Positions 1 through 64,000 of a DNA stretch of 64,000 bases are shown here, one piece after another. The notes under the pieces are model-generated. The model had not been told where the DNA came from. It searched no databases and worked only from the letters and a program-made list of their open reading frames with translations. This DNA is from Muricea muricata. Taxonomy: Eukaryota > Cnidaria > Anthozoa > Malacalcyonacea > Plexauridae. Position 1 is the stretch's first letter; every line of letters begins with the position of its first letter. Where the stretch lies: the NCBI GenBank assembly GCA_963855995.1, contig OY979729.1:8140115-8204114 (forward strand), in the 5' to 3' direction. The position numbers were made by a program, and so were the translations under genes.

Positions 1-277
1 AGTACAGATGTTGGCCAATAATAAGTATAAGTAACTACAATTTTTAATTTTAAAAGTTTTCTATTGATGCCTTGATACAGTAAATACTTTACCAGAGTTC
101 TTCGTATTACATCGACTTGAAAAAGTTTTAAGTCACATGAAGCTTTTAGTTGATACTATGCAATTTCAAATTTTACAGACTTCTTAATTAACATGCCAAA
201 TTTACCTTGTTGAACATAAGGTCTTTCCTGAGAAAAAGTAAAACTGTCTGGCATTATATGGAGTAGAATAATTTAAA

Positions 278-475
278 TTAGTTTGAGACTTTGATTTGAT
301 AACAATTTTGATTTGTACTATTTACAATACAAGTGACCGGGTTGTATCGGATATACAAACCCAAGCTGAAGGCGAGATATCTGACATACACAGATGCGAA
401 TGTTGTAAATGGCCTGTGAAACTCGTCAATTTTATACATCAGATCTATAGCAAAGTGATTTTGAAAATACCGATT
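278..475 (-). CDS. Possible terminal exon, left-arm copy
   Basis: Mirror of 21639-21836. A frame of 65 codons plus stop follows an acceptor-like 'CATCTTACAG'. No family is recognised. See the right-arm entry for the protein description. Chance open frames of this size do occur in AT-rich DNA. Confidence 0.2.
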   Translation of the reverse strand, partial: NRYFQNHFAIDLMYKIDEFHRPFTTFASVYVRYLAFSLGLYIRYNPVTCIVNSTNQNCYQIKVSN

Positions 476-796
476 CTGTAAGATGAGAAAATGATTTCTT
501 TTGTGTTTCCTGTATGATTTATTACTTTATAAGTTTCTTAATTAAAATTACAACATATTGCCTACTGGAACTTTTTATATTGTTTGGTTGTGGTGAATTT
601 GTATTTTGGCAATTGAAATATTTCTGAATTTGTATGTGCATTTCCTTTGCTTCAGTTCAAGTTTACATTTCAAATATTCCACTTTGTAATACTTGCATGG
701 TAATAATAATATAAGAAAACAGGTTTACATGGCTCTTGAATATAGTCTTTTCAACAAGTAAGTAAAGATGAATTTATACTTCAAAGAGATATGTTC

Positions 797-1320
797 CTAA
801 CCTGACAATGGTACCTTCCAAAAAGACTAAATTTAAATTGATTCTTCGAATAAATTTTTTACTTTTCAATCCAAGATCAATCTAAGTTATGTATTTCTAC
901 TTTTATTTTGGTCTCTTTAACACTGAAACTATCAATTGTATATAAAGCAACTTCACTATCGAGTGACTTCATTAGTTGCTGGGCAAAGCCAAAGCATTGA
1001 TTTTTCGGCTGTTTTCAATGAAAAATAGAATTTTGCCCAAAGTTATCTCAAATAAATTATCACAATTTGAACAAAAAGCTTCTGTTCTTGTGCCCACCAG
1101 AAAAATGAGATGTCTGAGACTTTCTTTGTATTTTTTTGCGAAAAATAGATCGCATGCAGTGTTATGCAAAGAAAAGTGTAAGAGATTGGTTTCTGAAAAA
1201 TGTCGTGTTACACACAATATTCTAAAAATGCTTGGTTTTTATTCTATGTATTTTTGAATTTTTTGTTAAAAAAAATAAAGGTAGCAATGTTTAGTGCATT
1301 TCACATTGTCAGGTTAGAAA
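797..1320. mobile_element. Short element with terminal inverted repeats (also 20794-21317)
   Basis: The ends read 'CCTAACCTGACAATGG' and its near complement 'CATTGTCAGGTTAG', about 520 bp apart, and the same unit is mirrored in the right arm. An 81-codon frame inside it (972-1217 minus, 20897-21142 plus) is open in both arms but matches no family I recognise. It is most likely a non-autonomous DNA element. Confidence 0.45.
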
Positions 1321-1611
1321 CGCAATAAGAAAAATGTGGCTCCGAACATTACAGCTTGGTCAATTTGGAATTTATAAAAAAATCGTTTCTTCGTTGTTTT
1401 TCGACGTTTTGAAGGGTTGTTTCGAGTACAAAAAAGTATTTTTAGGAAGAATTATGTGCCCACATTACATGTCTCAAAGCCATCAAAATTCGTTGGTAAT
1501 TCGTGCATGTATTTTTTCTGACTTATAAAAGCACAATTGATTAAAAATGATATTTTTCTTTTGACAAAAATACCTTTCTTCTGTGAGGCTGGCTGTATTT
1601 GAAAAAGCGTT

Positions 1612-1672
1612 GGTCAACGCTCCGCCAAAACTCGTGGGTTTTCTCCGGGTACTCCGGTTCTTCCCACTGGGA
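1612..1672 (+). repeat. SINE-like fragment with CCGGGTACTCCGG block
   Basis: It contains 'CGTGGGTTTTCTCCGGGTAC' and 'TCCGGTTCTTCCCACTGG', the same block found behind the tRNA-like head at 7919-8075. It is mirrored near 20440-20500. It appears to be a truncated SINE body. Confidence 0.5.
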
Positions 1673-1730
1673 GAGTTGACAGGGTAGTTACATATGGTTA
1701 TAAAAATGTGACTAACTTTTGAAAACCTTT

Positions 1731-1877
1731 CTACTTAGACTTGTTAAGCCTTCTCGTCATCTCTATCAGTTGCATGTTTTGAGCCACATGTTTTTCTTTG
1801 TAATTGTGAAACAACTCGTTATATGCTGGGTAAACCTTTGCAAAACTCTCAAAATTTATCACTTCAAGTTGTTTCAT
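1731..1877 (-). CDS. Short open frame, left-arm copy (48 aa)
   Basis: Mirror of 20235-20381, also open from ATG to TAG. It differs from the right copy by at least two amino-acid changes (Glu to Val and Lys to Thr in the charged second half), so the two arms do not show clear protein-level constraint here. No family recognised. Confidence 0.2.
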   Translation of the reverse strand: MKQLEVINFESFAKVYPAYNELFHNYKEKHVAQNMQLIEMTRRLNKSK

Positions 1878-3122
1878 TGTTATAATATATTTTGAAGTAT
1901 AAACATTTACTTACGTTGAAAAGACCCAAGTTTTTTAGGACTTTGTTCATTCACTTGTGTTATTGTTCTCTCTGCCATGTTCTGTTTTCTTCTGTTGTTA
2001 TTTTAATAAGTACAATGTGTGGTAGTTAATCTCTTTTTATTGTTATTCAAATTGTATGTAATCTTTACAAATTTTTTTAATAAATTGTTTACAAAATTTA
2101 CTTGTGACCCCTTTTTAATTAAAAATTCAATTCCCATGGGAATTGAGAAATTGAATAAAAAAAATCCCCCTACCCCGGCCAGCTCCCCAAGTGCCACTTC
2201 CACCTAAGTAGAAGTACTTATACATGTAGTACAAGTACTTCTACTTATTCACGGTGGAAGTAGCACTCGGAGAACTGGCCGGGGTAGCCGGCAAAGAGAA
2301 GACCAACTTTGCAAGTGCTAATACAATTGCTAAGTTGATCTTCCCTAGAGAGCAGCCGCGCGTACCTAACAAATTAAAACAACAAACGTTAGTGACTTAA
2401 GTACTTAGCATGCAAATTTGATTCCCAAAGCCAAAATGTCAAGTGCCCCCCGCTGATCCTACCAACTGCCTACCTGCCTCAGTTCTAAGCTGTCTTCCTC
2501 AGTTCTAAGCTCCTGCATTCCATTCGTTACCTTCACTTTCCTCACCATCGCACAGTCACTCACAGCTGATAAACCCGCATGCACCACCACCACCCCGACT
2601 GCCACCCAATTTCGAAAATTAAAAGAGTTAAAATTTCGGTAAAGTATGCATTTTAAATGCAATTTATTTGGATATTTTAGATCAAACGTAAACAGAAAAA
2701 GCTCGTACATAAAAACAGGTGAGAATTCTATTTAAAATTTGCTTGCAAAATATAAAACTTAATTCGCATTTTTCTTAGTTAATAGTATAGATCAATTTAG
2801 TTGATGTTGAAACCTACTCTTAACTGTTTTGTTAGAAGTGACGACAGATTTTGGTTTTTAAGCATACTTTCAAAAATTTTAATTCCTTTAATAAACCTAA
2901 CCCCATGCAACTTACACACGGCGCACACCCTCGCAGTCCATACATTTAGCTAATAAATTACGTTATAAACAAAAAAGCAAAATAAAAAGATAAATTACGT
3001 TATCTCTAGCTACTTAAACCCACTTAGACTGAGTTTTTGATTGAATTTTCAAACGTAAAACCTTAGCTGAATGGGCATGGGCTTTTCGTTGTGTTAACTG
3101 TTCCGGAGTAAATATAAACCTG

Positions 3123-3362
3123 GGGCCGGTTGTATCAAAGGCGTTTAGCTTAAACGGTGGATAAGTGAAATTTAAAAATCAGTTTTACACCTAGTACGGA
3201 ACCGAAATTATGAGTTGAAATAGAATAAATATTTAGTTTTATATATAATTGTTCTTCTCAGGTCAAATAACTTCAGCTGGTTTGTTTATACAACATGGAA
3301 ACGTGTTTCATATTTTTGACTTATCCACCGTTTAAGCTAAACGCCTTTGATACAACCGGCCC
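3123..3362. mobile_element. GGGCCGGTTGT-ended MITE, left-arm copy
   Basis: This 240-bp element has about 45-bp near-perfect terminal inverted repeats beginning GGGCCGGTTGTATCAAAGGC. It is flanked by a 3-bp duplication CTG. Related copies lie at 18750-18989, 34823-35061 (flanks CAG) and a lone end at 32831-32880. A 3-bp CWG-type duplication suits the PIF/Harbinger group, which is inference. Confidence 0.85.
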
Positions 3363-3862
3363 CTGATACTTACCAAAGTCCAAGGCTGGGTCAAATAAGC
3401 ATGAGAATTAGGCAAAAATAAAAAGCAATTGAAACTCAACAGATTCACTAAAGTTTTTTTTTTTGGCAACTTATATCCTTAAGTGTAGATGACATGCAAT
3501 TTTTAATGCCGTAATTCTCACACTTATTTAACCGAAACGCCTTCATTTGCATGGTACCTCGCAGCTGCTCTCAAACCACCTTCGTAATTTGCTTTAGTGT
3601 ACACAAACAATGACTTCATTGTTCCTGCTTACCAAAACAAATCTGAAAGCACCAAGATACTTATCATATTAATAATCAAAGAGGATTCGCATTATGCAGT
3701 AATTACCATAAACAGACGCATCACCATTGAAACAAAGCATGCCGTATTCCCATGGGAATTTAAAATGCACAAAAAAATATAATGATCCTACTGATTTGCA
3801 TGGATGTATGAACCAAATTAGCTAAGAAACAAAGAAATGATATATTCCCTTGGGAATTTAAT

Positions 3863-4092
3863 GTAGCAAAAAGATGGCGGGTGTTGATTTTACCAGAATG
3901 CCTTGCGGTCTGAAATCGTTTAAAAACTTAAGGTAAATTAACCTCGTTTGAGGAACAGACAGATAGGTTATTTTGTCACTTGTGTTAAAATTCCGTCCAT
4001 TAGCTTATCTTAAATATCATTTCACTGGTATTCTTGATTGATACCCGCATTAAATTCTGGTAAAATCGACATGCCACCATCTGTTTTGCTAC
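3863..4092. mobile_element. GTAGCAAAA-ended MITE, left-arm copy
   Basis: Its ends are GTAGCAAAAAGATGGCGG and the complement of GTAGCAAAACAGATGG, followed inside by a shared 'GATTTTACCAGAAT'. About 230 bp long and non-coding. Copies are at 18020-18249 and 23711-23945. Confidence 0.75.
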
Positions 4093-4168
4093 GGTGAATT
4101 GGAATACAAGTCACATTTTCTCGCTTTTTAACCAGAGAACACATTCTTTAAAGGTAGAACGACGGAAT

Positions 4169-4406
4169 TGATCGTTTGCAATCGACGCCATCTTTGTTGA
4201 CGTTTGAAACACATGGCAACCACAAAGTATCTATTCATTATATCTGATCCTATCGAGCCATACATCTTTAAAGTATCATTCATAATACGCTAAAACTAAC
4301 GATGAAATAGTAAATTGACACAAGTACTTCGCTGTAAACAGCTGAAGTAATCTGCAGAGTCAACCAAGATGGCGCCCAATCACACGAAATGACGTCATGT
4401 GCAAAC
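4169..4406. mobile_element. Dispersed ~240-bp repeat, left-arm copy
   Basis: It is nearly the same sequence as 36535-36775 outside the palindrome and is mirrored at 17706-17943. The ends are imperfect inverted repeats around 'CGACGCCATCTT' and 'CCAAGATGGCGCC', and the unit finishes with 'ATGACGTCATGTGCAAAC'. This is a non-coding MITE-like unit. Confidence 0.7.
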
Positions 4407-4995
4407 CAAGAATAGTGACCAAATGCATCAACTATAATTTAGTGGCATTATTACGAAACTTATTTTTGTAAAACGTTCAATCCTACATGTTATTTTGTTT
4501 TGTTTTTAGAAATATCCAAATCCAAATGTTAGAGACGAAATTTCCAGGCGTTAAGGTATTGTTTCTTTAAAAAATATTGTCGACATTTACCATATTTTTA
4601 CCTGTTTTTTGACTCGAAAATTGACTGCCAAACTCCTAGATATTTTATTTAATTATTTTGTTGAATGTATTTGATATCAATGTTATTTCAATCCAATTTT
4701 TTTCACTTAATTTGCTGTCTTTTCTTTTTCATTAACGAGAAATATCTATTAAATCCTCTTTGATCCCTCAATAATAAGTATCTTGTTTTCTACTAACTTG
4801 CACATTACCACTACTTTCTATTACAATGTCGTGTCTTCTTATTCTTGTGGATTGTTGTTTTGTGGGTCTTGCCGTCCAGGATCGTTCATTCTTTTCTCTT
4901 CTTGTGCGTTTTTTTCACATCCCATCACCCTTTGCAATAGTAGAAAGAATTAAGTCATGAGATGATAGTTACGAATAATTTATAAACTATAACAT

Positions 4996-5129
4996 GATAA
5001 GTTTCTTGTACGTTTCCATGGTGAATACAATATACTTATTAAGCTTTGTGGAAACACCACGTAAATTTATTATTGCAATAGTAAATTTACGTGGTGTTTC
5101 CACAAAGCTTAATAAGTAAACTATAACAT
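4996..5129. mobile_element. 134-bp hairpin insertion present only in the left arm
   Basis: The right arm reads straight through this site. The insertion leaves a 13-bp direct repeat 'TAAACTATAACAT' on both sides. Inside, 5034-5069 and 5082-5117 are perfect 36-bp inverted complements around a 12-nt loop. It is a tiny foldback MITE with no coding capacity. A related 'GGTGTTTCCACAAA' stretch occurs near 63570. Confidence 0.85.
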
Positions 5130-5493
5130 ATTAAGCACTTATTGGATGAGGTTTTTGTGATATGCGAAATGATCAATGTCGAGGTAAGAGTTATCAGCCG
5201 AGCCGAAGGCGAGTCAGATAACTCTTACCAAGACATTGATAATTTTGCATATCACAAAAACCGAATCCGATAATTGCTTTATTATACATTGTAAGTCTTT
5301 TTCCTCGAGCAATTGACGAATTTCGCCTTCGGAAGAGCTTAAAAAGCAAGATGCCATAACATGAAACAGAAAATATCGAAAAAATGTTGTTGCCATGCCA
5401 ACCATTGATGCCAACGAATACCGCATACTGTAATAATCTGCACCGTAGGCTCAACATGCAGATAACTCAGTTATCTGCTAGCAGATAACTGAG

Positions 5494-5723
5494 CCATAGA
5501 ATAAGAATACATAGAAGGGCCACTCGCGTCGGAGCCTTTGGAGTTTTTGAAGCCGCGCATGTCGCATTACGCACGTTATTAGCATTTTCTCAGCCAGTCA
5601 ATTGCATTTTCTGGCCAATAGGAATGCTGAACTGGCTGGTGGCAGCCAGTAAACTGCATAAACATAGTGTGACATGTTGCACTGCTGAGTGGCCCTTCTA
5701 TGTATTCTTATTGTATGACTGAG
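5494..5723. mobile_element. 230-bp MITE present only in the left arm
   Basis: Perfect 26-bp terminal inverted repeats lie at 5500-5525 and 5687-5712, starting AATAAGAATACATAGAAGGG. Flanking 'ACTGAG' is duplicated, and the right arm has a single copy at the empty site. Diverged relatives appear at about 53950-54165 and 55790-55905, sharing 'GCATGTCGC' and 'ACTGCTGAGTGGCCC'-type blocks. Confidence 0.85.
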
Positions 5724-5802
5724 TTATCTGCAGATTGTGTGATAGTCGCATTTATCTGCATACAACTGACCAATCACAACGCATAAAACAACTGCAATGT
5801 AT

Positions 5803-6163
5803 AGTAATTAACACTTATTGACTGAGACCGAGGGAAACAGTATGTTTTGTGGACCAGAGACTGTCGATGTCGAGGGTCCACAAAACATACTGCTTTCCCG
5901 AGGTCTCAGTCAATAAGTATTTTATTATATACTGAGTGCCAAAAGAGAAGAAAAGTACCACAAATCAATCAAACATGTGTAAAAAGGATTACCTTTTACC
6001 TGACATGGCTACGTGAGGCTTTGTGGATTTGTTGTCTACCGGTGAATAAAAGTAATGTCCATCGCTTAGCTACGTTGCCAGGGAGACAATAGAATTTCTC
6101 CACTATCACGTGATACGTTCTTAACCAATAAGAAACAGGAATAAATGAACTTTGACACTCAGT
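5803..6163. mobile_element. Compound insertion of two short elements, left arm only
   Basis: About 360 bp are missing from the right arm, which reads directly from 'GCAATGTATA' into 'ATAAAATAG'. The first half is a hairpin whose stem contains 'GACTGAGACC' and 'CAGTATGTTTTGTGG' and their complements. The second half has ends 'TACTGAGTGCCA' and 'TGACACTCAGTA'. This looks like two nested or adjacent non-autonomous elements. Confidence 0.7.
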
Positions 6164-6753
6164 ATATTATAAAATAGTATTAATTAGGCCGGCCAAATTA
6201 TTGTGTAAGCTGTTAATATGAAATTTTTTTATTAAAATCTCGAGAATCATTAATAAATCGTGAGCAAAACACAAAAGAAAATCATAGCCGTGAAGGAGTC
6301 TTTATTTCTCACACGCACACAACTTGCAGCTACCCTAATTTATGAATTTAGATTAAAATATCTCGAGAATTAAACAACACGTAAGGAATGTGTAAATTCT
6401 TAAAGCTCTTTCGAACAATAAAAATTAATATCTCGCACTAATCTCTCTCAAAAGCTCTCAAATTTATTGCCGATATCTCTTTGAGAATTACTGTGCACGT
6501 GAAATGTAACTTATATCAAAACTAGCTTACTTCAAGCTGTTTGGGAATCAAGATTTTACGTGTCAACGAGATCAAATATGAATCTAAGATGGCAGACAGC
6601 GCATTAAATTTCTATCTTTACGACCAACTCCCCAACGAAAGGCTTTAATTCGCTCGAAAGTCGAATTTTGTTTTTTTTTTATTGTTTCAGGTAGTGAAAG
6701 ATCCTGTGTGCTTTTTACAGTACTACCGACACTAGCAACGTTAGTGCGAGATG

Positions 6754-6914
6754 TTAATTTTTATTGAAACAAAAGCTGAACTGCTAAAAAAATGGAAACG
6801 ACAAGATAAAATAAAAAAACTTACTTTCACTCTATCTTTGGATCTTCTTGGCTTCGGTTGTTCTCGTTTCATCATGCTGTTTATGGTTTCATCTGGTTGG
6901 CGCACTCTCTTCAT
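6754..6914 (-). CDS. Candidate 39-aa two-exon micro-gene, left-arm copy
   Basis: Mirror of 15925-16086. Coding parts would be 6825-6914 and 6754-6783, with a 41-nt intron bounded by GTAAGT and TTTTTTTAG. Exon 1 is identical to the right arm. Exon 2 has one Arg to Cys change. Both splice sites and the stop are kept. No family recognised. Confidence 0.25.
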
Positions 6915-7110
6915 GGAGCATCAAGGCGGTCCAGTAGGTAACTAGCTCACTCGTGTCCAGTCAACCAACATAAAATAAGGAGAAAATTAATGTTACAAAA
7001 TATTTTAGAATATAGGACACTAAGCTTTAATTGAATTGACTTTAACAAACCGTACATTGTGATAGTATTTGCATCTTAACATCTGATGGAGACGGCTTGT
7101 GATTTACTTC

Positions 7111-7470
7111 TTATGTCGATATGAATTCTTTCCCATCTTGTTGCATCATTAGTTGATGGTTGTTGTATTCACTTTTTACTTGGCATTCTTTGAAAAAAAA
7201 ATTACGATGTTCAGAAAACTGTTTACAAGATAAGCAAAGAAAACTACGTTCACAAGCATTAGAGAGGACTAAGTAATTATAATAGGCGTGACAGGTCACA
7301 GAGGTTAGTCGACGAAGAAACTCATGGACAAATTCCCGGCATGATGATACCCCGATAGCAAGAAATACAGCAAGTGTAGAACGTGTACGTGTGAGCTTAA
7401 ACTGTATGTATGCAACTCCAAGAAAAGCGCAACACAAAATGGCGGAATTTAAAGACATTTCTGGTGTCAT
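7111..7470 (-). CDS. Unrecognised 119-aa open frame, intact only in the left arm
   Basis: The frame runs from ATG at 7468-7470 to a stop at 7111. The N-terminal half has a hydrophobic stretch (about residues 8-24) and a second weakly hydrophobic stretch (about 33-42), and the C-terminal half is Cys-rich and polar. The right-arm copy has TAG in place of a Tyr codon at 15428-15430. No family recognised, no promoter or poly(A) evidence. It may be a chance frame. Confidence 0.2.
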   Translation of the reverse strand: MTPEMSLNSAILCCAFLGVAYIQFKLTRTRSTLAVFLAIGVSSCREFVHEFLRRLTSVTCHAYYNYLVLSNACERSFLCLSCKQFSEHRNFFFKECQVKSEYNNHQLMMQQDGKEFIST

Positions 7471-7918
7471 TTCCAGTTCCCTAACTTTCGCGGACAAATA
7501 TATTTATATATTTTTCTCAAATTTTTTTGAAGTAAATCTAGATGGATTTTGTGAATAAACAAATTAAAAAAAGTATTGCCCACGTTAGGAAACTAGAACG
7601 GGCGCCCAAGAATGCCCACAATTTCTCCAATCTGGATTATATTTATTGATTGCGCAAATGACTGATAAAAAATAAGAGAGTAATAAAATACCAAATGGTT
7701 TCCTCTTCAAGATAGTGTCATACATGCGCGCGGCATTTCGGGATATTTGGGAAAACTCGTGTTGAAGTTGAACCTAAGGCAACATGCCAAGTACATGGAT
7801 GACGCTATCCTGCTCAGGAAACTATTTAGTAATTGTCTTACAAAATGATGACAGTGAAACACAAGTCAACGCCACGGCATTTAAATTTCTCGTGTAGGAT
7901 TGTTTGATCCTGCACAGT

Positions 7919-8075
7919 AATAGCCAAGTGGCGCAATCGTTAGAGCAAACGCCTATCACATGTGAGGTCGTGGGTTCAATCCTTACTTCAGACTCGTGAC
8001 ACCCATGTGAGGAGTTAGTCAGTCGTGGGTTTATTCCGGGTACTCCGGTTTCCGAATGTTGACTGGATGGTTAAA
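7919..8075 (+). repeat. tRNA-headed SINE-like unit, left-arm copy
   Basis: The head resembles a tRNA: A-box-like 'GTGGCGCAATCGTTAGAGC' and B-box-like 'GGGTTCAATCC' about 45 nt apart, matching Pol III internal promoter spacing. The 3' part carries 'CCGGGTACTCCGGTTTCC', a block seen again at 1612-1672. The acceptor stem does not pair, so this is not a functional tRNA gene. Confidence 0.65.
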
Positions 8076-8262
8076 ATTGTAAAATATCAGTAATCACCGG
8101 AACACGGGTACTTAACTAAACTGCTGACGATGAGGCGGAACTCATAATGAATTAATGAAAATGTGTTTCACTGTAGTTATCATATAATGTAATTGCCAAG
8201 CTGAATGAATAATTCTCCAGTAACTACGTCATATGAATAACTTACAATTATGAGAGTAGTGG

Positions 8263-8545
8263 GGGGGGGGGGCAGCATAAAGATTGAAGTAGTGTCAAGG
8301 AAGGGGTACTACCCTGACGGGTACTAGGCGAAGAAGTAGAGTAAACAGGAGGAAGAAGATTAAATTGGAGTAAATAAGGGGGATTGGGGTAAAGAAGGGG
8401 AGAAGCAGGATAAAGAAACCAGTGGAAGGGGGTGCTATCCTGGAAGGAGTACCCGGGAAAGAAGAGGGTGAACATGAGGAAAAGTAGATTGGAGAAAAGA
8501 AAGGGGAAATTAAACGGATCAGGAAATTCAGACTTGCAATTCAAA
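8263..8545. other. Purine-rich low-complexity tract (mirrored at 14293-14576)
   Basis: On the plus strand this is an almost pure A/G tract containing a G run at 8262-8272 and repeats of 'GGGGTACT', 'GGAAGGAGTACCCGGG' type. The long frame on the other strand (8248-8544) is a by-product of the C/T-rich composition and is Pro/Leu/Ser-rich, so I do not call a gene. Confidence 0.6.
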
Positions 8546-8876
8546 TGAAAGGCAGCTCATTGGTCATGTAAACACTCGTTGAATCATGGTTCTCGCTTGC
8601 CTTTAGCTTGGAATCATCTTTGAATTTGAACTGAAAGTCTGAATTTGCATGTTTCTTGTATAGAGTGCAGTGTATCAGAACAGAAGAGGTTTTGAAGAAA
8701 AAGAAAGAAAGAATAAAAGTAAGTTAAAATTTGTCAAGAATAATGAAGAAACTATTGGTACAGCACTTGATACATGATGATAATCATCATTATAAACTCT
8801 CTATTAATCCAGGGGGGGGGGGTATAATAGAGAATTTGCAATGATAGTAAGTATATTGTAATATTTGGGTTTTTAC

Positions 8877-8961
8877 CACTAAATCCTCTTGAAAGTTCTT
8901 TTTGGCTGTGGCTTCTCTCATCACAGTTGTCTGTGCTTGTCTTGCAAAATCTCTGGAATAT
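8877..8961 (-). CDS. Candidate internal exon, left-arm copy
   Basis: Mirror of 13878-13962. It is bounded by an acceptor 'ACGTTATAG' and a donor GTAAAAAC. No family recognised. Confidence 0.2.
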
Positions 8962-9295
8962 CTATAACGTGAAGGTCAATATTTAAGATTAGAAAAATAG
9001 AAACCGTAAAATAGAAAGAAATTTAAATCGTGGCGAATACTTTTTACGGTCTTGCTGGCATGACAAAAAGAGAGTATAGATTTATAAGATCATGTTGATT
9101 TATCCTTTATCTGAACTATATTTAACTTAGATTTTAAAATAGATTTCACCCTGGTAAGCAGACCGAATGGGTTTTCAAACAAGATAACATTTAATGACTA
9201 AGACGTGCACAGAATAGTTAGAGAATGCTTACATGTCGAATAAAAATCCAATACTTTTAATGTCCAACTACACAATAGCGATTTTCGTTGCATTT

Positions 9296-9436
9296 CTAGA
9301 CTGGAGAAGAAGACGACGCCATTTTGATTTTGATTTCTCCCGACAACGGCAGATTTGTCTTCGCAATTTTTTTCCATTTCTTCGTCGTTTTAGCTCCAAT
9401 TTGCTCGTTGTGTTTCTTTCGTACCTTCCTCGCCAT
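9296..9436 (-). CDS. Candidate 46-aa basic protein or first exon, left-arm copy
   Basis: Mirror of 13403-13543 with an identical protein. See the right-arm entry. Confidence 0.22.
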   Translation of the reverse strand: MARKVRKKHNEQIGAKTTKKWKKIAKTNLPLSGEIKIKMASSSSPV

Positions 9437-10099
9437 TTCCGTACAATCAATGGACATTTATACTCAAGATTAAGACTGTATTGAGACTTTCAAAATGTTC
9501 GTCAGGAGACATAAAAATCGAAGCTTCTTCTTCGGGTTGCAGAAGCAAATGACGTCAGACGACCTTTGCCCGCCAGCAAATACCCGTATGTATAACATTC
9601 AATGATCTTTTTAGGAAGCTGAAAATCAGTTTTTATTGCGCGAACGAAATGTTTTTGCCATTATTTCTTACTCAGGTCTTTGTTCTACTACTTTACTTCC
9701 AGTTTAGTTAGGTAACTTGCCAAAAGAAACGCCTGTAAGGGACAATTTTGCATTTTTTTTTTATTTCGATGCTGATGAAGAAGAGAAGACTCGTTAGAGC
9801 TTTCATTGGCAAATATCTTTCCCTCCGTGGCCGAGAGGTAAAGACAACTGTCTTGACTTCGATTTTGGGTGGATCGAGGACCGGTCCAGTTCAACTGAGT
9901 TTGGTAAGAATTTAATTCTGATCGGTGCTCGATCCACCCAAAACTGAATTCAAAGCTGGGCGTGGAGTGCAGGAAAACACTAGGCAGTACCGCGAGGCCA
10001 AGGAGGCAAACGTTATTTTCCTAGTGTTGTTAACTAATATTTAAGCAAATTTCATTAACTTGACTGTTGGGGACAGACCTGTAGGGTTGGTGCATTGAA

Positions 10100-10245
10100 G
10101 ACTTCTCGTCGTTATTTCCCTTCGTTCAAGAAGACAAGTTGTCTTCATCGAGAAATAACGACGAAAAGACTTCAAGACACCACTAAACCACTACACTTTA
10201 AAGCTACAGTGTAGTGGTTTAGCTAGCTAAACCACTACACTGTGC
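10100..10245. repeat. Short internal hairpins near palindrome centre (mirrored 12594-12740)
   Basis: Two stacked hairpins: 'AGACTTCTCGTCGTTATTTC' with its near complement, and 'GTGTAGTGGTTTAGCTAGC' with its complement. Non-coding secondary structure inside the arm. Confidence 0.6.
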
Positions 10246-11146
10246 CAATAATATATGGCTGACTTCTTCCTAACGCTTACGGTACGACCATGGATGCGCA
10301 AAGATGCGCAAACACATTAAAGCCTTGAAAGCAAGTGTTTTCTTTTAGGAAAGAATCAAGGACGACAACGCTTACTAAATCAAAGCCGTCTAGTCATGTT
10401 TTAAGTACTTCAGCTATGTTTAACGATCTTTTACCAGATCTTTGCAAGAGGAAAAGTAAAATTTTGCATCATTATTATTAACTTTCCGTCAGTCGTTTCT
10501 TTCTTGATCGAGCATTATATGCCATTGTGTTCAGTGTCCTTGATATAGGAGCCATATACTTATGGCCTTGGGTTTAATTCCCAAACACTGAATGGCAGTG
10601 TTTTGCTCTTCCAATGAGATAACAAGATGGCACTGTAGAACGCGTGGTTTTATATAAGCTACGAGCGTCAAGATATCCTTGATAGGTAACTATTGATCCT
10701 ACAATGGACACTTATGTTCACTGCCAATAGGAACGTTTCCAACTCACAGCTTGTACATAATGGATTTTATAGGTTGTGTCACAAGGAAACTGCAGTTCGG
10801 TCGTAAAATCAACTTGTTTTCAAGGTTGCCGGGTTTTAAACATTACTGACACTGTTAATGTTGTAGCACGGAATTGTAAAACAACGGCGGCAATGCAGTT
10901 TTCTTGTGCCATAACCTGTAAAATGGGTGGTTTTATCATTTATATAAGCTACGACCGCCAAGCTTTATCCTTGATAGGAAACAATTGATCCCACCAACGA
11001 CATTTGTATTCTCTACCGATAGGAACGTTTGAGACTTACAGCTTGTACATAACGCATTTTATCGGTGAGTCGTAAAACCAACCTGTTACTGCTCAGCAAA
11101 CTACCAGTTCCCTCGATCAACGATAGTCGATGAAGCTTGGCGCTCG

Positions 11147-11721
11147 TAGGTTGTGTAAAACCAAGCATTTTACAGGTTATAGCCAGGTTAGCAGTATCTG
11201 CAATGTTTCAAAGCAACCACGAATAGAAACTGACAGCCAACGTTCTGAGTTAAGGTTTGTAGAATATACTACATGATTAGTTACAGCATGACCAGGCATA
11301 TAGTAAATAACGCATTGCCATCTTGTTCCAAAGTTATCTTATTACTTGAAAGAGCTGAAGACTGCCATGCAGTGTTTGGGAATCAAACCCAAGGCCATAA
11401 ATACATGACTCCTATATCAAGGACACTGAACACAATGACATATAAAGCTCGATCGAGAAAGAAACGACCGACGGAAAGTCAATAGTATATGCAAACTTCG
11501 ACTTTCCTTCTTGCAAAGGCCTGGTCATAAAAGATCGTTAAACATAGCTGAGCAACTTAAAACATGCCTACACAGTTTTGATTTAATAAGCGTTATCGTC
11601 TTTGACTCTTTCCCGAAAGAAGACATATTCTTTACAGGCTGTACAGTGTTTGCGCATCTATGCTTCATGCCTTCTTGAAAAGACCTCGCCATAAAAGATC
11701 GTTTAACTTAGCTGAACAACT
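11147..11721. other. Palindrome spacer containing a third, diverged copy of arm sequence
   Basis: This 575-bp centre is not self-complementary, so the arms are not directly joined. About 11300-11660 is a diverged direct copy of 12205-12545 in the right arm (and the inverse of the matching left-arm part). Shared landmarks include 'CAGTGTTTGGGAAT', 'ATCAAGGACACTGAACACAA' and 'GTGTTTGCGCATCT'. The centre is therefore a tandem-duplicated inner arm segment. I see no credible gene in it. Confidence 0.85.
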
Positions 11722-13402
11722 CGAGCGCCAAGCTTCATCGACTATCGTTATCGAGGGAAATGGTAGTTTGCTGAGCAGTAACAGGTTGGTTTTACGACTC
11801 ACCGATAAAATGCGTTATGTACAAGCTGTAAGTCTCAAACGTTCCTATCGGTAGAGAATACAAATGTCGTCGGTGGGATCAATTCTTTCCTATCAAGGAT
11901 AAAGCTTGGCGGTCGTAGCTTATATGGTTATGGCACAAGAAAACTGCATTGCCGCCGTTGTTTTACAATTCCGAGCTACAACATTAACAGTGTCAGTAAT
12001 GTTTAAAACCCGGCAACCTTGAAAACAAGTTGATTTTACGACCGAACTGCAGTTTCCTTGTGACACAACCTATAAAAGCCATTATGTACAAGCTGTGAGT
12101 TGAAAACGTTCCTATTGGCAGTGAACATAAGTGCCATTGTAGGATCAATAGTTACCTATCAAGGATATCTTGACGCTCGTAGCTTATATAAAACCACGCG
12201 TTCTACAGTGCCATCTTGTTATCTCATTGGAAGAGCAAAACACTGCCATTCAGTGTTTGGGAATTAAACCCAAGGCCATAAGTATATGGCTCCTATATCA
12301 AGGACACTGAACACAATGGCATATAATGCTCGATCAAGAAAGAAACGACTGACGGAAAGTTAATAATAATGATGCAAAATTTTACTTTTCCTCTTGCAAA
12401 GATCTGGTAAAAGATCGTTAAACAGCTGAAGTACTTAAAACATGACTAGACGGCTTTGATTTAGTAAGCGTTGTCGTCCTTGATTCTTTCCTAAAAGAAA
12501 ACACTTGCTTTCAAGGCTTTAATGTGTTTGCGCATCTTTGCGCATCCATGGTCGTACCGTAAGCGTTAGGAAGAAGTCAGCCATATATTATTGGCACAGT
12601 GTAGTGGTTTAGCTAGCTAAACCACTACACTGTAGCTTTAAAGTGTAGTGGTTTAGTGGTGTCTTGAAGTCTTTTCGTCGTTATTTCTCGATGAAGACAA
12701 CTTGTCTTCTTGAACGAAGGGAAATAACGACGAGAAGTCTTCAATGCACCAACCCTACAGGTCTGTCCCCAACAGTCAAGTTAATGAAATTTGCTTAAAT
12801 ATTAGTTAACAACACTAGGAAAATAACGTTTGCCTCCTTGGCCTCGCGGTACTGCCTAGTGTTTTCCTGCACTCCACGCCCAGCTTTGAATTCAGTTTTG
12901 GGTGGATCGAGCACCGATCAGAATTAAATTCTTACCAAACTCAGTTGAACTGGACCGGTCCTCGATCCACCCAAAATCGAAGTCAAGACAGTTGTCTTTA
13001 CCTCTCGGCCACGGAGGGAAAGATATTTGCCAATGAAAGCTCTAACGAGTCTTCTCTTCTTCATCAGCATCGAAATAAAAAAAAAATGCAAAATTGTCCC
13101 TTACAGGCGTTTCTTTTGGCAAGTTACCTAACTAAACTGGAAGTAAAGTAGTAGAACAAAGACCTGAGTAAGAAATAATGGCAAAAACATTTCGTTCGCG
13201 CAATAAAAACTGATTTTCAGCTTCCTAAAAAGATCATTGAATGTTATACATACGGGTATTTGCTGGCGGGCAAAGGTCGTCTGACGTCATTTGCTTCTGC
13301 AACCCGAAGAAGAAGCTTCGATTTTTATGTCTCCTGACGAACATTTTGAAAGTCTCAATACAGTCTTAATCTTGAGTATAAATGTCCATTGATTGTACGG
13401 AA

Positions 13403-13543
13403 ATGGCGAGGAAGGTACGAAAGAAACACAACGAGCAAATTGGAGCTAAAACGACGAAGAAATGGAAAAAAATTGCGAAGACAAATCTGCCGTTGTCGGG
13501 AGAAATCAAAATCAAAATGGCGTCGTCTTCTTCTCCAGTCTAG
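13403..13543 (+). CDS. Candidate 46-aa basic protein or first exon, right-arm copy
   Basis: The frame starts ATGGCGAGGAAG and ends TAG. The peptide is very Lys/Arg-rich in its first 25 residues (begins MARKVRKKHNEQ) with a Ser-rich tail, and it is identical in both arms. A donor-like AAG|GTACGA after the fourth codon means it could instead be a short first exon. A consensus CRE octamer TGACGTCA lies about 120 bp upstream (near 13283), as in a promoter. No family recognised and no downstream exon is proven. Confidence 0.25.
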   Translation: MARKVRKKHNEQIGAKTTKKWKKIAKTNLPLSGEIKIKMASSSSPV

Positions 13544-13877
13544 AAATGCAACGAAAATCGCTATTGTGTAGTTGGACATTAAAAGTATTGGATTTTTATT
13601 CGACATGTAAGCATTCTCTAACTATTCTGTGCACGTTTTAGTCATTAAATGTTATCTTGTTTGAAAACCCATTCGGTCTGCTTACCAGGGTGAAATCTAT
13701 TTTAAAATCTAAGTTAAATATAGTTCAGATAAAGGATAAATCAACATGATCTTATAAATCTATACTCTCTTTTTGTCATGCCAGCAAGACCGTAAAAAGT
13801 ATTCGCCACGATTTAAATTTCTTTCTATTTTACGGTTTCTATTTTTCTAATCTTAAATATTGACCTTCACGTTATAG

Positions 13878-13962
13878 ATATTCCAGAGATTTTGCAAGAC
13901 AAGCACAGACAACTGTGATGAGAGAAGCCACAGCCAAAAAGAACTTTCAAGAGGATTTAGTG
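13878..13962 (+). CDS. Candidate internal exon, right-arm copy
   Basis: An 85-nt segment lies between an acceptor 'CACGTTATAG' and donor GTAAAAAC. One frame reads as a charged helix-like peptide (starts YSRDFARQAQ, ends FQEDLV) without stops. It lies about 330 bp downstream of the MARK-type frame and is conserved in both arms. Phase does not join simply to that frame. No family recognised. Confidence 0.25.
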
Positions 13963-14762
13963 GTAAAAACCCAAATATTACAATATACTTACTATCATTG
14001 CAAATTCTCTATTATACCCCCCCCCTGGATTAATAGAGAGTTTATAATGATGATTATCATCATGTATCAAGTGCTGTACCAATAGTTTCTTCATTATTCT
14101 TGACAAATTTTAACTTACTTTTATTCTTTCTTTCTTTTTCTTCAAAACCTCTTCTGTTCTGATACACTGCACTCTATACAAGAAACATGCAAATTCAGAC
14201 TTTCAGTTCAAATTCAAAGATGATTCCAAGCTAAAGGCAAGCGAGAACCATGATTCAACGAGTGTTTACATGACCAATGAGCTGCCTTTCATTTGAATTG
14301 CAAGTCTGAATTTCCTGATCCGTTTAATTTCCCCTTTCTTTTCTCCAATCTACTTTTCCTCATGTTCACCCTCTTCTTTCCCGGGTACTCCTTCCAGGAT
14401 AGCACCCCCTTCCACTGGTTTCTTTATCCTGCTTCTCCCCTTCTTTACCCCAATCCCCCTTATTTACTCCAATTTAATCTTCTTCCTCCTGTTTACTCTA
14501 CTTCTTCGCCTAGTACCCGTCAGGGTAGTACCCCTTCCTTGACACTACTTCAATCTTTATGCTGCCCCCCCCCCCCCACTACTCTCATAATTGTAAGTTA
14601 TTCATATGACGTAGTTACTGGAGAATTATTCATTCAGCTTGGCAATTACATTATATGATAACTACAGTGAAACACATTTTCATTAATTCATTATGAGTTC
14701 CGCCTCATCGTCAGCAGTTTAGTTAAGTACCCGTGTTCCGGTGATTACTGATATTTTACAAT

Positions 14763-14919
14763 TTTAACCATCCAGTCAACATTCGGAAACCGGAGTACCC
14801 GGAATAAACCCACGACTGACTAACTCCTCACATGGGTGTCACGAGTCTGAAGTAAGGATTGAACCCACGACCTCACATGTGATAGGCGTTTGCTCTAACG
14901 ATTGCGCCACTTGGCTATT
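14763..14919 (-). repeat. tRNA-headed SINE-like unit, right-arm copy
   Basis: Reverse-complement mirror of 7919-8075 with the same A-box-like and B-box-like blocks. Confidence 0.6.
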
Positions 14920-15368
14920 ACTGTGCAGGATCAAACAATCCTACACGAGAAATTTAAATGCCGTGGCGTTGACTTGTGTTTCACTGTAATCATTTTGTAA
15001 GACAATTACTAAATAGTTTCCTGAGCAGGATAGCGTCATCCATGTACTTGGCATGTTGCCTTAGGTTCAACTTCAACATGAGTTTTCCCAAATATCCCGA
15101 AATGCCGCGCGCATGTATGACACTATCTTGAAGAGGAAACCATTTGGTATTTTATTACTCTCTTATTTTTTATCAGTCATTTGCGCAATCAATAAATATA
15201 ATCCAGATTGGAGAAATTGTGGGCATTCTTGGGCGCCCGTTCTAGTTTCCTAACGTGGGCAATACTTTTTTCAATTTGTTTATTCACAAAATCCATCTAG
15301 ATTTACTTCAAAAAAATTTGAGAAAAATATATAAATATATTTGTCCGCGAAAGTTAGGGAACTGGAAA

Positions 15369-15727
15369 TGACACCAGAAATGTCTTTAAATTCCGCCATT
15401 TTGTGTTGCGCTTTTCTTGGAGTTGCATAGATACAGTTTAAGCTTACACGTACACGTTCTACACTTGCTGTACTTCTTGCTATCGGAATATCATCATGCC
15501 GGGAATTTGTCCATGAGTTTCTTCGTCGACTAACCTCTGTGACCTGTCACGCCTATTATAATTACTTAGTCCTCTCTAATGCTTGTGAACGTAGTTTTCT
15601 TTGCTTATCTTGTAAACAGTTTTCTGAACATCGTAATTTTTTTTTCAAAGAATGCCAAGTAAAAAGTGAATACAACAACCATCAACTAATGACGCAACAA
15701 GATGGGAAAGAATTCATATCGACATAA
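15369..15727 (+). pseudogene. Broken copy of the 119-aa left-arm frame
   Basis: This is the mirror of 7111-7470. A TAG replaces a Tyr codon at 15428-15430 (codon 20), so the frame is interrupted, while the rest remains open to the same stop. If the left frame is a real gene this copy is a pseudogene. If not, both are non-coding. Confidence 0.25.
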
Positions 15728-15924
15728 GAAGTAAATCACAAGCCGTCTCCATCAGATGTTAAGATGCAAATACTATCACAATGTACGGTTTGTTAAAGTC
15801 AATTTCAATTAACGCTTAGTGTCCTATATTCTAAAATATTTTGTAACATTAATTTTCTCCTTATTTTATGTTGGTTGACTGGACACGAGTGAGCTAGTTA
15901 CCTACTGGACCGGCGTGATGTTCC

Positions 15925-16086
15925 ATGAAGAGAGTGCGCCAACCAGATGAAACCATAAACAGCATGATGAAACGAGAACAACCGAAGCCAAGAAGATCCA
16001 AAGATAGAGTGAAAGTAAGTTTTTTGATTTTATCTTGTCGTTTCTATTTTCTTTAGCAGTTCAGCTTTCGTTTCAATAAAAATTAA
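15925..16086 (+). CDS. Candidate 39-aa two-exon micro-gene, right-arm copy
   Basis: Exon 1 is 15925-16014 (30 codons, start MKRVRQPDETINSMMK, rich in Lys/Arg and Pro) and ends at a strong donor GTAAGT. A 42-nt intron ends in 'TATTTTCTTTAG'. Exon 2 is 16057-16086 (QFSFRFNKN then TAA), and AATAAA overlaps its last codons. Both arms keep splice sites, frame and stop. The peptide matches no family I know. A 42-nt intron would be short for an animal, so exon 1 may instead join a distant exon. Confidence 0.28.
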
Positions 16087-17705
16087 CATCTCGCACTAAC
16101 GTTGCTAGTGTTGGCAGTGCTGTAAAAAGCACACAGGATCTTTCACTACATTAAACAATAAAAAAACAAAATTCGACTTTCGAGCGAATTAAAGCCTTTC
16201 GTTGGGGAGTTGGTCGTAAAGATAGAAATTTAATGCGCTGTCTGCCATCTTAGATTCATATTTGATCTCGTTGACACGTAAAATCTTAATTCCCAAACAA
16301 CTTGAAGTAAGCTAGTTTTGATAGAAGTTACATTTCACCTGCAAAGTAATAGTTGAAGAGATATTGGTAATAAATTTGAGAGAGCTTTTGAGAGAGATTA
16401 GTGCGAGATATTAATTTTTATTGTTCGAAAGAGCTTTAAGAATTTACACATTCCTTACGTGTTGTTTAATTCTCGAGATATTTTGATTTAAAATCATAAA
16501 TTAGGGTAGCTGCAAGTTGTGTGCGTGTGAGAAATAAAGACTCCTTCACGGCTATGATTTTCTTTTGTGTTTTGTTCACGATTTACTAATGATTCTCGAG
16601 ATTTTAATAAAAAAATTTCATATTAACAGCTTACACAATAATTTGGCCGGCCTAATTAATAAACTATTTTATTATACATTGCAGTTGTTTTATGCCTTGT
16701 GATTGATCAGTTGTATGCAGATAAATGCGACTATCACACAATCTGCAGATAACTCAGTTATCTGCTAGCAGATAACTGAGTTATCTGGATGTTGAGCCTA
16801 CGGTGCAGATTATTACAGTATGCGGTATTCGTTGGCATCAATGGTTGGCATGGCAACAACATTTTTTCGATATTTTCTGTTTCATGTTATGGCATCTTCC
16901 TTTTTAAGCTCTTCCGAGGGCGAAATGCGTCAATTGCTCGAGGAAAAAGACTTAAAATGTATAATAAAGCAATTATCGGATTCGGTTTTTGTGATATGCA
17001 AAATTATCAATCTCTCGGTAAGAGTTATCTAACTCGCCTTCGGCTCGGCTGATAACTCTTACCTCGACATTGATAATTCCGCATATCACAAAAACCTCAT
17101 CCAATAATTGTTTAATATGTTATAGTTTATAAATTACTCGTAACTATCATCTCATGATTTAATTCTTTCTACTATTGCAAAGGGTGATGGGATGTGAAAA
17201 AAACGCACAAGAAAAGAAAAGAATGAACGATCCTGGACGACAAGACCTACAAAACAACAATCCACAAGAATGAGAAGACACGACATTGTAATAGAAAGTA
17301 GTGGTAATGTGCAAGTTAGTAGAAAACAAGATACTTATTATTGAGGGATCAAAGAGGATTTAATAGATATTTCTCGTTAATGAAAAAGAGAAGACAGCAA
17401 ATTAAGTGAAAAAAATTGGATTGAAATAACATTGATATCAAATACATTCAACAAAATAATTAAATAGAATACCTAGGAGTTTGGCAGTCAATTTTCGAGT
17501 CAAAAAACAGGTAAAAATATGGTAAATGTCGACAATATTTTTTAAAGAAACAATACCTTAACGCCTGGAAATTTCGTCTCTAACATTTGGATTTGGATAT
17601 TTCTAAAAACAAAACAAAATAACATGTAGGATTGAACGTTTTACAAAAATAAGTTTCGTAATAATGCCACTAAATTATAGTTGATGCATTTGGTCACTAT
17701 TTTTG

Positions 17706-17943
17706 GTTTGCACATGCCGTCATTTCGTGTGATTGAGCGCCATCTTGGTTGACTCTGCAGATTACTTCAGCTGTTTACAGCGAAGTACTTGTGTCAATTT
17801 ACTATTTCATCGTTAGTTTTAGCGTATTATGAATGATACTTTAAAGATGTATGGCTCGATAGGATCAGATATAATGAATAGATACTTTGTGGTTGCCATG
17901 TGTTTCAAACGTCAACAAAGATGGCGTCGATTGTAAACGATCA
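17706..17943. mobile_element. Dispersed ~240-bp repeat, right-arm copy
   Basis: Mirror of 4169-4406 and similar to 36535-36775. Confidence 0.7.
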
Positions 17944-18019
17944 ATTCCGTCGTTCTACCTTTAAAGAATGTGTTCTCTGGTTAAAAAGCGAGAAAATTTG
18001 ACTTGTATTCCAATTCACC

Positions 18020-18249
18020 GTAGCAAAACAAATGGTGGCATGTCGATTTTACCAGAATTTAATGCAGGTATCAATCAAGAATACCAGTGAAATGATATTT
18101 AACATAAGCTAATGGACGGAATTTTAACACAAGTGACAAAATAACCTATCTGTCTGTTCCTCAAACGAGGTTAATTTACCTTAAGTTTTTAAACGATTTC
18201 AGACCGCAAGGCATTCTGGTAAAATCAACACCCGCCATCTTTTTGCTAC
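18020..18249. mobile_element. GTAGCAAAA-ended MITE, right-arm copy
   Basis: Mirror of 3863-4092 with the same GTAGC...GCTAC ends. Confidence 0.75.
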
Positions 18250-18749
18250 ATTAAATTCCCAAGGGAATATATCATTTCTTTGTTTCTTAGCTAATTTGGT
18301 TCATACATCCATGCAAATCAGTAGGATCATTATATTTTTTTGTGCATTTTAAATTCCCATGGGAATACAGCATGCTTTGTTTCAATGGTGATGCGTCTGT
18401 TTATGGTAATTACTGCATAATGCGAATCCTCTTTGATTATTAATATGATAAGTATCTTGGTGCTTTCAGATTTGTTTTGGTAAGCAGGAACAATGAAGTC
18501 ATTGTTTGTGTACACTAAAGCAAATTACGAAGGTGGTTTGAGAGCAGCTGCGAGGTACCATGCAAATGAAGGCGTTTCGGTTAAATAAGTGTGAGAATTA
18601 CGGCATTAAAAATTGCATGTCATCTACACTTAAGGATATAAGTTGCCAAAAAAAAAAAACTTTAGTGAATCTGTTGAGTTTCAATTGCTTTTTATTTTTG
18701 CCTAATTCTCATGCTTATTTGACCCAGCCTTGGACTTTGGTAAGTATCA

Positions 18750-18989
18750 GGGGCCGGTTGTATCAAAGGCGTTTAGCTTAAACGGTGGATAAGTCAAAAA
18801 TATGAAACAAGTTTCCATGTTGTATAAACAAACCAGCTGAAGTTATTTGACCTGAGAAGAACAATTATATATAAAACTAAATATTTATTCTATTTCAACT
18901 CATAATTTCGGTTCCGTACTAGGTGTAAAACTGATTTTTAAATTTCACTTATCCACCGTTTAAGCTAAACGCCTTTGATACAACCGGCC
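18750..18989. mobile_element. GGGCCGGTTGT-ended MITE, right-arm copy
   Basis: Mirror of 3123-3362, with the same long terminal inverted repeats. Confidence 0.85.
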
Positions 18990-19563
18990 CCAGGTTTAAT
19001 TTACTCCGGAACAGTTAACACAACGAAAAGCCCATGCCCATTCAGCTAAGGTTTTACGTTTGAAAATTCAATCAAAAACTCAGTCTAAGTGGGTTTAAGT
19101 AGCTAGAGATAACGTAATTTATCTTTTTATTTTGCTTTTTTGTTTATAACGTAATTTATTAGCTAAATGTATGGACTGCGAGGGTGTGCGCCGTGTGTAA
19201 GTTGCATGGGATTAGGTTTATTAAAGGAATTAAAATTTTTGAAAGTATGCTTAAAAACCAAAATCTGTCGTCACTTCTAACAAAACAGTTAAGAGTAGGT
19301 TTCAACATCAACTAAATTGATCTATACTATTAACTAAGAAAAATGCGAATTAAGTTTTATATTTTGCAAGCAAATTTTAAATAGAATTCTCACCTGTTTT
19401 TATGTACGAGCTTTTTCTGTTTACGTTTGATCTAAAATATCCAAATAAATTGCATTTAAAATGCATACTTTACCGAAATTTTAACTCTTTTAATTTTCGA
19501 AATTGGGTGGCAGTCGGGGTGGTGGTGGTGCATGCGGGTTTATCAGCTGTGAGTGACTGTGCG

Positions 19564-19638
19564 ATGGTGAGGAAAGTGAAGGTAACGAATGGAATGCAGG
19601 AGCTTAGAACTGAGGAAGACAGCTTAGAACTGAGGCAG
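19564..19638 (+). CDS. Possible short first exon, right arm (mirrored 2474-2548)
   Basis: ATG opens 25 codons (start MVRKVKVTNG) that end at a donor-like CAG|GTAGGC. Part of it is a small internal duplication of 'AGCTTAGAACTGAGG'. No downstream exon identified, so this is weak. Confidence 0.12.
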
Positions 19639-20133
19639 GTAGGCAGTTGGTAGGATCAGCGGGGGGCACTTGACATTTTGGCTTTGGGAATCAAATTTGC
19701 ATGCTAAGTACTTAAGTCACTAACGTTTGTTGTTTTAATTTGTTAGGTACGCGCGGCTGCTCTCTAGGGAAGATCAACTTAGCAATTGTATTAGCACTTG
19801 CAAAGTTGGTCTTCTCTTTGCCGGCTACCCCGGCCAGCTCTCCGAGTGCTACTTCCACCGTGAATAAGTAGAAGTACTTGTACTACATGTATAAGTACTT
19901 CTACTTAGGTGGAAGTGGCACTTGGGGAGCTGGCCGGGGTAGGGGGATTTTTTTTATTCAATTTCTCAATTCCCATGGGAATTGAATTTTTAATTAAAAA
20001 GGGGTCACAAGTAAATTTTGTAAACAATTTAGTGAAAAAATTTGTAAAGATTACATACAATTTGAATAACAATAAAAAGAGATTAACTACCACACATTGT
20101 ACTTATTAAAATAACAACAGAAGAAAACAGAAC

Positions 20134-20205
20134 ATGGCAGAGAGAACAATAACACAAGTGAATGAACAAAGTCCTAAAAAACTTGGATCTTTTCAACGTA
20201 AGTAA
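20134..20205 (+). CDS. Micro-frame or first exon ending at GTAAGT, right arm (mirrored 1907-1978)
   Basis: ATGGCAGAGAGAACAATAAC begins a 23-codon frame that reaches TAA, or a 64-nt exon part ending at the donor C|GTAAGT (20198). It is followed 30 bp later by the frame at 20235. Conserved in both arms. No family recognised. Confidence 0.18.
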   Translation: MAERTITQVNEQSPKKLGSFQRK

Positions 20206-20234
20206 ATGTTTATACTTCAAAATATATTATAACA

Positions 20235-20381
20235 ATGAAACAACTTGAAGTGATAAATTTTGAGAGTTTTGCAAAGGTTTACCCAGCATATAACGAGTTG
20301 TTTCACAATTACAAAGAAAAACATGAGGCTCAAAACATGCAACTGATAGAGATGAAGAGAAGGCTTAACAAGTCTAAGTAG
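20235..20381 (+). CDS. Short open frame, right-arm copy (48 aa)
   Basis: The frame runs from ATG (MKQLEVINFESF...) to TAG. The second half is charged and helix-prone, ending LNKSK. It could be a tiny coiled-coil peptide or a terminal exon. Both arms keep the frame, but with at least two replacement changes. No family recognised. Confidence 0.22.
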   Translation: MKQLEVINFESFAKVYPAYNELFHNYKEKHEAQNMQLIEMKRRLNKSK

Positions 20382-21638
20382 AAAGGTTTTCAAAAGTTAG
20401 TCACATTTTTATAACCATATGTAACTACCCTGTCAACTCTCCCAGTGGGAAGAACCGGAGTACCCGGAGAAAACCCACGAGTTTTGGCGGAGCGTTGACC
20501 AACGCTTTTTCAAATACAGCCAGCCTCACAGAAGAAAGGTATTTTTGTCAAAAGAAAAATATTATTTTTAATCAATTGTGCTTTTATAAGTCAGAAAAAA
20601 TACATGCACGAATTACCAACGAATTTTGATGGCTTTGAGACATGTAACGTGGGCACATAATTCTTCCTAAAAATACTTTTTTGTACTCGAAACAACCCTT
20701 CAAAACGTCGAAAAACAACGAAGAAACGATTTTTTTATAAATTCCAAATTGACCAAGCTGTAATGTTCGGAGCCACATTTTTCTTATTGCGTTTCTAACC
20801 TGACAATGTGAAATGCACTAAACATTGCTACCTTTATTTTTTTTTTAACAAAAAATTCAAAAATACATAGAATAAAAACCAAGCATTTTTAGAATATTGT
20901 GTGTAGCACGACATTTTTCAGAAACCAATCTCTTACACTTTTCTTTGCATAACACTGCATGCGATCTATTTTTCGCAAAAAAATACAAAGAAAGTCTCAG
21001 ACATCTCATTTTTCTTGTGGGCACAAGAACAGAAGCTTTTTGTTCAAATTGTGATAATTTATTTGAGATAACTTTGGGCAAAATTCTATTTTTCATTGAA
21101 AACAGCCGAAAAATCAATGCTTTGGCTTTGCCCAGCAACTAATGAAGTCACTCGATAGTGAAGTTGCTTTATATACAATTGATAGTTTCAGTGTTAAAGA
21201 GACCAAAATAAAAGTAGAAATACATAACTTAGATTGATCTTGGATTGAAAAGTAAAAAATTTATTCGAAGAATCAATTTAAATTTAGTCTTTTTGGAAGG
21301 TACCATTGTCAGGTTAGGAACATATCTCTTTGAAGTATAAATTCATCTTTACTTACTTGTTGAAAAGACTATATTCAAGAGCCATGTAAACCTGTTTTCT
21401 TGTATTATTATTACCACGCAAGTATTACAAAGTGGAATATTTGAAATGTAAACTTGAACTGAAGCAAAGGAAATGCACATACAAATTCAGAAATATTTCA
21501 ATTGCCAAAATACAAATTCACCACAACCAAACAATATAAAAAGTTCCAGTAGGCAATATGTTGTAATTTTAATTAAGAAACTTATAAAGTAATAAATCAT
21601 ACAGGAAACACAAAAGAAATCATTTTCTCATCTTACAG

Positions 21639-21836
21639 AATCGGTATTTTCAAAATCACTTTGCTATAGATCTGATGTATAAAATTGACGAGTTTCACAG
21701 GCCATTTACAACATTCGCATCTGTGTATGTCAGATATCTCGCCTTCAGCTTGGGTTTGTATATCCGATACAACCCGGTCACTTGTATTGTAAATAGTACA
21801 AATCAAAATTGTTATCAAATCAAAGTCTCAAACTAA
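21639..21836 (+). CDS. Possible terminal exon, right-arm copy (65 codons)
   Basis: After an acceptor-like 'TTCTCATCTTACAG' the frame stays open for 65 codons (start NRYFQNHFAIDLMYK, end CYQIKVSN) before TAA. It contains aromatic-rich and moderately hydrophobic stretches. The mirror at 278-475 is also open. No family recognised and no partner exon proven. Confidence 0.22.
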   Translation, partial: NRYFQNHFAIDLMYKIDEFHRPFTTFASVYVRYLAFSLGLYIRYNPVTCIVNSTNQNCYQIKVSN

Positions 21837-22113
21837 TTTAAATTATTCTACTCCATATAATGCCAGACAGTTTTACTTTTTCTCAGGAAAGACCTTATGT
21901 TCAACAAGGTAAATTTGGCATGTTAATTAAGAAGTCTGTAAAATTTGAAATTGCATAGCATCAACTAAAAGCTTCATGTGACTTAAAACTTTTTCAAGTC
22001 GATGTAATACGAAGAACTCTGGTAAAGTATTTACTGTATCAAGGCATCAATAGAAAACTTTTAAAATTAAAAATTGTAGTTACTTATACTTATTATTGGC
22101 CAACATCTGTACT

Positions 22114-23590
22114 GCTTGTTTATCTAGAAAATCTGGCATACTGTCAATTTTTTTAGTCCAAGGAAACTTTTTTACTCTTAAATTCTTACATCTGCCACAT
22201 CTTTTCTTTGCTAATAAAAAGAGCCCACAGAATTTATTTGGCAAGTTGTGGTTTTCTTTTTCATTTAGATATGTAATTAATTGATAAAGTTAAAGAACAA
22301 CTGCATCAGTTCATCTCAATTCCAAACAAGTTCCACTTTGTAAACAAAAGACAATATGCTAGCTTATTTTGTCCTTAATAAGTAGTTCATCTTAAAGTTT
22401 GAAAGTCAACATTCTAGTACAAAATCACAAAGTCTGTATCTAAGATAAATTACCAGTAGTATAAAATATTACAAAGTATTTTTTTAACTTTAAAGGGTCC
22501 AATATAACATTGAGAACTATTGTGATTTTCAAATGAACTTTCCAAACTTTCAAATGAACACTCAAAGCCAGCTTAAACAAAAGATGATTGAGATAGTAAA
22601 CCAGGAAATAACATAGGTGTTGTAATTTTTTATCAAAAATATGATATAGTGCATATAACAGAAACATTTCAATTAAAAAGTAGAAATATATTTCCTGTGG
22701 TTAGTTTTAATTGCTACATATATTGAAATTTTAGTATAATAATGGATGTTTTTGTTTCTGGCAAAGTCACCTCAATCTCCTTATGTTTAACCAACATTAC
22801 AAAGTCAAATAATGACAAACACGAATGATTAAACACAAATTTATATTTTAATGGGTAAAAATAAATATGTCCAAATTAGTATAATCATGCATATAGGTCT
22901 AGTAGGGTACCAATTTTTAGAAACAGAATTGTGTTGTTTAGAGGCATAACATATAAAATTGCTAGATTTGATATTTCAGTTTTTTAAGAAAGTCTTTTGT
23001 ACGTGTTTTCATGAACTCTTGGGCCATAATTCAATTGATTTGAACCAAATAAGATTCTAACTTTCTTTTAAAACACAGTTCATCATTATTTGACTTTTTC
23101 TAAGATTAAAATGCTTCTGGAGCACATGAGATTCCACGGTATGTGTACCCACAAAATAATCGTCAAATTAGGTGAGAATGAAACCGTCATGTCCAAAATT
23201 ATACTGTCCCAAATTGTCCCATATTCAATATTGTACATGCAATATTCCAATACCTTTAACAATTTCATTTTTCATAATCTGCCAGTTGTTGAGAGGAGGT
23301 TAAGCATTTTGTCGATCTACAAACAAATTTCAAAGAATTCTATTGAAGATAGATAACTGAAATGGTAAACAAACTGCAAAAGATAACAATGCAAGTGGTT
23401 GTGTAAAAACTAAAGACCACGTAAAGTCGGCCATTCTGTACAGTGTTTGGATTTGACAGTTTGAATTTTAATTGCCTCAAGAAAAGTCTAAAAGGTATTT
23501 TAAAAAAACATAACATTCCTTGTTATTTTTTAACCTCCCGACCTTGCACGACTCCCACATCCTGCTCCGTCTCCTCCTATCCACCTCCCA
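22114..23590. other. AT-rich intergenic stretch beyond the visible palindrome
   Basis: No gene, tRNA or clear repeat seen. Open frames here are short and poor in codon structure. Position 22114 is where the testable palindrome ends only because the window begins at its partner base. Confidence 0.6.
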
Positions 23591-23596
23591 CCCTCA

Positions 23597-23705
23597 AGGC
23601 CCTGTCACACGGTGCAATTTTTCTTGCACTTGTAACTGCTCCGTCTCCTTCTCTATCCACCTCTTACCCTTAAGGCCCTGTCACACGGTGCACTTTTCCT
23701 TGCAT
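23597..23705. mobile_element. Two tandem solo ends of the AGGCCCTGTCACACGG MITE
   Basis: 'AAGGCCCTGTCACACGGTGC' occurs twice in the same orientation about 75 bp apart, each followed by 'TTTTCNTTGCA'. The complete element of this family is at 63330-63538. These are truncated or stacked ends. Confidence 0.65.
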
Positions 23706-23710
23706 TCACC

Positions 23711-23945
23711 GTAGCAAAAAAGATGGCGACATGTCGATTTTACCAGAATGCATTGCAGGTATCAAGAAAGAATACGTGGGAAAAGATGACAAGAAACAAA
23801 GCTACTGGATTGAAATTTTAACACAAGTGTGAAAATAACCTATTGTCTTTTGTCTGTTCTTTAAAAGACGTTAATTTGCCTTTTTAAACAATTTCAGACT
23901 ACCATGCACTCTGGTAAAATTGACATTTGCCATCTTTTTTGCTAC
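23711..23945. mobile_element. GTAGCAAAA-ended MITE
   Basis: The ends are GTAGCAAAAAAGATGGCGAC and its near complement ending TTTTTTGCTAC. About 235 bp. Same family as 3863-4092. It directly abuts the inverted repeat starting near 23950. Confidence 0.75.
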
Positions 23946-23949
23946 AGGG

Positions 23950-25868
23950 AAAATGGCGGGCATCTTTTTTCTGAAAAGAATACAGCAAAATCTGTTCCCA
24001 GATCAAACAGATGGCTTCATGTTACGCTAAATTTTGTAGAAATATTTTTGTTTTCAAGTCTGCCTATGGAAACAGGACATCTGGACATGTGTGACAGTTT
24101 GTTTTGGCCGTTTAGGTAATATATAGGTTGAATACGAGCGGGAATTTAGAATTGCAAAGTTTGGTTCAATCTGCTTTGTAATTTTAGTTCAATATATACA
24201 TCTAAATTGTAGTGGATCGTATGTGGAAAGAAAGAAGCCATGCGGGTTGACAACCAGTTAATATGGTTTCCATCTCCAGGGTACAGCTGAAGTTTTTAAA
24301 ACTGTATATATTATATTATATTAATTAAAAGTGACTTATGTGAGCCTAAAATGAACTTTTAGGCTAGTAACTAAAGTTGGATTTTAAACATTTTTTGTGG
24401 TTCCTTGAAACATCAAGTCTGAGTGTGGAACATAACAGATGTGTGTTAGGTAAGGAATGTGCTGCAGGAATAAGCGTATAAATACTAGTTTAAGTCAATA
24501 TGGGTCAATGTGAAATAATGAATGATTCAGGATTTTAGACCATATCAAGAGAATATCAAGAGAAAGTGGGAATCTGGTCTTTTTTCTATTTTAACTGTTG
24601 CACAGTTTTAAATTAAGTTCAAAACAGATTGAAATTTTACATAAATATGCTTTCAATTTTGATTTAAAACAAAAAGGCAAAAATGAATTGTATACAAATT
24701 GTATTTTAATAACAAAAACAAATTCACACAATATTGTATGAACTCTGGGTTGGGGGCATGCAACACTTCTTTCTTTATTTGGCCCAAGTATTTTCAACAA
24801 CTTACATATAATATTATTTACATTTTTGCACTCATTCTAGTTGCAACATGATCAAAATAGTCATCAACAATGTTTGTGCTAATACATATCAAAAGGATAT
24901 GGTATTGACAGTGTGGCATTGCAGGCAAGTACCACATATGCACTAAAACACCTCATAAGTTTATTATACAACTCCTTTAACTTTTTTATCAAAGCTTGGC
25001 AATCAACACAATTATCAAGACAATACAATTATATTGAAGCAAACACATGTCTTTTTTGGGGGGGTTTTTGTGGTCAAAACCTTTCATTTTTCAAAAAGTA
25101 TCAAAATGGTTGACAAGATAAAAATTCTAACAAGTTTGATGAGTTTGTTTCAGCTAATCAAATTTGTTGTAGCAAAGAGCTACTTCATGTATTGTAATTG
25201 TATTGTCTTGATAATTGTGTTGATTGCCAAACTTTGATAAAAAAGTTTGCTTTTTCATTAAAAACATACTCATCAAAGGAGTTGTATAATAAACTTATGA
25301 GGTGTTTTGGTGCATATGTGGTACTTAAACTAGTATTTATACGCTTATTCCTGCAGCACATTCCTTACCTAACACACATCTGTTATGTTCCACACTCAGA
25401 CTTGATGTTTCAAGGAGCCACAAAAATGTTTAAAATCCAACTTTAGTTACTAGCCTAAAAGTTCATTTTAGGCTCACATAAGTCACTTTTAATTAATATA
25501 ATATAATATATACAGTTTTAAAAACTTCAGCTGTACCCTGGAGATGGAAACCATATTAGCTGGTTGTCAACCCGCATGGCTTCTTTCTTTCCACATACGA
25601 TCCACTACAATTTAGATGTATATATTGAACTAAAATTACAAAGCAGATTGAACCAAACTTTGCAATTCTAAATTCCCGCTCGTATTCAACCTATATATTA
25701 CCTAAACGGCCAAAACAAACTGTCACACATGTCCAGATGTCCTGTTTCCATAGGCAGACTTGAAAACAAAAATATTTCTACAAAATTTAGCGTAACATGA
25801 AGCCATCTGTTTGATCTGGGAACAGATTTTGCTGTATTCTTTTCAGAAAAAAGATGCCCGCCATGTTG
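23950..25868. repeat. 1.9-kb inverted repeat
   Basis: 23950-24490 pairs with 25330-25868, and 24929-25036 pairs with 25190-25324, around a spacer of about 150 bp. The left side carries about 436 extra bases (24493-24928) that the right side lacks. Shared blocks include 'TGGCGGGCATCTTTTTTCTG' and 'GTACCACATATGCAC' with their complements. The mirrored open frames (23904-24119 plus, 25698-25898 minus) are shadows of the repeat. This is a foldback-type element or an inverted duplication. Confidence 0.85.
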
Positions 25869-25869
25869 A

Positions 25870-26526
25870 AATTTTCGGGGGGGTGACTGCCTCTTCAACG
25901 CGCACTGGCTAAGCTTTTGGTTATGCGCGTTTTATCAGAAGTGAGCCCTCTGTGTAGTCATTCCTCTGTGCCGTAGGCGAGGCGGAGTTTTAAATTCGCC
26001 CGGTTTCTGTTTTTTTTTTTTCGGTGTCAGATGCATTGATCAATGGTCAGAAGTCGGTGCCGCCGCTAATGGGTGATACCGCTGGGCACAAGCCGCGTGA
26101 GCCGACCTAAACACGTCGTTTAAACTCAATTTCCAGCGGAATATGTCAACAAAACACGCATTTTAACATGTATGCTAGAACATCTAAACCGCAAGAAGGT
26201 TTTACGTGCAAAAATTCTCATGCAAAATGTTTTAAAACGACAAATTCCACCGCGAAACTTTACCGAGGAGCGATGAGAGCGTGCTTCCGTCATTTTCTGT
26301 TGTATTCCTACTTTTAAGGAAATTTAGAAATTTCTACACAAGAATCAAACGCAAATTCTACTGAAATATCTACATACAAAACACAATTTTTAACATGTAA
26401 TAGTCAACAAAAAGGGACAGGAAGGTTCTTTATCAAAAAATTGCTCCAGAAATGTTTTAAAACGGCAAATAAAAGGTAAGAGACATTTTACATTCCAATT
26501 CCAGAAATACATATGTTAGTCTAAAG
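25870..26526. other. Gene-free stretch with a GC-richer start
   Basis: 25870-26110 is GC-richer than its surroundings but has no convincing exon. 26140-26255 and 26368-26475 are diverged direct repeats sharing 'AATGTTTTAAAACG' and 'ATTTTTAACATGTA'-like blocks. Nothing else seen. Confidence 0.45.
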
Positions 26527-27445
26527 TTCCCAACAAATTATATCGTGGAGACTTCAGACTTAATAGCTTAGTCTAATTTTTAATTTTTGTTGTTTTTATG
26601 AGCGATTTTAATACTTGTTTTGTTAGAACGTCACGTTGAATAGTTGACTCAGAGAAAGGATTTCAAATTGGATATCACAGAAAATACAGATCACAGAAAT
26701 ACTTTTAAGTCGATTACTGTAAAGATTGTTGCTATAATTATTAAAATAGCAAGAAAAAAACTCAAAAATGCAAAATAAAAAAAAGAACAAAATTTAACTT
26801 AAATTTAGTAAAATTTCAACTGGCACTTTCTTAATTTGCCAAAACTTTATCAGACACCCTGCCTATATACCAATGTTTTAACTGACACCTGAAGCTTTCT
26901 GGAAGTAAATACTTTGTCAGCATGTCGAAAGTCTAACTGACAACTTGTGGGCATGTACAGGTCAAAGTCTAACCGACATCTTGTCAACAAGCCAAAAGCC
27001 TAACTGATATCTTTTCAACAGGTGAAAAGCCTTACCGACATCTTGTCAACAAGCCAAAAGCCTTACCGGCATCTTGTCAACAAGCCAAAAGCCTAACCAA
27101 CATCTTTTCAACAAGCCAAAAGCCTAACTGACATCTTGTCAACAAGCCAAAAACCTAACCGACATCTTGTCAACATGCCAAAAATCTAACTAGGAGCATA
27201 TCAACATGTCAAAAGTCCATTTCAAAGCTTGTCCACATATCAAAAGACTAACTCAGATCTTATCAACATGTCAAAAGTCTGCTCGAAAACTTGTCAACTA
27301 GTCAAAATCCTTACCAACATTTTATAAACATGCCAAATATTTACCTGACACCTTATCAACACATCAAATATCTAATTCAAAGCTGGTCAATATATCAAAA
27401 GGCTAGCCAACATTTTCCCAACAAATTATATCGTGGAGACTTCAG
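26527..27445. repeat. 30/31-bp tandem array bounded by 31-bp direct repeats
   Basis: From about 26930 to 27410 a unit like 'CAAGCCAAAAGCCTAACC' + 'GACATCTTGTCAA' repeats head to tail with growing divergence towards the right. An identical 31-bp sequence (starts TTCCCAACAAATTATATCG) occurs at 26527-26557 and again at 27415-27445, bracketing the array. No open frame spans the array. Confidence 0.8.
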
Positions 27446-27904
27446 GCAGTGTGCTACAGAATAGATTTAATAAATTGATGGATTTAATAGACTGATGTAT
27501 TGTATACACTTTTAGTAAAATTTTCTTTACTTGCAAAATAAAACAGCTATTTGTTGGTGGCATTAAGGCAAAAGAATCTTGTTTAACATATGTACTATTA
27601 AAGTCTTTAATCTAAATTAAATTCTAAAAAATGCAATCCTACTAGGACTCTGGACAGAGTGCCTGGCAGGTCACTCAGACATTGATTTTTGGTTATCTTA
27701 GTGATTGCATAAGATGTGCTAGCAATGTCTTAAAATGCCTTGGAAGGTACCGTAATAATAATTGATTTAAAAAGGAATTAGTTGGACAGAACAGAAATAA
27801 GTGAATGTACCCCACCCCCAATGAACTCTCTAGTTACAGCCCTGCCTGGCCTTGTGCCCATTTTCGTTTGGCAGGCGGAGTGAACGCCTTAGCAGGCGTC
27901 TTGT

Positions 27905-29225
27905 CTTATAGGTAATTCTACCTTAGTTAACTAACGTAACTCTACTTTACTGCAAAGGTAGACTAGAGTTGCCTTAGTTAACCAAGGTAACTCTAGTATA
28001 CTAACTATAGTAAACTAGAGCTATCTTCCACGCATGTCATACAGACTTACCTAATGGTAACCGTAATAATCAGACAGCACTAAGAACTATAAAGCTACGA
28101 AATCCGGTAGGGGTGGAAATTCAAATGGTCGGGGGTGGTAAGTGGGATTAGGTCTAACTGTAAGCACCTACATAGTACTATTAATTTAAATTTAGTATAC
28201 TCACTTCTAAAAGATGCCCCTGGAGGGGACCTAATTAGAGTGGACCTAATTAGGTTTCCAGGTTCAATTCCTGGAGACACATAGATGTGCACTAACGGAT
28301 GATGCACCTAACTATTCTTAGTATAGTTCACCGACTGCAGGCAAGTATACTAAATTTAAAATAGTACTATGTACTTACAGTTCTAACTAATCCCACTAAC
28401 CACCCCCGACCATTCTAATTTCCACCCCTACCGGATTTCGTTGCTTTATAGCTCTCGGAGTTTTCAAGTTATTACGGTTAGCATTAGGTAAGTCTATATG
28501 ACATGCGTCTCATGTAACTCTACCTTAGTTAACTAACGTAACTCTACTCTACTGCAAAGGTAGTCTAGAGTTAACTCAGTTAACTAAGGTAACTTTAGTG
28601 TACTAACTATAGTAGAGCTATCTTCCACGCATGTCATATAGACTTACCTAATGCTAACCGTAATAACTTGAAAACTCCGAGAGCTATAAAGCTACGAAAT
28701 CCGGTAAGGGTGGAAATTAGAATGGTCGGGGGTGGTTAGTGGGATTAGTTAGAACTGTAAGTACCTACATAGTACTATTAATTTAAATTTAGTATACTTA
28801 CTTCTAACTAACTATACTAAGTATAGTTAGGTGTATCGTCAATTAGTGCACATCTATTTCTCTCCAGGAATTGAACCTGGAAACTTAGTGATAAGGTTAC
28901 AGACGTGACATAACAGGACGCACACCAGAGAATATAGTAAAAGATTACAGGTGTGACATAAAAAACACCGTAAAAAACACACTATGTTATTTATGGTAGC
29001 TCCACCAGAAGAATTTCAATAGCTACCTTATTAGTAGCCTCGAAATACGTTAAGTTCACCAGGTGAACAAAGGTAAAGCTTGTCTACCACTAAGGTTAAT
29101 GATTTAGTACTAGTTCATATTTAGGCTACTTACTGGCAGTTAGTGCACATCCATATGGCTCCAGGAATTGAACCTGGAAACCTAATTAGGTCCACTCTAA
29201 TTAGGTCCCCTCCAGGGTCATTTTT
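27905..29225. repeat. Modular block of direct and inverted repeats with B-box-like motifs
   Basis: 27914-28207 is repeated directly at 28510-28807 and inversely at 28345-28505. Landmarks are 'CTTAGTTAACTAACG', 'CACGCATGTCATA' and 'CGAAATCCGGTA'. 'CCAGGTTCAATTCCTGGA' occurs at 28257-28274 (plus) and as complements near 28863 and 29161. It resembles a Pol III B box (GGTTCAATTCC) but no tRNA fold is evident. Non-coding mosaic, probably stacked MITEs. Confidence 0.65.
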
Positions 29226-30425
29226 TCGTTAAAACTCTGCCTCAGTAACAAGGTTACAGGCGTAACATAATAAAACGCCGTAGAAACGGACGTGCATGTC
29301 CAATTCTGTTGAATCTACTCCATATTTGACCAAGTATCAAATTACTCCATCCGTACGCATTAAGAGCTTCGTAAGTTGATATCTGGCGGGTAAATAGCTA
29401 TACCACCGACAGCCACCCTCAAACAAACATTCGTCTAATGGTACTAATCGTTGAATCGGTCCATCCGTTACCAGTCGTTCCATTCGTCAACGCTGAACGT
29501 ACCAACATCCAATATCCCACTTCTATGGTTAAACTCTGTCCTCATCTATAAATATCAAGTGTATTTAGAAATACTGTATAACTCTATCTTATTTTTTGAC
29601 ACTCTCATTTTGTCATTTGTATGTGTAACACATACAACTTGCTTCGTTATTTAGCACAAATGAAATAGCAACTTTCTTCGATAGCAAAGTCAATCTTAAT
29701 ATGGTCTGTAGACTCGGCCAACGTCTTTGTTATATCTTTTTGTTCGTGTTTATGCTGAGTTATGCTGCACGGTGAAGACAATGAATTTTTGGTATAATGA
29801 AGCAGTCCTCCAATAGCGTTGCCTCGCCGAAGAAATCATGCAACCGTACTATTGAAATATCAATAAGCAAAATTTGTGCACGGTGAAGCCAACTCGACAT
29901 AAAAACGTAGTTGACTTTGAAGACCGTCGGGTTTCCAGATCATGTCTGGATTGACTATGTCCATAGTAAGCACGAAATATACAGAATAATACATGGGTGC
30001 ACAAAAATTCCAGATCTATTTCGAGTGTTGAACATGAGAAATATCATGGTAAACACGACAAAAAAATATGGTATTTCTAAGCACCAATGTATTTTTCTGT
30101 TTATTATATAAACTACAATCTTTTCTACCCACATAAAATATTCAGAAGCTATGACTGATGAACGTTTGAAATGCGATGATTTTCACATGTTAAATTATCA
30201 TAAAGCTCTTACGATTGAATATTACAGATAACAGAAAATAATCAGTTGTTAAATGAGGTCGAGTAGGATAAACCGTTAAAAAACCATCGATTATTTCTTT
30301 AGTAACAGTTCATCCTGCTAGATAAGGTATCTTGGACAAAGGAAATGCAAGTGCTTTGATTGAATCAAACGGTATAGCAAATTTATAAATGGATACTGAA
30401 TTCAATAGTCTGGTTTATGAAAAAT
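29226..30425. other. Gene-free stretch
   Basis: AT-rich sequence without recognisable exon or repeat structure. The short open frames here look random. Confidence 0.5.
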
Positions 30426-31625
30426 TTCAGACTTCTCCAAACGCTTGTCTGATTTGAAATATTGATATCTTACATGCAGCCGTACCAATAGAAGCGTTCC
30501 TAAAAATGCTAGCCAGCTCATTTGACAACGTTGAGGAATTTTTTTGATCCATTGTGCAGTTTTTGAGAAGTTTCTTCAAAAATTCACAACTTCCTGTTAA
30601 AATGTGCCAATCAAAATTGAATGAGCCAATCAAATACAGCCTTACCACGGGCTTTAGGACCAATTCGGTTCGTCTATTGTGGTGTTTAATTTAGAACTAC
30701 TTACCTTGTATATGACGTGAATGCCCTGATCAGAATTGTTCAATATCTTGCTTGTAAGTACTTAAAAAATACATCCCTCAAAATTGCGTTTATTCCAAAA
30801 ATATGTAAATTTTTAGCGTGAATTTTGTAAAAAACTAATTTTGAAACCGCGATATTTATTTACATTAGAACCCAAGCTTTCAAACGGCGCACAAGGAATA
30901 ATAATTTGGTGACAATCATGCATGAATAATGAGAAGGTAGGATCATCTGACCTTGAACCAATCAGCTGTCTAATTTCAGCACCACGTGAGCAAAATGTTT
31001 CGTTGCTAGCTTGAGGAATGTTATGACGTAACGGAAGACGTAACCGAAGGCTGATTTTGGAATGATAAAATATTCTGGGGACAAGTTTGTGCCATATATG
31101 GAAGTTGGGACGGGTAGTGCCATGTATGGTAATGTCGTTTCCTCTCGCTTCGAACGATTTGATGATCAAATGATCCTACCCTCTCATTATTCATGATTCA
31201 CTAAATGTATTTTTTAAGAACTTAAAAGCAAAATATTAAACAATTCTGATCAGTGTATTCAGGTCATATAAAAGGCAAATAGACTCTAATTTAAACACCA
31301 CAATAGACGAACCCAATTAGTCCTAAAAACCCGTGGTCTTACCAGCAGGACTGGATTTGATTGGCTAAACCAATCGAAATTGAAAGCGCCAATGAAATGC
31401 AGTCTTACCACTTGTAGAACTGAATTTGATCGGCTAAATTTAATTTAATTGGCACATCTAACAGGAAGTTGCAGATTCCAACAGGAAGTTGTAAATTTTT
31501 TGAGGAACTTCAAAAAAATTGCGCAATTGATCAAATGAATTCTTCAACGTTACCAAATAAACTGATCAACATTTTCTGGAACGCTTCTACTGGCACGGTT
31601 GTAATATTGCATTAAAATCTTCTCG
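30426..31625. repeat. 1.2-kb imperfect foldback repeat
   Basis: Blocks at 30440-30690 pair in inverse order with 31300-31620 ('ATAGAAGCGTTCC' / 'GGAACGCTTCTA', 'ACTTCCTGTTA' / 'TAACAGGAAGT', 'GACGAACC' region), and 30700-30930 pairs with 31160-31290 ('CTGATCAGAATTGTT' and complement). A diverged single-arm relative lies at about 58795-58905. No transposase frame. Confidence 0.75.
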
Positions 31626-31741
31626 TAATATATCAAAATCTAAGTTAGCCCTTTCTGAATACAAATTGGGTAAAAAGACGCAAAGTCCTTATGTAAATGT
31701 TTATCATACTGTATTGTTTTATGGAAATAAGAGTAGTGCGT

Positions 31742-31852
31742 TAATGGACCTTAGAAGTGCTTACGTCACGCGGTTTTCTATCAGTGATACAAATACAAGG
31801 TAAACTTGTTTCCCACATTGCATTGCAACTCTGGCGTGACGTAAGGACCTCT
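31742..31852. mobile_element. Short element with imperfect inverted ends
   Basis: 'GGACCTTAGAAGTGCTTACGT' at the left and 'ACGTAAGGACCTCTAACG' at the right are partly complementary about 110 bp apart. Weak evidence for a small MITE. Confidence 0.35.
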
Positions 31853-31939
31853 AACGTTTATTCAAGATGTGCTAATAATAAAGCTAACCGAGTTGCCTCG
31901 TGGATATGAGAAACCAATCATGCTTTGAACAGAAAGAAA

Positions 31940-32057
31940 GGAGTTAGTTGAATATTATTAAGTCTTTAGAGGCCTTAGTTCCATGATTGAGCTCAGTGAA
32001 CTGACCTCAATCATGGAACTAAGGCCTCTAAAGACTTAATAATATTCAACTAACTCC
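31940..32057. repeat. Perfect 52-bp-stem hairpin
   Basis: 31940-31991 and 32006-32057 are exact reverse complements around a 14-nt loop. Such perfect stems are expected of very young foldback MITEs or of a source of hairpin RNA. No coding. Confidence 0.9.
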
Positions 32058-32365
32058 ATAATATATATAATCTCTTATCTATATGTACACATATATCATA
32101 TTACCTTATTAATCTTCTATATATACTTGTGAAATGTAACTAGCATCATTCCTGATGATGACTGAAACTTAGTCGAAAGCTAGATTAAATTCAAAATGTT
32201 TATTTTCGGAGTTACCGTTGTTTTGTATTTTGAGCCATAATGTAGAATATTTACTTTGATGTTTAATGAACTGGACAAATTTCTTCGGGATGAACATTCC
32301 CTTTTGAAATTTAAAGAGAAAATAAGTGAAGTCGATTGACAGTTAAATTAGCTGACTGTCGCACT

Positions 32366-32704
32366 CTTTTAACTTTTCTTTATATTTTAGTTAATAGTAA
32401 CTAATTTTGAACTTTTCTTTATATTTTAGTTAATGTACCTAATTTTTAACTTTTCTTTATATTTTAGTTAATAGTAACTAATTTTGAACTTTTCTTTATA
32501 TTTTAGTTAATGTACCTAATTTTTAACTTTTCTTTATATTTTAGTTAATAGTAACTAATTTTGAACTTTCTTTATATTTTAGCTAATAGTAACTAATTTT
32601 AAACTTTTTATATATTTTACCTAATAGTAACTAATTTTAAACTTTTCTTTGTATCTTAGTTAATATCAACTAATTTTGTACTTTTCTTAATATTTTAGCT
32701 GAAA
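32366..32704. repeat. 38/39-bp AT-rich tandem array (about 8 units)
   Basis: The unit begins 'AACTTTTCTTTATATTTTAG' and ends 'TTAATAGTAACTAATTTTG' or the shorter 'TTAATGTACCTAATTTTT'. The first units alternate these two versions, suggesting expansion of a two-unit module, and the last units are diverged. Confidence 0.85.
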
Positions 32705-32830
32705 ATAATGTTTAATAATATTAGATTGTTAATCAGGTCTTTCATTGAATCAGAAAATCATTTTCACTTTCATTAACATGTATAATTGTAATTAACTGTT
32801 TAACGAGTGATGTAAGAGTGTTATTTAATT

Positions 32831-32880
32831 TTGACTTATCTACCGTTTACGCTAAACGGGCTTCGAACAACCGGCCCCAG
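32831..32880. mobile_element. Solo end of the GGGCCGGTTGT MITE
   Basis: 'GACTTATCTACCG...AACAACCGGCCCCAG' matches the right end of 3123-3362 with several changes. The other end is missing. Confidence 0.6.
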
Positions 32881-33486
32881 TATAATAGCTTTCACAGTTT
32901 GCACGCTAAATTCAATCAAACAGCGTAAGTTTATTTAGGGACATATGCACCCAGTATAATCACAAATACATCAATAACTTGGTTTGCAACTATATTTGCA
33001 TGCCTTTGCCTTGTTCTTTCAAAAATCCCTGGTCAAAGTATATTTGCAAATACAATCATCACGCAATAATATTGCTTTTTACGTATATTTATATCTGTTT
33101 GCCTCGTTGTTTTTTTTTGAAAAAACCCTAATTATATCAACGAATACAGTTACATGATACATACTTTTGAGTCAGTGTAGATAAGTTCATAGTTTTTTAA
33201 AATATTTTTTCTTTTCTAAGCTTTTTTCTACAACTTTCCTTGCAGTTATAGGTGCTGATGTTGACTGTTGGCTCTTGGTTCTCGTTCTATTGTACAGTAA
33301 AGATTGCCAAAAAACGTAACATCATTCTGAGTCCGCGAAATCATTTCTCCCTTTGCACAAAGGTTGTTTGCAAATTGCACATCTAGGGCAGAAGTACTAG
33401 AGCACGCACTATACTTTCGATCAGCGGTAGCTGCTGTTGTTGTGACCAGTCAAAATTTGACCAACCACATCCTGGAAATACAACAG

Positions 33487-33572
33487 TCACTTTTCAAGAA
33501 CTTCCCTTTCAGAATCCAATTGCTTTTCTGCCATAATTTTCAGAGCATTTTGCAACATTTCTTGTACCGCTT
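33487..33572 (-). CDS. MED21: MED21 coding exon 5 (last)
   Basis: It follows acceptor 'TTCATAG' and completes a Glu codon from exon 4. It encodes [18 protein letters not shown] and a short charged tail ending EVLEK, then TGA. The helix corresponds to the conserved MED21 C-terminal helix. Confidence 0.9.
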
Positions 33573-36500
33573 CTATGAAAAATAGAGGAATCGTAAGAAA
33601 CCTTTCTTACAATGACGCCAAACGCGCAAAATTAATGGTACGTAATGTATGATTCGCTCGACATTTTCCCGAGCCAATCAAACTTCGGTCATGGCTTTAT
33701 AGGATACCCTAAAGGTCGAAATGTCGAAAGAGCACTGGGACCGAGTTGCCCCTGTGTTTCGTGTATCCCCATACATATAATAATTATCAATATCGAGTCA
33801 TTCTTGGGTTGTCACATTTCTCACTCACTGGAACTGTATCTACTTCACCAAATTTAGCTAAAGAGGGAGTGCTTAGTGCAACAATCATTGCTCGCCCTTC
33901 GGGCTCGCGCTTTAGCTAAATTTGGTCAAGTAGATACAGTCCCAGTGAGTGAGAATAGTTTTAATATAGCAAAACAGTAAGCTTATTGTCGCGCTACGCG
34001 CTCCCTCTTCAGCTAAATTTGGTGAAGTAGATACAGTCCCAGTGAGTGAGAATAGTTTTAATATAGCAAAACAGTACGCTTATTGTCGCGCTACGCGCTC
34101 CCTCTTTAGCTAAATTTGGTGAAGTAGATACAGTCCCAGTGAGTGAGAATAGTTTTAATATAGCAAAACAGTACGCTTATTGTCGCGCTACGCGCTCCCT
34201 CTTCAGCTAAATTTGGTGAAGTAGATACAGTCCCAGTGAGTGAGAATAGTTTTAATATAGCAAAACAGTACGCTTATTGTCGCGCTACGCGCTCCCTCTT
34301 CAGCTAAATTTGGTGAAGTAGATACAGTCCCAGTGAGTGAGAATAGTTTTAATATAGCAAAACAGTACGCTTATTGTCGCGCTACGCGCTCCCTCTTCAG
34401 CTAAATTTGGTGAAGTAGATACAGTCCCAGTGAGTGAGAATAGTTTTAATATAGCAAAACAGTACGCTTACTGTCGCGCTACGCGCTCCCTCTTTAGCTA
34501 AATTTGGTGACGTAGGTACAGTCCCAGTGAGTGAGAAATACACAAAACACAGGGGCAACTCGGTCACAGTGCTCTCTCGACATTTCGACCTTTAGGGTAT
34601 CCTATAAAGCCATGACCACCAAACTTCATGTAACATCTCGCATTGACGCCAGGAAAAAAGTTCTAATACGCAAACCTTCAAAACAAACAGTGAAAGCACA
34701 GAATAAACTCATTAATACAGAGGTACCACCACCACCACCACCACCACAGAATAGAAAAACATCAGAAGAGTCACAGAGCAATGCAATATGTTCCCAAATG
34801 CTTTTATGTAGTTTATAGCCAGGGGCCGGTTGTATCAAAGGCGTTAAGCTTAAACGGTGGATAAGTCAAAAATATAAAACAAGTTTGCATGCTGTACAAA
34901 CAAACCAGCTAAAGTTATTTGACCTGAGAAGAACAATTATATATAAAACTAAATATTTATTCTATTAAACTCATAATTTCGGTTCCGTACAAGGTGTAAA
35001 AGTGATTTTTAAATTTCTCTTATCCACCGTTTAAGCTAAACGCCTTTGATACAACCGGCCCCAGAATAACAGGGAACATACAATTGAGCGATTTTATTGG
35101 CTACATAATGCATGTGTATGTGCTGCTGCATGTGTCGCACGAGTGTCAGGCTCTGTTTTATAAATGCAGTGTGTACCAGAAAAAAAGGCTACCCTTTGAT
35201 GTGAATTTGAATGTTTTAATTCCCTAAGGAGCCCATTCTGTGTTATTTTGGCAGAACAAATTCAATTAATTTGCAACGTAAGCATAAAAAATCTTGGTGT
35301 AGCAGAGAATTACGCATTCTTGGGCTCATTAGGGAGATAAAACATTCAAATTCGAACGCTCGACACTGGCCCTTGATTACAATTAAAGGGTAGCCTTTTT
35401 TTGGGACACACCGTAGAACCACATATTTGTGTGTTAGGTGTCTTTCTTTTTGAACACATAAATATTTCGTTACATGTTATATCTCGGTCTTTATGGATCG
35501 AGGAAATTCTGCAATATTCCGGAGGAACTTCGTAACATTCCTGCATATTCTACCAAATTCCGGTCAATTCTGCGATATTTCCGTGTTCCGGGTTTTCACA
35601 TTATTAGGGTTATTAGGAAATAATTATTCATATTTATGTAATTACCTTGGTAGCCCGGCCTTTTCTGTTTTAGGTTATTTAAAGGAAAATGGCAACAAAA
35701 ATTTTTATTGTTTCATTTGAAAGAGACTCTAAAACAATATATAGACGTCTATTCCAAATTTTTTATATCTGTTTTACTTCAGGAGATATCGTCACCTGAA
35801 TAATCGAACTGTCCGCCATCTTTTAATTAACAATGTTTTGGGACGTCACAACAGGGATAAGCCATTCAAAGCTTCTCCTAAATACCTACCACTAATGAAA
35901 TATTTGCGAAACCTTTTCAGTCCATGCTGAAATCCGAAACACTTTCCATGCATGTTATTATTGGAGAAGATTAATCATTGTGTACTAAGAAAAAAAATTG
36001 CGTGACCCCAGTAGTGACGTAACATGCATATCTACAAATATCCAAGATGGCGAAGTCAAAGTATCTCCCCAAATAAGGCAGGTATAAAAATTCTGTAATA
36101 AACTTCTATATATTGTTTTGGAGTCTCTTTCAAATAAAACGATAAAATTTTTTGTTGCCAATCCCCTTTAAGGTTGCCGTATTTTATGGACAAATTAGTG
36201 TAGAGTAAAGCCTTGTGGACGAAGCTGTTTTGTACTTTATTCTTTAGTTTGAATAAATATTAATTTTTATATCAAATGCCAGTAAAATTCGACTATCTCT
36301 GTAGTTTTCAATGCAAAACGCACCTCCTTTCTTGACAGCATCATCGAGTTTCTTGGCAGCTTCCTCGTTTTCCTGTTGTAGTTTATCAAGACTGGCAATC
36401 TAAAATAAAATGTTGCATAATATTGGCTCTTCTTCGTGGAAACGCGTGAATTACTCACGAGTCATTAACTGTGGCGATTGATAGATAAATAGTGTGATTA

Positions 36501-39500
36501 AAATTAAAAATAGTTTAGCATGCAAATTGTCTATTGATGGTTTGCAATCGACGCTATCTTGGTCGACATTTGAAACACATGGCAACCACAAAGTATCTAT
36601 TCATTATTTCTGATCCTATCGAGCCATACGTCTTTAAAGTATCATTCATAATACGCTAAAACTAACGATGAAATAGTAAACTGACACAAGTACTTCGCTG
36701 TAAACAGCTGAAGTAATCTGCAGAGTCAACCAAGATGGCGCCCAATGACACGAAATGACGTCATGTGCAAACAAAGAAATGTTTCAAGGCCAGCCGGGAG
36801 TTGACAGTTGTTTAGCAGGGAGAGAGCAAAGGGGGCAATTTGCCCCGAGTCTCAGGCTAGTGGGGGCCCCCAAGACCGATAGGAACAAAAACTAATACTA
36901 ATATAACTGACGCTGTTTGGAGGTAGGGGCTCAGGTGGCCTACTGAAAATTTTGCCCCGGGCCCCCAAAATTGTCTCGGCGGCCCTATTGTTTAGTGAAG
37001 CGACGTTCCGCTGTACTGTAGAACAGCATCTGTAATGTTTGTTAAGATAACGCGATAGCTTTTTCTTCAAGCTACGTAAAAATTGCTCTGCCGTTTGACC
37101 AATACAAGGCATCTCAAACCATAGTGTTGGTTTAGAAACATTGGCCTCTGTCGGGTCGTTATCAGTATGGTCTTCGGTTGGTTTGTTAAATTGTCCCATG
37201 ATTGAGGGTACAACCTGTTTAGGAAAGCCATTCCATGATGCAATTCTCTTAACGAACTGCAATTCCTGATTGAGTTTGGAAGGTGAACAGATCCTGTATA
37301 CTCGACTGAGAAGAGAGGAAAGTTAAGCCCGTTTTCCACTTGGCGAATTTGTTCGCGCGACGCGAAAACAAGAATTCGGCAACGTGATTGGTTAACATTG
37401 GTTGGCGAAAAAATTCGCCGCGAACAAGTAGGAACCGTTCCTACTTTTTTTTCTGTTCGCGCGAACAAATTCGCCAAGTGGAAAACGGGCTTAAAGCAGT
37501 GCGATGGAACAAAACTGTCAAAGTGTGTATATTGCCCGGTTAAAGTAGGTTTTCGGTTAAAAGTAGGGTAAGGGGGGGGGGGGGGGAGTCAAGGAACTTT
37601 TGAGATACCTATAAGCGATAAAACAACAGCAAGTATGATTTAAGAAGCTTTGTCTCAACAGGTTTTGTCTAAGATTGTAGGTCTAGGAAATGTGGTGGTT
37701 CGCCCGAAAATTTGTCGTACGTGAAACGTATATCATTGTCAAAGAAATGGAATTGATCCAGAATGTAGTTGATGTCATCGTGCCTAAGAAGTAGTAGCTA
37801 GTTATTAATTAAAGGATTAACAACATGTTGAAATTCAGTAAGAATAATGTTAGCCAGCACAGGAACGAGAGATTCCCTCACGCTGACACCGTCTATCTGT
37901 TCGTAATAGGTATCAATGCAACTAAAAATGGTCTTCTTGCAGGTGTCACGTGTTAGCTTTCGCAGCGTGGATTTCTTCAAAGTTGTCGGAAATCGGGCGT
38001 AACTTTGGGATGTTGTTGAATTTCTTATGGATTTTGGGTAGTCTATGAGCTCTTGCTGGTTTCGCTGCCCGTGGTCGTATCTGTTGGATGGTTGCTTCGT
38101 CAGATAGCATCAGCATTCGTATTGGCCACAAAATGCAATTGACCAGCTGGCATAATGTAACGACATGCGTAATGCGACATGCGCGGACACACAAACTTCA
38201 TTTGGGTGGCTTTGCCATTAAACTAGCTTAAACTTTTTTATATACTTTGCTTCTTAATGCAGCATTTTGGCTTTAGGATAAGTATAAACGCAATAAGCCC
38301 AATCACAAAATTTTGTGTTGAAATCTCAAGACTGAAAAAAATTTTACGTTTAATACCTATATAATAAATGAATTAATATTAAAAGAAAACTAAACCGAAA
38401 ATTAAAGACATCTTGTAAAGACTCTCAAGATGTCTTTACACAGCTACAAGATGTCTTTAATTTTCGGTTTAGCATAAATCAATTAACTCTTTCTGAAAAT
38501 TATTTCTCATGGTAAGAAACAAATTCTCGCTTTAAGAAAAAAATTCTTACCAAAAGAAAATGTTTAATACATAAGAAAATATTACTTGCCTCAAGAAAAT
38601 ATTTCTTCTTTAAGAGTTTTTCCTTGGCACAAGGAAAGAGTTAATTTCTTACGTTAAGAATTATTCTCTTGTCAAGAATTTTTTTGCTGTGTGACATTGA
38701 ACACACGATTAAAAAACGAATTCGCGTGGTGGAAAACGGCCTATATACAGGCCTAAAGCTATAGCCTAGCTTCCATTTAGTCGTGAATATCAAAGTGACC
38801 GATCTGATAGAGTATGTACGACCATCTCTACTTAATATGGCTAATTTGAATACAGCCCACAAACGAGAAGGTAGATTTAGACTACATCACATCGTCGAGA
38901 ATTAATGTCTTTGCTACGACAATTACGACAAATGGAAACAAGGCTTAAGACTTTAATTGTGTTTGTGAAATATATTCGAGCGAGTCTTTAGAGGTACGGT
39001 ATATTCGTGTTCAGCCCGACTGATTTCTGTTCAAATCAAAGGTGTTCAAACTACACAGAAGACCAACAGGGTTTGTGAGTGGTTTGCTATATAAAAATGA
39101 CAGACGATAAGCTGTACCAAATTTTTTTTTAAAAAAGAGCGAATCGTTTCAGAAGTCACAAAGCCTGATCATCGCTGGTACTTATTTTATCAGCTTGACT
39201 GATTTAAAAAAAAAAATTAGTTGAGCAGAACAAACATATTCAAATATTTATTGGCTTGCTTCTTACTTGTAATTCTGTCGAGCACTTATCACTTGGCAAG
39301 GAGTCGATGAGAAAGTCGATGTCATTTGCGGTTCTTGCTATCAGTGCTGCAAAAAGCTTGGCATGACCTGTAAATATTGTTACATTTCAAAACATGCCCC
39401 AGTTTTTTAATTTTATCAGTTACATTAATCTAAAGTTAACAATGGATCATGCAAACACTCCATGTGATCTGGCAGAGAGCAACACATGGAGGAAACTGCT

Positions 39501-42500
39501 ACAGTGTTCTCGGTATCTTTAAAATGTTCCAAGCTTGTAATGCATTGTAATCTGTAATCTTTAACCATGTTTGTGCAAGAAATCACTTACTTTAGCTTGC
39601 CACCGCCTATCGTGCGATTTGCAAACAACCTGGTTTTGACGTCATTTCGTCATTTTTAACCTCTTCCAAAAAATTATATCTCGAGTTTGAATACACTTAT
39701 ATTTCGGCCGAAATGTTGTAGTAATGACTAATGTGCAAGGCACACATCAAAATTTAGGTCAGAAAGAACTAAGTTTAATAAACCCAATTGTGTAAGACAG
39801 CTTTTTTTCATTTTTTAATTACAATGATGAGTGAGCTAATTACATATTCGTGTATTTTTTTATTAAAGTGGCACCTGCGTTCCTGTTCTTTTGGAGCAAT
39901 GAAGCGTTCAATAAAAACCTGTCGCTTATACAATCAAAATGTTGATTGGAGACAGATATATCTAAATCTATACCTTAAGGTCTGACCTGAATCGCGTGAT
40001 TTATTGAATACGAGCTATACATTGACAGGTAATTATTTCATAGTTTGTTTATAGAAACAAACTTTATCTAGAGACGTTAGCCCCGTCAGCAATGTTTGCT
40101 GGTTTCCAGGGTGGGCGTCAAAACAGAACAATTTGTACAAAAAGTACGTCAAAACGTAAAACAGACAATTTACTATTAGCTAACAACCATTTGCCACGAG
40201 TGCAAGTGAGTATGACAAACAAAAGGGAGCGATATTTTTGTGACTGTTATTTCAAAGATATATATTTTTAAACTTAAAAAAGTGACTTGTTGTGAAAATT
40301 TCCTAGGGGGGGGGGGCGTAGAATCCACGACCATTGATGCGGTCAGGGTATCTCAAGAATTTTCAAGCTTATATAAACAAACTACTGCGAAATTTGCTTT
40401 AAACTAATCGAGTTAACAATGAGTTAGTTGGGGGATAAACAACACATAAATTTGCTTTCGTAAGAGTTCTTGCTTTTATAGATCTGAGAAACGTAGCTTA
40501 ATTTGCATCTCTTTTACTGCTTTTAGAAATAAAACATACACCACTCCTACAGAATGAATCTGATGTGGCAAAACAAAAAATTTTAGTATTCATTACAACC
40601 ATTTGCAAGCTACCGTTCACCGTGCATTCAAAACAACGTTTTAAAAAGTTATGAAGAGCATGTTAGTCAGTTGAAACTTATTAGTTTCAGCTGTCAAACT
40701 TGTAAGTTTTGAACGCGTAACTTGTAGTTTTGTGTGCGTAACTTGAAGTTTTGGTGCCGTAACTTGTAGTTTTGATGCCATAACTTGTAGTTTTGATGCC
40801 GTAACTTGTAGTTTTGATGCCATAACTTGTAGTTTTGATGCCGTAACTTGTAGTTTTGATGCCGTAACTGGTAGTTTTGATGCCGTAACTTGTAGTTTTG
40901 ATGACGTAACTTTTCGCTTCGTGATTCCAAAATGATGAACATTGCAACACATATACAGTAGCAGAAATTCAGTTGAAACCTCTTCAACTGAATTTCCGCT
41001 ACTGTATATGTGTTGCAATATTCATCATTTTTGAATCACAAAGCGAAAAGTTACGGCATCAAAACTACAAGTTACGGTATCAAAACTACAAGTTATGGCA
41101 ACAAAACTACAAGTTACGGCACCAAAACTTCAAGTTACGCGCACAAAACTACAAGTTACGCGTTCAAAACTTACAAGTTTGACAGCTGAAACTAATAAGT
41201 TTCAACTGACTAACATGCTCTTCATAACTTTTTAAAACGTTGTTTTGAATGCACGGTGAACGGTAGCTTGCAAATGGTTGTATCGTTATTTCGTTGGTTC
41301 CTGCGTTTTGTTGGCCATCATTCAAAGCACGGGATAGGAATGGAAACGGCAAGGAAAAGGTTCGTTTGACTACAATTTGATCAACAAAATAGAGAATCTT
41401 GAGAACTTTTAAATAGATCATTTTAAATGATATTTGTAAAAAAATAATCCTCAAAATTATACCAATAATTATAAATATCAAAATTATAACTTTTATGTAG
41501 CAAATTAATCCACAAAATTATACTGAAATTAATCCTACCGGATTTCCATACGCAAAATAGAAGAGCTGCCTGTAAGCAAGAACTCGTATAGTCAAAAAAG
41601 GACGACCCTGGTTCGCGTCAGGAGCTCTCGCTTTTATACTAATTGTTGCACGTTACCTCATGCAAACACCTTACGAGACTTTCACTGATCTACACTGGTC
41701 TGTTTTCTGTACTAGGTCTTGACTAAAAGCATGCGTGGTAAATTAAAGCTGATGGAAATACCGTGATTGCTAACGGCATACATGCATCCATAGACAACCA
41801 AAGGACTGGATTGGAAACGCGAGATTATTGCCGACGTGACACCTGTTATATGGCCTGATATCTTTACTAGCTTTCAAACGCTGTATAACTGAAAATCACA
41901 TGTTAATCACTTTTTAACGACACCATTGGCGAAATTTCTGGGCACTTTAAGGGAAATAGCAACAAAATTTTTTTGTCATCTCATTTGAAAGAGACTCCAA
42001 AACAATATATAGAAGTCTATTACAGAATTTTTATATCTGCCTTATTTCGTGAAATATTTTGATTTGAAATTTTAAGTTCTCCGCCATCTTGGATATTTGT
42101 GGATATGCACGATACGTCACAACAGGGGTCACGCGATTTTTTTTCTTACTACACATTGATTAGTATGCTCTCATAACCGCATGTACGGTAGGTGTTTCGG
42201 ATTTCAGCACGAACTGAGAAGATTTCAAACAATACTTGATTGTTGGTAGGTATTTAGGAGTAGCTTCGACTGGCTTATCCCTGTTGTGACGTCACCAAAA
42301 CATTGTTAATGAAGTTATTGGCGAATTTAGCGGCGTTGCAATATGAGAAAACTGTAGCGTGCACCCCGTCGATATTAGAATTAAAGTCACTCATCACATT
42401 TTCATGTAAATGCGGCTAAGTTCACTTGTGGTTGCTATCATATTACCTTTGCAATTTATGTACGTTAATCGCGTCAAATCATGATAAAACTATACAAGAC

Positions 42501-45500
42501 TTACATAGTCCCCCTGCTTTGGTAAAAGAGAATATGTTATAATTTTACAGTTTATGCAACAGATCGCGAGATTAAAATACAAAACAATAGAAACTCCAAA
42601 AAATGTAAACATATTGATGTTATAGCCTATTTACTTCTATTTGCTTTTGATGCCCGCAGCAATCTCTACCTTGCAGGTAACCTAGTACTAATTAGTAAAT
42701 TTTATATTTGCGTGTACGTGTTCGTGTCTTTTCATTTAGGGGATATTTTAGTCTTGTTTATGTGGTTCTGTAAATAATTGTTATGTAAAGAATTTAAATA
42801 TTTTAGTATATTTGGTAATTTTGCATGCTTGCGCAATTTATTTACTTACGAACACGCGGACCGTTAATAAAAGTAAACGTAATACGAATAGTTCTTACCA
42901 TAGGCGGCCCAATTCCCTGTGTAGTTTCATATAGAGATCAGTACGCACATAAACACACTTCGCTACATAAACACACTTCGCTACGAGGTGTGTTTATGTG
43001 CGCACTGATCTCTATGTGAAACTACACAGTGAACTGGGCCGTCTACGGTTCTTACTTGTAACTTGAAAATGATGCAAGAAGCATCGAAACGTCGTTGTAA
43101 TGAAATAAAATTCATATCGCTATCATTTGTGTCAAAGTTGTCCAGATACCAAACTTTATTGGATATGCAAATAATACAACGCGTTACATCACACTGTATT
43201 TTGAGTGTCTGTGAGATAGTTAATTTTGTATCATACTAACAATAGAAAATAACTGAAACTGTATATTTATGTGCGTACACTGTGATTAATCATTAGGTTT
43301 CCCCATATAACCACCATTGTGCACATTAGTGCAATAGTTTGACTAATTTGAAATATACAGAATAGAATTGAATAGAATTGAACAGAATAGGCTTTGCTCA
43401 AGTTTATAGTACAGCACATGAGACATTACGGTATTGCACAACAGAAAGTGAGAATGATAAAGAATCAGCGAACGGACTTGAAGTCCCAACTAGGCAAATC
43501 CCACACACAATTAAAACAAATACTATATGCTAAACATATGGCCCATTATGGGCAATACTACAGGCAATGTTACACGAAACAACTCCGACAACATAACAAC
43601 ATAAATAAATTGTAATAAAAAGGCCAAAGAGTAAGAACGAAAACGTGATTTTGTAGAAACATGCTAAAAGTTTGCAATCTAACCTCACGGATTTTAGGAA
43701 TATATGATGCTTTTTCAAAAGTCATTATGCAATGTGATGTCACACGTTGTGTTATTTGCCTATCCAAGAAATCAGAACTCGACAAGGAACCGAGTAACAA
43801 ACATTCTACAAAAGAAGTTATATTGTGATTTCCAGTGATCTTTGCAATGTAGCCATGCAAGACAATACTCCACAAATTTTCATTTCATAAGCACTTCAAC
43901 GCGCTACTGCAAGGAAAAATTCGTTTATCCAATTTTAAACGTAACAGAACAACATTAGAACCACGTAACAGGAACGTTGCGTTAGAACGGCGTTTCAGTT
44001 TCTTGATATCTTGTTCCGTTTTTGGGATATTTAGGTTTTTGAAACATGCCAACTAAGTGACGCTGACGTCATCTTCCCACAAAATAATAAATTGCACTCA
44101 TAAAATGGTGAATATCTTTGAAAATAACCGGCAGAACTCAATGAAACTCTTTGCATAAGTATAGCAATTTGGTTGCAACACATGATTACCTCAATTGTTT
44201 GGTTACAGCATGTCAGCTTTGGAATAGTAGGTTTCAACTGCACCATAAATATTTCTATGTTCTTGATACTGTTTAATGACTTAAAGGGAACTGGCAACAA
44301 AAATTTTATTGTCTCATTTGAAAGAGACTCTAAAACAATAAATAGAAGTCTATTGCAAAATTTTTATATCTGTTTTACTTCGGGAGATATTCTCACCTAA
44401 ATCAACGAACTGTTCGCCATCTTGGATTAATTTTTCACCTCATTAACAATGTTTTGGTGACGTCACAACAGGGATAAGCCTGTCGAAAATCCTCCTAAAT
44501 ACCTACCAACAATCAAATATTGTTTGAAATTTTCTCAGTCCGTGCTGAAATCCGAAACACTTGCCGTACATGCGGTTATGAGAGCATATTAACTATTGTG
44601 TCGTAAGAAAAAAAATTGCGTGACCCCAGTTGTGACGTATCCTGCATATCCACAAATATCCAAGATGGCGGACAACTAAAGATTTCAAGTCAAAATATCT
44701 CACCAAATAAGGCAGATATAAAAATTCTGTAATAGACTTTTATATATTGTTTTGGAGTCTCTTTCAAATGAGACGATAAAACATTTTATTGCCATTTCCC
44801 TTTAAGAAATACGATTTAAAGGTACATACATACCTATTCTGTTATGTTGCACTCAAGTGCGTGGCGTTTAATTGGCGAGTAATAGCGGGTTTTTTCCATG
44901 GCAACAGCACGATGTGCTCTGAGCTAAGTACTATACACTCATGCAAAGTTAGAAACGGTTCTGTCATTTACATATAAAGATATTCATAATTTTCTGACTA
45001 TACAATGCATTATGCGCGAGTAAATGACGCTTAAGAGACACATTTATTTTCAAAACCTAAATTCTCTTTTAAAAAACGAAAAAAGACATCGAGAAACTGA
45101 AATCGCTATTTGGGCTCATCTAGGAATAATTATTGTGCTAGTTTGCTAGAAAATATTTAGTCTTTTATACCATGATGATGAACGTTTAGTTCGAAAGCTT
45201 CGTTTTTTTAAATAATTTTAGCTAGTTGAACAAATTATATAAGAATTAAAATGTGTCCTGGCTACAAGAGTATTTTAGATATGGTCTTTAAATTATTGTG
45301 CTGTTGCATTTAAGACATTTAAATTCGTTTAAAAAAAGAACTTAATCTTTCTTCTAGTATCATGAACTGGCAAATACACGAGTATAATTGTCTGCCTCCT
45401 CCCTGAGACAAGAGAAACATCAAGCAACGACGTTATCTTTCATTTACACGTAGCTAATGTATAACATATAATATATAATGTATAATCACTGTCAACTATC

Positions 45501-48500
45501 ATTAGGCACAATTTGCTAGTAACAAAATCCTTCGTACATTCTCGAAGCTATGTATTATTGTATTTAAAAATAACTAACCCAAGCCTATCTATGGCAGTAA
45601 CTCTGCCTAATCGAGCAAGAGCGTTACCAAGTCTAGTCGTGAACTACACTCACTCCTTATCACAGGAGATTGGGACGAGCCAAAATTCGCTTCGAAACCC
45701 GCCATTTTGTGGAGACAAAGTGCTGTAGAAGTACGTATTCTGCCTATTATACGTCTATTACTCGCACGAAAAGACCCAACCTTTCGTGTTAAATAGAATG
45801 TTAATACACTTGCCTTCTTGGTTGCTGGCATCTCTATCTTGTTTTAAGTCACTCTCTGCAAAAAATGAAAACCGAACCCTGTGACTCTCTGACTGTACCG
45901 CAGCAGGTCACGTTTTGCCTCAAACCGACAGGCATAGTGTAAAAATCAAGAATGCAACTGATTCTCAAAATTTCCGAGTAATTCAGGATTTTAGCATTAT
46001 GGTTAAAATTTTGTCGGTGTTCCTTAACAAAAGTCTGCTTCCGTACGGCCTTTTTCTTGTCTCGGTGTCCCAGGAAATCCCCCCCCCAAAAAAAAATTTG
46101 GCCCCGGGCCATTTCCAATGTTTCATTTTGGAAATTTGGCCCAACTTTACAAACTTGGATTTTAAACAGTTTTGTGCACGGTGCAATGCATTGTAAATGT
46201 ATCAATTTTGTGACAATCATATATTAGTAGAATCATACTAGTATACTATTGCAAATGCTGTAATTTGATTGGTTACTCTACTCGCTATCTATTCCTCGGT
46301 CGATAGCGAGTAGCGAAACAATCATCTTCTTATAGAGATCTCTTTTAAAAAAATCGCTTAAAAATCAAATTTTTTGTTGAATATTTCATGTTTGACCTCT
46401 GATTCTACTAAAACAATTAGATTACTGGCTCTCGATTTCTATGCGGTGATAGTGACATCAACTATCACTGCATAGAAATCTCGAGCTGGTAATCTAATTG
46501 TTAATTAGTAGAATCATACCAGCATACTAATGCAAATGCTGTCATTTGATTGGCTACTCTACTCGCTATCTATTGTTCGATAGATAGCGAGTAGCAAAAC
46601 AATAATTTTTCTGGTGTATCTCATTCAATTCAAAGACAATTTTTAATCATTTTTTTAGTAAAATGACTTAAAAATCAAGCGCGGGCCGATTACATTAGTA
46701 GTCTCCTTTAACAGTATAAGTAAAAACAAACAGGAGAAGAGTATTAAGTATAGAATAGTGTTGATTAAGATAAAAAGATAAATTGCAACAGAGTTCATTC
46801 CATGCGGGTAATTTAGTTGAAGGTAATATAAAGTTTGACTAAGTCATGCACTGCTTAGTAACTAGTAGCCTAACATGCGATACTACAATTAGGCTATTTA
46901 GGTGACACTTTACTTATTCATTTATTTTGGGCTATTTATCTCCTGGGCTATTTAAATTCGGCTTCGCTCTCATCAACTATCATCGCAGAGAATCTATCCA
47001 TATGTAGTTACCGTACGTATTCCATATATGGACTAATATATACTTAATATGCAAGAGCATATACACGACGCTGAACAGCATATACACGACGTTTCAAATA
47101 TAATAGGTTACATAAGCAGTATAAATTTAGTTTTTAACGGTAAACGTTCGATTCGCCGCATTAGCTCAGTGGTCTAGGTCGTGCGCTTTAGCCCTGTTTG
47201 TTTCGGGTTCGAGCCCGGTTACGTGCTTTTCTTTTACGCTTTTTTTTTCTTCTTAACACACGAATACTTTTTTTTCTTATATTCTTTTATTTTTTCTCAA
47301 TTTTAAAAGGGTTATTCTCCCTCACTGGGACTGTATCTACTTCACCAAATTTAGCTAAAGCGCGAGCCCGAAGGGCGAGTAAGGCTGAGCCTGTCTCTGT
47401 ATGCGCCATGTTGTTATTTTCGAGCGCTATGTATATGCTCTTCAGCGTCGTGTATATGCTCTTGCATATTGTGCAATCACTTACCTTATATGGAATACGT
47501 ACTATAAGTGCCTATCAGAGAATCGAGCTCGTAATCTAATTGTTAATTATTCAACGCAGGTATGCTAATATACAAACAATTTCAAATAGATTTTGAAATA
47601 TTGAAGATTATTTTTTATTAAGAACGTTGCATATACAATAGTCGCAGTTATCAATCCCTTATACCTATGTGTTTGTCCAGCAAATATCTAACAAGTATGG
47701 AAAAATATTTTGTAATTGATATGGTCAGTAATACAAGTAACAGAATTAGTAATACACACTCATGGTATTTGTCACTTGTCTAAGTAGGCCTAAGTATGAA
47801 ACGGTCCAGTGCGATCTTTGTGATGCATGGTACCATCTACGATGCGTGTATGTGTGTTACTCGATGCAGGATATTTTACAGCCTAAAATCAGTGTGACCA
47901 AATCTGGTAGATTTTTATACAAGATCCGGTTAGATAGGCTTGGACATCCCCCCCTGCTTTAAAGATGTGCAACATTTAGAACAGGAGGGAGTGGTCCCAT
48001 CAAATCTGAGCAGCCTTGGTTAAAAAAATGCATAATTATATGGTCACACTGCCTAAAAGATACAACATTTTAGACAATGTTTTGGCTCTTTAGTTGCCTA
48101 TTATACATACTTCTAGAAGAAAAATCTAGCTTAACATAGAAAACATTGCAGACACCATGATGTCATTGCCTAAGTTCTTAAATCTAAAGTCTTGTTTGAC
48201 TTGTTTGTGTTTGAGTGCTAGCTACTCCAAAGAAATCCAATGCATTCATTTGCATAGCATAATTTTCCAAATTTAAGAACCATATATGTTTGTACAAGGG
48301 GGCCTAATTTCCGAAAGATGGGGGGGGGGTAATTTTTCAGGGCGGGGCAAATTTCCTTTGACACCGGCATCCCTGGCAATATGTCTGACATGCTACAACC
48401 ATATGAGTGTGTAAGAAATTGTTTAATAGGCTAACTTGAAAATTTTAGGTTCTTATTAAGATTTGATTCATGAGCTTGGAAGTTGCCGAGACAATATTGA

Positions 48501-50677
48501 ACAAGCAGCTTCTTTGTTCGCAGTGACAGTTTCACGACCGCTGGTCATTGACCATTTTTTGGTCGGGTTTACAAATTTTTTTTTACGTTTTTTAACTTTT
48601 CACAAAAAAATTGTGAACGTGGTGTTTTAGGGTTGGTTTACTTCTTAAATCAAAATTACAGCAGTTGTAGTATAAATCCAACTGCTGAAATGGTAATTTA
48701 GTACTCATCTTGAAACGTGACAGGGTGCCAGTTAAATAATCAGAGAGAAAAGAAAACTTCTATGGAATTCCTATCTTGGAACGCCATATTTTGGACACAT
48801 TGCCTATTTTGACATTTCTGCAGTTCTTTACAGATCAGATATACAGAAAAATCCAAAAATGCAACTGAACTACACATTAAAAATGTGCAAGATGCAATCA
48901 GGTTTGTTGACATGATGCAAAAGACTTGCCACAAACAAGCTGATATATATCAGGATGCATCAAGTTTTATTTTAACAGACTTGCTGTAACTTGATGAAAT
49001 TGACAAGGTTGTTGAAACTTGGCTCAAGCCATGGTAAAACTGACAACTTGCCAGAAGTCTGTGGCATTTCTAGTTGTGTAATATAATAAAAATTCAAAAG
49101 CTAAACAGCATAAATGATAATGACTGTTATTAACGCACCTTCTTTTTCAAAACCAGTGCATGAACTTGGTTGTGCAGTTTGCTGTAAAATTCCGATGCTA
49201 TTGCAGAAATGATTAGCCAACTGTAAATAAAAAAATAACCTAATATTAAACTAATTTATTTTCTTCCTAAAAAGCTAGTTGTCATATGCCAGCCAGAATT
49301 TTCTGGCTAAGAGTTGTGGTACTGTGACAGTACATCTAAGTGATAAGACAATGTGTATACTACACTCAGACCAGCCAAGACCCAGGTAGCTGAAATCAGG
49401 AGTAGCTTTTTGAAAAATTGTGAGGTTGACTCAAGAATCATAAATATGATAAAAGCTTAAAAATAAAAGAAATGTGATTTTTCCTTTTGCAATGTGTTCA
49501 AAAATCAGTTCTGCTACATTCAAAGTATGTAGATTTTCCAGTTGTAGACAAATTTTGCCAAAAAGCATGAGATTTCATGACTAATCATGAGATTGGTTGG
49601 GTCTAAATATTCAAATTTTTGTGCTGCAAAAAAACTCATCCATGGTATTTTCCTCTGCAGAAGCTTTTTTTGTTTCATAAGCTAGTGCCTTTTCATCAGT
49701 CTTACATGAAGGAAATAGTACAAACTACAAAGACTTCTTTAATCACATTATACTATTTGCCAAAAACTGGGGAATGCACACCCCTTTGCACACACCCACA
49801 GAAAATTTACGCCCAATTACCTCCTACCTCCCTCTTCCCTTCCGAGCCTAAAGCTGGTTGTTCAAAAGTTGGTGAGCTTGACCCTGGGTTATTATAGTAT
49901 ATGGACATGTGAGATAAAGACAGCAGGCAAAACCCTGGGTTATAGTTATGGACATGTGAGATAAAGACAGCAGGCAAAATTGTTATCTAGTGTGGTGACA
50001 AAAATGATCGAGCTTTTTGCCCATTAATGAATTTGAGTTGTGTTGTGTAGAATATATTTCCAAATAAGCGGTTAAACACATTTGAACAGCAGTCGCCAAG
50101 AGATACCGATAGCATTCTTGAATGCTTCTGGCTCAATCCCTAAAAACAACTTTCTTTCCTTTCAAAGTTTAGGGTTAGGTGTTGATTAAGAGTTTGCAAA
50201 TTGAGAGTAAGAGTTGGGTCAGGTCTGTGTTTCTGGGTCAGGTCTGTGTTTCTGGGTCAGGTCAGTGTTTCTGGGTTAGCATCAGGGATATGGCCAGAAC
50301 TTTTAAAGGGGATAGACCTCTGTGGAAACTAATAATTATGATAGTCGAGGCCGAGGGGTCTGAATTGGGCATTGCCGTGTAACCATATAGGTGTCAATCT
50401 ACAGAGTTATCCAGGACAGGCATTCCCACATCTTTGTTTGGGATTGGTAAGGTTTGTTCATTTGAGAGTTTAACAATTGATAAATACAAGTACATTACAT
50501 TTACCAATTGTCGCAGTACCAGACACATTACCAATTAAATTACACAACTGAGATTTGACTTGACATAAGTCATCCGTACAGAGTAACAATGTATAAAACA
50601 TTATACCGCACAGTTATTAACTTTACACACAATACCTCATTTAAAGCGTCCTGTAGCTGACTCACTCGATCCGCCAT
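33487..50677 (-). CDS. MED21: Mediator complex subunit 21 (five coding exons)
   Basis: MED21 is a small, conserved subunit of the Mediator middle module, acting in the nucleus to link activators to RNA polymerase II. Coding exons on the minus strand are 50636-50677, 49139-49220, 39267-39367, 36324-36399 and 33487-33572: 387 nt, 128 aa plus stop. All junctions are GT-AG and phases fit (0, 1, 0, 1). The protein begins [14 protein letters not shown], then [33 protein letters not shown] and a charged helix ([20 protein letters not shown]), all matching the family; the C-terminal part is a long amphipathic helix as expected for the MED7/MED21 coiled coil. Animal MED21 is about 140 aa, so this is slightly short. 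Intron 2 spans 9.8 kb and is full of repeats. The gene is divergent from RPLP2. No exon looks broken. Confidence 0.95.
33688..34617. mobile_element. Foldback element with an internal 97-bp tandem array
   Basis: Outer inverted arms are 33688-33763 and 34539-34617 (landmarks GGTCATGGCTTTATAGGATA and 'AGGGGCAACTCGGT' with complements). Inside, an inverted copy of part of the unit (33819-33870) faces six near-identical 97-bp units starting at 33914, 34011, 34108, 34205, 34302 and 34399, with a partial seventh at 34496. Each unit begins AGCTAAATTTGGTGAAGTAG and includes 'GCGCTACGCGCTCCCTC'. A related fragment lies at 47310-47400. This fits a foldback transposon with variable subrepeats. It lies just upstream (in transcription) of MED21 exon 5, inside intron 4. 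Confidence 0.85.
34727..34748. repeat. (ACC)n microsatellite
   Basis: Seven or so ACC units. The frames across it on either strand are not supported as genes. Confidence 0.8.
34823..35061. mobile_element. GGGCCGGTTGT-ended MITE
   Basis: A 239-bp complete copy of the family at 3123-3362, flanked by CAG on both sides. It is located in MED21 intron 4 next to the foldback element. Confidence 0.85.
35683..36167. mobile_element. TTAA-flanked MITE (family 1)
   Basis: TTAA duplications flank both ends (35679-35682, 36168-36171). Ends are AGGAAAATGGCAACAAAAAT and the complement of AGGGGATTGGCAACAAAAAA, then a shared 'TCTCAAAACAATATATAG'-type block. TTAA targets and AGG...CCT ends fit piggyBac-type non-autonomous elements (inference). 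Copies: 41951-42315 (truncated), 44285-44801; a subfamily at 61980-62495. Confidence 0.85.
36324..36399 (-). CDS. MED21: MED21 coding exon 4
   Basis: A 76-nt exon between acceptor 'ATTTTAG' and donor GTGCGT, encoding [20 protein letters not shown] and VKKG. Matches the conserved central helix of MED21. Confidence 0.92.
36535..36775. mobile_element. Dispersed ~240-bp repeat in MED21 intron 3
   Basis: Nearly identical to 4169-4406 in the palindrome. It includes 'CCAAGATGGCGCCCAATGAC' and 'ATGACGTCATGTGC'. Non-coding. Confidence 0.75.
36990..38150 (-). pseudogene. Penelope-like retroelement remnant
   Basis: Minus-strand fragments in different frames match the reverse transcriptase of Penelope-like elements. 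Near 38000-38090 a piece reads [16 protein letters not shown], then RPISD. Near 37815-37960 another reads [20 protein letters not shown], and near 37060-37270 the C-terminal RIASWNGFP and [10 protein letters not shown] are seen. The segment between the first two pieces, which should carry the central RT motifs, is missing. Several stops and frameshifts break it and a TTAA MITE (37327-37490) is inserted. It is a dead copy inside MED21 intron 3, same strand as MED21. Confidence 0.75.
37327..37490. mobile_element. 164-bp TTAA-flanked MITE with perfect 34-bp ends
   Basis: Ends 37327-37360 and 37457-37490 are exact complements beginning GCCCGTTTTCCACTTGGCGA, and TTAA flanks both sides (37323-37326, 37491-37494). 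It is inserted into the Penelope-like remnant. A degenerate end of the same type is near 38716-38740. Confidence 0.88.
38390..38472. repeat. Nested hairpin
   Basis: 38390-38417 and 38445-38472 are complementary, with an inner palindrome made of 'AAAGACATCTTG' and 'CAAGATGTCTTT'. Non-coding. Confidence 0.85.
38490..38690. repeat. Degenerate repeats of TTCT/AAGAAA blocks
   Basis: Roughly periodic (about 24 nt) degenerate copies of 'TTCTYRCYTTAAGAAA', each partly self-complementary. Function unknown. Confidence 0.4.
39267..39367 (-). CDS. MED21: MED21 coding exon 3
   Basis: A 101-nt exon between acceptor 'ATTTACAG' and donor GTAAGA, encoding the most diagnostic block of the protein ([20 protein letters not shown], then [10 protein letters not shown]), which closely matches animal MED21. 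Confidence 0.96.
39370..40590. other. MED21 intron 2, repeat-poor part
   Basis: No exon or clear element seen, except a G run near 40307-40315. Open frames are short. Confidence 0.45.
40595..41282. mobile_element. Foldback element built on a 21-bp tandem repeat
   Basis: Left arm 40595-40977 and right arm 40983-41282 are complements around a 5-nt centre. The middle of each arm is a 21-bp repeat (unit like 'CTTGTAGTTTTGATGCCGTAA'), about ten units in the left arm but only about six in the right. Since 21 is a multiple of 3 and the unit lacks stops in all minus frames, three overlapping long frames appear (40641-41018, 40687-40950, 40694-40987). I do not take these as genes. Confidence 0.85.
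41290..41946. other. Gene-free stretch in MED21 intron 2
   Basis: AT-rich, with no exon or clear element recognised. Confidence 0.45.
41951..42315. mobile_element. TTAA MITE family 1, truncated copy
   Basis: It begins after TTAA (41947-41950) and runs in the opposite orientation to 44285-44801. It stops near 'AACATTGTTAATGAA' without its second end. Confidence 0.7.
42320..42895. other. Gene-free stretch in MED21 intron 2
   Basis: No exon or repeat structure that I can support. Confidence 0.4.
42898..43048. repeat. ~70-bp-arm hairpin
   Basis: 'GTGTAGTTTCATATAGAGAT' on the left and 'ATCTCTATGTGAAACTACAC' on the right are complements, with flanking GGCGGCCCAATTC / GAACTGGGCCGTC. The loop side holds two copies of 'ATAAACACACTTCGCTAC'. 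A MITE-like foldback. Confidence 0.85.
43684..43839 (-). CDS. Candidate exon of an unidentified gene nested in MED21 intron 2
   Basis: A 156-nt stop-free segment (52 codons) ends at a consensus donor GAG|GTTAGA and begins after a weak acceptor 'TTGCAAAG'. The peptide starts [16 protein letters not shown] and ends [11 protein letters not shown], with balanced composition unlike the surrounding AT-rich frames. No family recognised. A possible upstream first exon is at 45812-45829. Alternative starts up to 43884 are open. Confidence 0.25.
44285..44801. mobile_element. TTAA-flanked MITE (family 1), complete copy
   Basis: Flanked by TTAA at 44281-44284 and 44802-44805, ends AGGGAACTGGCAACAAAAAT and the complement of AGGGAAATGGCAATAAAATG. 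It contains 'TGGTGACGTCACAACAGGGA' and 'CCAAGATGGCGGA'. Non-coding. Confidence 0.9.
44810..45800. other. Gene-free stretch in MED21 intron 2
   Basis: No exon or element seen with confidence. Confidence 0.4.
45812..45829 (-). CDS. Possible 6-codon first exon with a GC donor
   Basis: Here 45831-45829 is ATG on the minus strand, and the codons MPATKK run to an AAG|GCAAGT junction, a good GC-AG type donor. The preceding minus-strand sequence has no other features. Joined to 43839-43684 the frame would continue. This is weak and rests on phase agreement only. Confidence 0.12.
46225..46505. mobile_element. Dispersed hairpin-rich repeat, copy 1
   Basis: It starts 'TAGTAGAATCATAC', contains two stem-loops ('CTACTCGCTATC' with complement, and 'TAGAAATCTCGAG'-type), and ends 'GTAATCTAATTGTTAATT'. 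Copy 2 starts immediately at 46506 and is broken by other insertions, with its tail at 46960-46994 plus 47516-47550. Copy 3 is at 60998-61287. Confidence 0.75.
46506..46994. mobile_element. Dispersed hairpin-rich repeat, copy 2 (interrupted)
   Basis: It repeats the start of copy 1 ('GTAGAATCATACCAGCATAC', 'GATAGATAGCGAGTAG'), is interrupted from about 46690, and resumes near 46960 with 'CATCAACTATCATCGC'. The tail lies beyond the nested insertion at 46995-47515. Confidence 0.6.
46995..47515. mobile_element. 521-bp foldback element with internal tRNA-like promoter
   Basis: A 9-bp target duplication CAGAGAATC flanks it (46986-46994, 47516-47524). Joining the flanks restores the sequence seen in the sister repeats at 46225-46505 and 60998-61287, which act as empty sites. 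The ends are imperfect complements around 'GTATTCCATAT', then 'GCAAGAGCATATACACGACG' and 'CGTCGTGTATATGCTCTTGC'. Between the arms lie a tRNA-like segment and a fragment of the 97-bp unit from 33914. Duplication length would suit Mutator-like elements (inference). Confidence 0.8.
47154..47225 (+). repeat. tRNA-like Pol III promoter segment
   Basis: A-box 'TTAGCTCAGTGGTCT' and B-box 'GGGTTCGAGCCC' are near-consensus and about 45 nt apart, and a T-rich stretch (47230-47240) follows as a possible terminator. The acceptor stem does not pair (GCCGCAT against GTTACGT) and the T loop is one base short, so it is a tRNA-derived relic, not a working tRNA gene. Confidence 0.55.
47762..47962 (+). pseudogene. 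Half PHD-finger fragment
   Basis: The frame includes [20 protein letters not shown] then LRC: the CxxC-x4-5-H-x2-C half of a PHD zinc finger, with the characteristic Trp two before the His. The first Cys pair is incomplete and there is no supported exon border. PHD fingers of this form occur in ORF1 proteins of CR1-type LINEs as well as in chromatin proteins, so it is likely a transposon relic in MED21 intron 2, opposite strand. Confidence 0.5.
47963..49138. other. Gene-free stretch in MED21 intron 2
   Basis: No exon recognised. A G run occurs at 48321-48330. Otherwise AT-rich unique-looking sequence. Confidence 0.4.
49139..49220 (-). CDS. MED21: MED21 coding exon 2
   Basis: An 82-nt exon between acceptor 'TTATTTACAG' and donor GTGCGT. 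It encodes [20 protein letters not shown] then CTGFEKE, matching the conserved N-terminal LA-x-FCN-x-IG-x-LQQ block of MED21. Confidence 0.95.
49875..49978. repeat. Two-unit ~50-bp tandem repeat in MED21 intron 1
   Basis: 'ACCCTGGGTTAT' + 'ATGGACATGTGAGATAAAGA' + 'CAGCAGGCAAAA' occurs twice in a row. Confidence 0.85.
50211..50275. repeat. Three-unit 21-bp tandem repeat in MED21 intron 1
   Basis: The unit 'GGGTCAGGTCTGTGTTTCT' is repeated three times with one change. Confidence 0.85.
50636..50677 (-). CDS. MED21: MED21 coding exon 1
   Basis: Start ATG at 50675-50677 in the context AGAAGATGGCGGATC. Fourteen codons ([14 protein letters not shown]) end at donor GAG|GTATTG. The N-terminus matches the family exactly in its first four residues. 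The YY1-like motif AAGATGGCGG overlaps the start codon, a common arrangement in animal housekeeping genes. Confidence 0.95.
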
Positions 50678-51156
50678 CTTCTAAAACACTGATCAGTTGC
50701 AACAAGATCGTAACCACACGTAATACACTCGATACATCTTCGGAGGTGTCGCTGAACCAATGCGTACCATAGAGTACAGAACTTTTTAATTGCGAGCATT
50801 GAAGGAAACCAAATTATTCTCAACTGAAAAACTCCATAACTCTACAACCCAATTTTAGATATAAGCCAAAGTTGACATTCAAACAATCTGCATTTAATTT
50901 TTCAATAGAAAATTACGTATTCTGCATTTTCAATTATTATTTTGAGATACTTGGCCAAAGTCATACACCACCACCAAAAAATCTTCTCTAAAATTGGAAA
51001 TAAGAGGCCAAAAACACAGTTTAATAGGTTGTTCTAGTCTCGCCTAGACGCCTACATCATTGGTTAGATTTACAGGGAATCATCCAGTTGTACGTTGAGT
51101 TCAGTGTACCTAAGTGCCCTGCAATATTGAGGGGGCCACCCCTGTCCACTATAAAC
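50678..51156. promoter_or_regulatory. Divergent promoter interval between MED21 and RPLP2
   Basis: This 479-bp interval separates the MED21 start codon (minus) from the inferred RPLP2 start site (plus). It has no reading frame of note. MED21's 5' UTR must lie at its left end; the RPLP2 side ends in 'CTATAAAC' just ahead of a pyrimidine start. A shared bidirectional promoter is inferred from layout. Confidence 0.6.
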
Positions 51157-51165
51157 CTTTTCTGT
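51149..51165 (+). promoter_or_regulatory. RPLP2: RPLP2 TATA-like box and TOP/TCT start
   Basis: 'ACTATAAACCTTTTCTG' combines a TATA-like box with the pyrimidine tract CCTTTTCT. Ribosomal protein genes of animals start transcription at such a C within a TCT initiator, giving a 5'-terminal oligopyrimidine mRNA under growth-linked (mTOR) translational control. The exact start (about 51156-51157) is inferred. Confidence 0.55.
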
Positions 51166-51256
51166 TGGAGCTTTTCGCCGAAGCAGGATATTCCAAATTC
51201 TCTCTGTTAAAAATCTTCCGCGTGCACTTCGTTTCGTGTCCTAGTCGACTTAAAAA
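51157..51256 (+). other. RPLP2: RPLP2 non-coding first exon
   Basis: About 100 nt from the TOP tract to a strong donor (AAAAA|GTAAGTA at 51257). Intron 1 would be 51257-52527, ending TTTACAG directly before the ATG. A non-coding exon 1 is usual for animal RPLP2. Confidence 0.6.
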
Positions 51257-52305
51257 GTAAGTAAAGTGTTCTATACATTATCTTCTGACACTCCTCACTC
51301 ACAAAGGACAAGGTGCTGGCAAATAGTTAACAAAATTGAATGAAGTAATATTATTAGCTGTATTTGATTTTTGCCCACGTGGTTCTACAATGAAGTTGGT
51401 ACTCGTAATCATAATTTTCTTTGACCAGTATATTATATTTGTTGATTATCAAAAATCCAAGGTGTCCTGCATGGGTTAAACAGAAAACAGCAGTTGCACA
51501 GATTATAATACATATAATCAGCTAAATCAGTGCAACTACCATTTTATAAAGTTCTTCTCTGTCGATATTTACATGTTTTGAAGAAAATAATTAATAATGA
51601 TCAATTAGGCCATTATTTGTTGAGTGTTACTTTTTTAACTGAGCCCATGATCACGAGGGTGGCGAACATGATCAGAAACTAGCACTCAACAAATAGTGTG
51701 GCTTTAAATGAATGAGTGTTCCAGAAAAAGTTCCATTGCCTCCTCCCCCCCCCCCTGCCGAGGAAATTAACAATACTCCTGCAAACATTCTTTCAATATT
51801 GAAGACATTCTAAACATGATGCCCCCTCCCTGCACAGCAGAAATTTCCCCTGTGCTTGATTATGAATCTTTCTGGAATGACCCACTAAGAATCTAAAATG
51901 ATTGTGAAAATATTATTTTGACCTCTTATATTATCATGTACCTTTACTATTTCTATTCTGGTGGCCCTATTGTTTTTCCTTTAATATCCTGTCTAATGAA
52001 ATATCACATATTATATAATATCTTATTAAATTCTGGTCGTTTAATTGGTTGATTATGGTCATGTGATATTAAATAAAAAGTTCCCTTTTCCAAGAGTGCA
52101 ATGCTACTAGGAGTGCAATAGTTTTTTCCATTGCACTCTCACAACTCCCATTCATCAAAAAGCTCTTTGTACAGTCTTCATGGTTTATTTTAAGCTGGTT
52201 TCGGTCTTGAGATGAATGCGAAATAATCCAAATACTAAAATACGACTCAAATGCGATGTTGAATAAATTGGTTTTGAAAAACAATAGTCTGGTATTATAT
52301 AAAAC

Positions 52306-52470
52306 AAATAATGAATGTTTTTATTTGTGCAATAGTAAGAATACTTTCACTCGGTGAAAGATTGATTGTGCCATTTAACTCGGCTTCGCCTCATTGAATG
52401 GAACAATCAATCTTTCACCTCATGAAAATATCCTTACCATTGCACTCATAAACATTCATTATTTGTATAA
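52306..52470. mobile_element. MITE hairpin in RPLP2 intron 1
   Basis: Ends 'ACAAATAATGAATGTTTTTA' and complement, then 'TGCAATAGTAAG' and 'GTGAAAGATTGATTGT' with complements, around a short loop 'CTCGGCTTCGCCTCA'. About 165 bp, ending some 60 bp before the start-codon exon. Confidence 0.85.
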
Positions 52471-52527
52471 CATTAATTTTCACCATGCGACGTTGTTATA
52501 AAAAGGTCAATTGCACATTCTTTACAG

Positions 52528-52686
52528 ATGCGTTACGTGGCCGCATATCTGTTAGCCAACCTTGGTGGCAATGAATCACCGTCTGCAAAAGACATCAAGA
52601 AAATCTTGGAAAGTGTGGGAATCAATGTCGATGATGAAAAACTGAACAAAGTTGTTTCTGAATTAGATGGCAAAGATATCAATGAG
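52528..52686 (+). CDS. RPLP2: RPLP2 first coding exon
   Basis: It encodes residues 1-53, from [14 protein letters not shown] to DGKDINE, and ends at donor GAG|GTCTTT. It contains most of the helical P1/P2 dimerisation domain. Confidence 0.96.
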
Positions 52687-53691
52687 GTCTTTTGACACAT
52701 TTGAATACTATTAATCATGTATTTTTAATCGTACATCTCTTTAGCCTGTTATCTGCCAGGCAAACTTCATGGTGCTAAGACGAGCATCCTATAAGGATAA
52801 GTGTGTGTGGCATTTTTGATCAAGTCATTTTTGATCTGAACATCTAGATAAATAATCTAAACATCATTTCAATGGACAAAATCAGTATATAGGGCTTCTG
52901 AACAAAAATAAAAGTGAAAAATTTATCGGCGTTGAACAGTTATTTAATGAGTGTTGAAGCAATGAAGTTTGCAATCTTGTAGCTGGAATAGAATGTGAAT
53001 AACAAGGCTCTCCTGAACAGTTGATAACCAGTAGAATTTAGCATTTCTAGCACCAGTATTACTGTTCACCATATATGAGGTTAAAAATTAAAAAATATAT
53101 ATATCACAAAAATACTGCTTATATATACCACTTTCTACATGTGTACTAGAAATAGACTGGCCAGTGAAATGTCCAGATTATAGTCTTTGGGATTTCATGT
53201 TAACATATCCCATGGTTTTACTATAACTCTACTCTACTGGTTGACAATGTGTGACATTTTTGCAAATTGTTTATTTTTGTTCATAGCATATTCAGCTTAA
53301 ACCGTTTTTTGTAGTCATTTCAGAAAATGAAAATGTTATTTCCAAGCTTGAAAGCTCAGAATGGATATTAAGAACCAGAACCCTTAGGGGTGGGATTTAT
53401 TGAACCATGAAGGAAACACTTTTACGCCTTGCACTTGTATTTATGGAGAACGCTGCTTGTTGAGATTTTGAGATACTGAAAAATTGCTTGTTTCTTTCTC
53501 AGGTGATTGCAGCTGGTAAAGAAAAACTGGCTGGTATACCTACAGGAGGTATGGTGAGCAGTGGCAGTGGTGCAGCTGCAGCAGGTGGTGGTGATGGTGG
53601 AGAGCCCGCTAAGGAAGAAGAGAAAAAGGAGGAAAAGAAAGAAGAGTCTGAGGAGAGCGATGACGACATGGGATTTGGACTCTTTGATTAA
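52528..53691 (+). CDS. RPLP2: 60S acidic ribosomal protein P2 (two coding exons)
   Basis: P2 forms heterodimers with P1 on the ribosomal stalk (bound to P0/uL10) and recruits elongation factors to the GTPase centre in the cytoplasm. Coding exons are 52528-52686 and 53503-53691, phase 0, joined GAG|GTCTTT...TTTCTCAG|GTG: 115 aa, the usual length. Residues 1-65 form the helical dimerisation domain ([20 protein letters not shown]..., [21 protein letters not shown]). A flexible Ala/Gly hinge ([14 protein letters not shown]) follows, then a Lys/Glu acidic tail ending in the universal [12 protein letters not shown] motif that contacts elongation factors. The ATG is directly after the intron 1 acceptor. 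Nothing broken. Confidence 0.97.
53503..53691 (+). CDS. RPLP2: RPLP2 second coding exon
   Basis: It follows the pyrimidine-rich acceptor 'TTTCTTTCTCAG' and encodes residues 54-115: the last helix, the Ala/Gly hinge and the acidic tail ending GFGLFD, then TAA. Confidence 0.97.
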
Positions 53692-53714
53692 TAATGTCAC
53701 GTTGTTGAGCAGTG

Positions 53715-53720
53715 AATAAA
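53715..53720 (+). terminator. RPLP2: RPLP2 poly(A) signal
   Basis: AATAAA lies 24 bp after the stop, followed by a GT-rich 'TTGTGTTGG' at 53739-53747. This gives a very short 3' UTR, typical of ribosomal protein mRNAs. Confidence 0.8.
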
Positions 53721-53949
53721 TGTTAAAAATATATTTTCTTGTGTTGGAAGTCTTCATTTTTAGTAGACAATCCAATTTGGGCTAAGCCCTACCTTGTACC
53801 AGGCCTGGTCTTAACACAGCGCTACACCCATGGTAGCAGGGCAAATGCAAGTGTTGCACAGAAAATTTTGAGGTGGTGCAGCCTTCCTTTGGGTAATATT
53901 ATAGGTTTTAAGATCTTGATGCTGTGAAATTTGGACAAAGAACAGGGAG

Positions 53950-54165
53950 TAAAGAGCAAGGACCACTCGACTTGAAATCTTTGAGTATACGGCTACTATA
54001 TCTAATCATTGAAGTTTGTGTCCCTGGGCATGTCGCGTTATGCATGTTTGTAAAAACGCTGTACTGGTTGTTCAGCAATTATTATTCTAGCCAGTAAACG
54101 GCATGAAATTAGGGCAACATGACTGCTAAGTGATCCTACTGTTTATCCACCTACACTGTGATTTA
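53950..54165. mobile_element. Diverged relative of the left-arm 230-bp MITE
   Basis: It shares 'GGGCATGTCGC', 'AGCCAGTAAAC' and 'ACTGCTAAGTGATCCTACTG' blocks in order with 5494-5723, heavily decayed. A further partial relative is near 55790-55905. Confidence 0.45.
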
Positions 54166-54531
54166 TAGATTTGCCAAGTTGCAAAAGATGTCTGGTTTCT
54201 TTCAAACTTGTACGTTCCAACGCTATCGTAAAGCCTGTCCATACAAAGTAGGTGTAGATAAATAAGACCCACCAGGGAGGGATGATTATTGGATTTTTTC
54301 AAAGCAAAAATCGGAAAATATTGTTTGACACTTCAGAAAGGATGTTGCTTTAGGGAAGTTAGAGATATGTCGACACTGCCATTTTAAAGCGGGGTCATTT
54401 TGAGGACTTTGTTACGGATTCGAGTTTTGGCAAATATGCCATGCTGACCAACATGGTCATTTTACCCTAAAACAGTTGAGATTATCTCTGGTAAATGAAA
54501 CGCGTACAAAACCCTATACAGGACCTAGCTA

Positions 54532-54716
54532 AAGCCTGGTTCATGTCGTAAGAATCGGGGAGTTTCTCCTCACGCATGTGAATGAACATGTGAACAAAGT
54601 AAAGTGTAGGACAAATACTAGATTGCTTTTGCAATGGTATAGAATTCACTCGATCACGTCGGCTAGAAGAAGTTATTCCCGATTCTTGCGACAAGTGTGA
54701 ACGAGGTTTAAATCAT
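54532..54716. mobile_element. GTCGTAAGAATCGG-ended MITE, copy 1
   Basis: Ends 'AAGCCTGGTTCATGTCGTAA' and complement of 'AAACCTCGTTCACACTTGTC', about 185 bp. Copy 2 lies inverted at 55440-55634. Confidence 0.7.
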
Positions 54717-55439
54717 AAAAGGATTTTACACAAGGTTTTCAACTTTGAAAAATGCGACGACGTTATATAATGACGTAATTTTTTCATTGATTCCCCGCCT
54801 GTCGAGAACAAACGGCGGACAAGCTGGAATTTCATAAGAAAGTACATGAACCACAGGCTTACTTATGTAAAACAACTCATACAGGCCATTACTCACAGTC
54901 ATTCATTCGTCCCCTGACGGACCATATTATTACAAAGTGCCAAAATTGTCAACACCCTGAGTGACATTGCCTGGGTGAAACAGCAAACGGTAAAATTTTC
55001 ATGTTCGTAGGTGGAAACACAAGGAAACGCTGTCTATTGGGTAAATGGAACACCTTGCGGTTGCAGAGGCTTGTAAGCGGGACAGGGGACGGGAACCCGG
55101 GAGAATAAGGGCGGGTGATGAGCGGTAGGAAACGAAGCGCGAGTTGTGCGAGGCGGAAAAAGAATGAGGAACATTTTCAAGGACAGTTTTTTAAGGACTT
55201 TTAGTCCCTTATTCTTGGGTTTCACTAGGGCATTTTTCAGTAAATCTGAGTGGGGGTCAATCCAAAATGTATTGATGATTATACTGAGCTGGAGTGAACA
55301 AATCTCACGAAATTGCACATATTTGCTGCCAAACAACAGGTCAACACATACAGTGAAAAATTATTTCCCTCCAATGACTGTGTATCGATTTTGAGTTGAC
55401 CCCCAGTGAAATTTATGAAGTCACGTGAAAGCCAAGAAT

Positions 55440-55634
55440 TAAGTCTGGTTCACAGTTGTCGTAAGAATCGGAGATGACTTCTTCTGGCCGATGTGTTTGA
55501 GTGAATTCCACAAAAATGTAAAAGCAATCTGTATTTGTCATAAACTTTAGTTTGTTCACATATTCATTCAGATACGTGAGGAGAAAATTTCCCATTCTTA
55601 CGACAAATGTGATTGTGTGAACTAGGCTTTAGCA
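55440..55634. mobile_element. GTCGTAAGAATCGG-ended MITE, copy 2
   Basis: Starts 'AAGTCTGGTTCACAGTTGTC' and ends with the complement of 'CTAAAGCCTAGTTCACACAA'. Opposite orientation to 54532-54716. Confidence 0.7.
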
Positions 55635-55639
55635 AACTA

Positions 55640-57326
55640 TCAAAATCAGGACCAAAGAATAGTGATAATTCACCATTTTAACTGGAATTAAACTTTATTG
55701 TCGGTCAAGAGAGTCAACAGAGACATTTTCGTCCTTTCGTCTGTCATGGGCATAATACGATAGGATGGTTTAATATAGCAACATAGTCAAGTGAGTAGAA
55801 AAAGGGCGGGAGACAATTCACGAATTGGCCAATCAAGTGCATAAAGATAGAAGGACATGTTGAACTGCTGAGTGGCCCAACTGTTTATTTCCTATACTGC
55901 AGTAAAAGTATTGTTTTAAAATTTTACCTAAGTAGAATTTAATAGAACATTCAGTCTGGCTAAGCCAAGCATTCTCACTAGCCTGCTTACCGCTGACCTC
56001 GCTTTGAGATATTTAAACATTGAGTATTCAGTGAGATATCGAAAGCTTTTAAAGCGAGCGAGCATTTTTGAGAACGTACGCTTATATCAAATTTGCAAAA
56101 CAAAGCCTACTAGGTTAACTCGCTAATTCGTAATTAAGTTGATATCAAAAAATTCACAGCAATTTTCACTCAATTTATAAATGTCGTTGATACTTTTATT
56201 AAAAACTTTCCGACTGTGAAGGCCTAAAAAGGATGTCATCAAGGCGAACTTTTTTAAACGCGTGATAAACGTAGCATTATAAGTATAGCCTTTATTATTT
56301 ATTGAAAATATTTTAGGAGTTTTGATTGGTTAAGAGCTAAAGGTGAAATCGTCATGTCCGCTTGGTAGTTGCCCAAATTTGGGGTTGAAAATAAACATAC
56401 GACATTTTGAGTCATTTCGTCGTATATTGAAAACAAACATACGACATCACGACTCATTTCGTCGTATATTGACTGACCTTTTAATCTGACAATCGTTTTA
56501 AGAATATTTTTTTCGTAGTCTGATTGGCATATTAAAGTTCCGAACAATTTCATGCTGTTCCATTATTAGCAGCTTGTATCTTCTTACTTACAAAGCAAGC
56601 GTTTCAAAAAATAATAAAACAATTATTGAATGAGGTCGAGTGTTATCTGCCGAAGCCGAAGGCTGAGATGATTCCTTTACTAGAAGACAAAAATGTTGCG
56701 AGCGAATTTTCGAAACAAATAAGCGATGTAAAAACGTGTTGCACTGCTCAATTTAATAGGTCGTTTTGAATAAGTTTTTAGCAGTCTGAAAAACGCATGT
56801 TAGACTTAAAATATCAATACTTCAACTGAAGTTGCCTCAAAAACTTATTGTAACACATATTACGATGTAGGTTAGCTTTTCTGGATAAGATGCATGTAAT
56901 TGATTTTTGGTTGAGACAACTGTCCTAGTTTTTCTATTAGATCAAATCAAAGAGTAGTTTTTTGGGCCACCCGGTACTCTATACACTGCTTGAAAATTAT
57001 ATTGCTTGAAAGTAAGATTGCATGGGACTTATAAACATTCTGCGCCTTTTAAGCAACCTGTACAGCCAGAAATACTAGAAGTCAAATATATCTTTAATTT
57101 TACCAAGAAAAATACTGAGAGTCTGAGACCATATGCATGTACAGACATGCCCGATTACTGAAAACTATTTGGTGTAAAGCTATGGATAACACATATAATT
57201 GTGGTGAATATGTCGATTTTATTTTAGAGTTATCATCATAAGTGTAATTACAAGAATATCAGATATTTTTATAATGATTAATGGCTTATAGTAAGCACCA
57301 GACCTACTCCCTACAGGTCTAAATCT
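55640..57326. other. Gene-free stretch
   Basis: Contains a small two-unit repeat near 56395-56470 ('AAACATACGACAT' with 'TCATTTCGTCGTATATTGA') and a decayed MITE relative near 55790-55905. Otherwise no exon or element that I can support. Confidence 0.5.
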
Positions 57327-57332
57327 TTTATT
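57327..57332 (-). terminator. Probable poly(A) signal of the 286-aa gene
   Basis: AATAAA on the minus strand, 128 bp downstream of the stop codon at 57460. It fits a short 3' UTR, but other signals further on are possible. Confidence 0.5.
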
Positions 57333-57459
57333 GGTCCTATAATTATATAGGCCAATAAATTAATATATTGGCCTTAGCAGACAGTGTATATTACTTATTA
57401 ATAATGTTACAATCAATGAATATACGATAACTGGTACAGATTGCGTCTGTCTCAACTCA

Positions 57460-58320
57460 TCAGTTCATGGAGCATTTTATTTCTTTCAATTGTGAAATAT
57501 TGGCAATTTTTCTGATGAAGTCGACGGCACTTAAAACAACCAGCGCAATTTCTGCAATCAATGCGGCGCCTTCGGTAGCTAAAGCTGCAATGAGCATAGC
57601 GGTAACCTTTGCTGATGTCTCAAGCCAATCATACCACGCCATGTTTGAACACAATGCCTTGATTACGGTCCAAAGCACCCCAGCAGCATAGGTATCTTTC
57701 ATGAGATAAAAAATAGCTTTGGCTTTTCCAGCAGCACCACTAGCCGATTTCCAAGCATCAATAAAAGCTTCCACCGCTTTCTCGAACTTTGAGGAACTCT
57801 TCAACACTTGCGCAACTTCTTCGGTGGCTTTTTCCACGGTTCCGGCAGATGGCGAAACGGAGATTCCGATGGCAGACAACACAAGCAGAACGGCTTCCAC
57901 AACGATGCTCGCGTACTGCATTATCGAGGCCCAGTCAATGTCTGCCATTGCAAGCAAATCCCGAGGCGGCAGGAACTCTTCACCTCCGCGTGTGACATTC
58001 ACTACGTGATGGCCATCTGCAGATTTGACTATCTCCAGACGATAGGTCGGATGAGTGAGGCTCTCTTGAATCATCTTGACGCGATCATCCGGAAGATGCT
58101 TTCGAAGACGCGCGAGAATGTCGGAAGGCTGATCGGCAAACTCTTTGGCCAATGTCACTTGTTCTGTCGCTGCTTCTCTGGCGGCACGGACAACTTTCTC
58201 ATACTTCTCATGGTCTTTCTTCAGTCTCTGCATTTGTATTGGAGCACGTTGTTCCAGCTCGCGCATAGTTTCTCGAACAGCATTTTCGACAACTTCTTTA
58301 TCTTGAACAACACCCGTCAT
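57460..58320 (-). CDS. Unknown 286-aa helical protein with two hydrophobic segments
   Basis: An intact, intronless coding exon. I chose ATG 58318-58320 because acceptor TATATACTTCAG lies just upstream (exon begins 58328). The upstream extension of the open frame is intron sequence. Visible: a charged helical region at residues 7-60, an Arg/Lys-rich stretch with LPDDR (75-90), a predicted strand-rich part VVNVTRGGEEFLPPRDL (106-122), a hydrophobic segment at 131-155 (IMQYASIVVEAVLLVLSAIG), an Ala-rich amphipathic stretch (160-205), a Trp/Tyr patch (MAWYDW, 227-232) and a second hydrophobic segment at 237-267. No signal peptide. Codon use is GC-richer than the flanks. No family recognised; the hydrophobic helices suggest membrane association, which is inference. 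Horizontal origin is possible because the coding part lacks introns. Confidence 0.85.
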   Translation of the reverse strand: MTGVVQDKEVVENAVRETMRELEQRAPIQMQRLKKDHEKYEKVVRAAREAATEQVTLAKEFADQPSDILARLRKHLPDDRVKMIQESLTHPTYRLEIVKSADGHHVVNVTRGGEEFLPPRDLLAMADIDWASIMQYASIVVEAVLLVLSAIGISVSPSAGTVEKATEEVAQVLKSSSKFEKAVEAFIDAWKSASGAAGKAKAIFYLMKDTYAAGVLWTVIKALCSNMAWYDWLETSAKVTAMLIAALATEGAALIAEIALVVLSAVDFIRKIANISQLKEIKCSMN

Positions 58321-58328
58321 GGTTGTAC

Positions 58329-58438
58329 CTGAAGTATATACATTATTACATAAAATAGAAAGTACTACATAATGTATATGCATATACAAATAGCGGTGAT
58401 ATCTATGGAACCGAAACACGACGCATGTAGTGACCAAC
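58329..58438 (-). other. 5' UTR intron of the 286-aa gene
   Basis: A 110-bp intron with donor ACAG|GTTGGT at 58438 and acceptor TTCAG at 58329-58334. It places a short non-coding exon at about 58439-58527. Confidence 0.65.
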
Positions 58439-58551
58439 CTGTTAAAGTTCTTCTTCTAGAGATCGCCACAACAAGTTGATTGGCGCTTTCCGAGAATGAA
58501 GTTCTGCAATTCAGCGAAACACTGTGGACTGACGGCAGGTGATGGCCACGG

Positions 58552-58561
58552 CTTTATATAA
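58552..58561 (-). promoter_or_regulatory. TATA box of the 286-aa gene
   Basis: The minus strand reads ATTTATATAAAGCC. A start about 30 bp downstream (near 58527) would give a first exon of about 90 nt ending at 58439. A clear TATA box suggests an inducible rather than housekeeping gene (inference). Confidence 0.6.
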
Positions 58562-59983
58562 ATGCACTAGTTGATAAAAATAGGCTAACCTTCCATATAG
58601 GGTCATGTCAGCACACGATCTGTCGAGGCAGGAACTGCGAGGTAGTGCATGAGGGGTGTACGAACCCACGCACAGGAACTTCATTCCGAAGTCAATCGAC
58701 AGAGTTGCTATTTTAATTCTCAGAAATAAAATTTTTGGCTGCTAAACAATACAGCTATTTGCTTCGCCAAAAACAAGTTTTAAACAGTCGCGTCAATAGA
58801 AGCGTTCCGAGAAAAGTTGACCAATTCATTTGCTCAATCCTTCAAAGTACTTGAAAAGTTCGTTAAAGGGTTTACAGTTTCCTGTTTATTGACCAGTCAG
58901 AATGCTATATGTTATTCGTGACTGCCAAACTAATAGTTTTTGCCCCTCCCACGGGACGTGGCAGAGTCAAAACACGAGTAGTTTCAGTGGGCAAACTATG
59001 TAGTAATAACTTTTTTAAACTTGCTTTCCGAGAAGCGTGAAACGGTAGCTAGCAAATATGGTTGCAAATGAGGTTATATAGTGCGCAGTTTTGGCGCGAC
59101 CTCGGTCCAACTACGGGACCAAATCGACCGGCAATCAAAGAGCGTTAAGCCGATACACTAAACATCGGCTAACCGTAGCCAGCTACTACAATGTACTATA
59201 ATTTGCAGACGAAAAGCCAAAGCTCAGTGCCTCAAATATTACATTTTCCTTACTGCAACAGACAATTTGTATACTAGCCTAAAGGTCGAACTAGACAGGA
59301 AGAACGAAATATTTTACTACAGCTAAATAGAGCATCTTATCATATAGATGCTACCTAGAATCTACGGTCTCTAAATTGACGGCGGCGACAGATATCAATA
59401 AGTTTAATACACTGTACAGTTTTAAACAGGCATGGTTTGCAAGTTTGTCATCAAGTTGCATCAAGCCTGTTGGCTTCATAAAGTTGAGTCAAGCCTGTTG
59501 GCTTCATCATCTGTGGAATTCAGACTTCATGCAACTTGTTTTTTACAGACTTGTTGTTGCAAGTGGTTGAAACAACTGGATAAAACGTCGTGTGTATTTG
59601 CAAAGAACTATAATTGACCATTGGTAATATAATCAAAGTCTCCTTTACCATCACCGAAATCAATGTTCGATGACTTCGATTGTGTGCGGGGCTGATCAGC
59701 ATACTTTTGTTGCTTTAAGCTCTTTTATCTCGCTCATAAGTTCTTTCTTTTTTCCCTTCTTTCTGACAAACAAACCTCGCTGCAGTGAAAAGATAGTCGC
59801 TCAATCTAAAAATTGAAATTTTTATAAATTTCGATACAACAATGTGAAGGCATCGGTATAATATCTCTTCAAAGTGTTCTTTGGGCTTTGGGTTCTTTTA
59901 TAAGTTAAAACTTGCTATGACTTGCGATCTCGTTGGATGAGGTCTAGTTGGTTGATAGCGACTCTTTTTTATATATTATTTAC
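58562..59983. other. Intergenic or 5' intron stretch
   Basis: 58795-58905 is a diverged single arm of the foldback at 30426-31625. 59455-59515 holds two copies of 'TCAAGCCTGTTGGCTTCAT'. If the exon at 59984-60043 is used, this is intron of the 286-aa gene. No other exon seen. Confidence 0.5.
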
Positions 59984-60043
59984 CTGTTGATGTAACGTAG
60001 AACTTCGCCATCTACACTTCCTGCACGGGCCAATGGTGCGATT
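59984..60043 (-). CDS. Candidate distal first exon (possibly of the 286-aa gene)
   Basis: A 60-nt segment lies between a strong acceptor 'TTTTCTTCTGTTTCAG' and donor CAG|GTAAAT. An ATG at 60009-60011 gives nine codons (MAKFYVTST) plus one base, and splicing to 58328 would continue in frame (Gly, Thr, Thr, then Met1), adding 12 residues. Another frame across it, from an ATG at 60078, reads MSSIRVLFFCFRIAPLARAG without stop but does not join in frame. A GC-richer 60045-60165 precedes it. Transcript support is needed to choose. Confidence 0.3.
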
Positions 60044-60164
60044 CTGAAACAGAAGAAAAGTACCCGAATAGAACTCATCTTGCTGTAATGGACAGGGGGT
60101 CATTAAACTCGAGTACTCAACTTCGTCTTGCGCGTATTTCTTTTCTCTTTCGCACGCCATGGCG

Positions 60165-60990
60165 TTATCTGTGGTCTATTACAGTTGATACGCACGCAAA
60201 AATGAAATCTATTTTTTTATAATATAAGGTGCATTACTTGGGTCTACCATAAAGACTTGAAGGATTTCTTGTCCTGGCCGAGAGAAAAATGAGAACCAAA
60301 TGGAGTTATACATTTTAATTATTCTAGGTTTACAATGCAACTTGCTTCTAGTGCAATTTATCGTAGAGACTACAGGAAGAAATGAGGATGCTAACTTTGA
60401 AGCAAATTCAAAATTTTCTTCCAAAAAGTATTGTTGATGTATGATTATACTACGATGTTGCATAAATTAATTATTTAATACTTGAGATTTAATTTATGCA
60501 TGGACAAGAAATCTTTCAAGTATTCACAGATGTCAATCATTCCTATTTAGGTCTGTGCACAGACTAGCTGTACCATAGCTGTATACCTTCTCTCCGCTCT
60601 TCTGCATACAGATCTTGCTAGGTGTAAGCTTGCACTGCTTTTTCCACCTGACTGGTAGGATAATTTATAAGAATTGATAAAATTAATGAAAATCAATGCA
60701 ATAATGCAAAAATCTCAAAACAATGCGACGACAACAACAGTTTGTGGAAATAGCAAAAATGTTTAATGTTAAAATTCAACTGGATTTGTACGTAAAATAA
60801 AGTATTTCAGGCAGTTTCAGTGGGATTTAACTGACAGTAAGTTTTATACATTACACTAATTAAAATAGATCTAATTTTATAGTGATCGAATAAACAAAAT
60901 TGGCCAACGTTTGTTTGTTTATAACGTTAGACATGATATTCAGTACTATATTAGCTTGCGGTAGTGTAACGGAAAACAAAAATAACTACG
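60165..60990. other. Gene-free stretch
   Basis: No convincing exon, RNA gene or repeat seen. Confidence 0.45.
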
Positions 60991-60997
60991 CATTTAG

Positions 60998-61287
60998 TTG
61001 AATCATACCAGAATTCTGAGGCAAATTCTGTAATTTGATTGGCTACTCTATTCGCCATCTGTTGCTCGATAGATAGCGAGTAGAGAACAATAAGTTTTCC
61101 GGTGTATTCGAATTTAAAGACAATTTGTAATAGTTTTTTAGCAAAACGACTTAAAATCAATTATTTATCTCGGATTCTGCTAAAACAATTAGATTACTCG
61201 CTCTCGATTTCTATATTCTGATTCTGGCTTCGCCTTCATTAACTATCACCGCATAGAAATATCGAGAACGTAATCTCATTGTTAATT
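60998..61287. mobile_element. Dispersed hairpin-rich repeat, copy 3
   Basis: Same family as 46225-46505: 'GAATCATACCAGAATTCTGA', 'GATAGATAGCGAGTAGAGAA', 'AAAACAATTAGATTACTCGC' and a final 'GTAATCTCATTGTTAATTAG'. It serves as a second empty-site reference for the insertion at 46995-47515. Confidence 0.75.
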
Positions 61288-61289
61288 AG

Positions 61290-61975
61290 AAGTATAGACA
61301 CGAGTGAATAACTCGTATTCATCACTCGTATGCCGAGTAGTTATGCCTGGTTACTTTTGTCCTAATGTACTCTTCCGCCAACCAGAACAATGGTATCCAA
61401 CCATGTTGAGTAATCCAAAGGGGCAAAGTTGGGTAGTAACAACCTCGATCCCAGGGCCTTTTCTTCAATTAGGGAAGGGAAAAGGCCCTGGCATCGGCTG
61501 GTCACATGACACCCAGAATATCTGGGTGTACGAATATGTTAATTTCTGTGGTCTCTGTGAGTGTTTGCATAAATAATAAATCAGAGAAGTAATTTTTAAC
61601 GTTCTATGCAATACAGATAGCTTTAAGGTAAATAACTTCCTATAAAAGCAACCTTCTACGGACTATAGCTGGCGCTACATCTTCGGCTGTATATATGACA
61701 CTACAAAGCCCAATGAAATAAAGCAGTATGTTAAACCTGGTGGAGTAAGTGCTTCGTAGGTATAATACAGTTAAAACTTGTTTAGAAGATTGCCGTGTGT
61801 GAGCTGATAACATGCATAAGTTGTCCCTATACCTTCATCAAATTCCGATAATGAAGCATACGGATATTCGAAGAGTGTTAAGAGTCAGCCGAATAAGTGA
61901 TTTAAAGCTACATAAACAAACTAAGCAAAGGGTTTAAATCTCTCTTCAGTTGTATTCTATGAATAAATTATACTC
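61290..61975. other. Gene-free stretch around the mini-hairpin
   Basis: The 90-codon frame across 61304-61576 is created partly by the mini-hairpin and has no splice or family support. Nothing else seen. Confidence 0.45.
61443..61505. mobile_element. Mini-hairpin GATCCCAGGGCC element, copy 1
   Basis: 'CGATCCCAGGGCCTTTTC' and 'GAAAAGGCCCTGGCATCG' face each other around about 20 nt. Copy 2 lies in the opposite orientation at 62543-62608. Confidence 0.75.
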
Positions 61976-61979
61976 TTAA

Positions 61980-62495
61980 AGGAAAATGGCAGTATATTTT
62001 CTTATCGGCTTGTTTATAAAAAGCTTTGAAGTCATTGTAAAATCTGTTGTTATTTTTTTGGTAACATACTTAGATTCTGAAATATTGAAGGGCAAATAAC
62101 ATTAGCCATCCGCCATCTTGTTTTATAATTAGGTCAATTTTAATGATGTCACAACCTGGGTAGACAATATAAAACTTGCTCTCAATTATTTAAATTTGAA
62201 TGAAAATTTCTTGAACACTTTGCATTTGACGTAAAAACTATATACAATACAAACTTAGTTTGATTTCAACATTCAACATTGGTCATTGCTTCTTCAAGAG
62301 ACAAAATAAGTATCCAGGTTGTGACGTCATAGACTTTTTGAATATCCAAGATGGCGGATGACTAGTGACTTTGTCCTTTTTCGTCCTTTAATATTTCAGA
62401 AACTAAGCATGTTGTCAAAAAATTAACAACAGATGTTACGGTTACCTTAAAGGTTTTATCAATAAGGCGGTAAAAAAATATATTGCTGTTTCCCT
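61980..62495. mobile_element. TTAA-flanked MITE (family 1 subfamily)
   Basis: TTAA flanks at 61976-61979 and 62496-62499, ends AGGAAAATGGCAGTATATTT and the complement of AGGGAAACAGCAATATATTT. It contains 'CCGCCATCTTG', 'GATGTCACAACCTGG' and 'CCAAGATGGCGG'. 516 bp, non-coding. Confidence 0.88.
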
Positions 62496-62542
62496 TTAAA
62501 TGATTTAATTGACAGTTTGAATGAGCCAATGGGATTACAAAA

Positions 62543-62608
62543 TAGACCGATGCCAGGGCCTTTTCCCTTCCCCAATTCAAAAAAAAGCCCTGGGATCGAG
62601 GTTGGGGT
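62543..62608. mobile_element. Mini-hairpin GATCCCAGGGCC element, copy 2
   Basis: 'CGATGCCAGGGCCTTTTCCC' faces 'GCCCTGGGATCGAGG'. Opposite orientation to 61443-61505. Confidence 0.75.
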
Positions 62609-62681
62609 GGTAACAGAACAAACAAACATCAGCCGAATTTGTCTATTACGAAACAAGACGGCGGATGGCTAGTGCATTTGC

Positions 62682-63015
62682 ATTGATATGTATCAAGACT
62701 GGATAGTGCATCGTGCTACAAAAGCTAAATAAAATTGAAGCCGGAAACATGTCACATTCTGAGAACGGCGGCCATGTTGAATGACCCCACTCAAGGAGTG
62801 AATTAACGTAGTTTCTTTTAGACTTTTAGGAAGCTTTTGTCTTAAAACGTAAAACTTTTGTGTCAAAACGAAAGCTATAAATCCTGTAATAGAAATCTGT
62901 AGCATTCGATGCTCAAGTGGGGCCATGCAACATGGCCGCATGTCTAAAAGTGTGACGTATTTCCGGCTTGAAAACCCAACAATAGATGTGCTATCGAGCT
63001 TTAATACATATCAAT
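62682..63015. mobile_element. ~330-bp MITE with imperfect inverted ends
   Basis: 'ATTGATATGTATCAAGACTG' + 'GATAGTGCA' faces 'TGTGCTATCGAGC' + 'TTTAATACATATCAAT'. The inner parts also pair ('GAAGCCGGAAACATGTCACA' with 'TGTGACGTATTTCCGGCTTG', and 'GCGGCCATGTTGAATGACCC' with 'GGGGCCATGCAACATGGCCGC'). Confidence 0.8.
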
Positions 63016-63326
63016 GGTCATTTGTACTTTAATATTTCCACCCAATCTGAACGTTCTGACCATAGATATCTCATATACACTAGATTTTTGCAAAGAATGT
63101 TTCCTAGTTTGCAGCACGAGAAACATTGATTTCCCGATTAAGCATGCGCAAAACTTCTTCAAGTCTGCAACAAACGAAGCGTGCGAGCCAATGTTTCACA
63201 AAAATGTTTCCTAGTTTGCCCACACCGGGAAACATGAGTGACAGTGGCAGGAAACAACGCTTTCGAGACAACGCTTTCCCCAAGGCTTGAGTAAGCGTAA
63301 GTAAGCTCTGAAGACCTTCTTCACCT
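63016..63326. other. Short spacer between MITEs
   Basis: Contains two copies of 'GTTTCCTAGTTTGC'. No gene seen. Confidence 0.4.
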
Positions 63327-63329
63327 TTA

Positions 63330-63538
63330 AGGCCCTGTCACACGGTGCAATTTTTCTTGCAACCTGCAATGCAAATCTACTCTTGGGAGATGTAAAATTG
63401 GCAAATACATGTTTCCATCACAGTTTGCCTCTATAATTTTGACATACCAAACATTTGTCACAAATTTACATCTCTTAAGAGTAGAATTGCGTTGCAAGTT
63501 GCAAGGAAAAAATTAAATTGCACCGTATGACAGGGCCT
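63330..63538. mobile_element. AGGCCCTGTCACACGG MITE, complete copy
   Basis: Ends AGGCCCTGTCACACGGTGCA and the complement of AGGCCCTGTCATACGGTGCA, flanked by TTA on both sides (63327-63329, 63539-63541). A second inner inverted pair is 'TACTCTTGGGAGATGTAAA' with 'TTTACATCTCTTAAGAGTA'. A TWA-type 3-bp duplication suits PIF/Harbinger MITEs (inference). Confidence 0.88.
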
Positions 63539-63600
63539 TTATCAAGGTTTACGGATCGAAAGCTTTGTGGTGTTTCCACAAAATTATAGTGATATTTATA

Positions 63601-63779
63601 TAAACGCATGATAGCCTCGGTTTCTTTTGTCTCAGCAAGGACGTTTACTGTCGTATTTACCCCATGAACACCGGATGAGGGATAGTTAGACTAAATATCC
63701 CTCATCCGGTATTCATGGGGTAAATACGACAGTAAACGTCCCTGTTGAGACAAAAGAAGCCGAGGCTATCATGCGTTTA
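63601..63779. repeat. ~84-bp-arm hairpin
   Basis: 63601-63684 and 63696-63779 are near-perfect complements with a few mismatches, around an 11-nt loop. Landmark 'ACGACAGTAAACGTC' and complement. A foldback MITE. Confidence 0.9.
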
Positions 63780-63817
63780 CAAACTAAACGCATGGTTTGA
63801 GGGAGATTAATTATGAA

Positions 63818-63873
63818 ATCTCCCTGAAAGCTTCGGGGGGGTTTGTGGAGGTCCCTCGGCTTTCAGGGAGATT
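63818..63873. repeat. Small hairpin
   Basis: 'AATCTCCCTGAAAGC' and 'GCTTTCAGGGAGATT' flank a G-rich loop. Confidence 0.8.
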
Positions 63874-63874
63874 T

Positions 63875-64000
63875 AAGCCCCGTACAGACGAGCAAGTTTT
63901 CCTTGACAAGTTTCTTAACGAGTTCACTTACGCGTCTGTACGACGAACAAGTTTTCCTTGACAAGTTGTCCTTGACAAGATTTACTTGTTCCTGTGTACG
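63875..64000. mobile_element. Partial MITE end with CAAGTTTTCCTTGACAAG repeats
   Basis: 'CCCCGTACAGACGAGCAAG' then 'CAAGTTTTCCTTGACAAG' appear, and a similar 'GTCTGTACGACGAACAAG' + 'TTTTCCTTGACAAGTTG' follows 60 bp later. It looks like a terminal repeat with subrepeats, cut by the window edge. Confidence 0.5.

Follow-up and report, generated by a model that had tools for sequence, protein, structure and literature searches.

The window analysed here, a stretch of 64,000 nucleotides of Muricea muricata contig OY979729.1, has a GC content of 36% and contains introns and many hairpin elements, features that by themselves indicate a eukaryotic, probably animal, host. Its first 22,113 bases belong to a palindrome, and genes were recognised in the flank. 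One of them, with coding exons at approximately 52528-52688 and 53503-53691, encodes a 60S acidic ribosomal protein domain (E 3.2e-18), and judging by the start of its protein we take this two-exon gene to be RPLP2. On the minus strand at approximately 60568-60654, a weak match to cobalamin adenosyltransferase (24.3 bits, with the cut-off at 24) points to an MMAB-like exon. Among seven flank open reading frames compared with Pfam, one showed four sub-threshold matches (best E 0.019) and the other six showed none; the region 22114-49000 is represented by four open reading frames in this comparison. In the left arm of the palindrome, a Pfam scan of all six frames of 1-11162 detected no family at E values up to 1, although coding cargo consisting of split or fast-evolving exons could be missed by such a scan. 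Across the whole window, ARAGORN found no tRNA and Rfam at gathering thresholds found no family. Searches for relatives with a 285-residue stretch of the longest listed open reading frame yielded nine pattern stretches in viral contigs, none of which was confirmed, and no match in plasmids; positions 8000-11900 had no match in phages, and a terminal repeat of a dispersed element had none in viral and genome contigs.

The palindrome consists of a left arm (1-11146, plus strand), a spacer of 575 bp (11147-11721) and a right arm (11722-22113, minus strand) that is the reverse complement of the left arm, as determined by self-BLAST of the window and by alignment of the arms. The inverted self-matches pair 17117-22113 with 4995-1 (99.26% identity over 4998 columns), 16753-17129 with 5493-5117 (96.8% over 377 columns), 11926-16676 with 10916-6165 (98.80% over 4759 columns) and 11716-11925 with 11154-10942 (97.2% over 213 columns). 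These matches far exceed chance, as the longest near-identical inverted pair elsewhere in the same self-BLAST list extends over 546 columns. An earlier note on this DNA had described a palindrome with near-identical arms in which base 1 is still paired at the window edge, which is borne out by both methods, and the spacer that it proposed agrees exactly with the innermost stem, a perfect pairing of 11119-11146 with 11722-11749 with 575 nt in between. Position 22113, the last that it had given, was correctly placed but only pairs with the first base of the window and is not a border; no outer border is in view, and the arms may continue beyond 22113 and leftward of base 1. The spacer, which occurs once in the window, had been regarded as non-palindromic sequence. 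Its length was confirmed, but it is not unrelated to the arms, since 11333-11663 is an inverted copy of 10298-10623 with 83.5% identity. Long arms of high identity around a short spacer, as expected of gene-converting palindromes, are present, and a single spacer between inverted copies, as expected after a fold-back, is likewise present within the window.

Alignment of the arms, from which three blocks present only in the left arm were left out, comprised 10384 sites with 96 mismatches (0.92%; 58 transitions and 38 transversions), including four at 6173-6177 that border the third block, are possibly alignment noise and were kept in all counts. In addition, the arms differ by 13 small indels, one of them 25 bp long, and five of these indels alter the length of a run of A, T or G. 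The mismatches are distributed unevenly, with 16 at 3999 sites in the tract 1-4000 (0.40%), 70 at 2770 sites in 4001-7500 (2.53%), 4 at 3196 sites in 7501-10700 (0.13%) and 6 at 419 sites in 10701-11146 (1.43%), the last tract also containing the 25-bp and two 1-bp indels. Its mismatches include the pairs 10982/11885, 10996/11871 and 11107/11760. The ratio of variance to mean was 4.37 in 41 bins of 250 sites (the last, incomplete bin was omitted), and none of 20000 uniform random placements was as uneven; uniform ageing after duplication was thus rejected. Because a single duplication clock predicts uniformity, this patchy divergence does not fit one event followed by steady change, and it could be compatible, as far as the sequence of the arms can tell, either with two alleles or with gene conversion from arm to arm. 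The description of the duplication as young suits some tracts (0.13%), whereas the region from 4.0 to 7.5 kb (2.53%) does not agree with it.

That point changes and three insertions separate the arms, as had been proposed, was confirmed by the alignment, and a further 25 bp of the left arm (10917-10941, plus strand) are missing from the right arm. The three large left-only blocks (134, 230 and 363 bp) are all located within the most diverged tract, and one of them is, to judge by its sequence, clearly transposon-like. The 230-bp block (5488-5717, plus strand) is an element with terminal inverted repeats of approximately 31 bp and 6-bp direct repeats (ACTGAG), for which the right arm contains the empty site. 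Its inverted ends are found at 5481-5525 and 5687-5731, and its recognition rests on these inverted arms and on the empty site; a scripted end test, in which the ends were wrongly set, gave only 13 of 32. The 134-bp block (4983-5116, plus strand) is a hairpin sequence (5026-5075 paired with 5076-5125) flanked by two 13-bp direct repeats TAAACTATAACAT. The 363-bp block (5808-6170, plus strand) comprises a hairpin (approximately 5799-5932, 79% complementary) and an adjoining second stretch with matching ends (approximately 5927-6167), which agree at 16 of 20 bases and have TA-rich flanks. For the 134-bp and the 363-bp block, the difference may instead have arisen through loss from the right arm. 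Two elements common to both arms also occur outside the palindrome, at 34820-35064 and 36533-36778 of the flank, and are therefore dispersed repeats.

The centre of the palindrome is itself rich in repeats. A repeat in the left arm, X (10298-10623, minus strand), has its older inverted copy X' (11333-11663, plus strand) in the spacer, the identity of 83.5% extending over 333 columns of the alignment with 11663-11333; the existence of this inverted pair indicates that an older inverted duplication underlies the young palindrome. The predicted single-strand DNA fold of 10298-11663 brings X and X' together in a single long stem with interruptions, a prediction made at a length for which there was no shuffle control. 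A partial X copy of 52 bp (11670-11721, plus strand), which is 86.5% identical to 11506-11557, terminates at the right junction. The left junction is spanned by Y2 (10908-11183), a candidate element without an established target duplication, which has the terminal inverted repeats GCCATAACCTGTAAAATG and GCTATAACCTGTAAAATG and is 62% self-complementary over its length. Y2 retains both ends across 11146/11147, whereas its copy in the right arm breaks off at 11722 and is 25 bp shorter near the other end. As Y2 is whole on the left and cut on the right, the left arm and the spacer, which appears to prolong the left arm in parental order, look parental, and the right arm looks like the copy, with 11721/11722 as the novel junction. 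Provided that Y2 is a single element, there are thus one parental and one novel junction, the combination expected of a fold-back.

Past the point where the arms separate (11146 and 11722), the best common run is GTTGT, 5 bp of imperfect inverted homology at offsets of 3 and 1 bases. This search considered runs starting at most 3 bases from both ends, and homology equal to GTTGT was seen in 2.1% of 20000 random pairs drawn from the flank as a control, a figure obtained after the fact. The window contains only the bases A, C, G and T, and a scaffold gap marked by N is therefore absent. Neither an N run (in the whole window) nor a sizeable overlap (at most 5 bp are shared at the junction) was found at the join, although a gap may have been filled.

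We considered whether the paired X repeats had directly templated the young junction and rejected this, as the copy would then restart near 10404 (partial copy) or near 10240 (X and X' extended) and not at 11146. Likewise, the repeat setting was rejected as proof of cause; because 18% of the flank also falls within some inverted pair, the repeat-rich surroundings are suggestive without proving a cause.

We consider it about an even chance that the palindrome is a genuine large inverted duplication that arose through fold-back or a template switch where inverted repeats were already abundant. In this scenario, a DNA end that had broken or stalled at 11721, within the partial X repeat, would have folded back onto its own chromosome or onto the homologue. 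Synthesis would then have resumed at 11146 within Y2 by means of imperfect inverted homology of at most approximately 5 bp, copying the arm in reverse and leaving the 575 bp between 11146 and 11721 as spacer between the copies. Later exchange between the arms, or copying from the other haplotype, might have yielded the patchwork of near-identical and old tracts, and the old tract (4.0-7.5 kb) would be the one in which the left arm bears the insertion blocks. The sequence shows the arms, the spacer, the asymmetry of the junctions, the patchiness and the left-only blocks, whereas the existence of such a molecule in the organism and its origin are inferred. A real molecule is favoured by the almost complete lack of overlap together with the absence of an N run at the join, and also by Y2 being cut on one side only. 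On the other hand, the non-uniform divergence means that a single duplication needs an extra process, and conversion between the arms or a homologous template would have to be added to account for the mosaic. The young junction bypasses the X repeats and its short homology is imperfect, and both points count against a genuine duplication, as does a spacer shorter than those of the human series described below.

Several features of such a duplication have counterparts in known systems. The structure resembles the human fold-back duplications described in PMC3907307 in its inverted copy, its short single-copy spacer and perhaps the little inverted homology at the far end of the spacer. The human series, as reported there, consists of large clinical duplications beside terminal deletions. 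All 21 sequenced junctions had a spacer, 766-70,466 bp long; inverted homology of 2-8 bp was present at 13 of them, 3 involved homologous repeats and 5 carried insertions. In contrast, the spacer found here (575 bp) is shorter than all of these, the shortest measuring 766 bp, and the homology is imperfect. In yeast single-stranded DNA, fold-back was described as being driven by spaced inverted repeats with up to 25% heterology (PMC10164571), a range that includes the X pair. A replication-based template switch (PMC10766186) would be an alternative. Palindromes of this kind are already known. With long arms of approximately 99% identity and a patchy identity that conversion could give, the structure is similar to the gene-converting palindromes of sex chromosomes described for the human Y (PMC7953838) and for willow (PMC7023750), from which it differs in that no protein domain was detected in the left arm. 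We regard it as improbable that the window contains the centre of a real invertebrate palindrome outside the sex chromosomes whose arms extend far past the window, undergo patchy conversion and meet at an older inverted duplication; such long arms would perhaps also mean that the ribosomal-protein gene and the cobalamin gene are doubled head to head.

The main competitor of a genuine duplication, only somewhat less probable in our view, is an assembly artefact, a possibility that the earlier note had also raised. In a repeat-rich region, the assembler, scaffolder or gap filler would have fused the two alleles of one locus head to head. The mean difference of 0.92%, its allelic-coalescence-like patchiness and the location of the insertion differences where the arms diverge most all fit two alleles, and this explains the patchiness more simply than a genuine duplication does; judged from the sequence, mean divergence, insertion differences and mosaic can resemble alleles of an outbred organism, which weighs against the genuine duplication. 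The nested inverted repeats at the centre would, moreover, offer a place for an assembly graph to reverse. Joining by overlap, however, normally leaves a shared overlap, and here there is no N run and at most 5 bp are shared at the join. Because the arms differ nearly up to this join, at 11107 and 11118 (approximately 30-40 bp away), a chimera between alleles or faulty gap filling would be required. Such a misjoin would have precedents (PMC5916493, PMC7953838). Nowell et al. reported 23 palindromic blocks in the 2013 assembly of Adineta vaga but no such block in A. ricciae, and they suspected that some breaks in collinearity stemmed from scaffolding errors (PMC5916493). According to Jaron et al. 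artificial palindromes can arise by erroneous scaffolding, their own list containing misassemblies (PMC7953838). Some unbridged inverted repeats were also considered readable as two haplotypes in the description of gapless (PMC10166144), whereas palindromes of Botryllus were judged real on the basis of depth, duplicated BUSCO genes and CRAQ (PMC12448946). The present locus shares head-to-head copies on one assembled sequence with palindromes of gene order reported from draft assemblies of invertebrates (Adineta vaga 2013, Folsomia candida; PMC5916493, PMC5490193, PMC7953838), the reality of which is doubtful at least for A. vaga (PMC5916493, PMC7953838). Those palindromes were found by gene collinearity (PMC5916493, PMC5490193, PMC7953838), whereas here the junction is read base by base and the left arm has no detected gene.

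Two further explanations appear very unlikely to us. An artefact of a single molecule that entered the contig, such as a missed adapter or an in vitro fold-back, would fit the almost identical tract 7501-10700 with its 4 mismatches at 3196 sites. However, the tract nearer the centre, 10701-11146, carries six mismatches at 419 sites besides its 25-bp and two 1-bp indels, and the three insertion blocks are situated farther out, a picture that might be blurred if the contig was polished with reads from the other allele. A hairpin read should leave arms that are identical except for read errors, whereas the arms are separated by 96 mismatches and by the insertion blocks, and the case made in the earlier note against a simple hairpin read is borne out by these insertions and by differences that reach to within approximately 30-40 bp of the junction. 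Equally slim is the chance of a hybrid, in which a short real inverted repeat lies at the centre and the assembler joined the outer arms across haplotypes; the inner 446 bp are indeed more diverged than the adjoining 3.2 kb (1.43% compared to 0.13%), but the presumed real part has no sharp boundary. Weighing these explanations, we narrowly prefer the genuine duplication to alleles joined head to head, and the probabilities that we attach to these two are judgements rather than calculated odds.

If the alleles were misjoined, the locus would provide a worked case of an allele misjoin that the sequence by itself does not distinguish from a real palindrome, and it would call for caution in counting palindromes in draft genomes. 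If the duplication is real, it would represent a fold-back junction resolved at the level of single bases in an organism outside the common models, where a younger inverted repeat overlies an older one, and the patchy identity of its arms could be used to gauge conversion between them.

In the flank of the palindrome, self-BLAST of the window detected an inverted pair at 23950-25867, whose copies of approximately 546 bp are 99.3% identical and separated by 827 bp. This pair looks like a recent element that carries long inverted repeats at its termini; at the ends displayed, no target duplication was seen. The same self-comparison yielded an inverted pair of 235 bp (98%) at 40594-41282, which takes in portions of two arrays of one 21-bp unit in opposite orientations. 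A 97-bp unit is repeated in tandem at 33887-34537 (6.7 copies, 97% matches), and the left arm of the palindrome contains 38 bp of perfectly self-complementary sequence (10206-10243).

The longest of the stop-to-stop ORFs listed (57463-58455, minus strand; 331 codons) shows extended hydrophobic segments when judged by eye. It had no match in Pfam, and no relative of a 285-residue stretch of it was found among viral contigs and plasmids. On the plus strand, 52528-53691 encodes an acidic 60S ribosomal protein in two coding exons, a gene which we take to be, probably, RPLP2.
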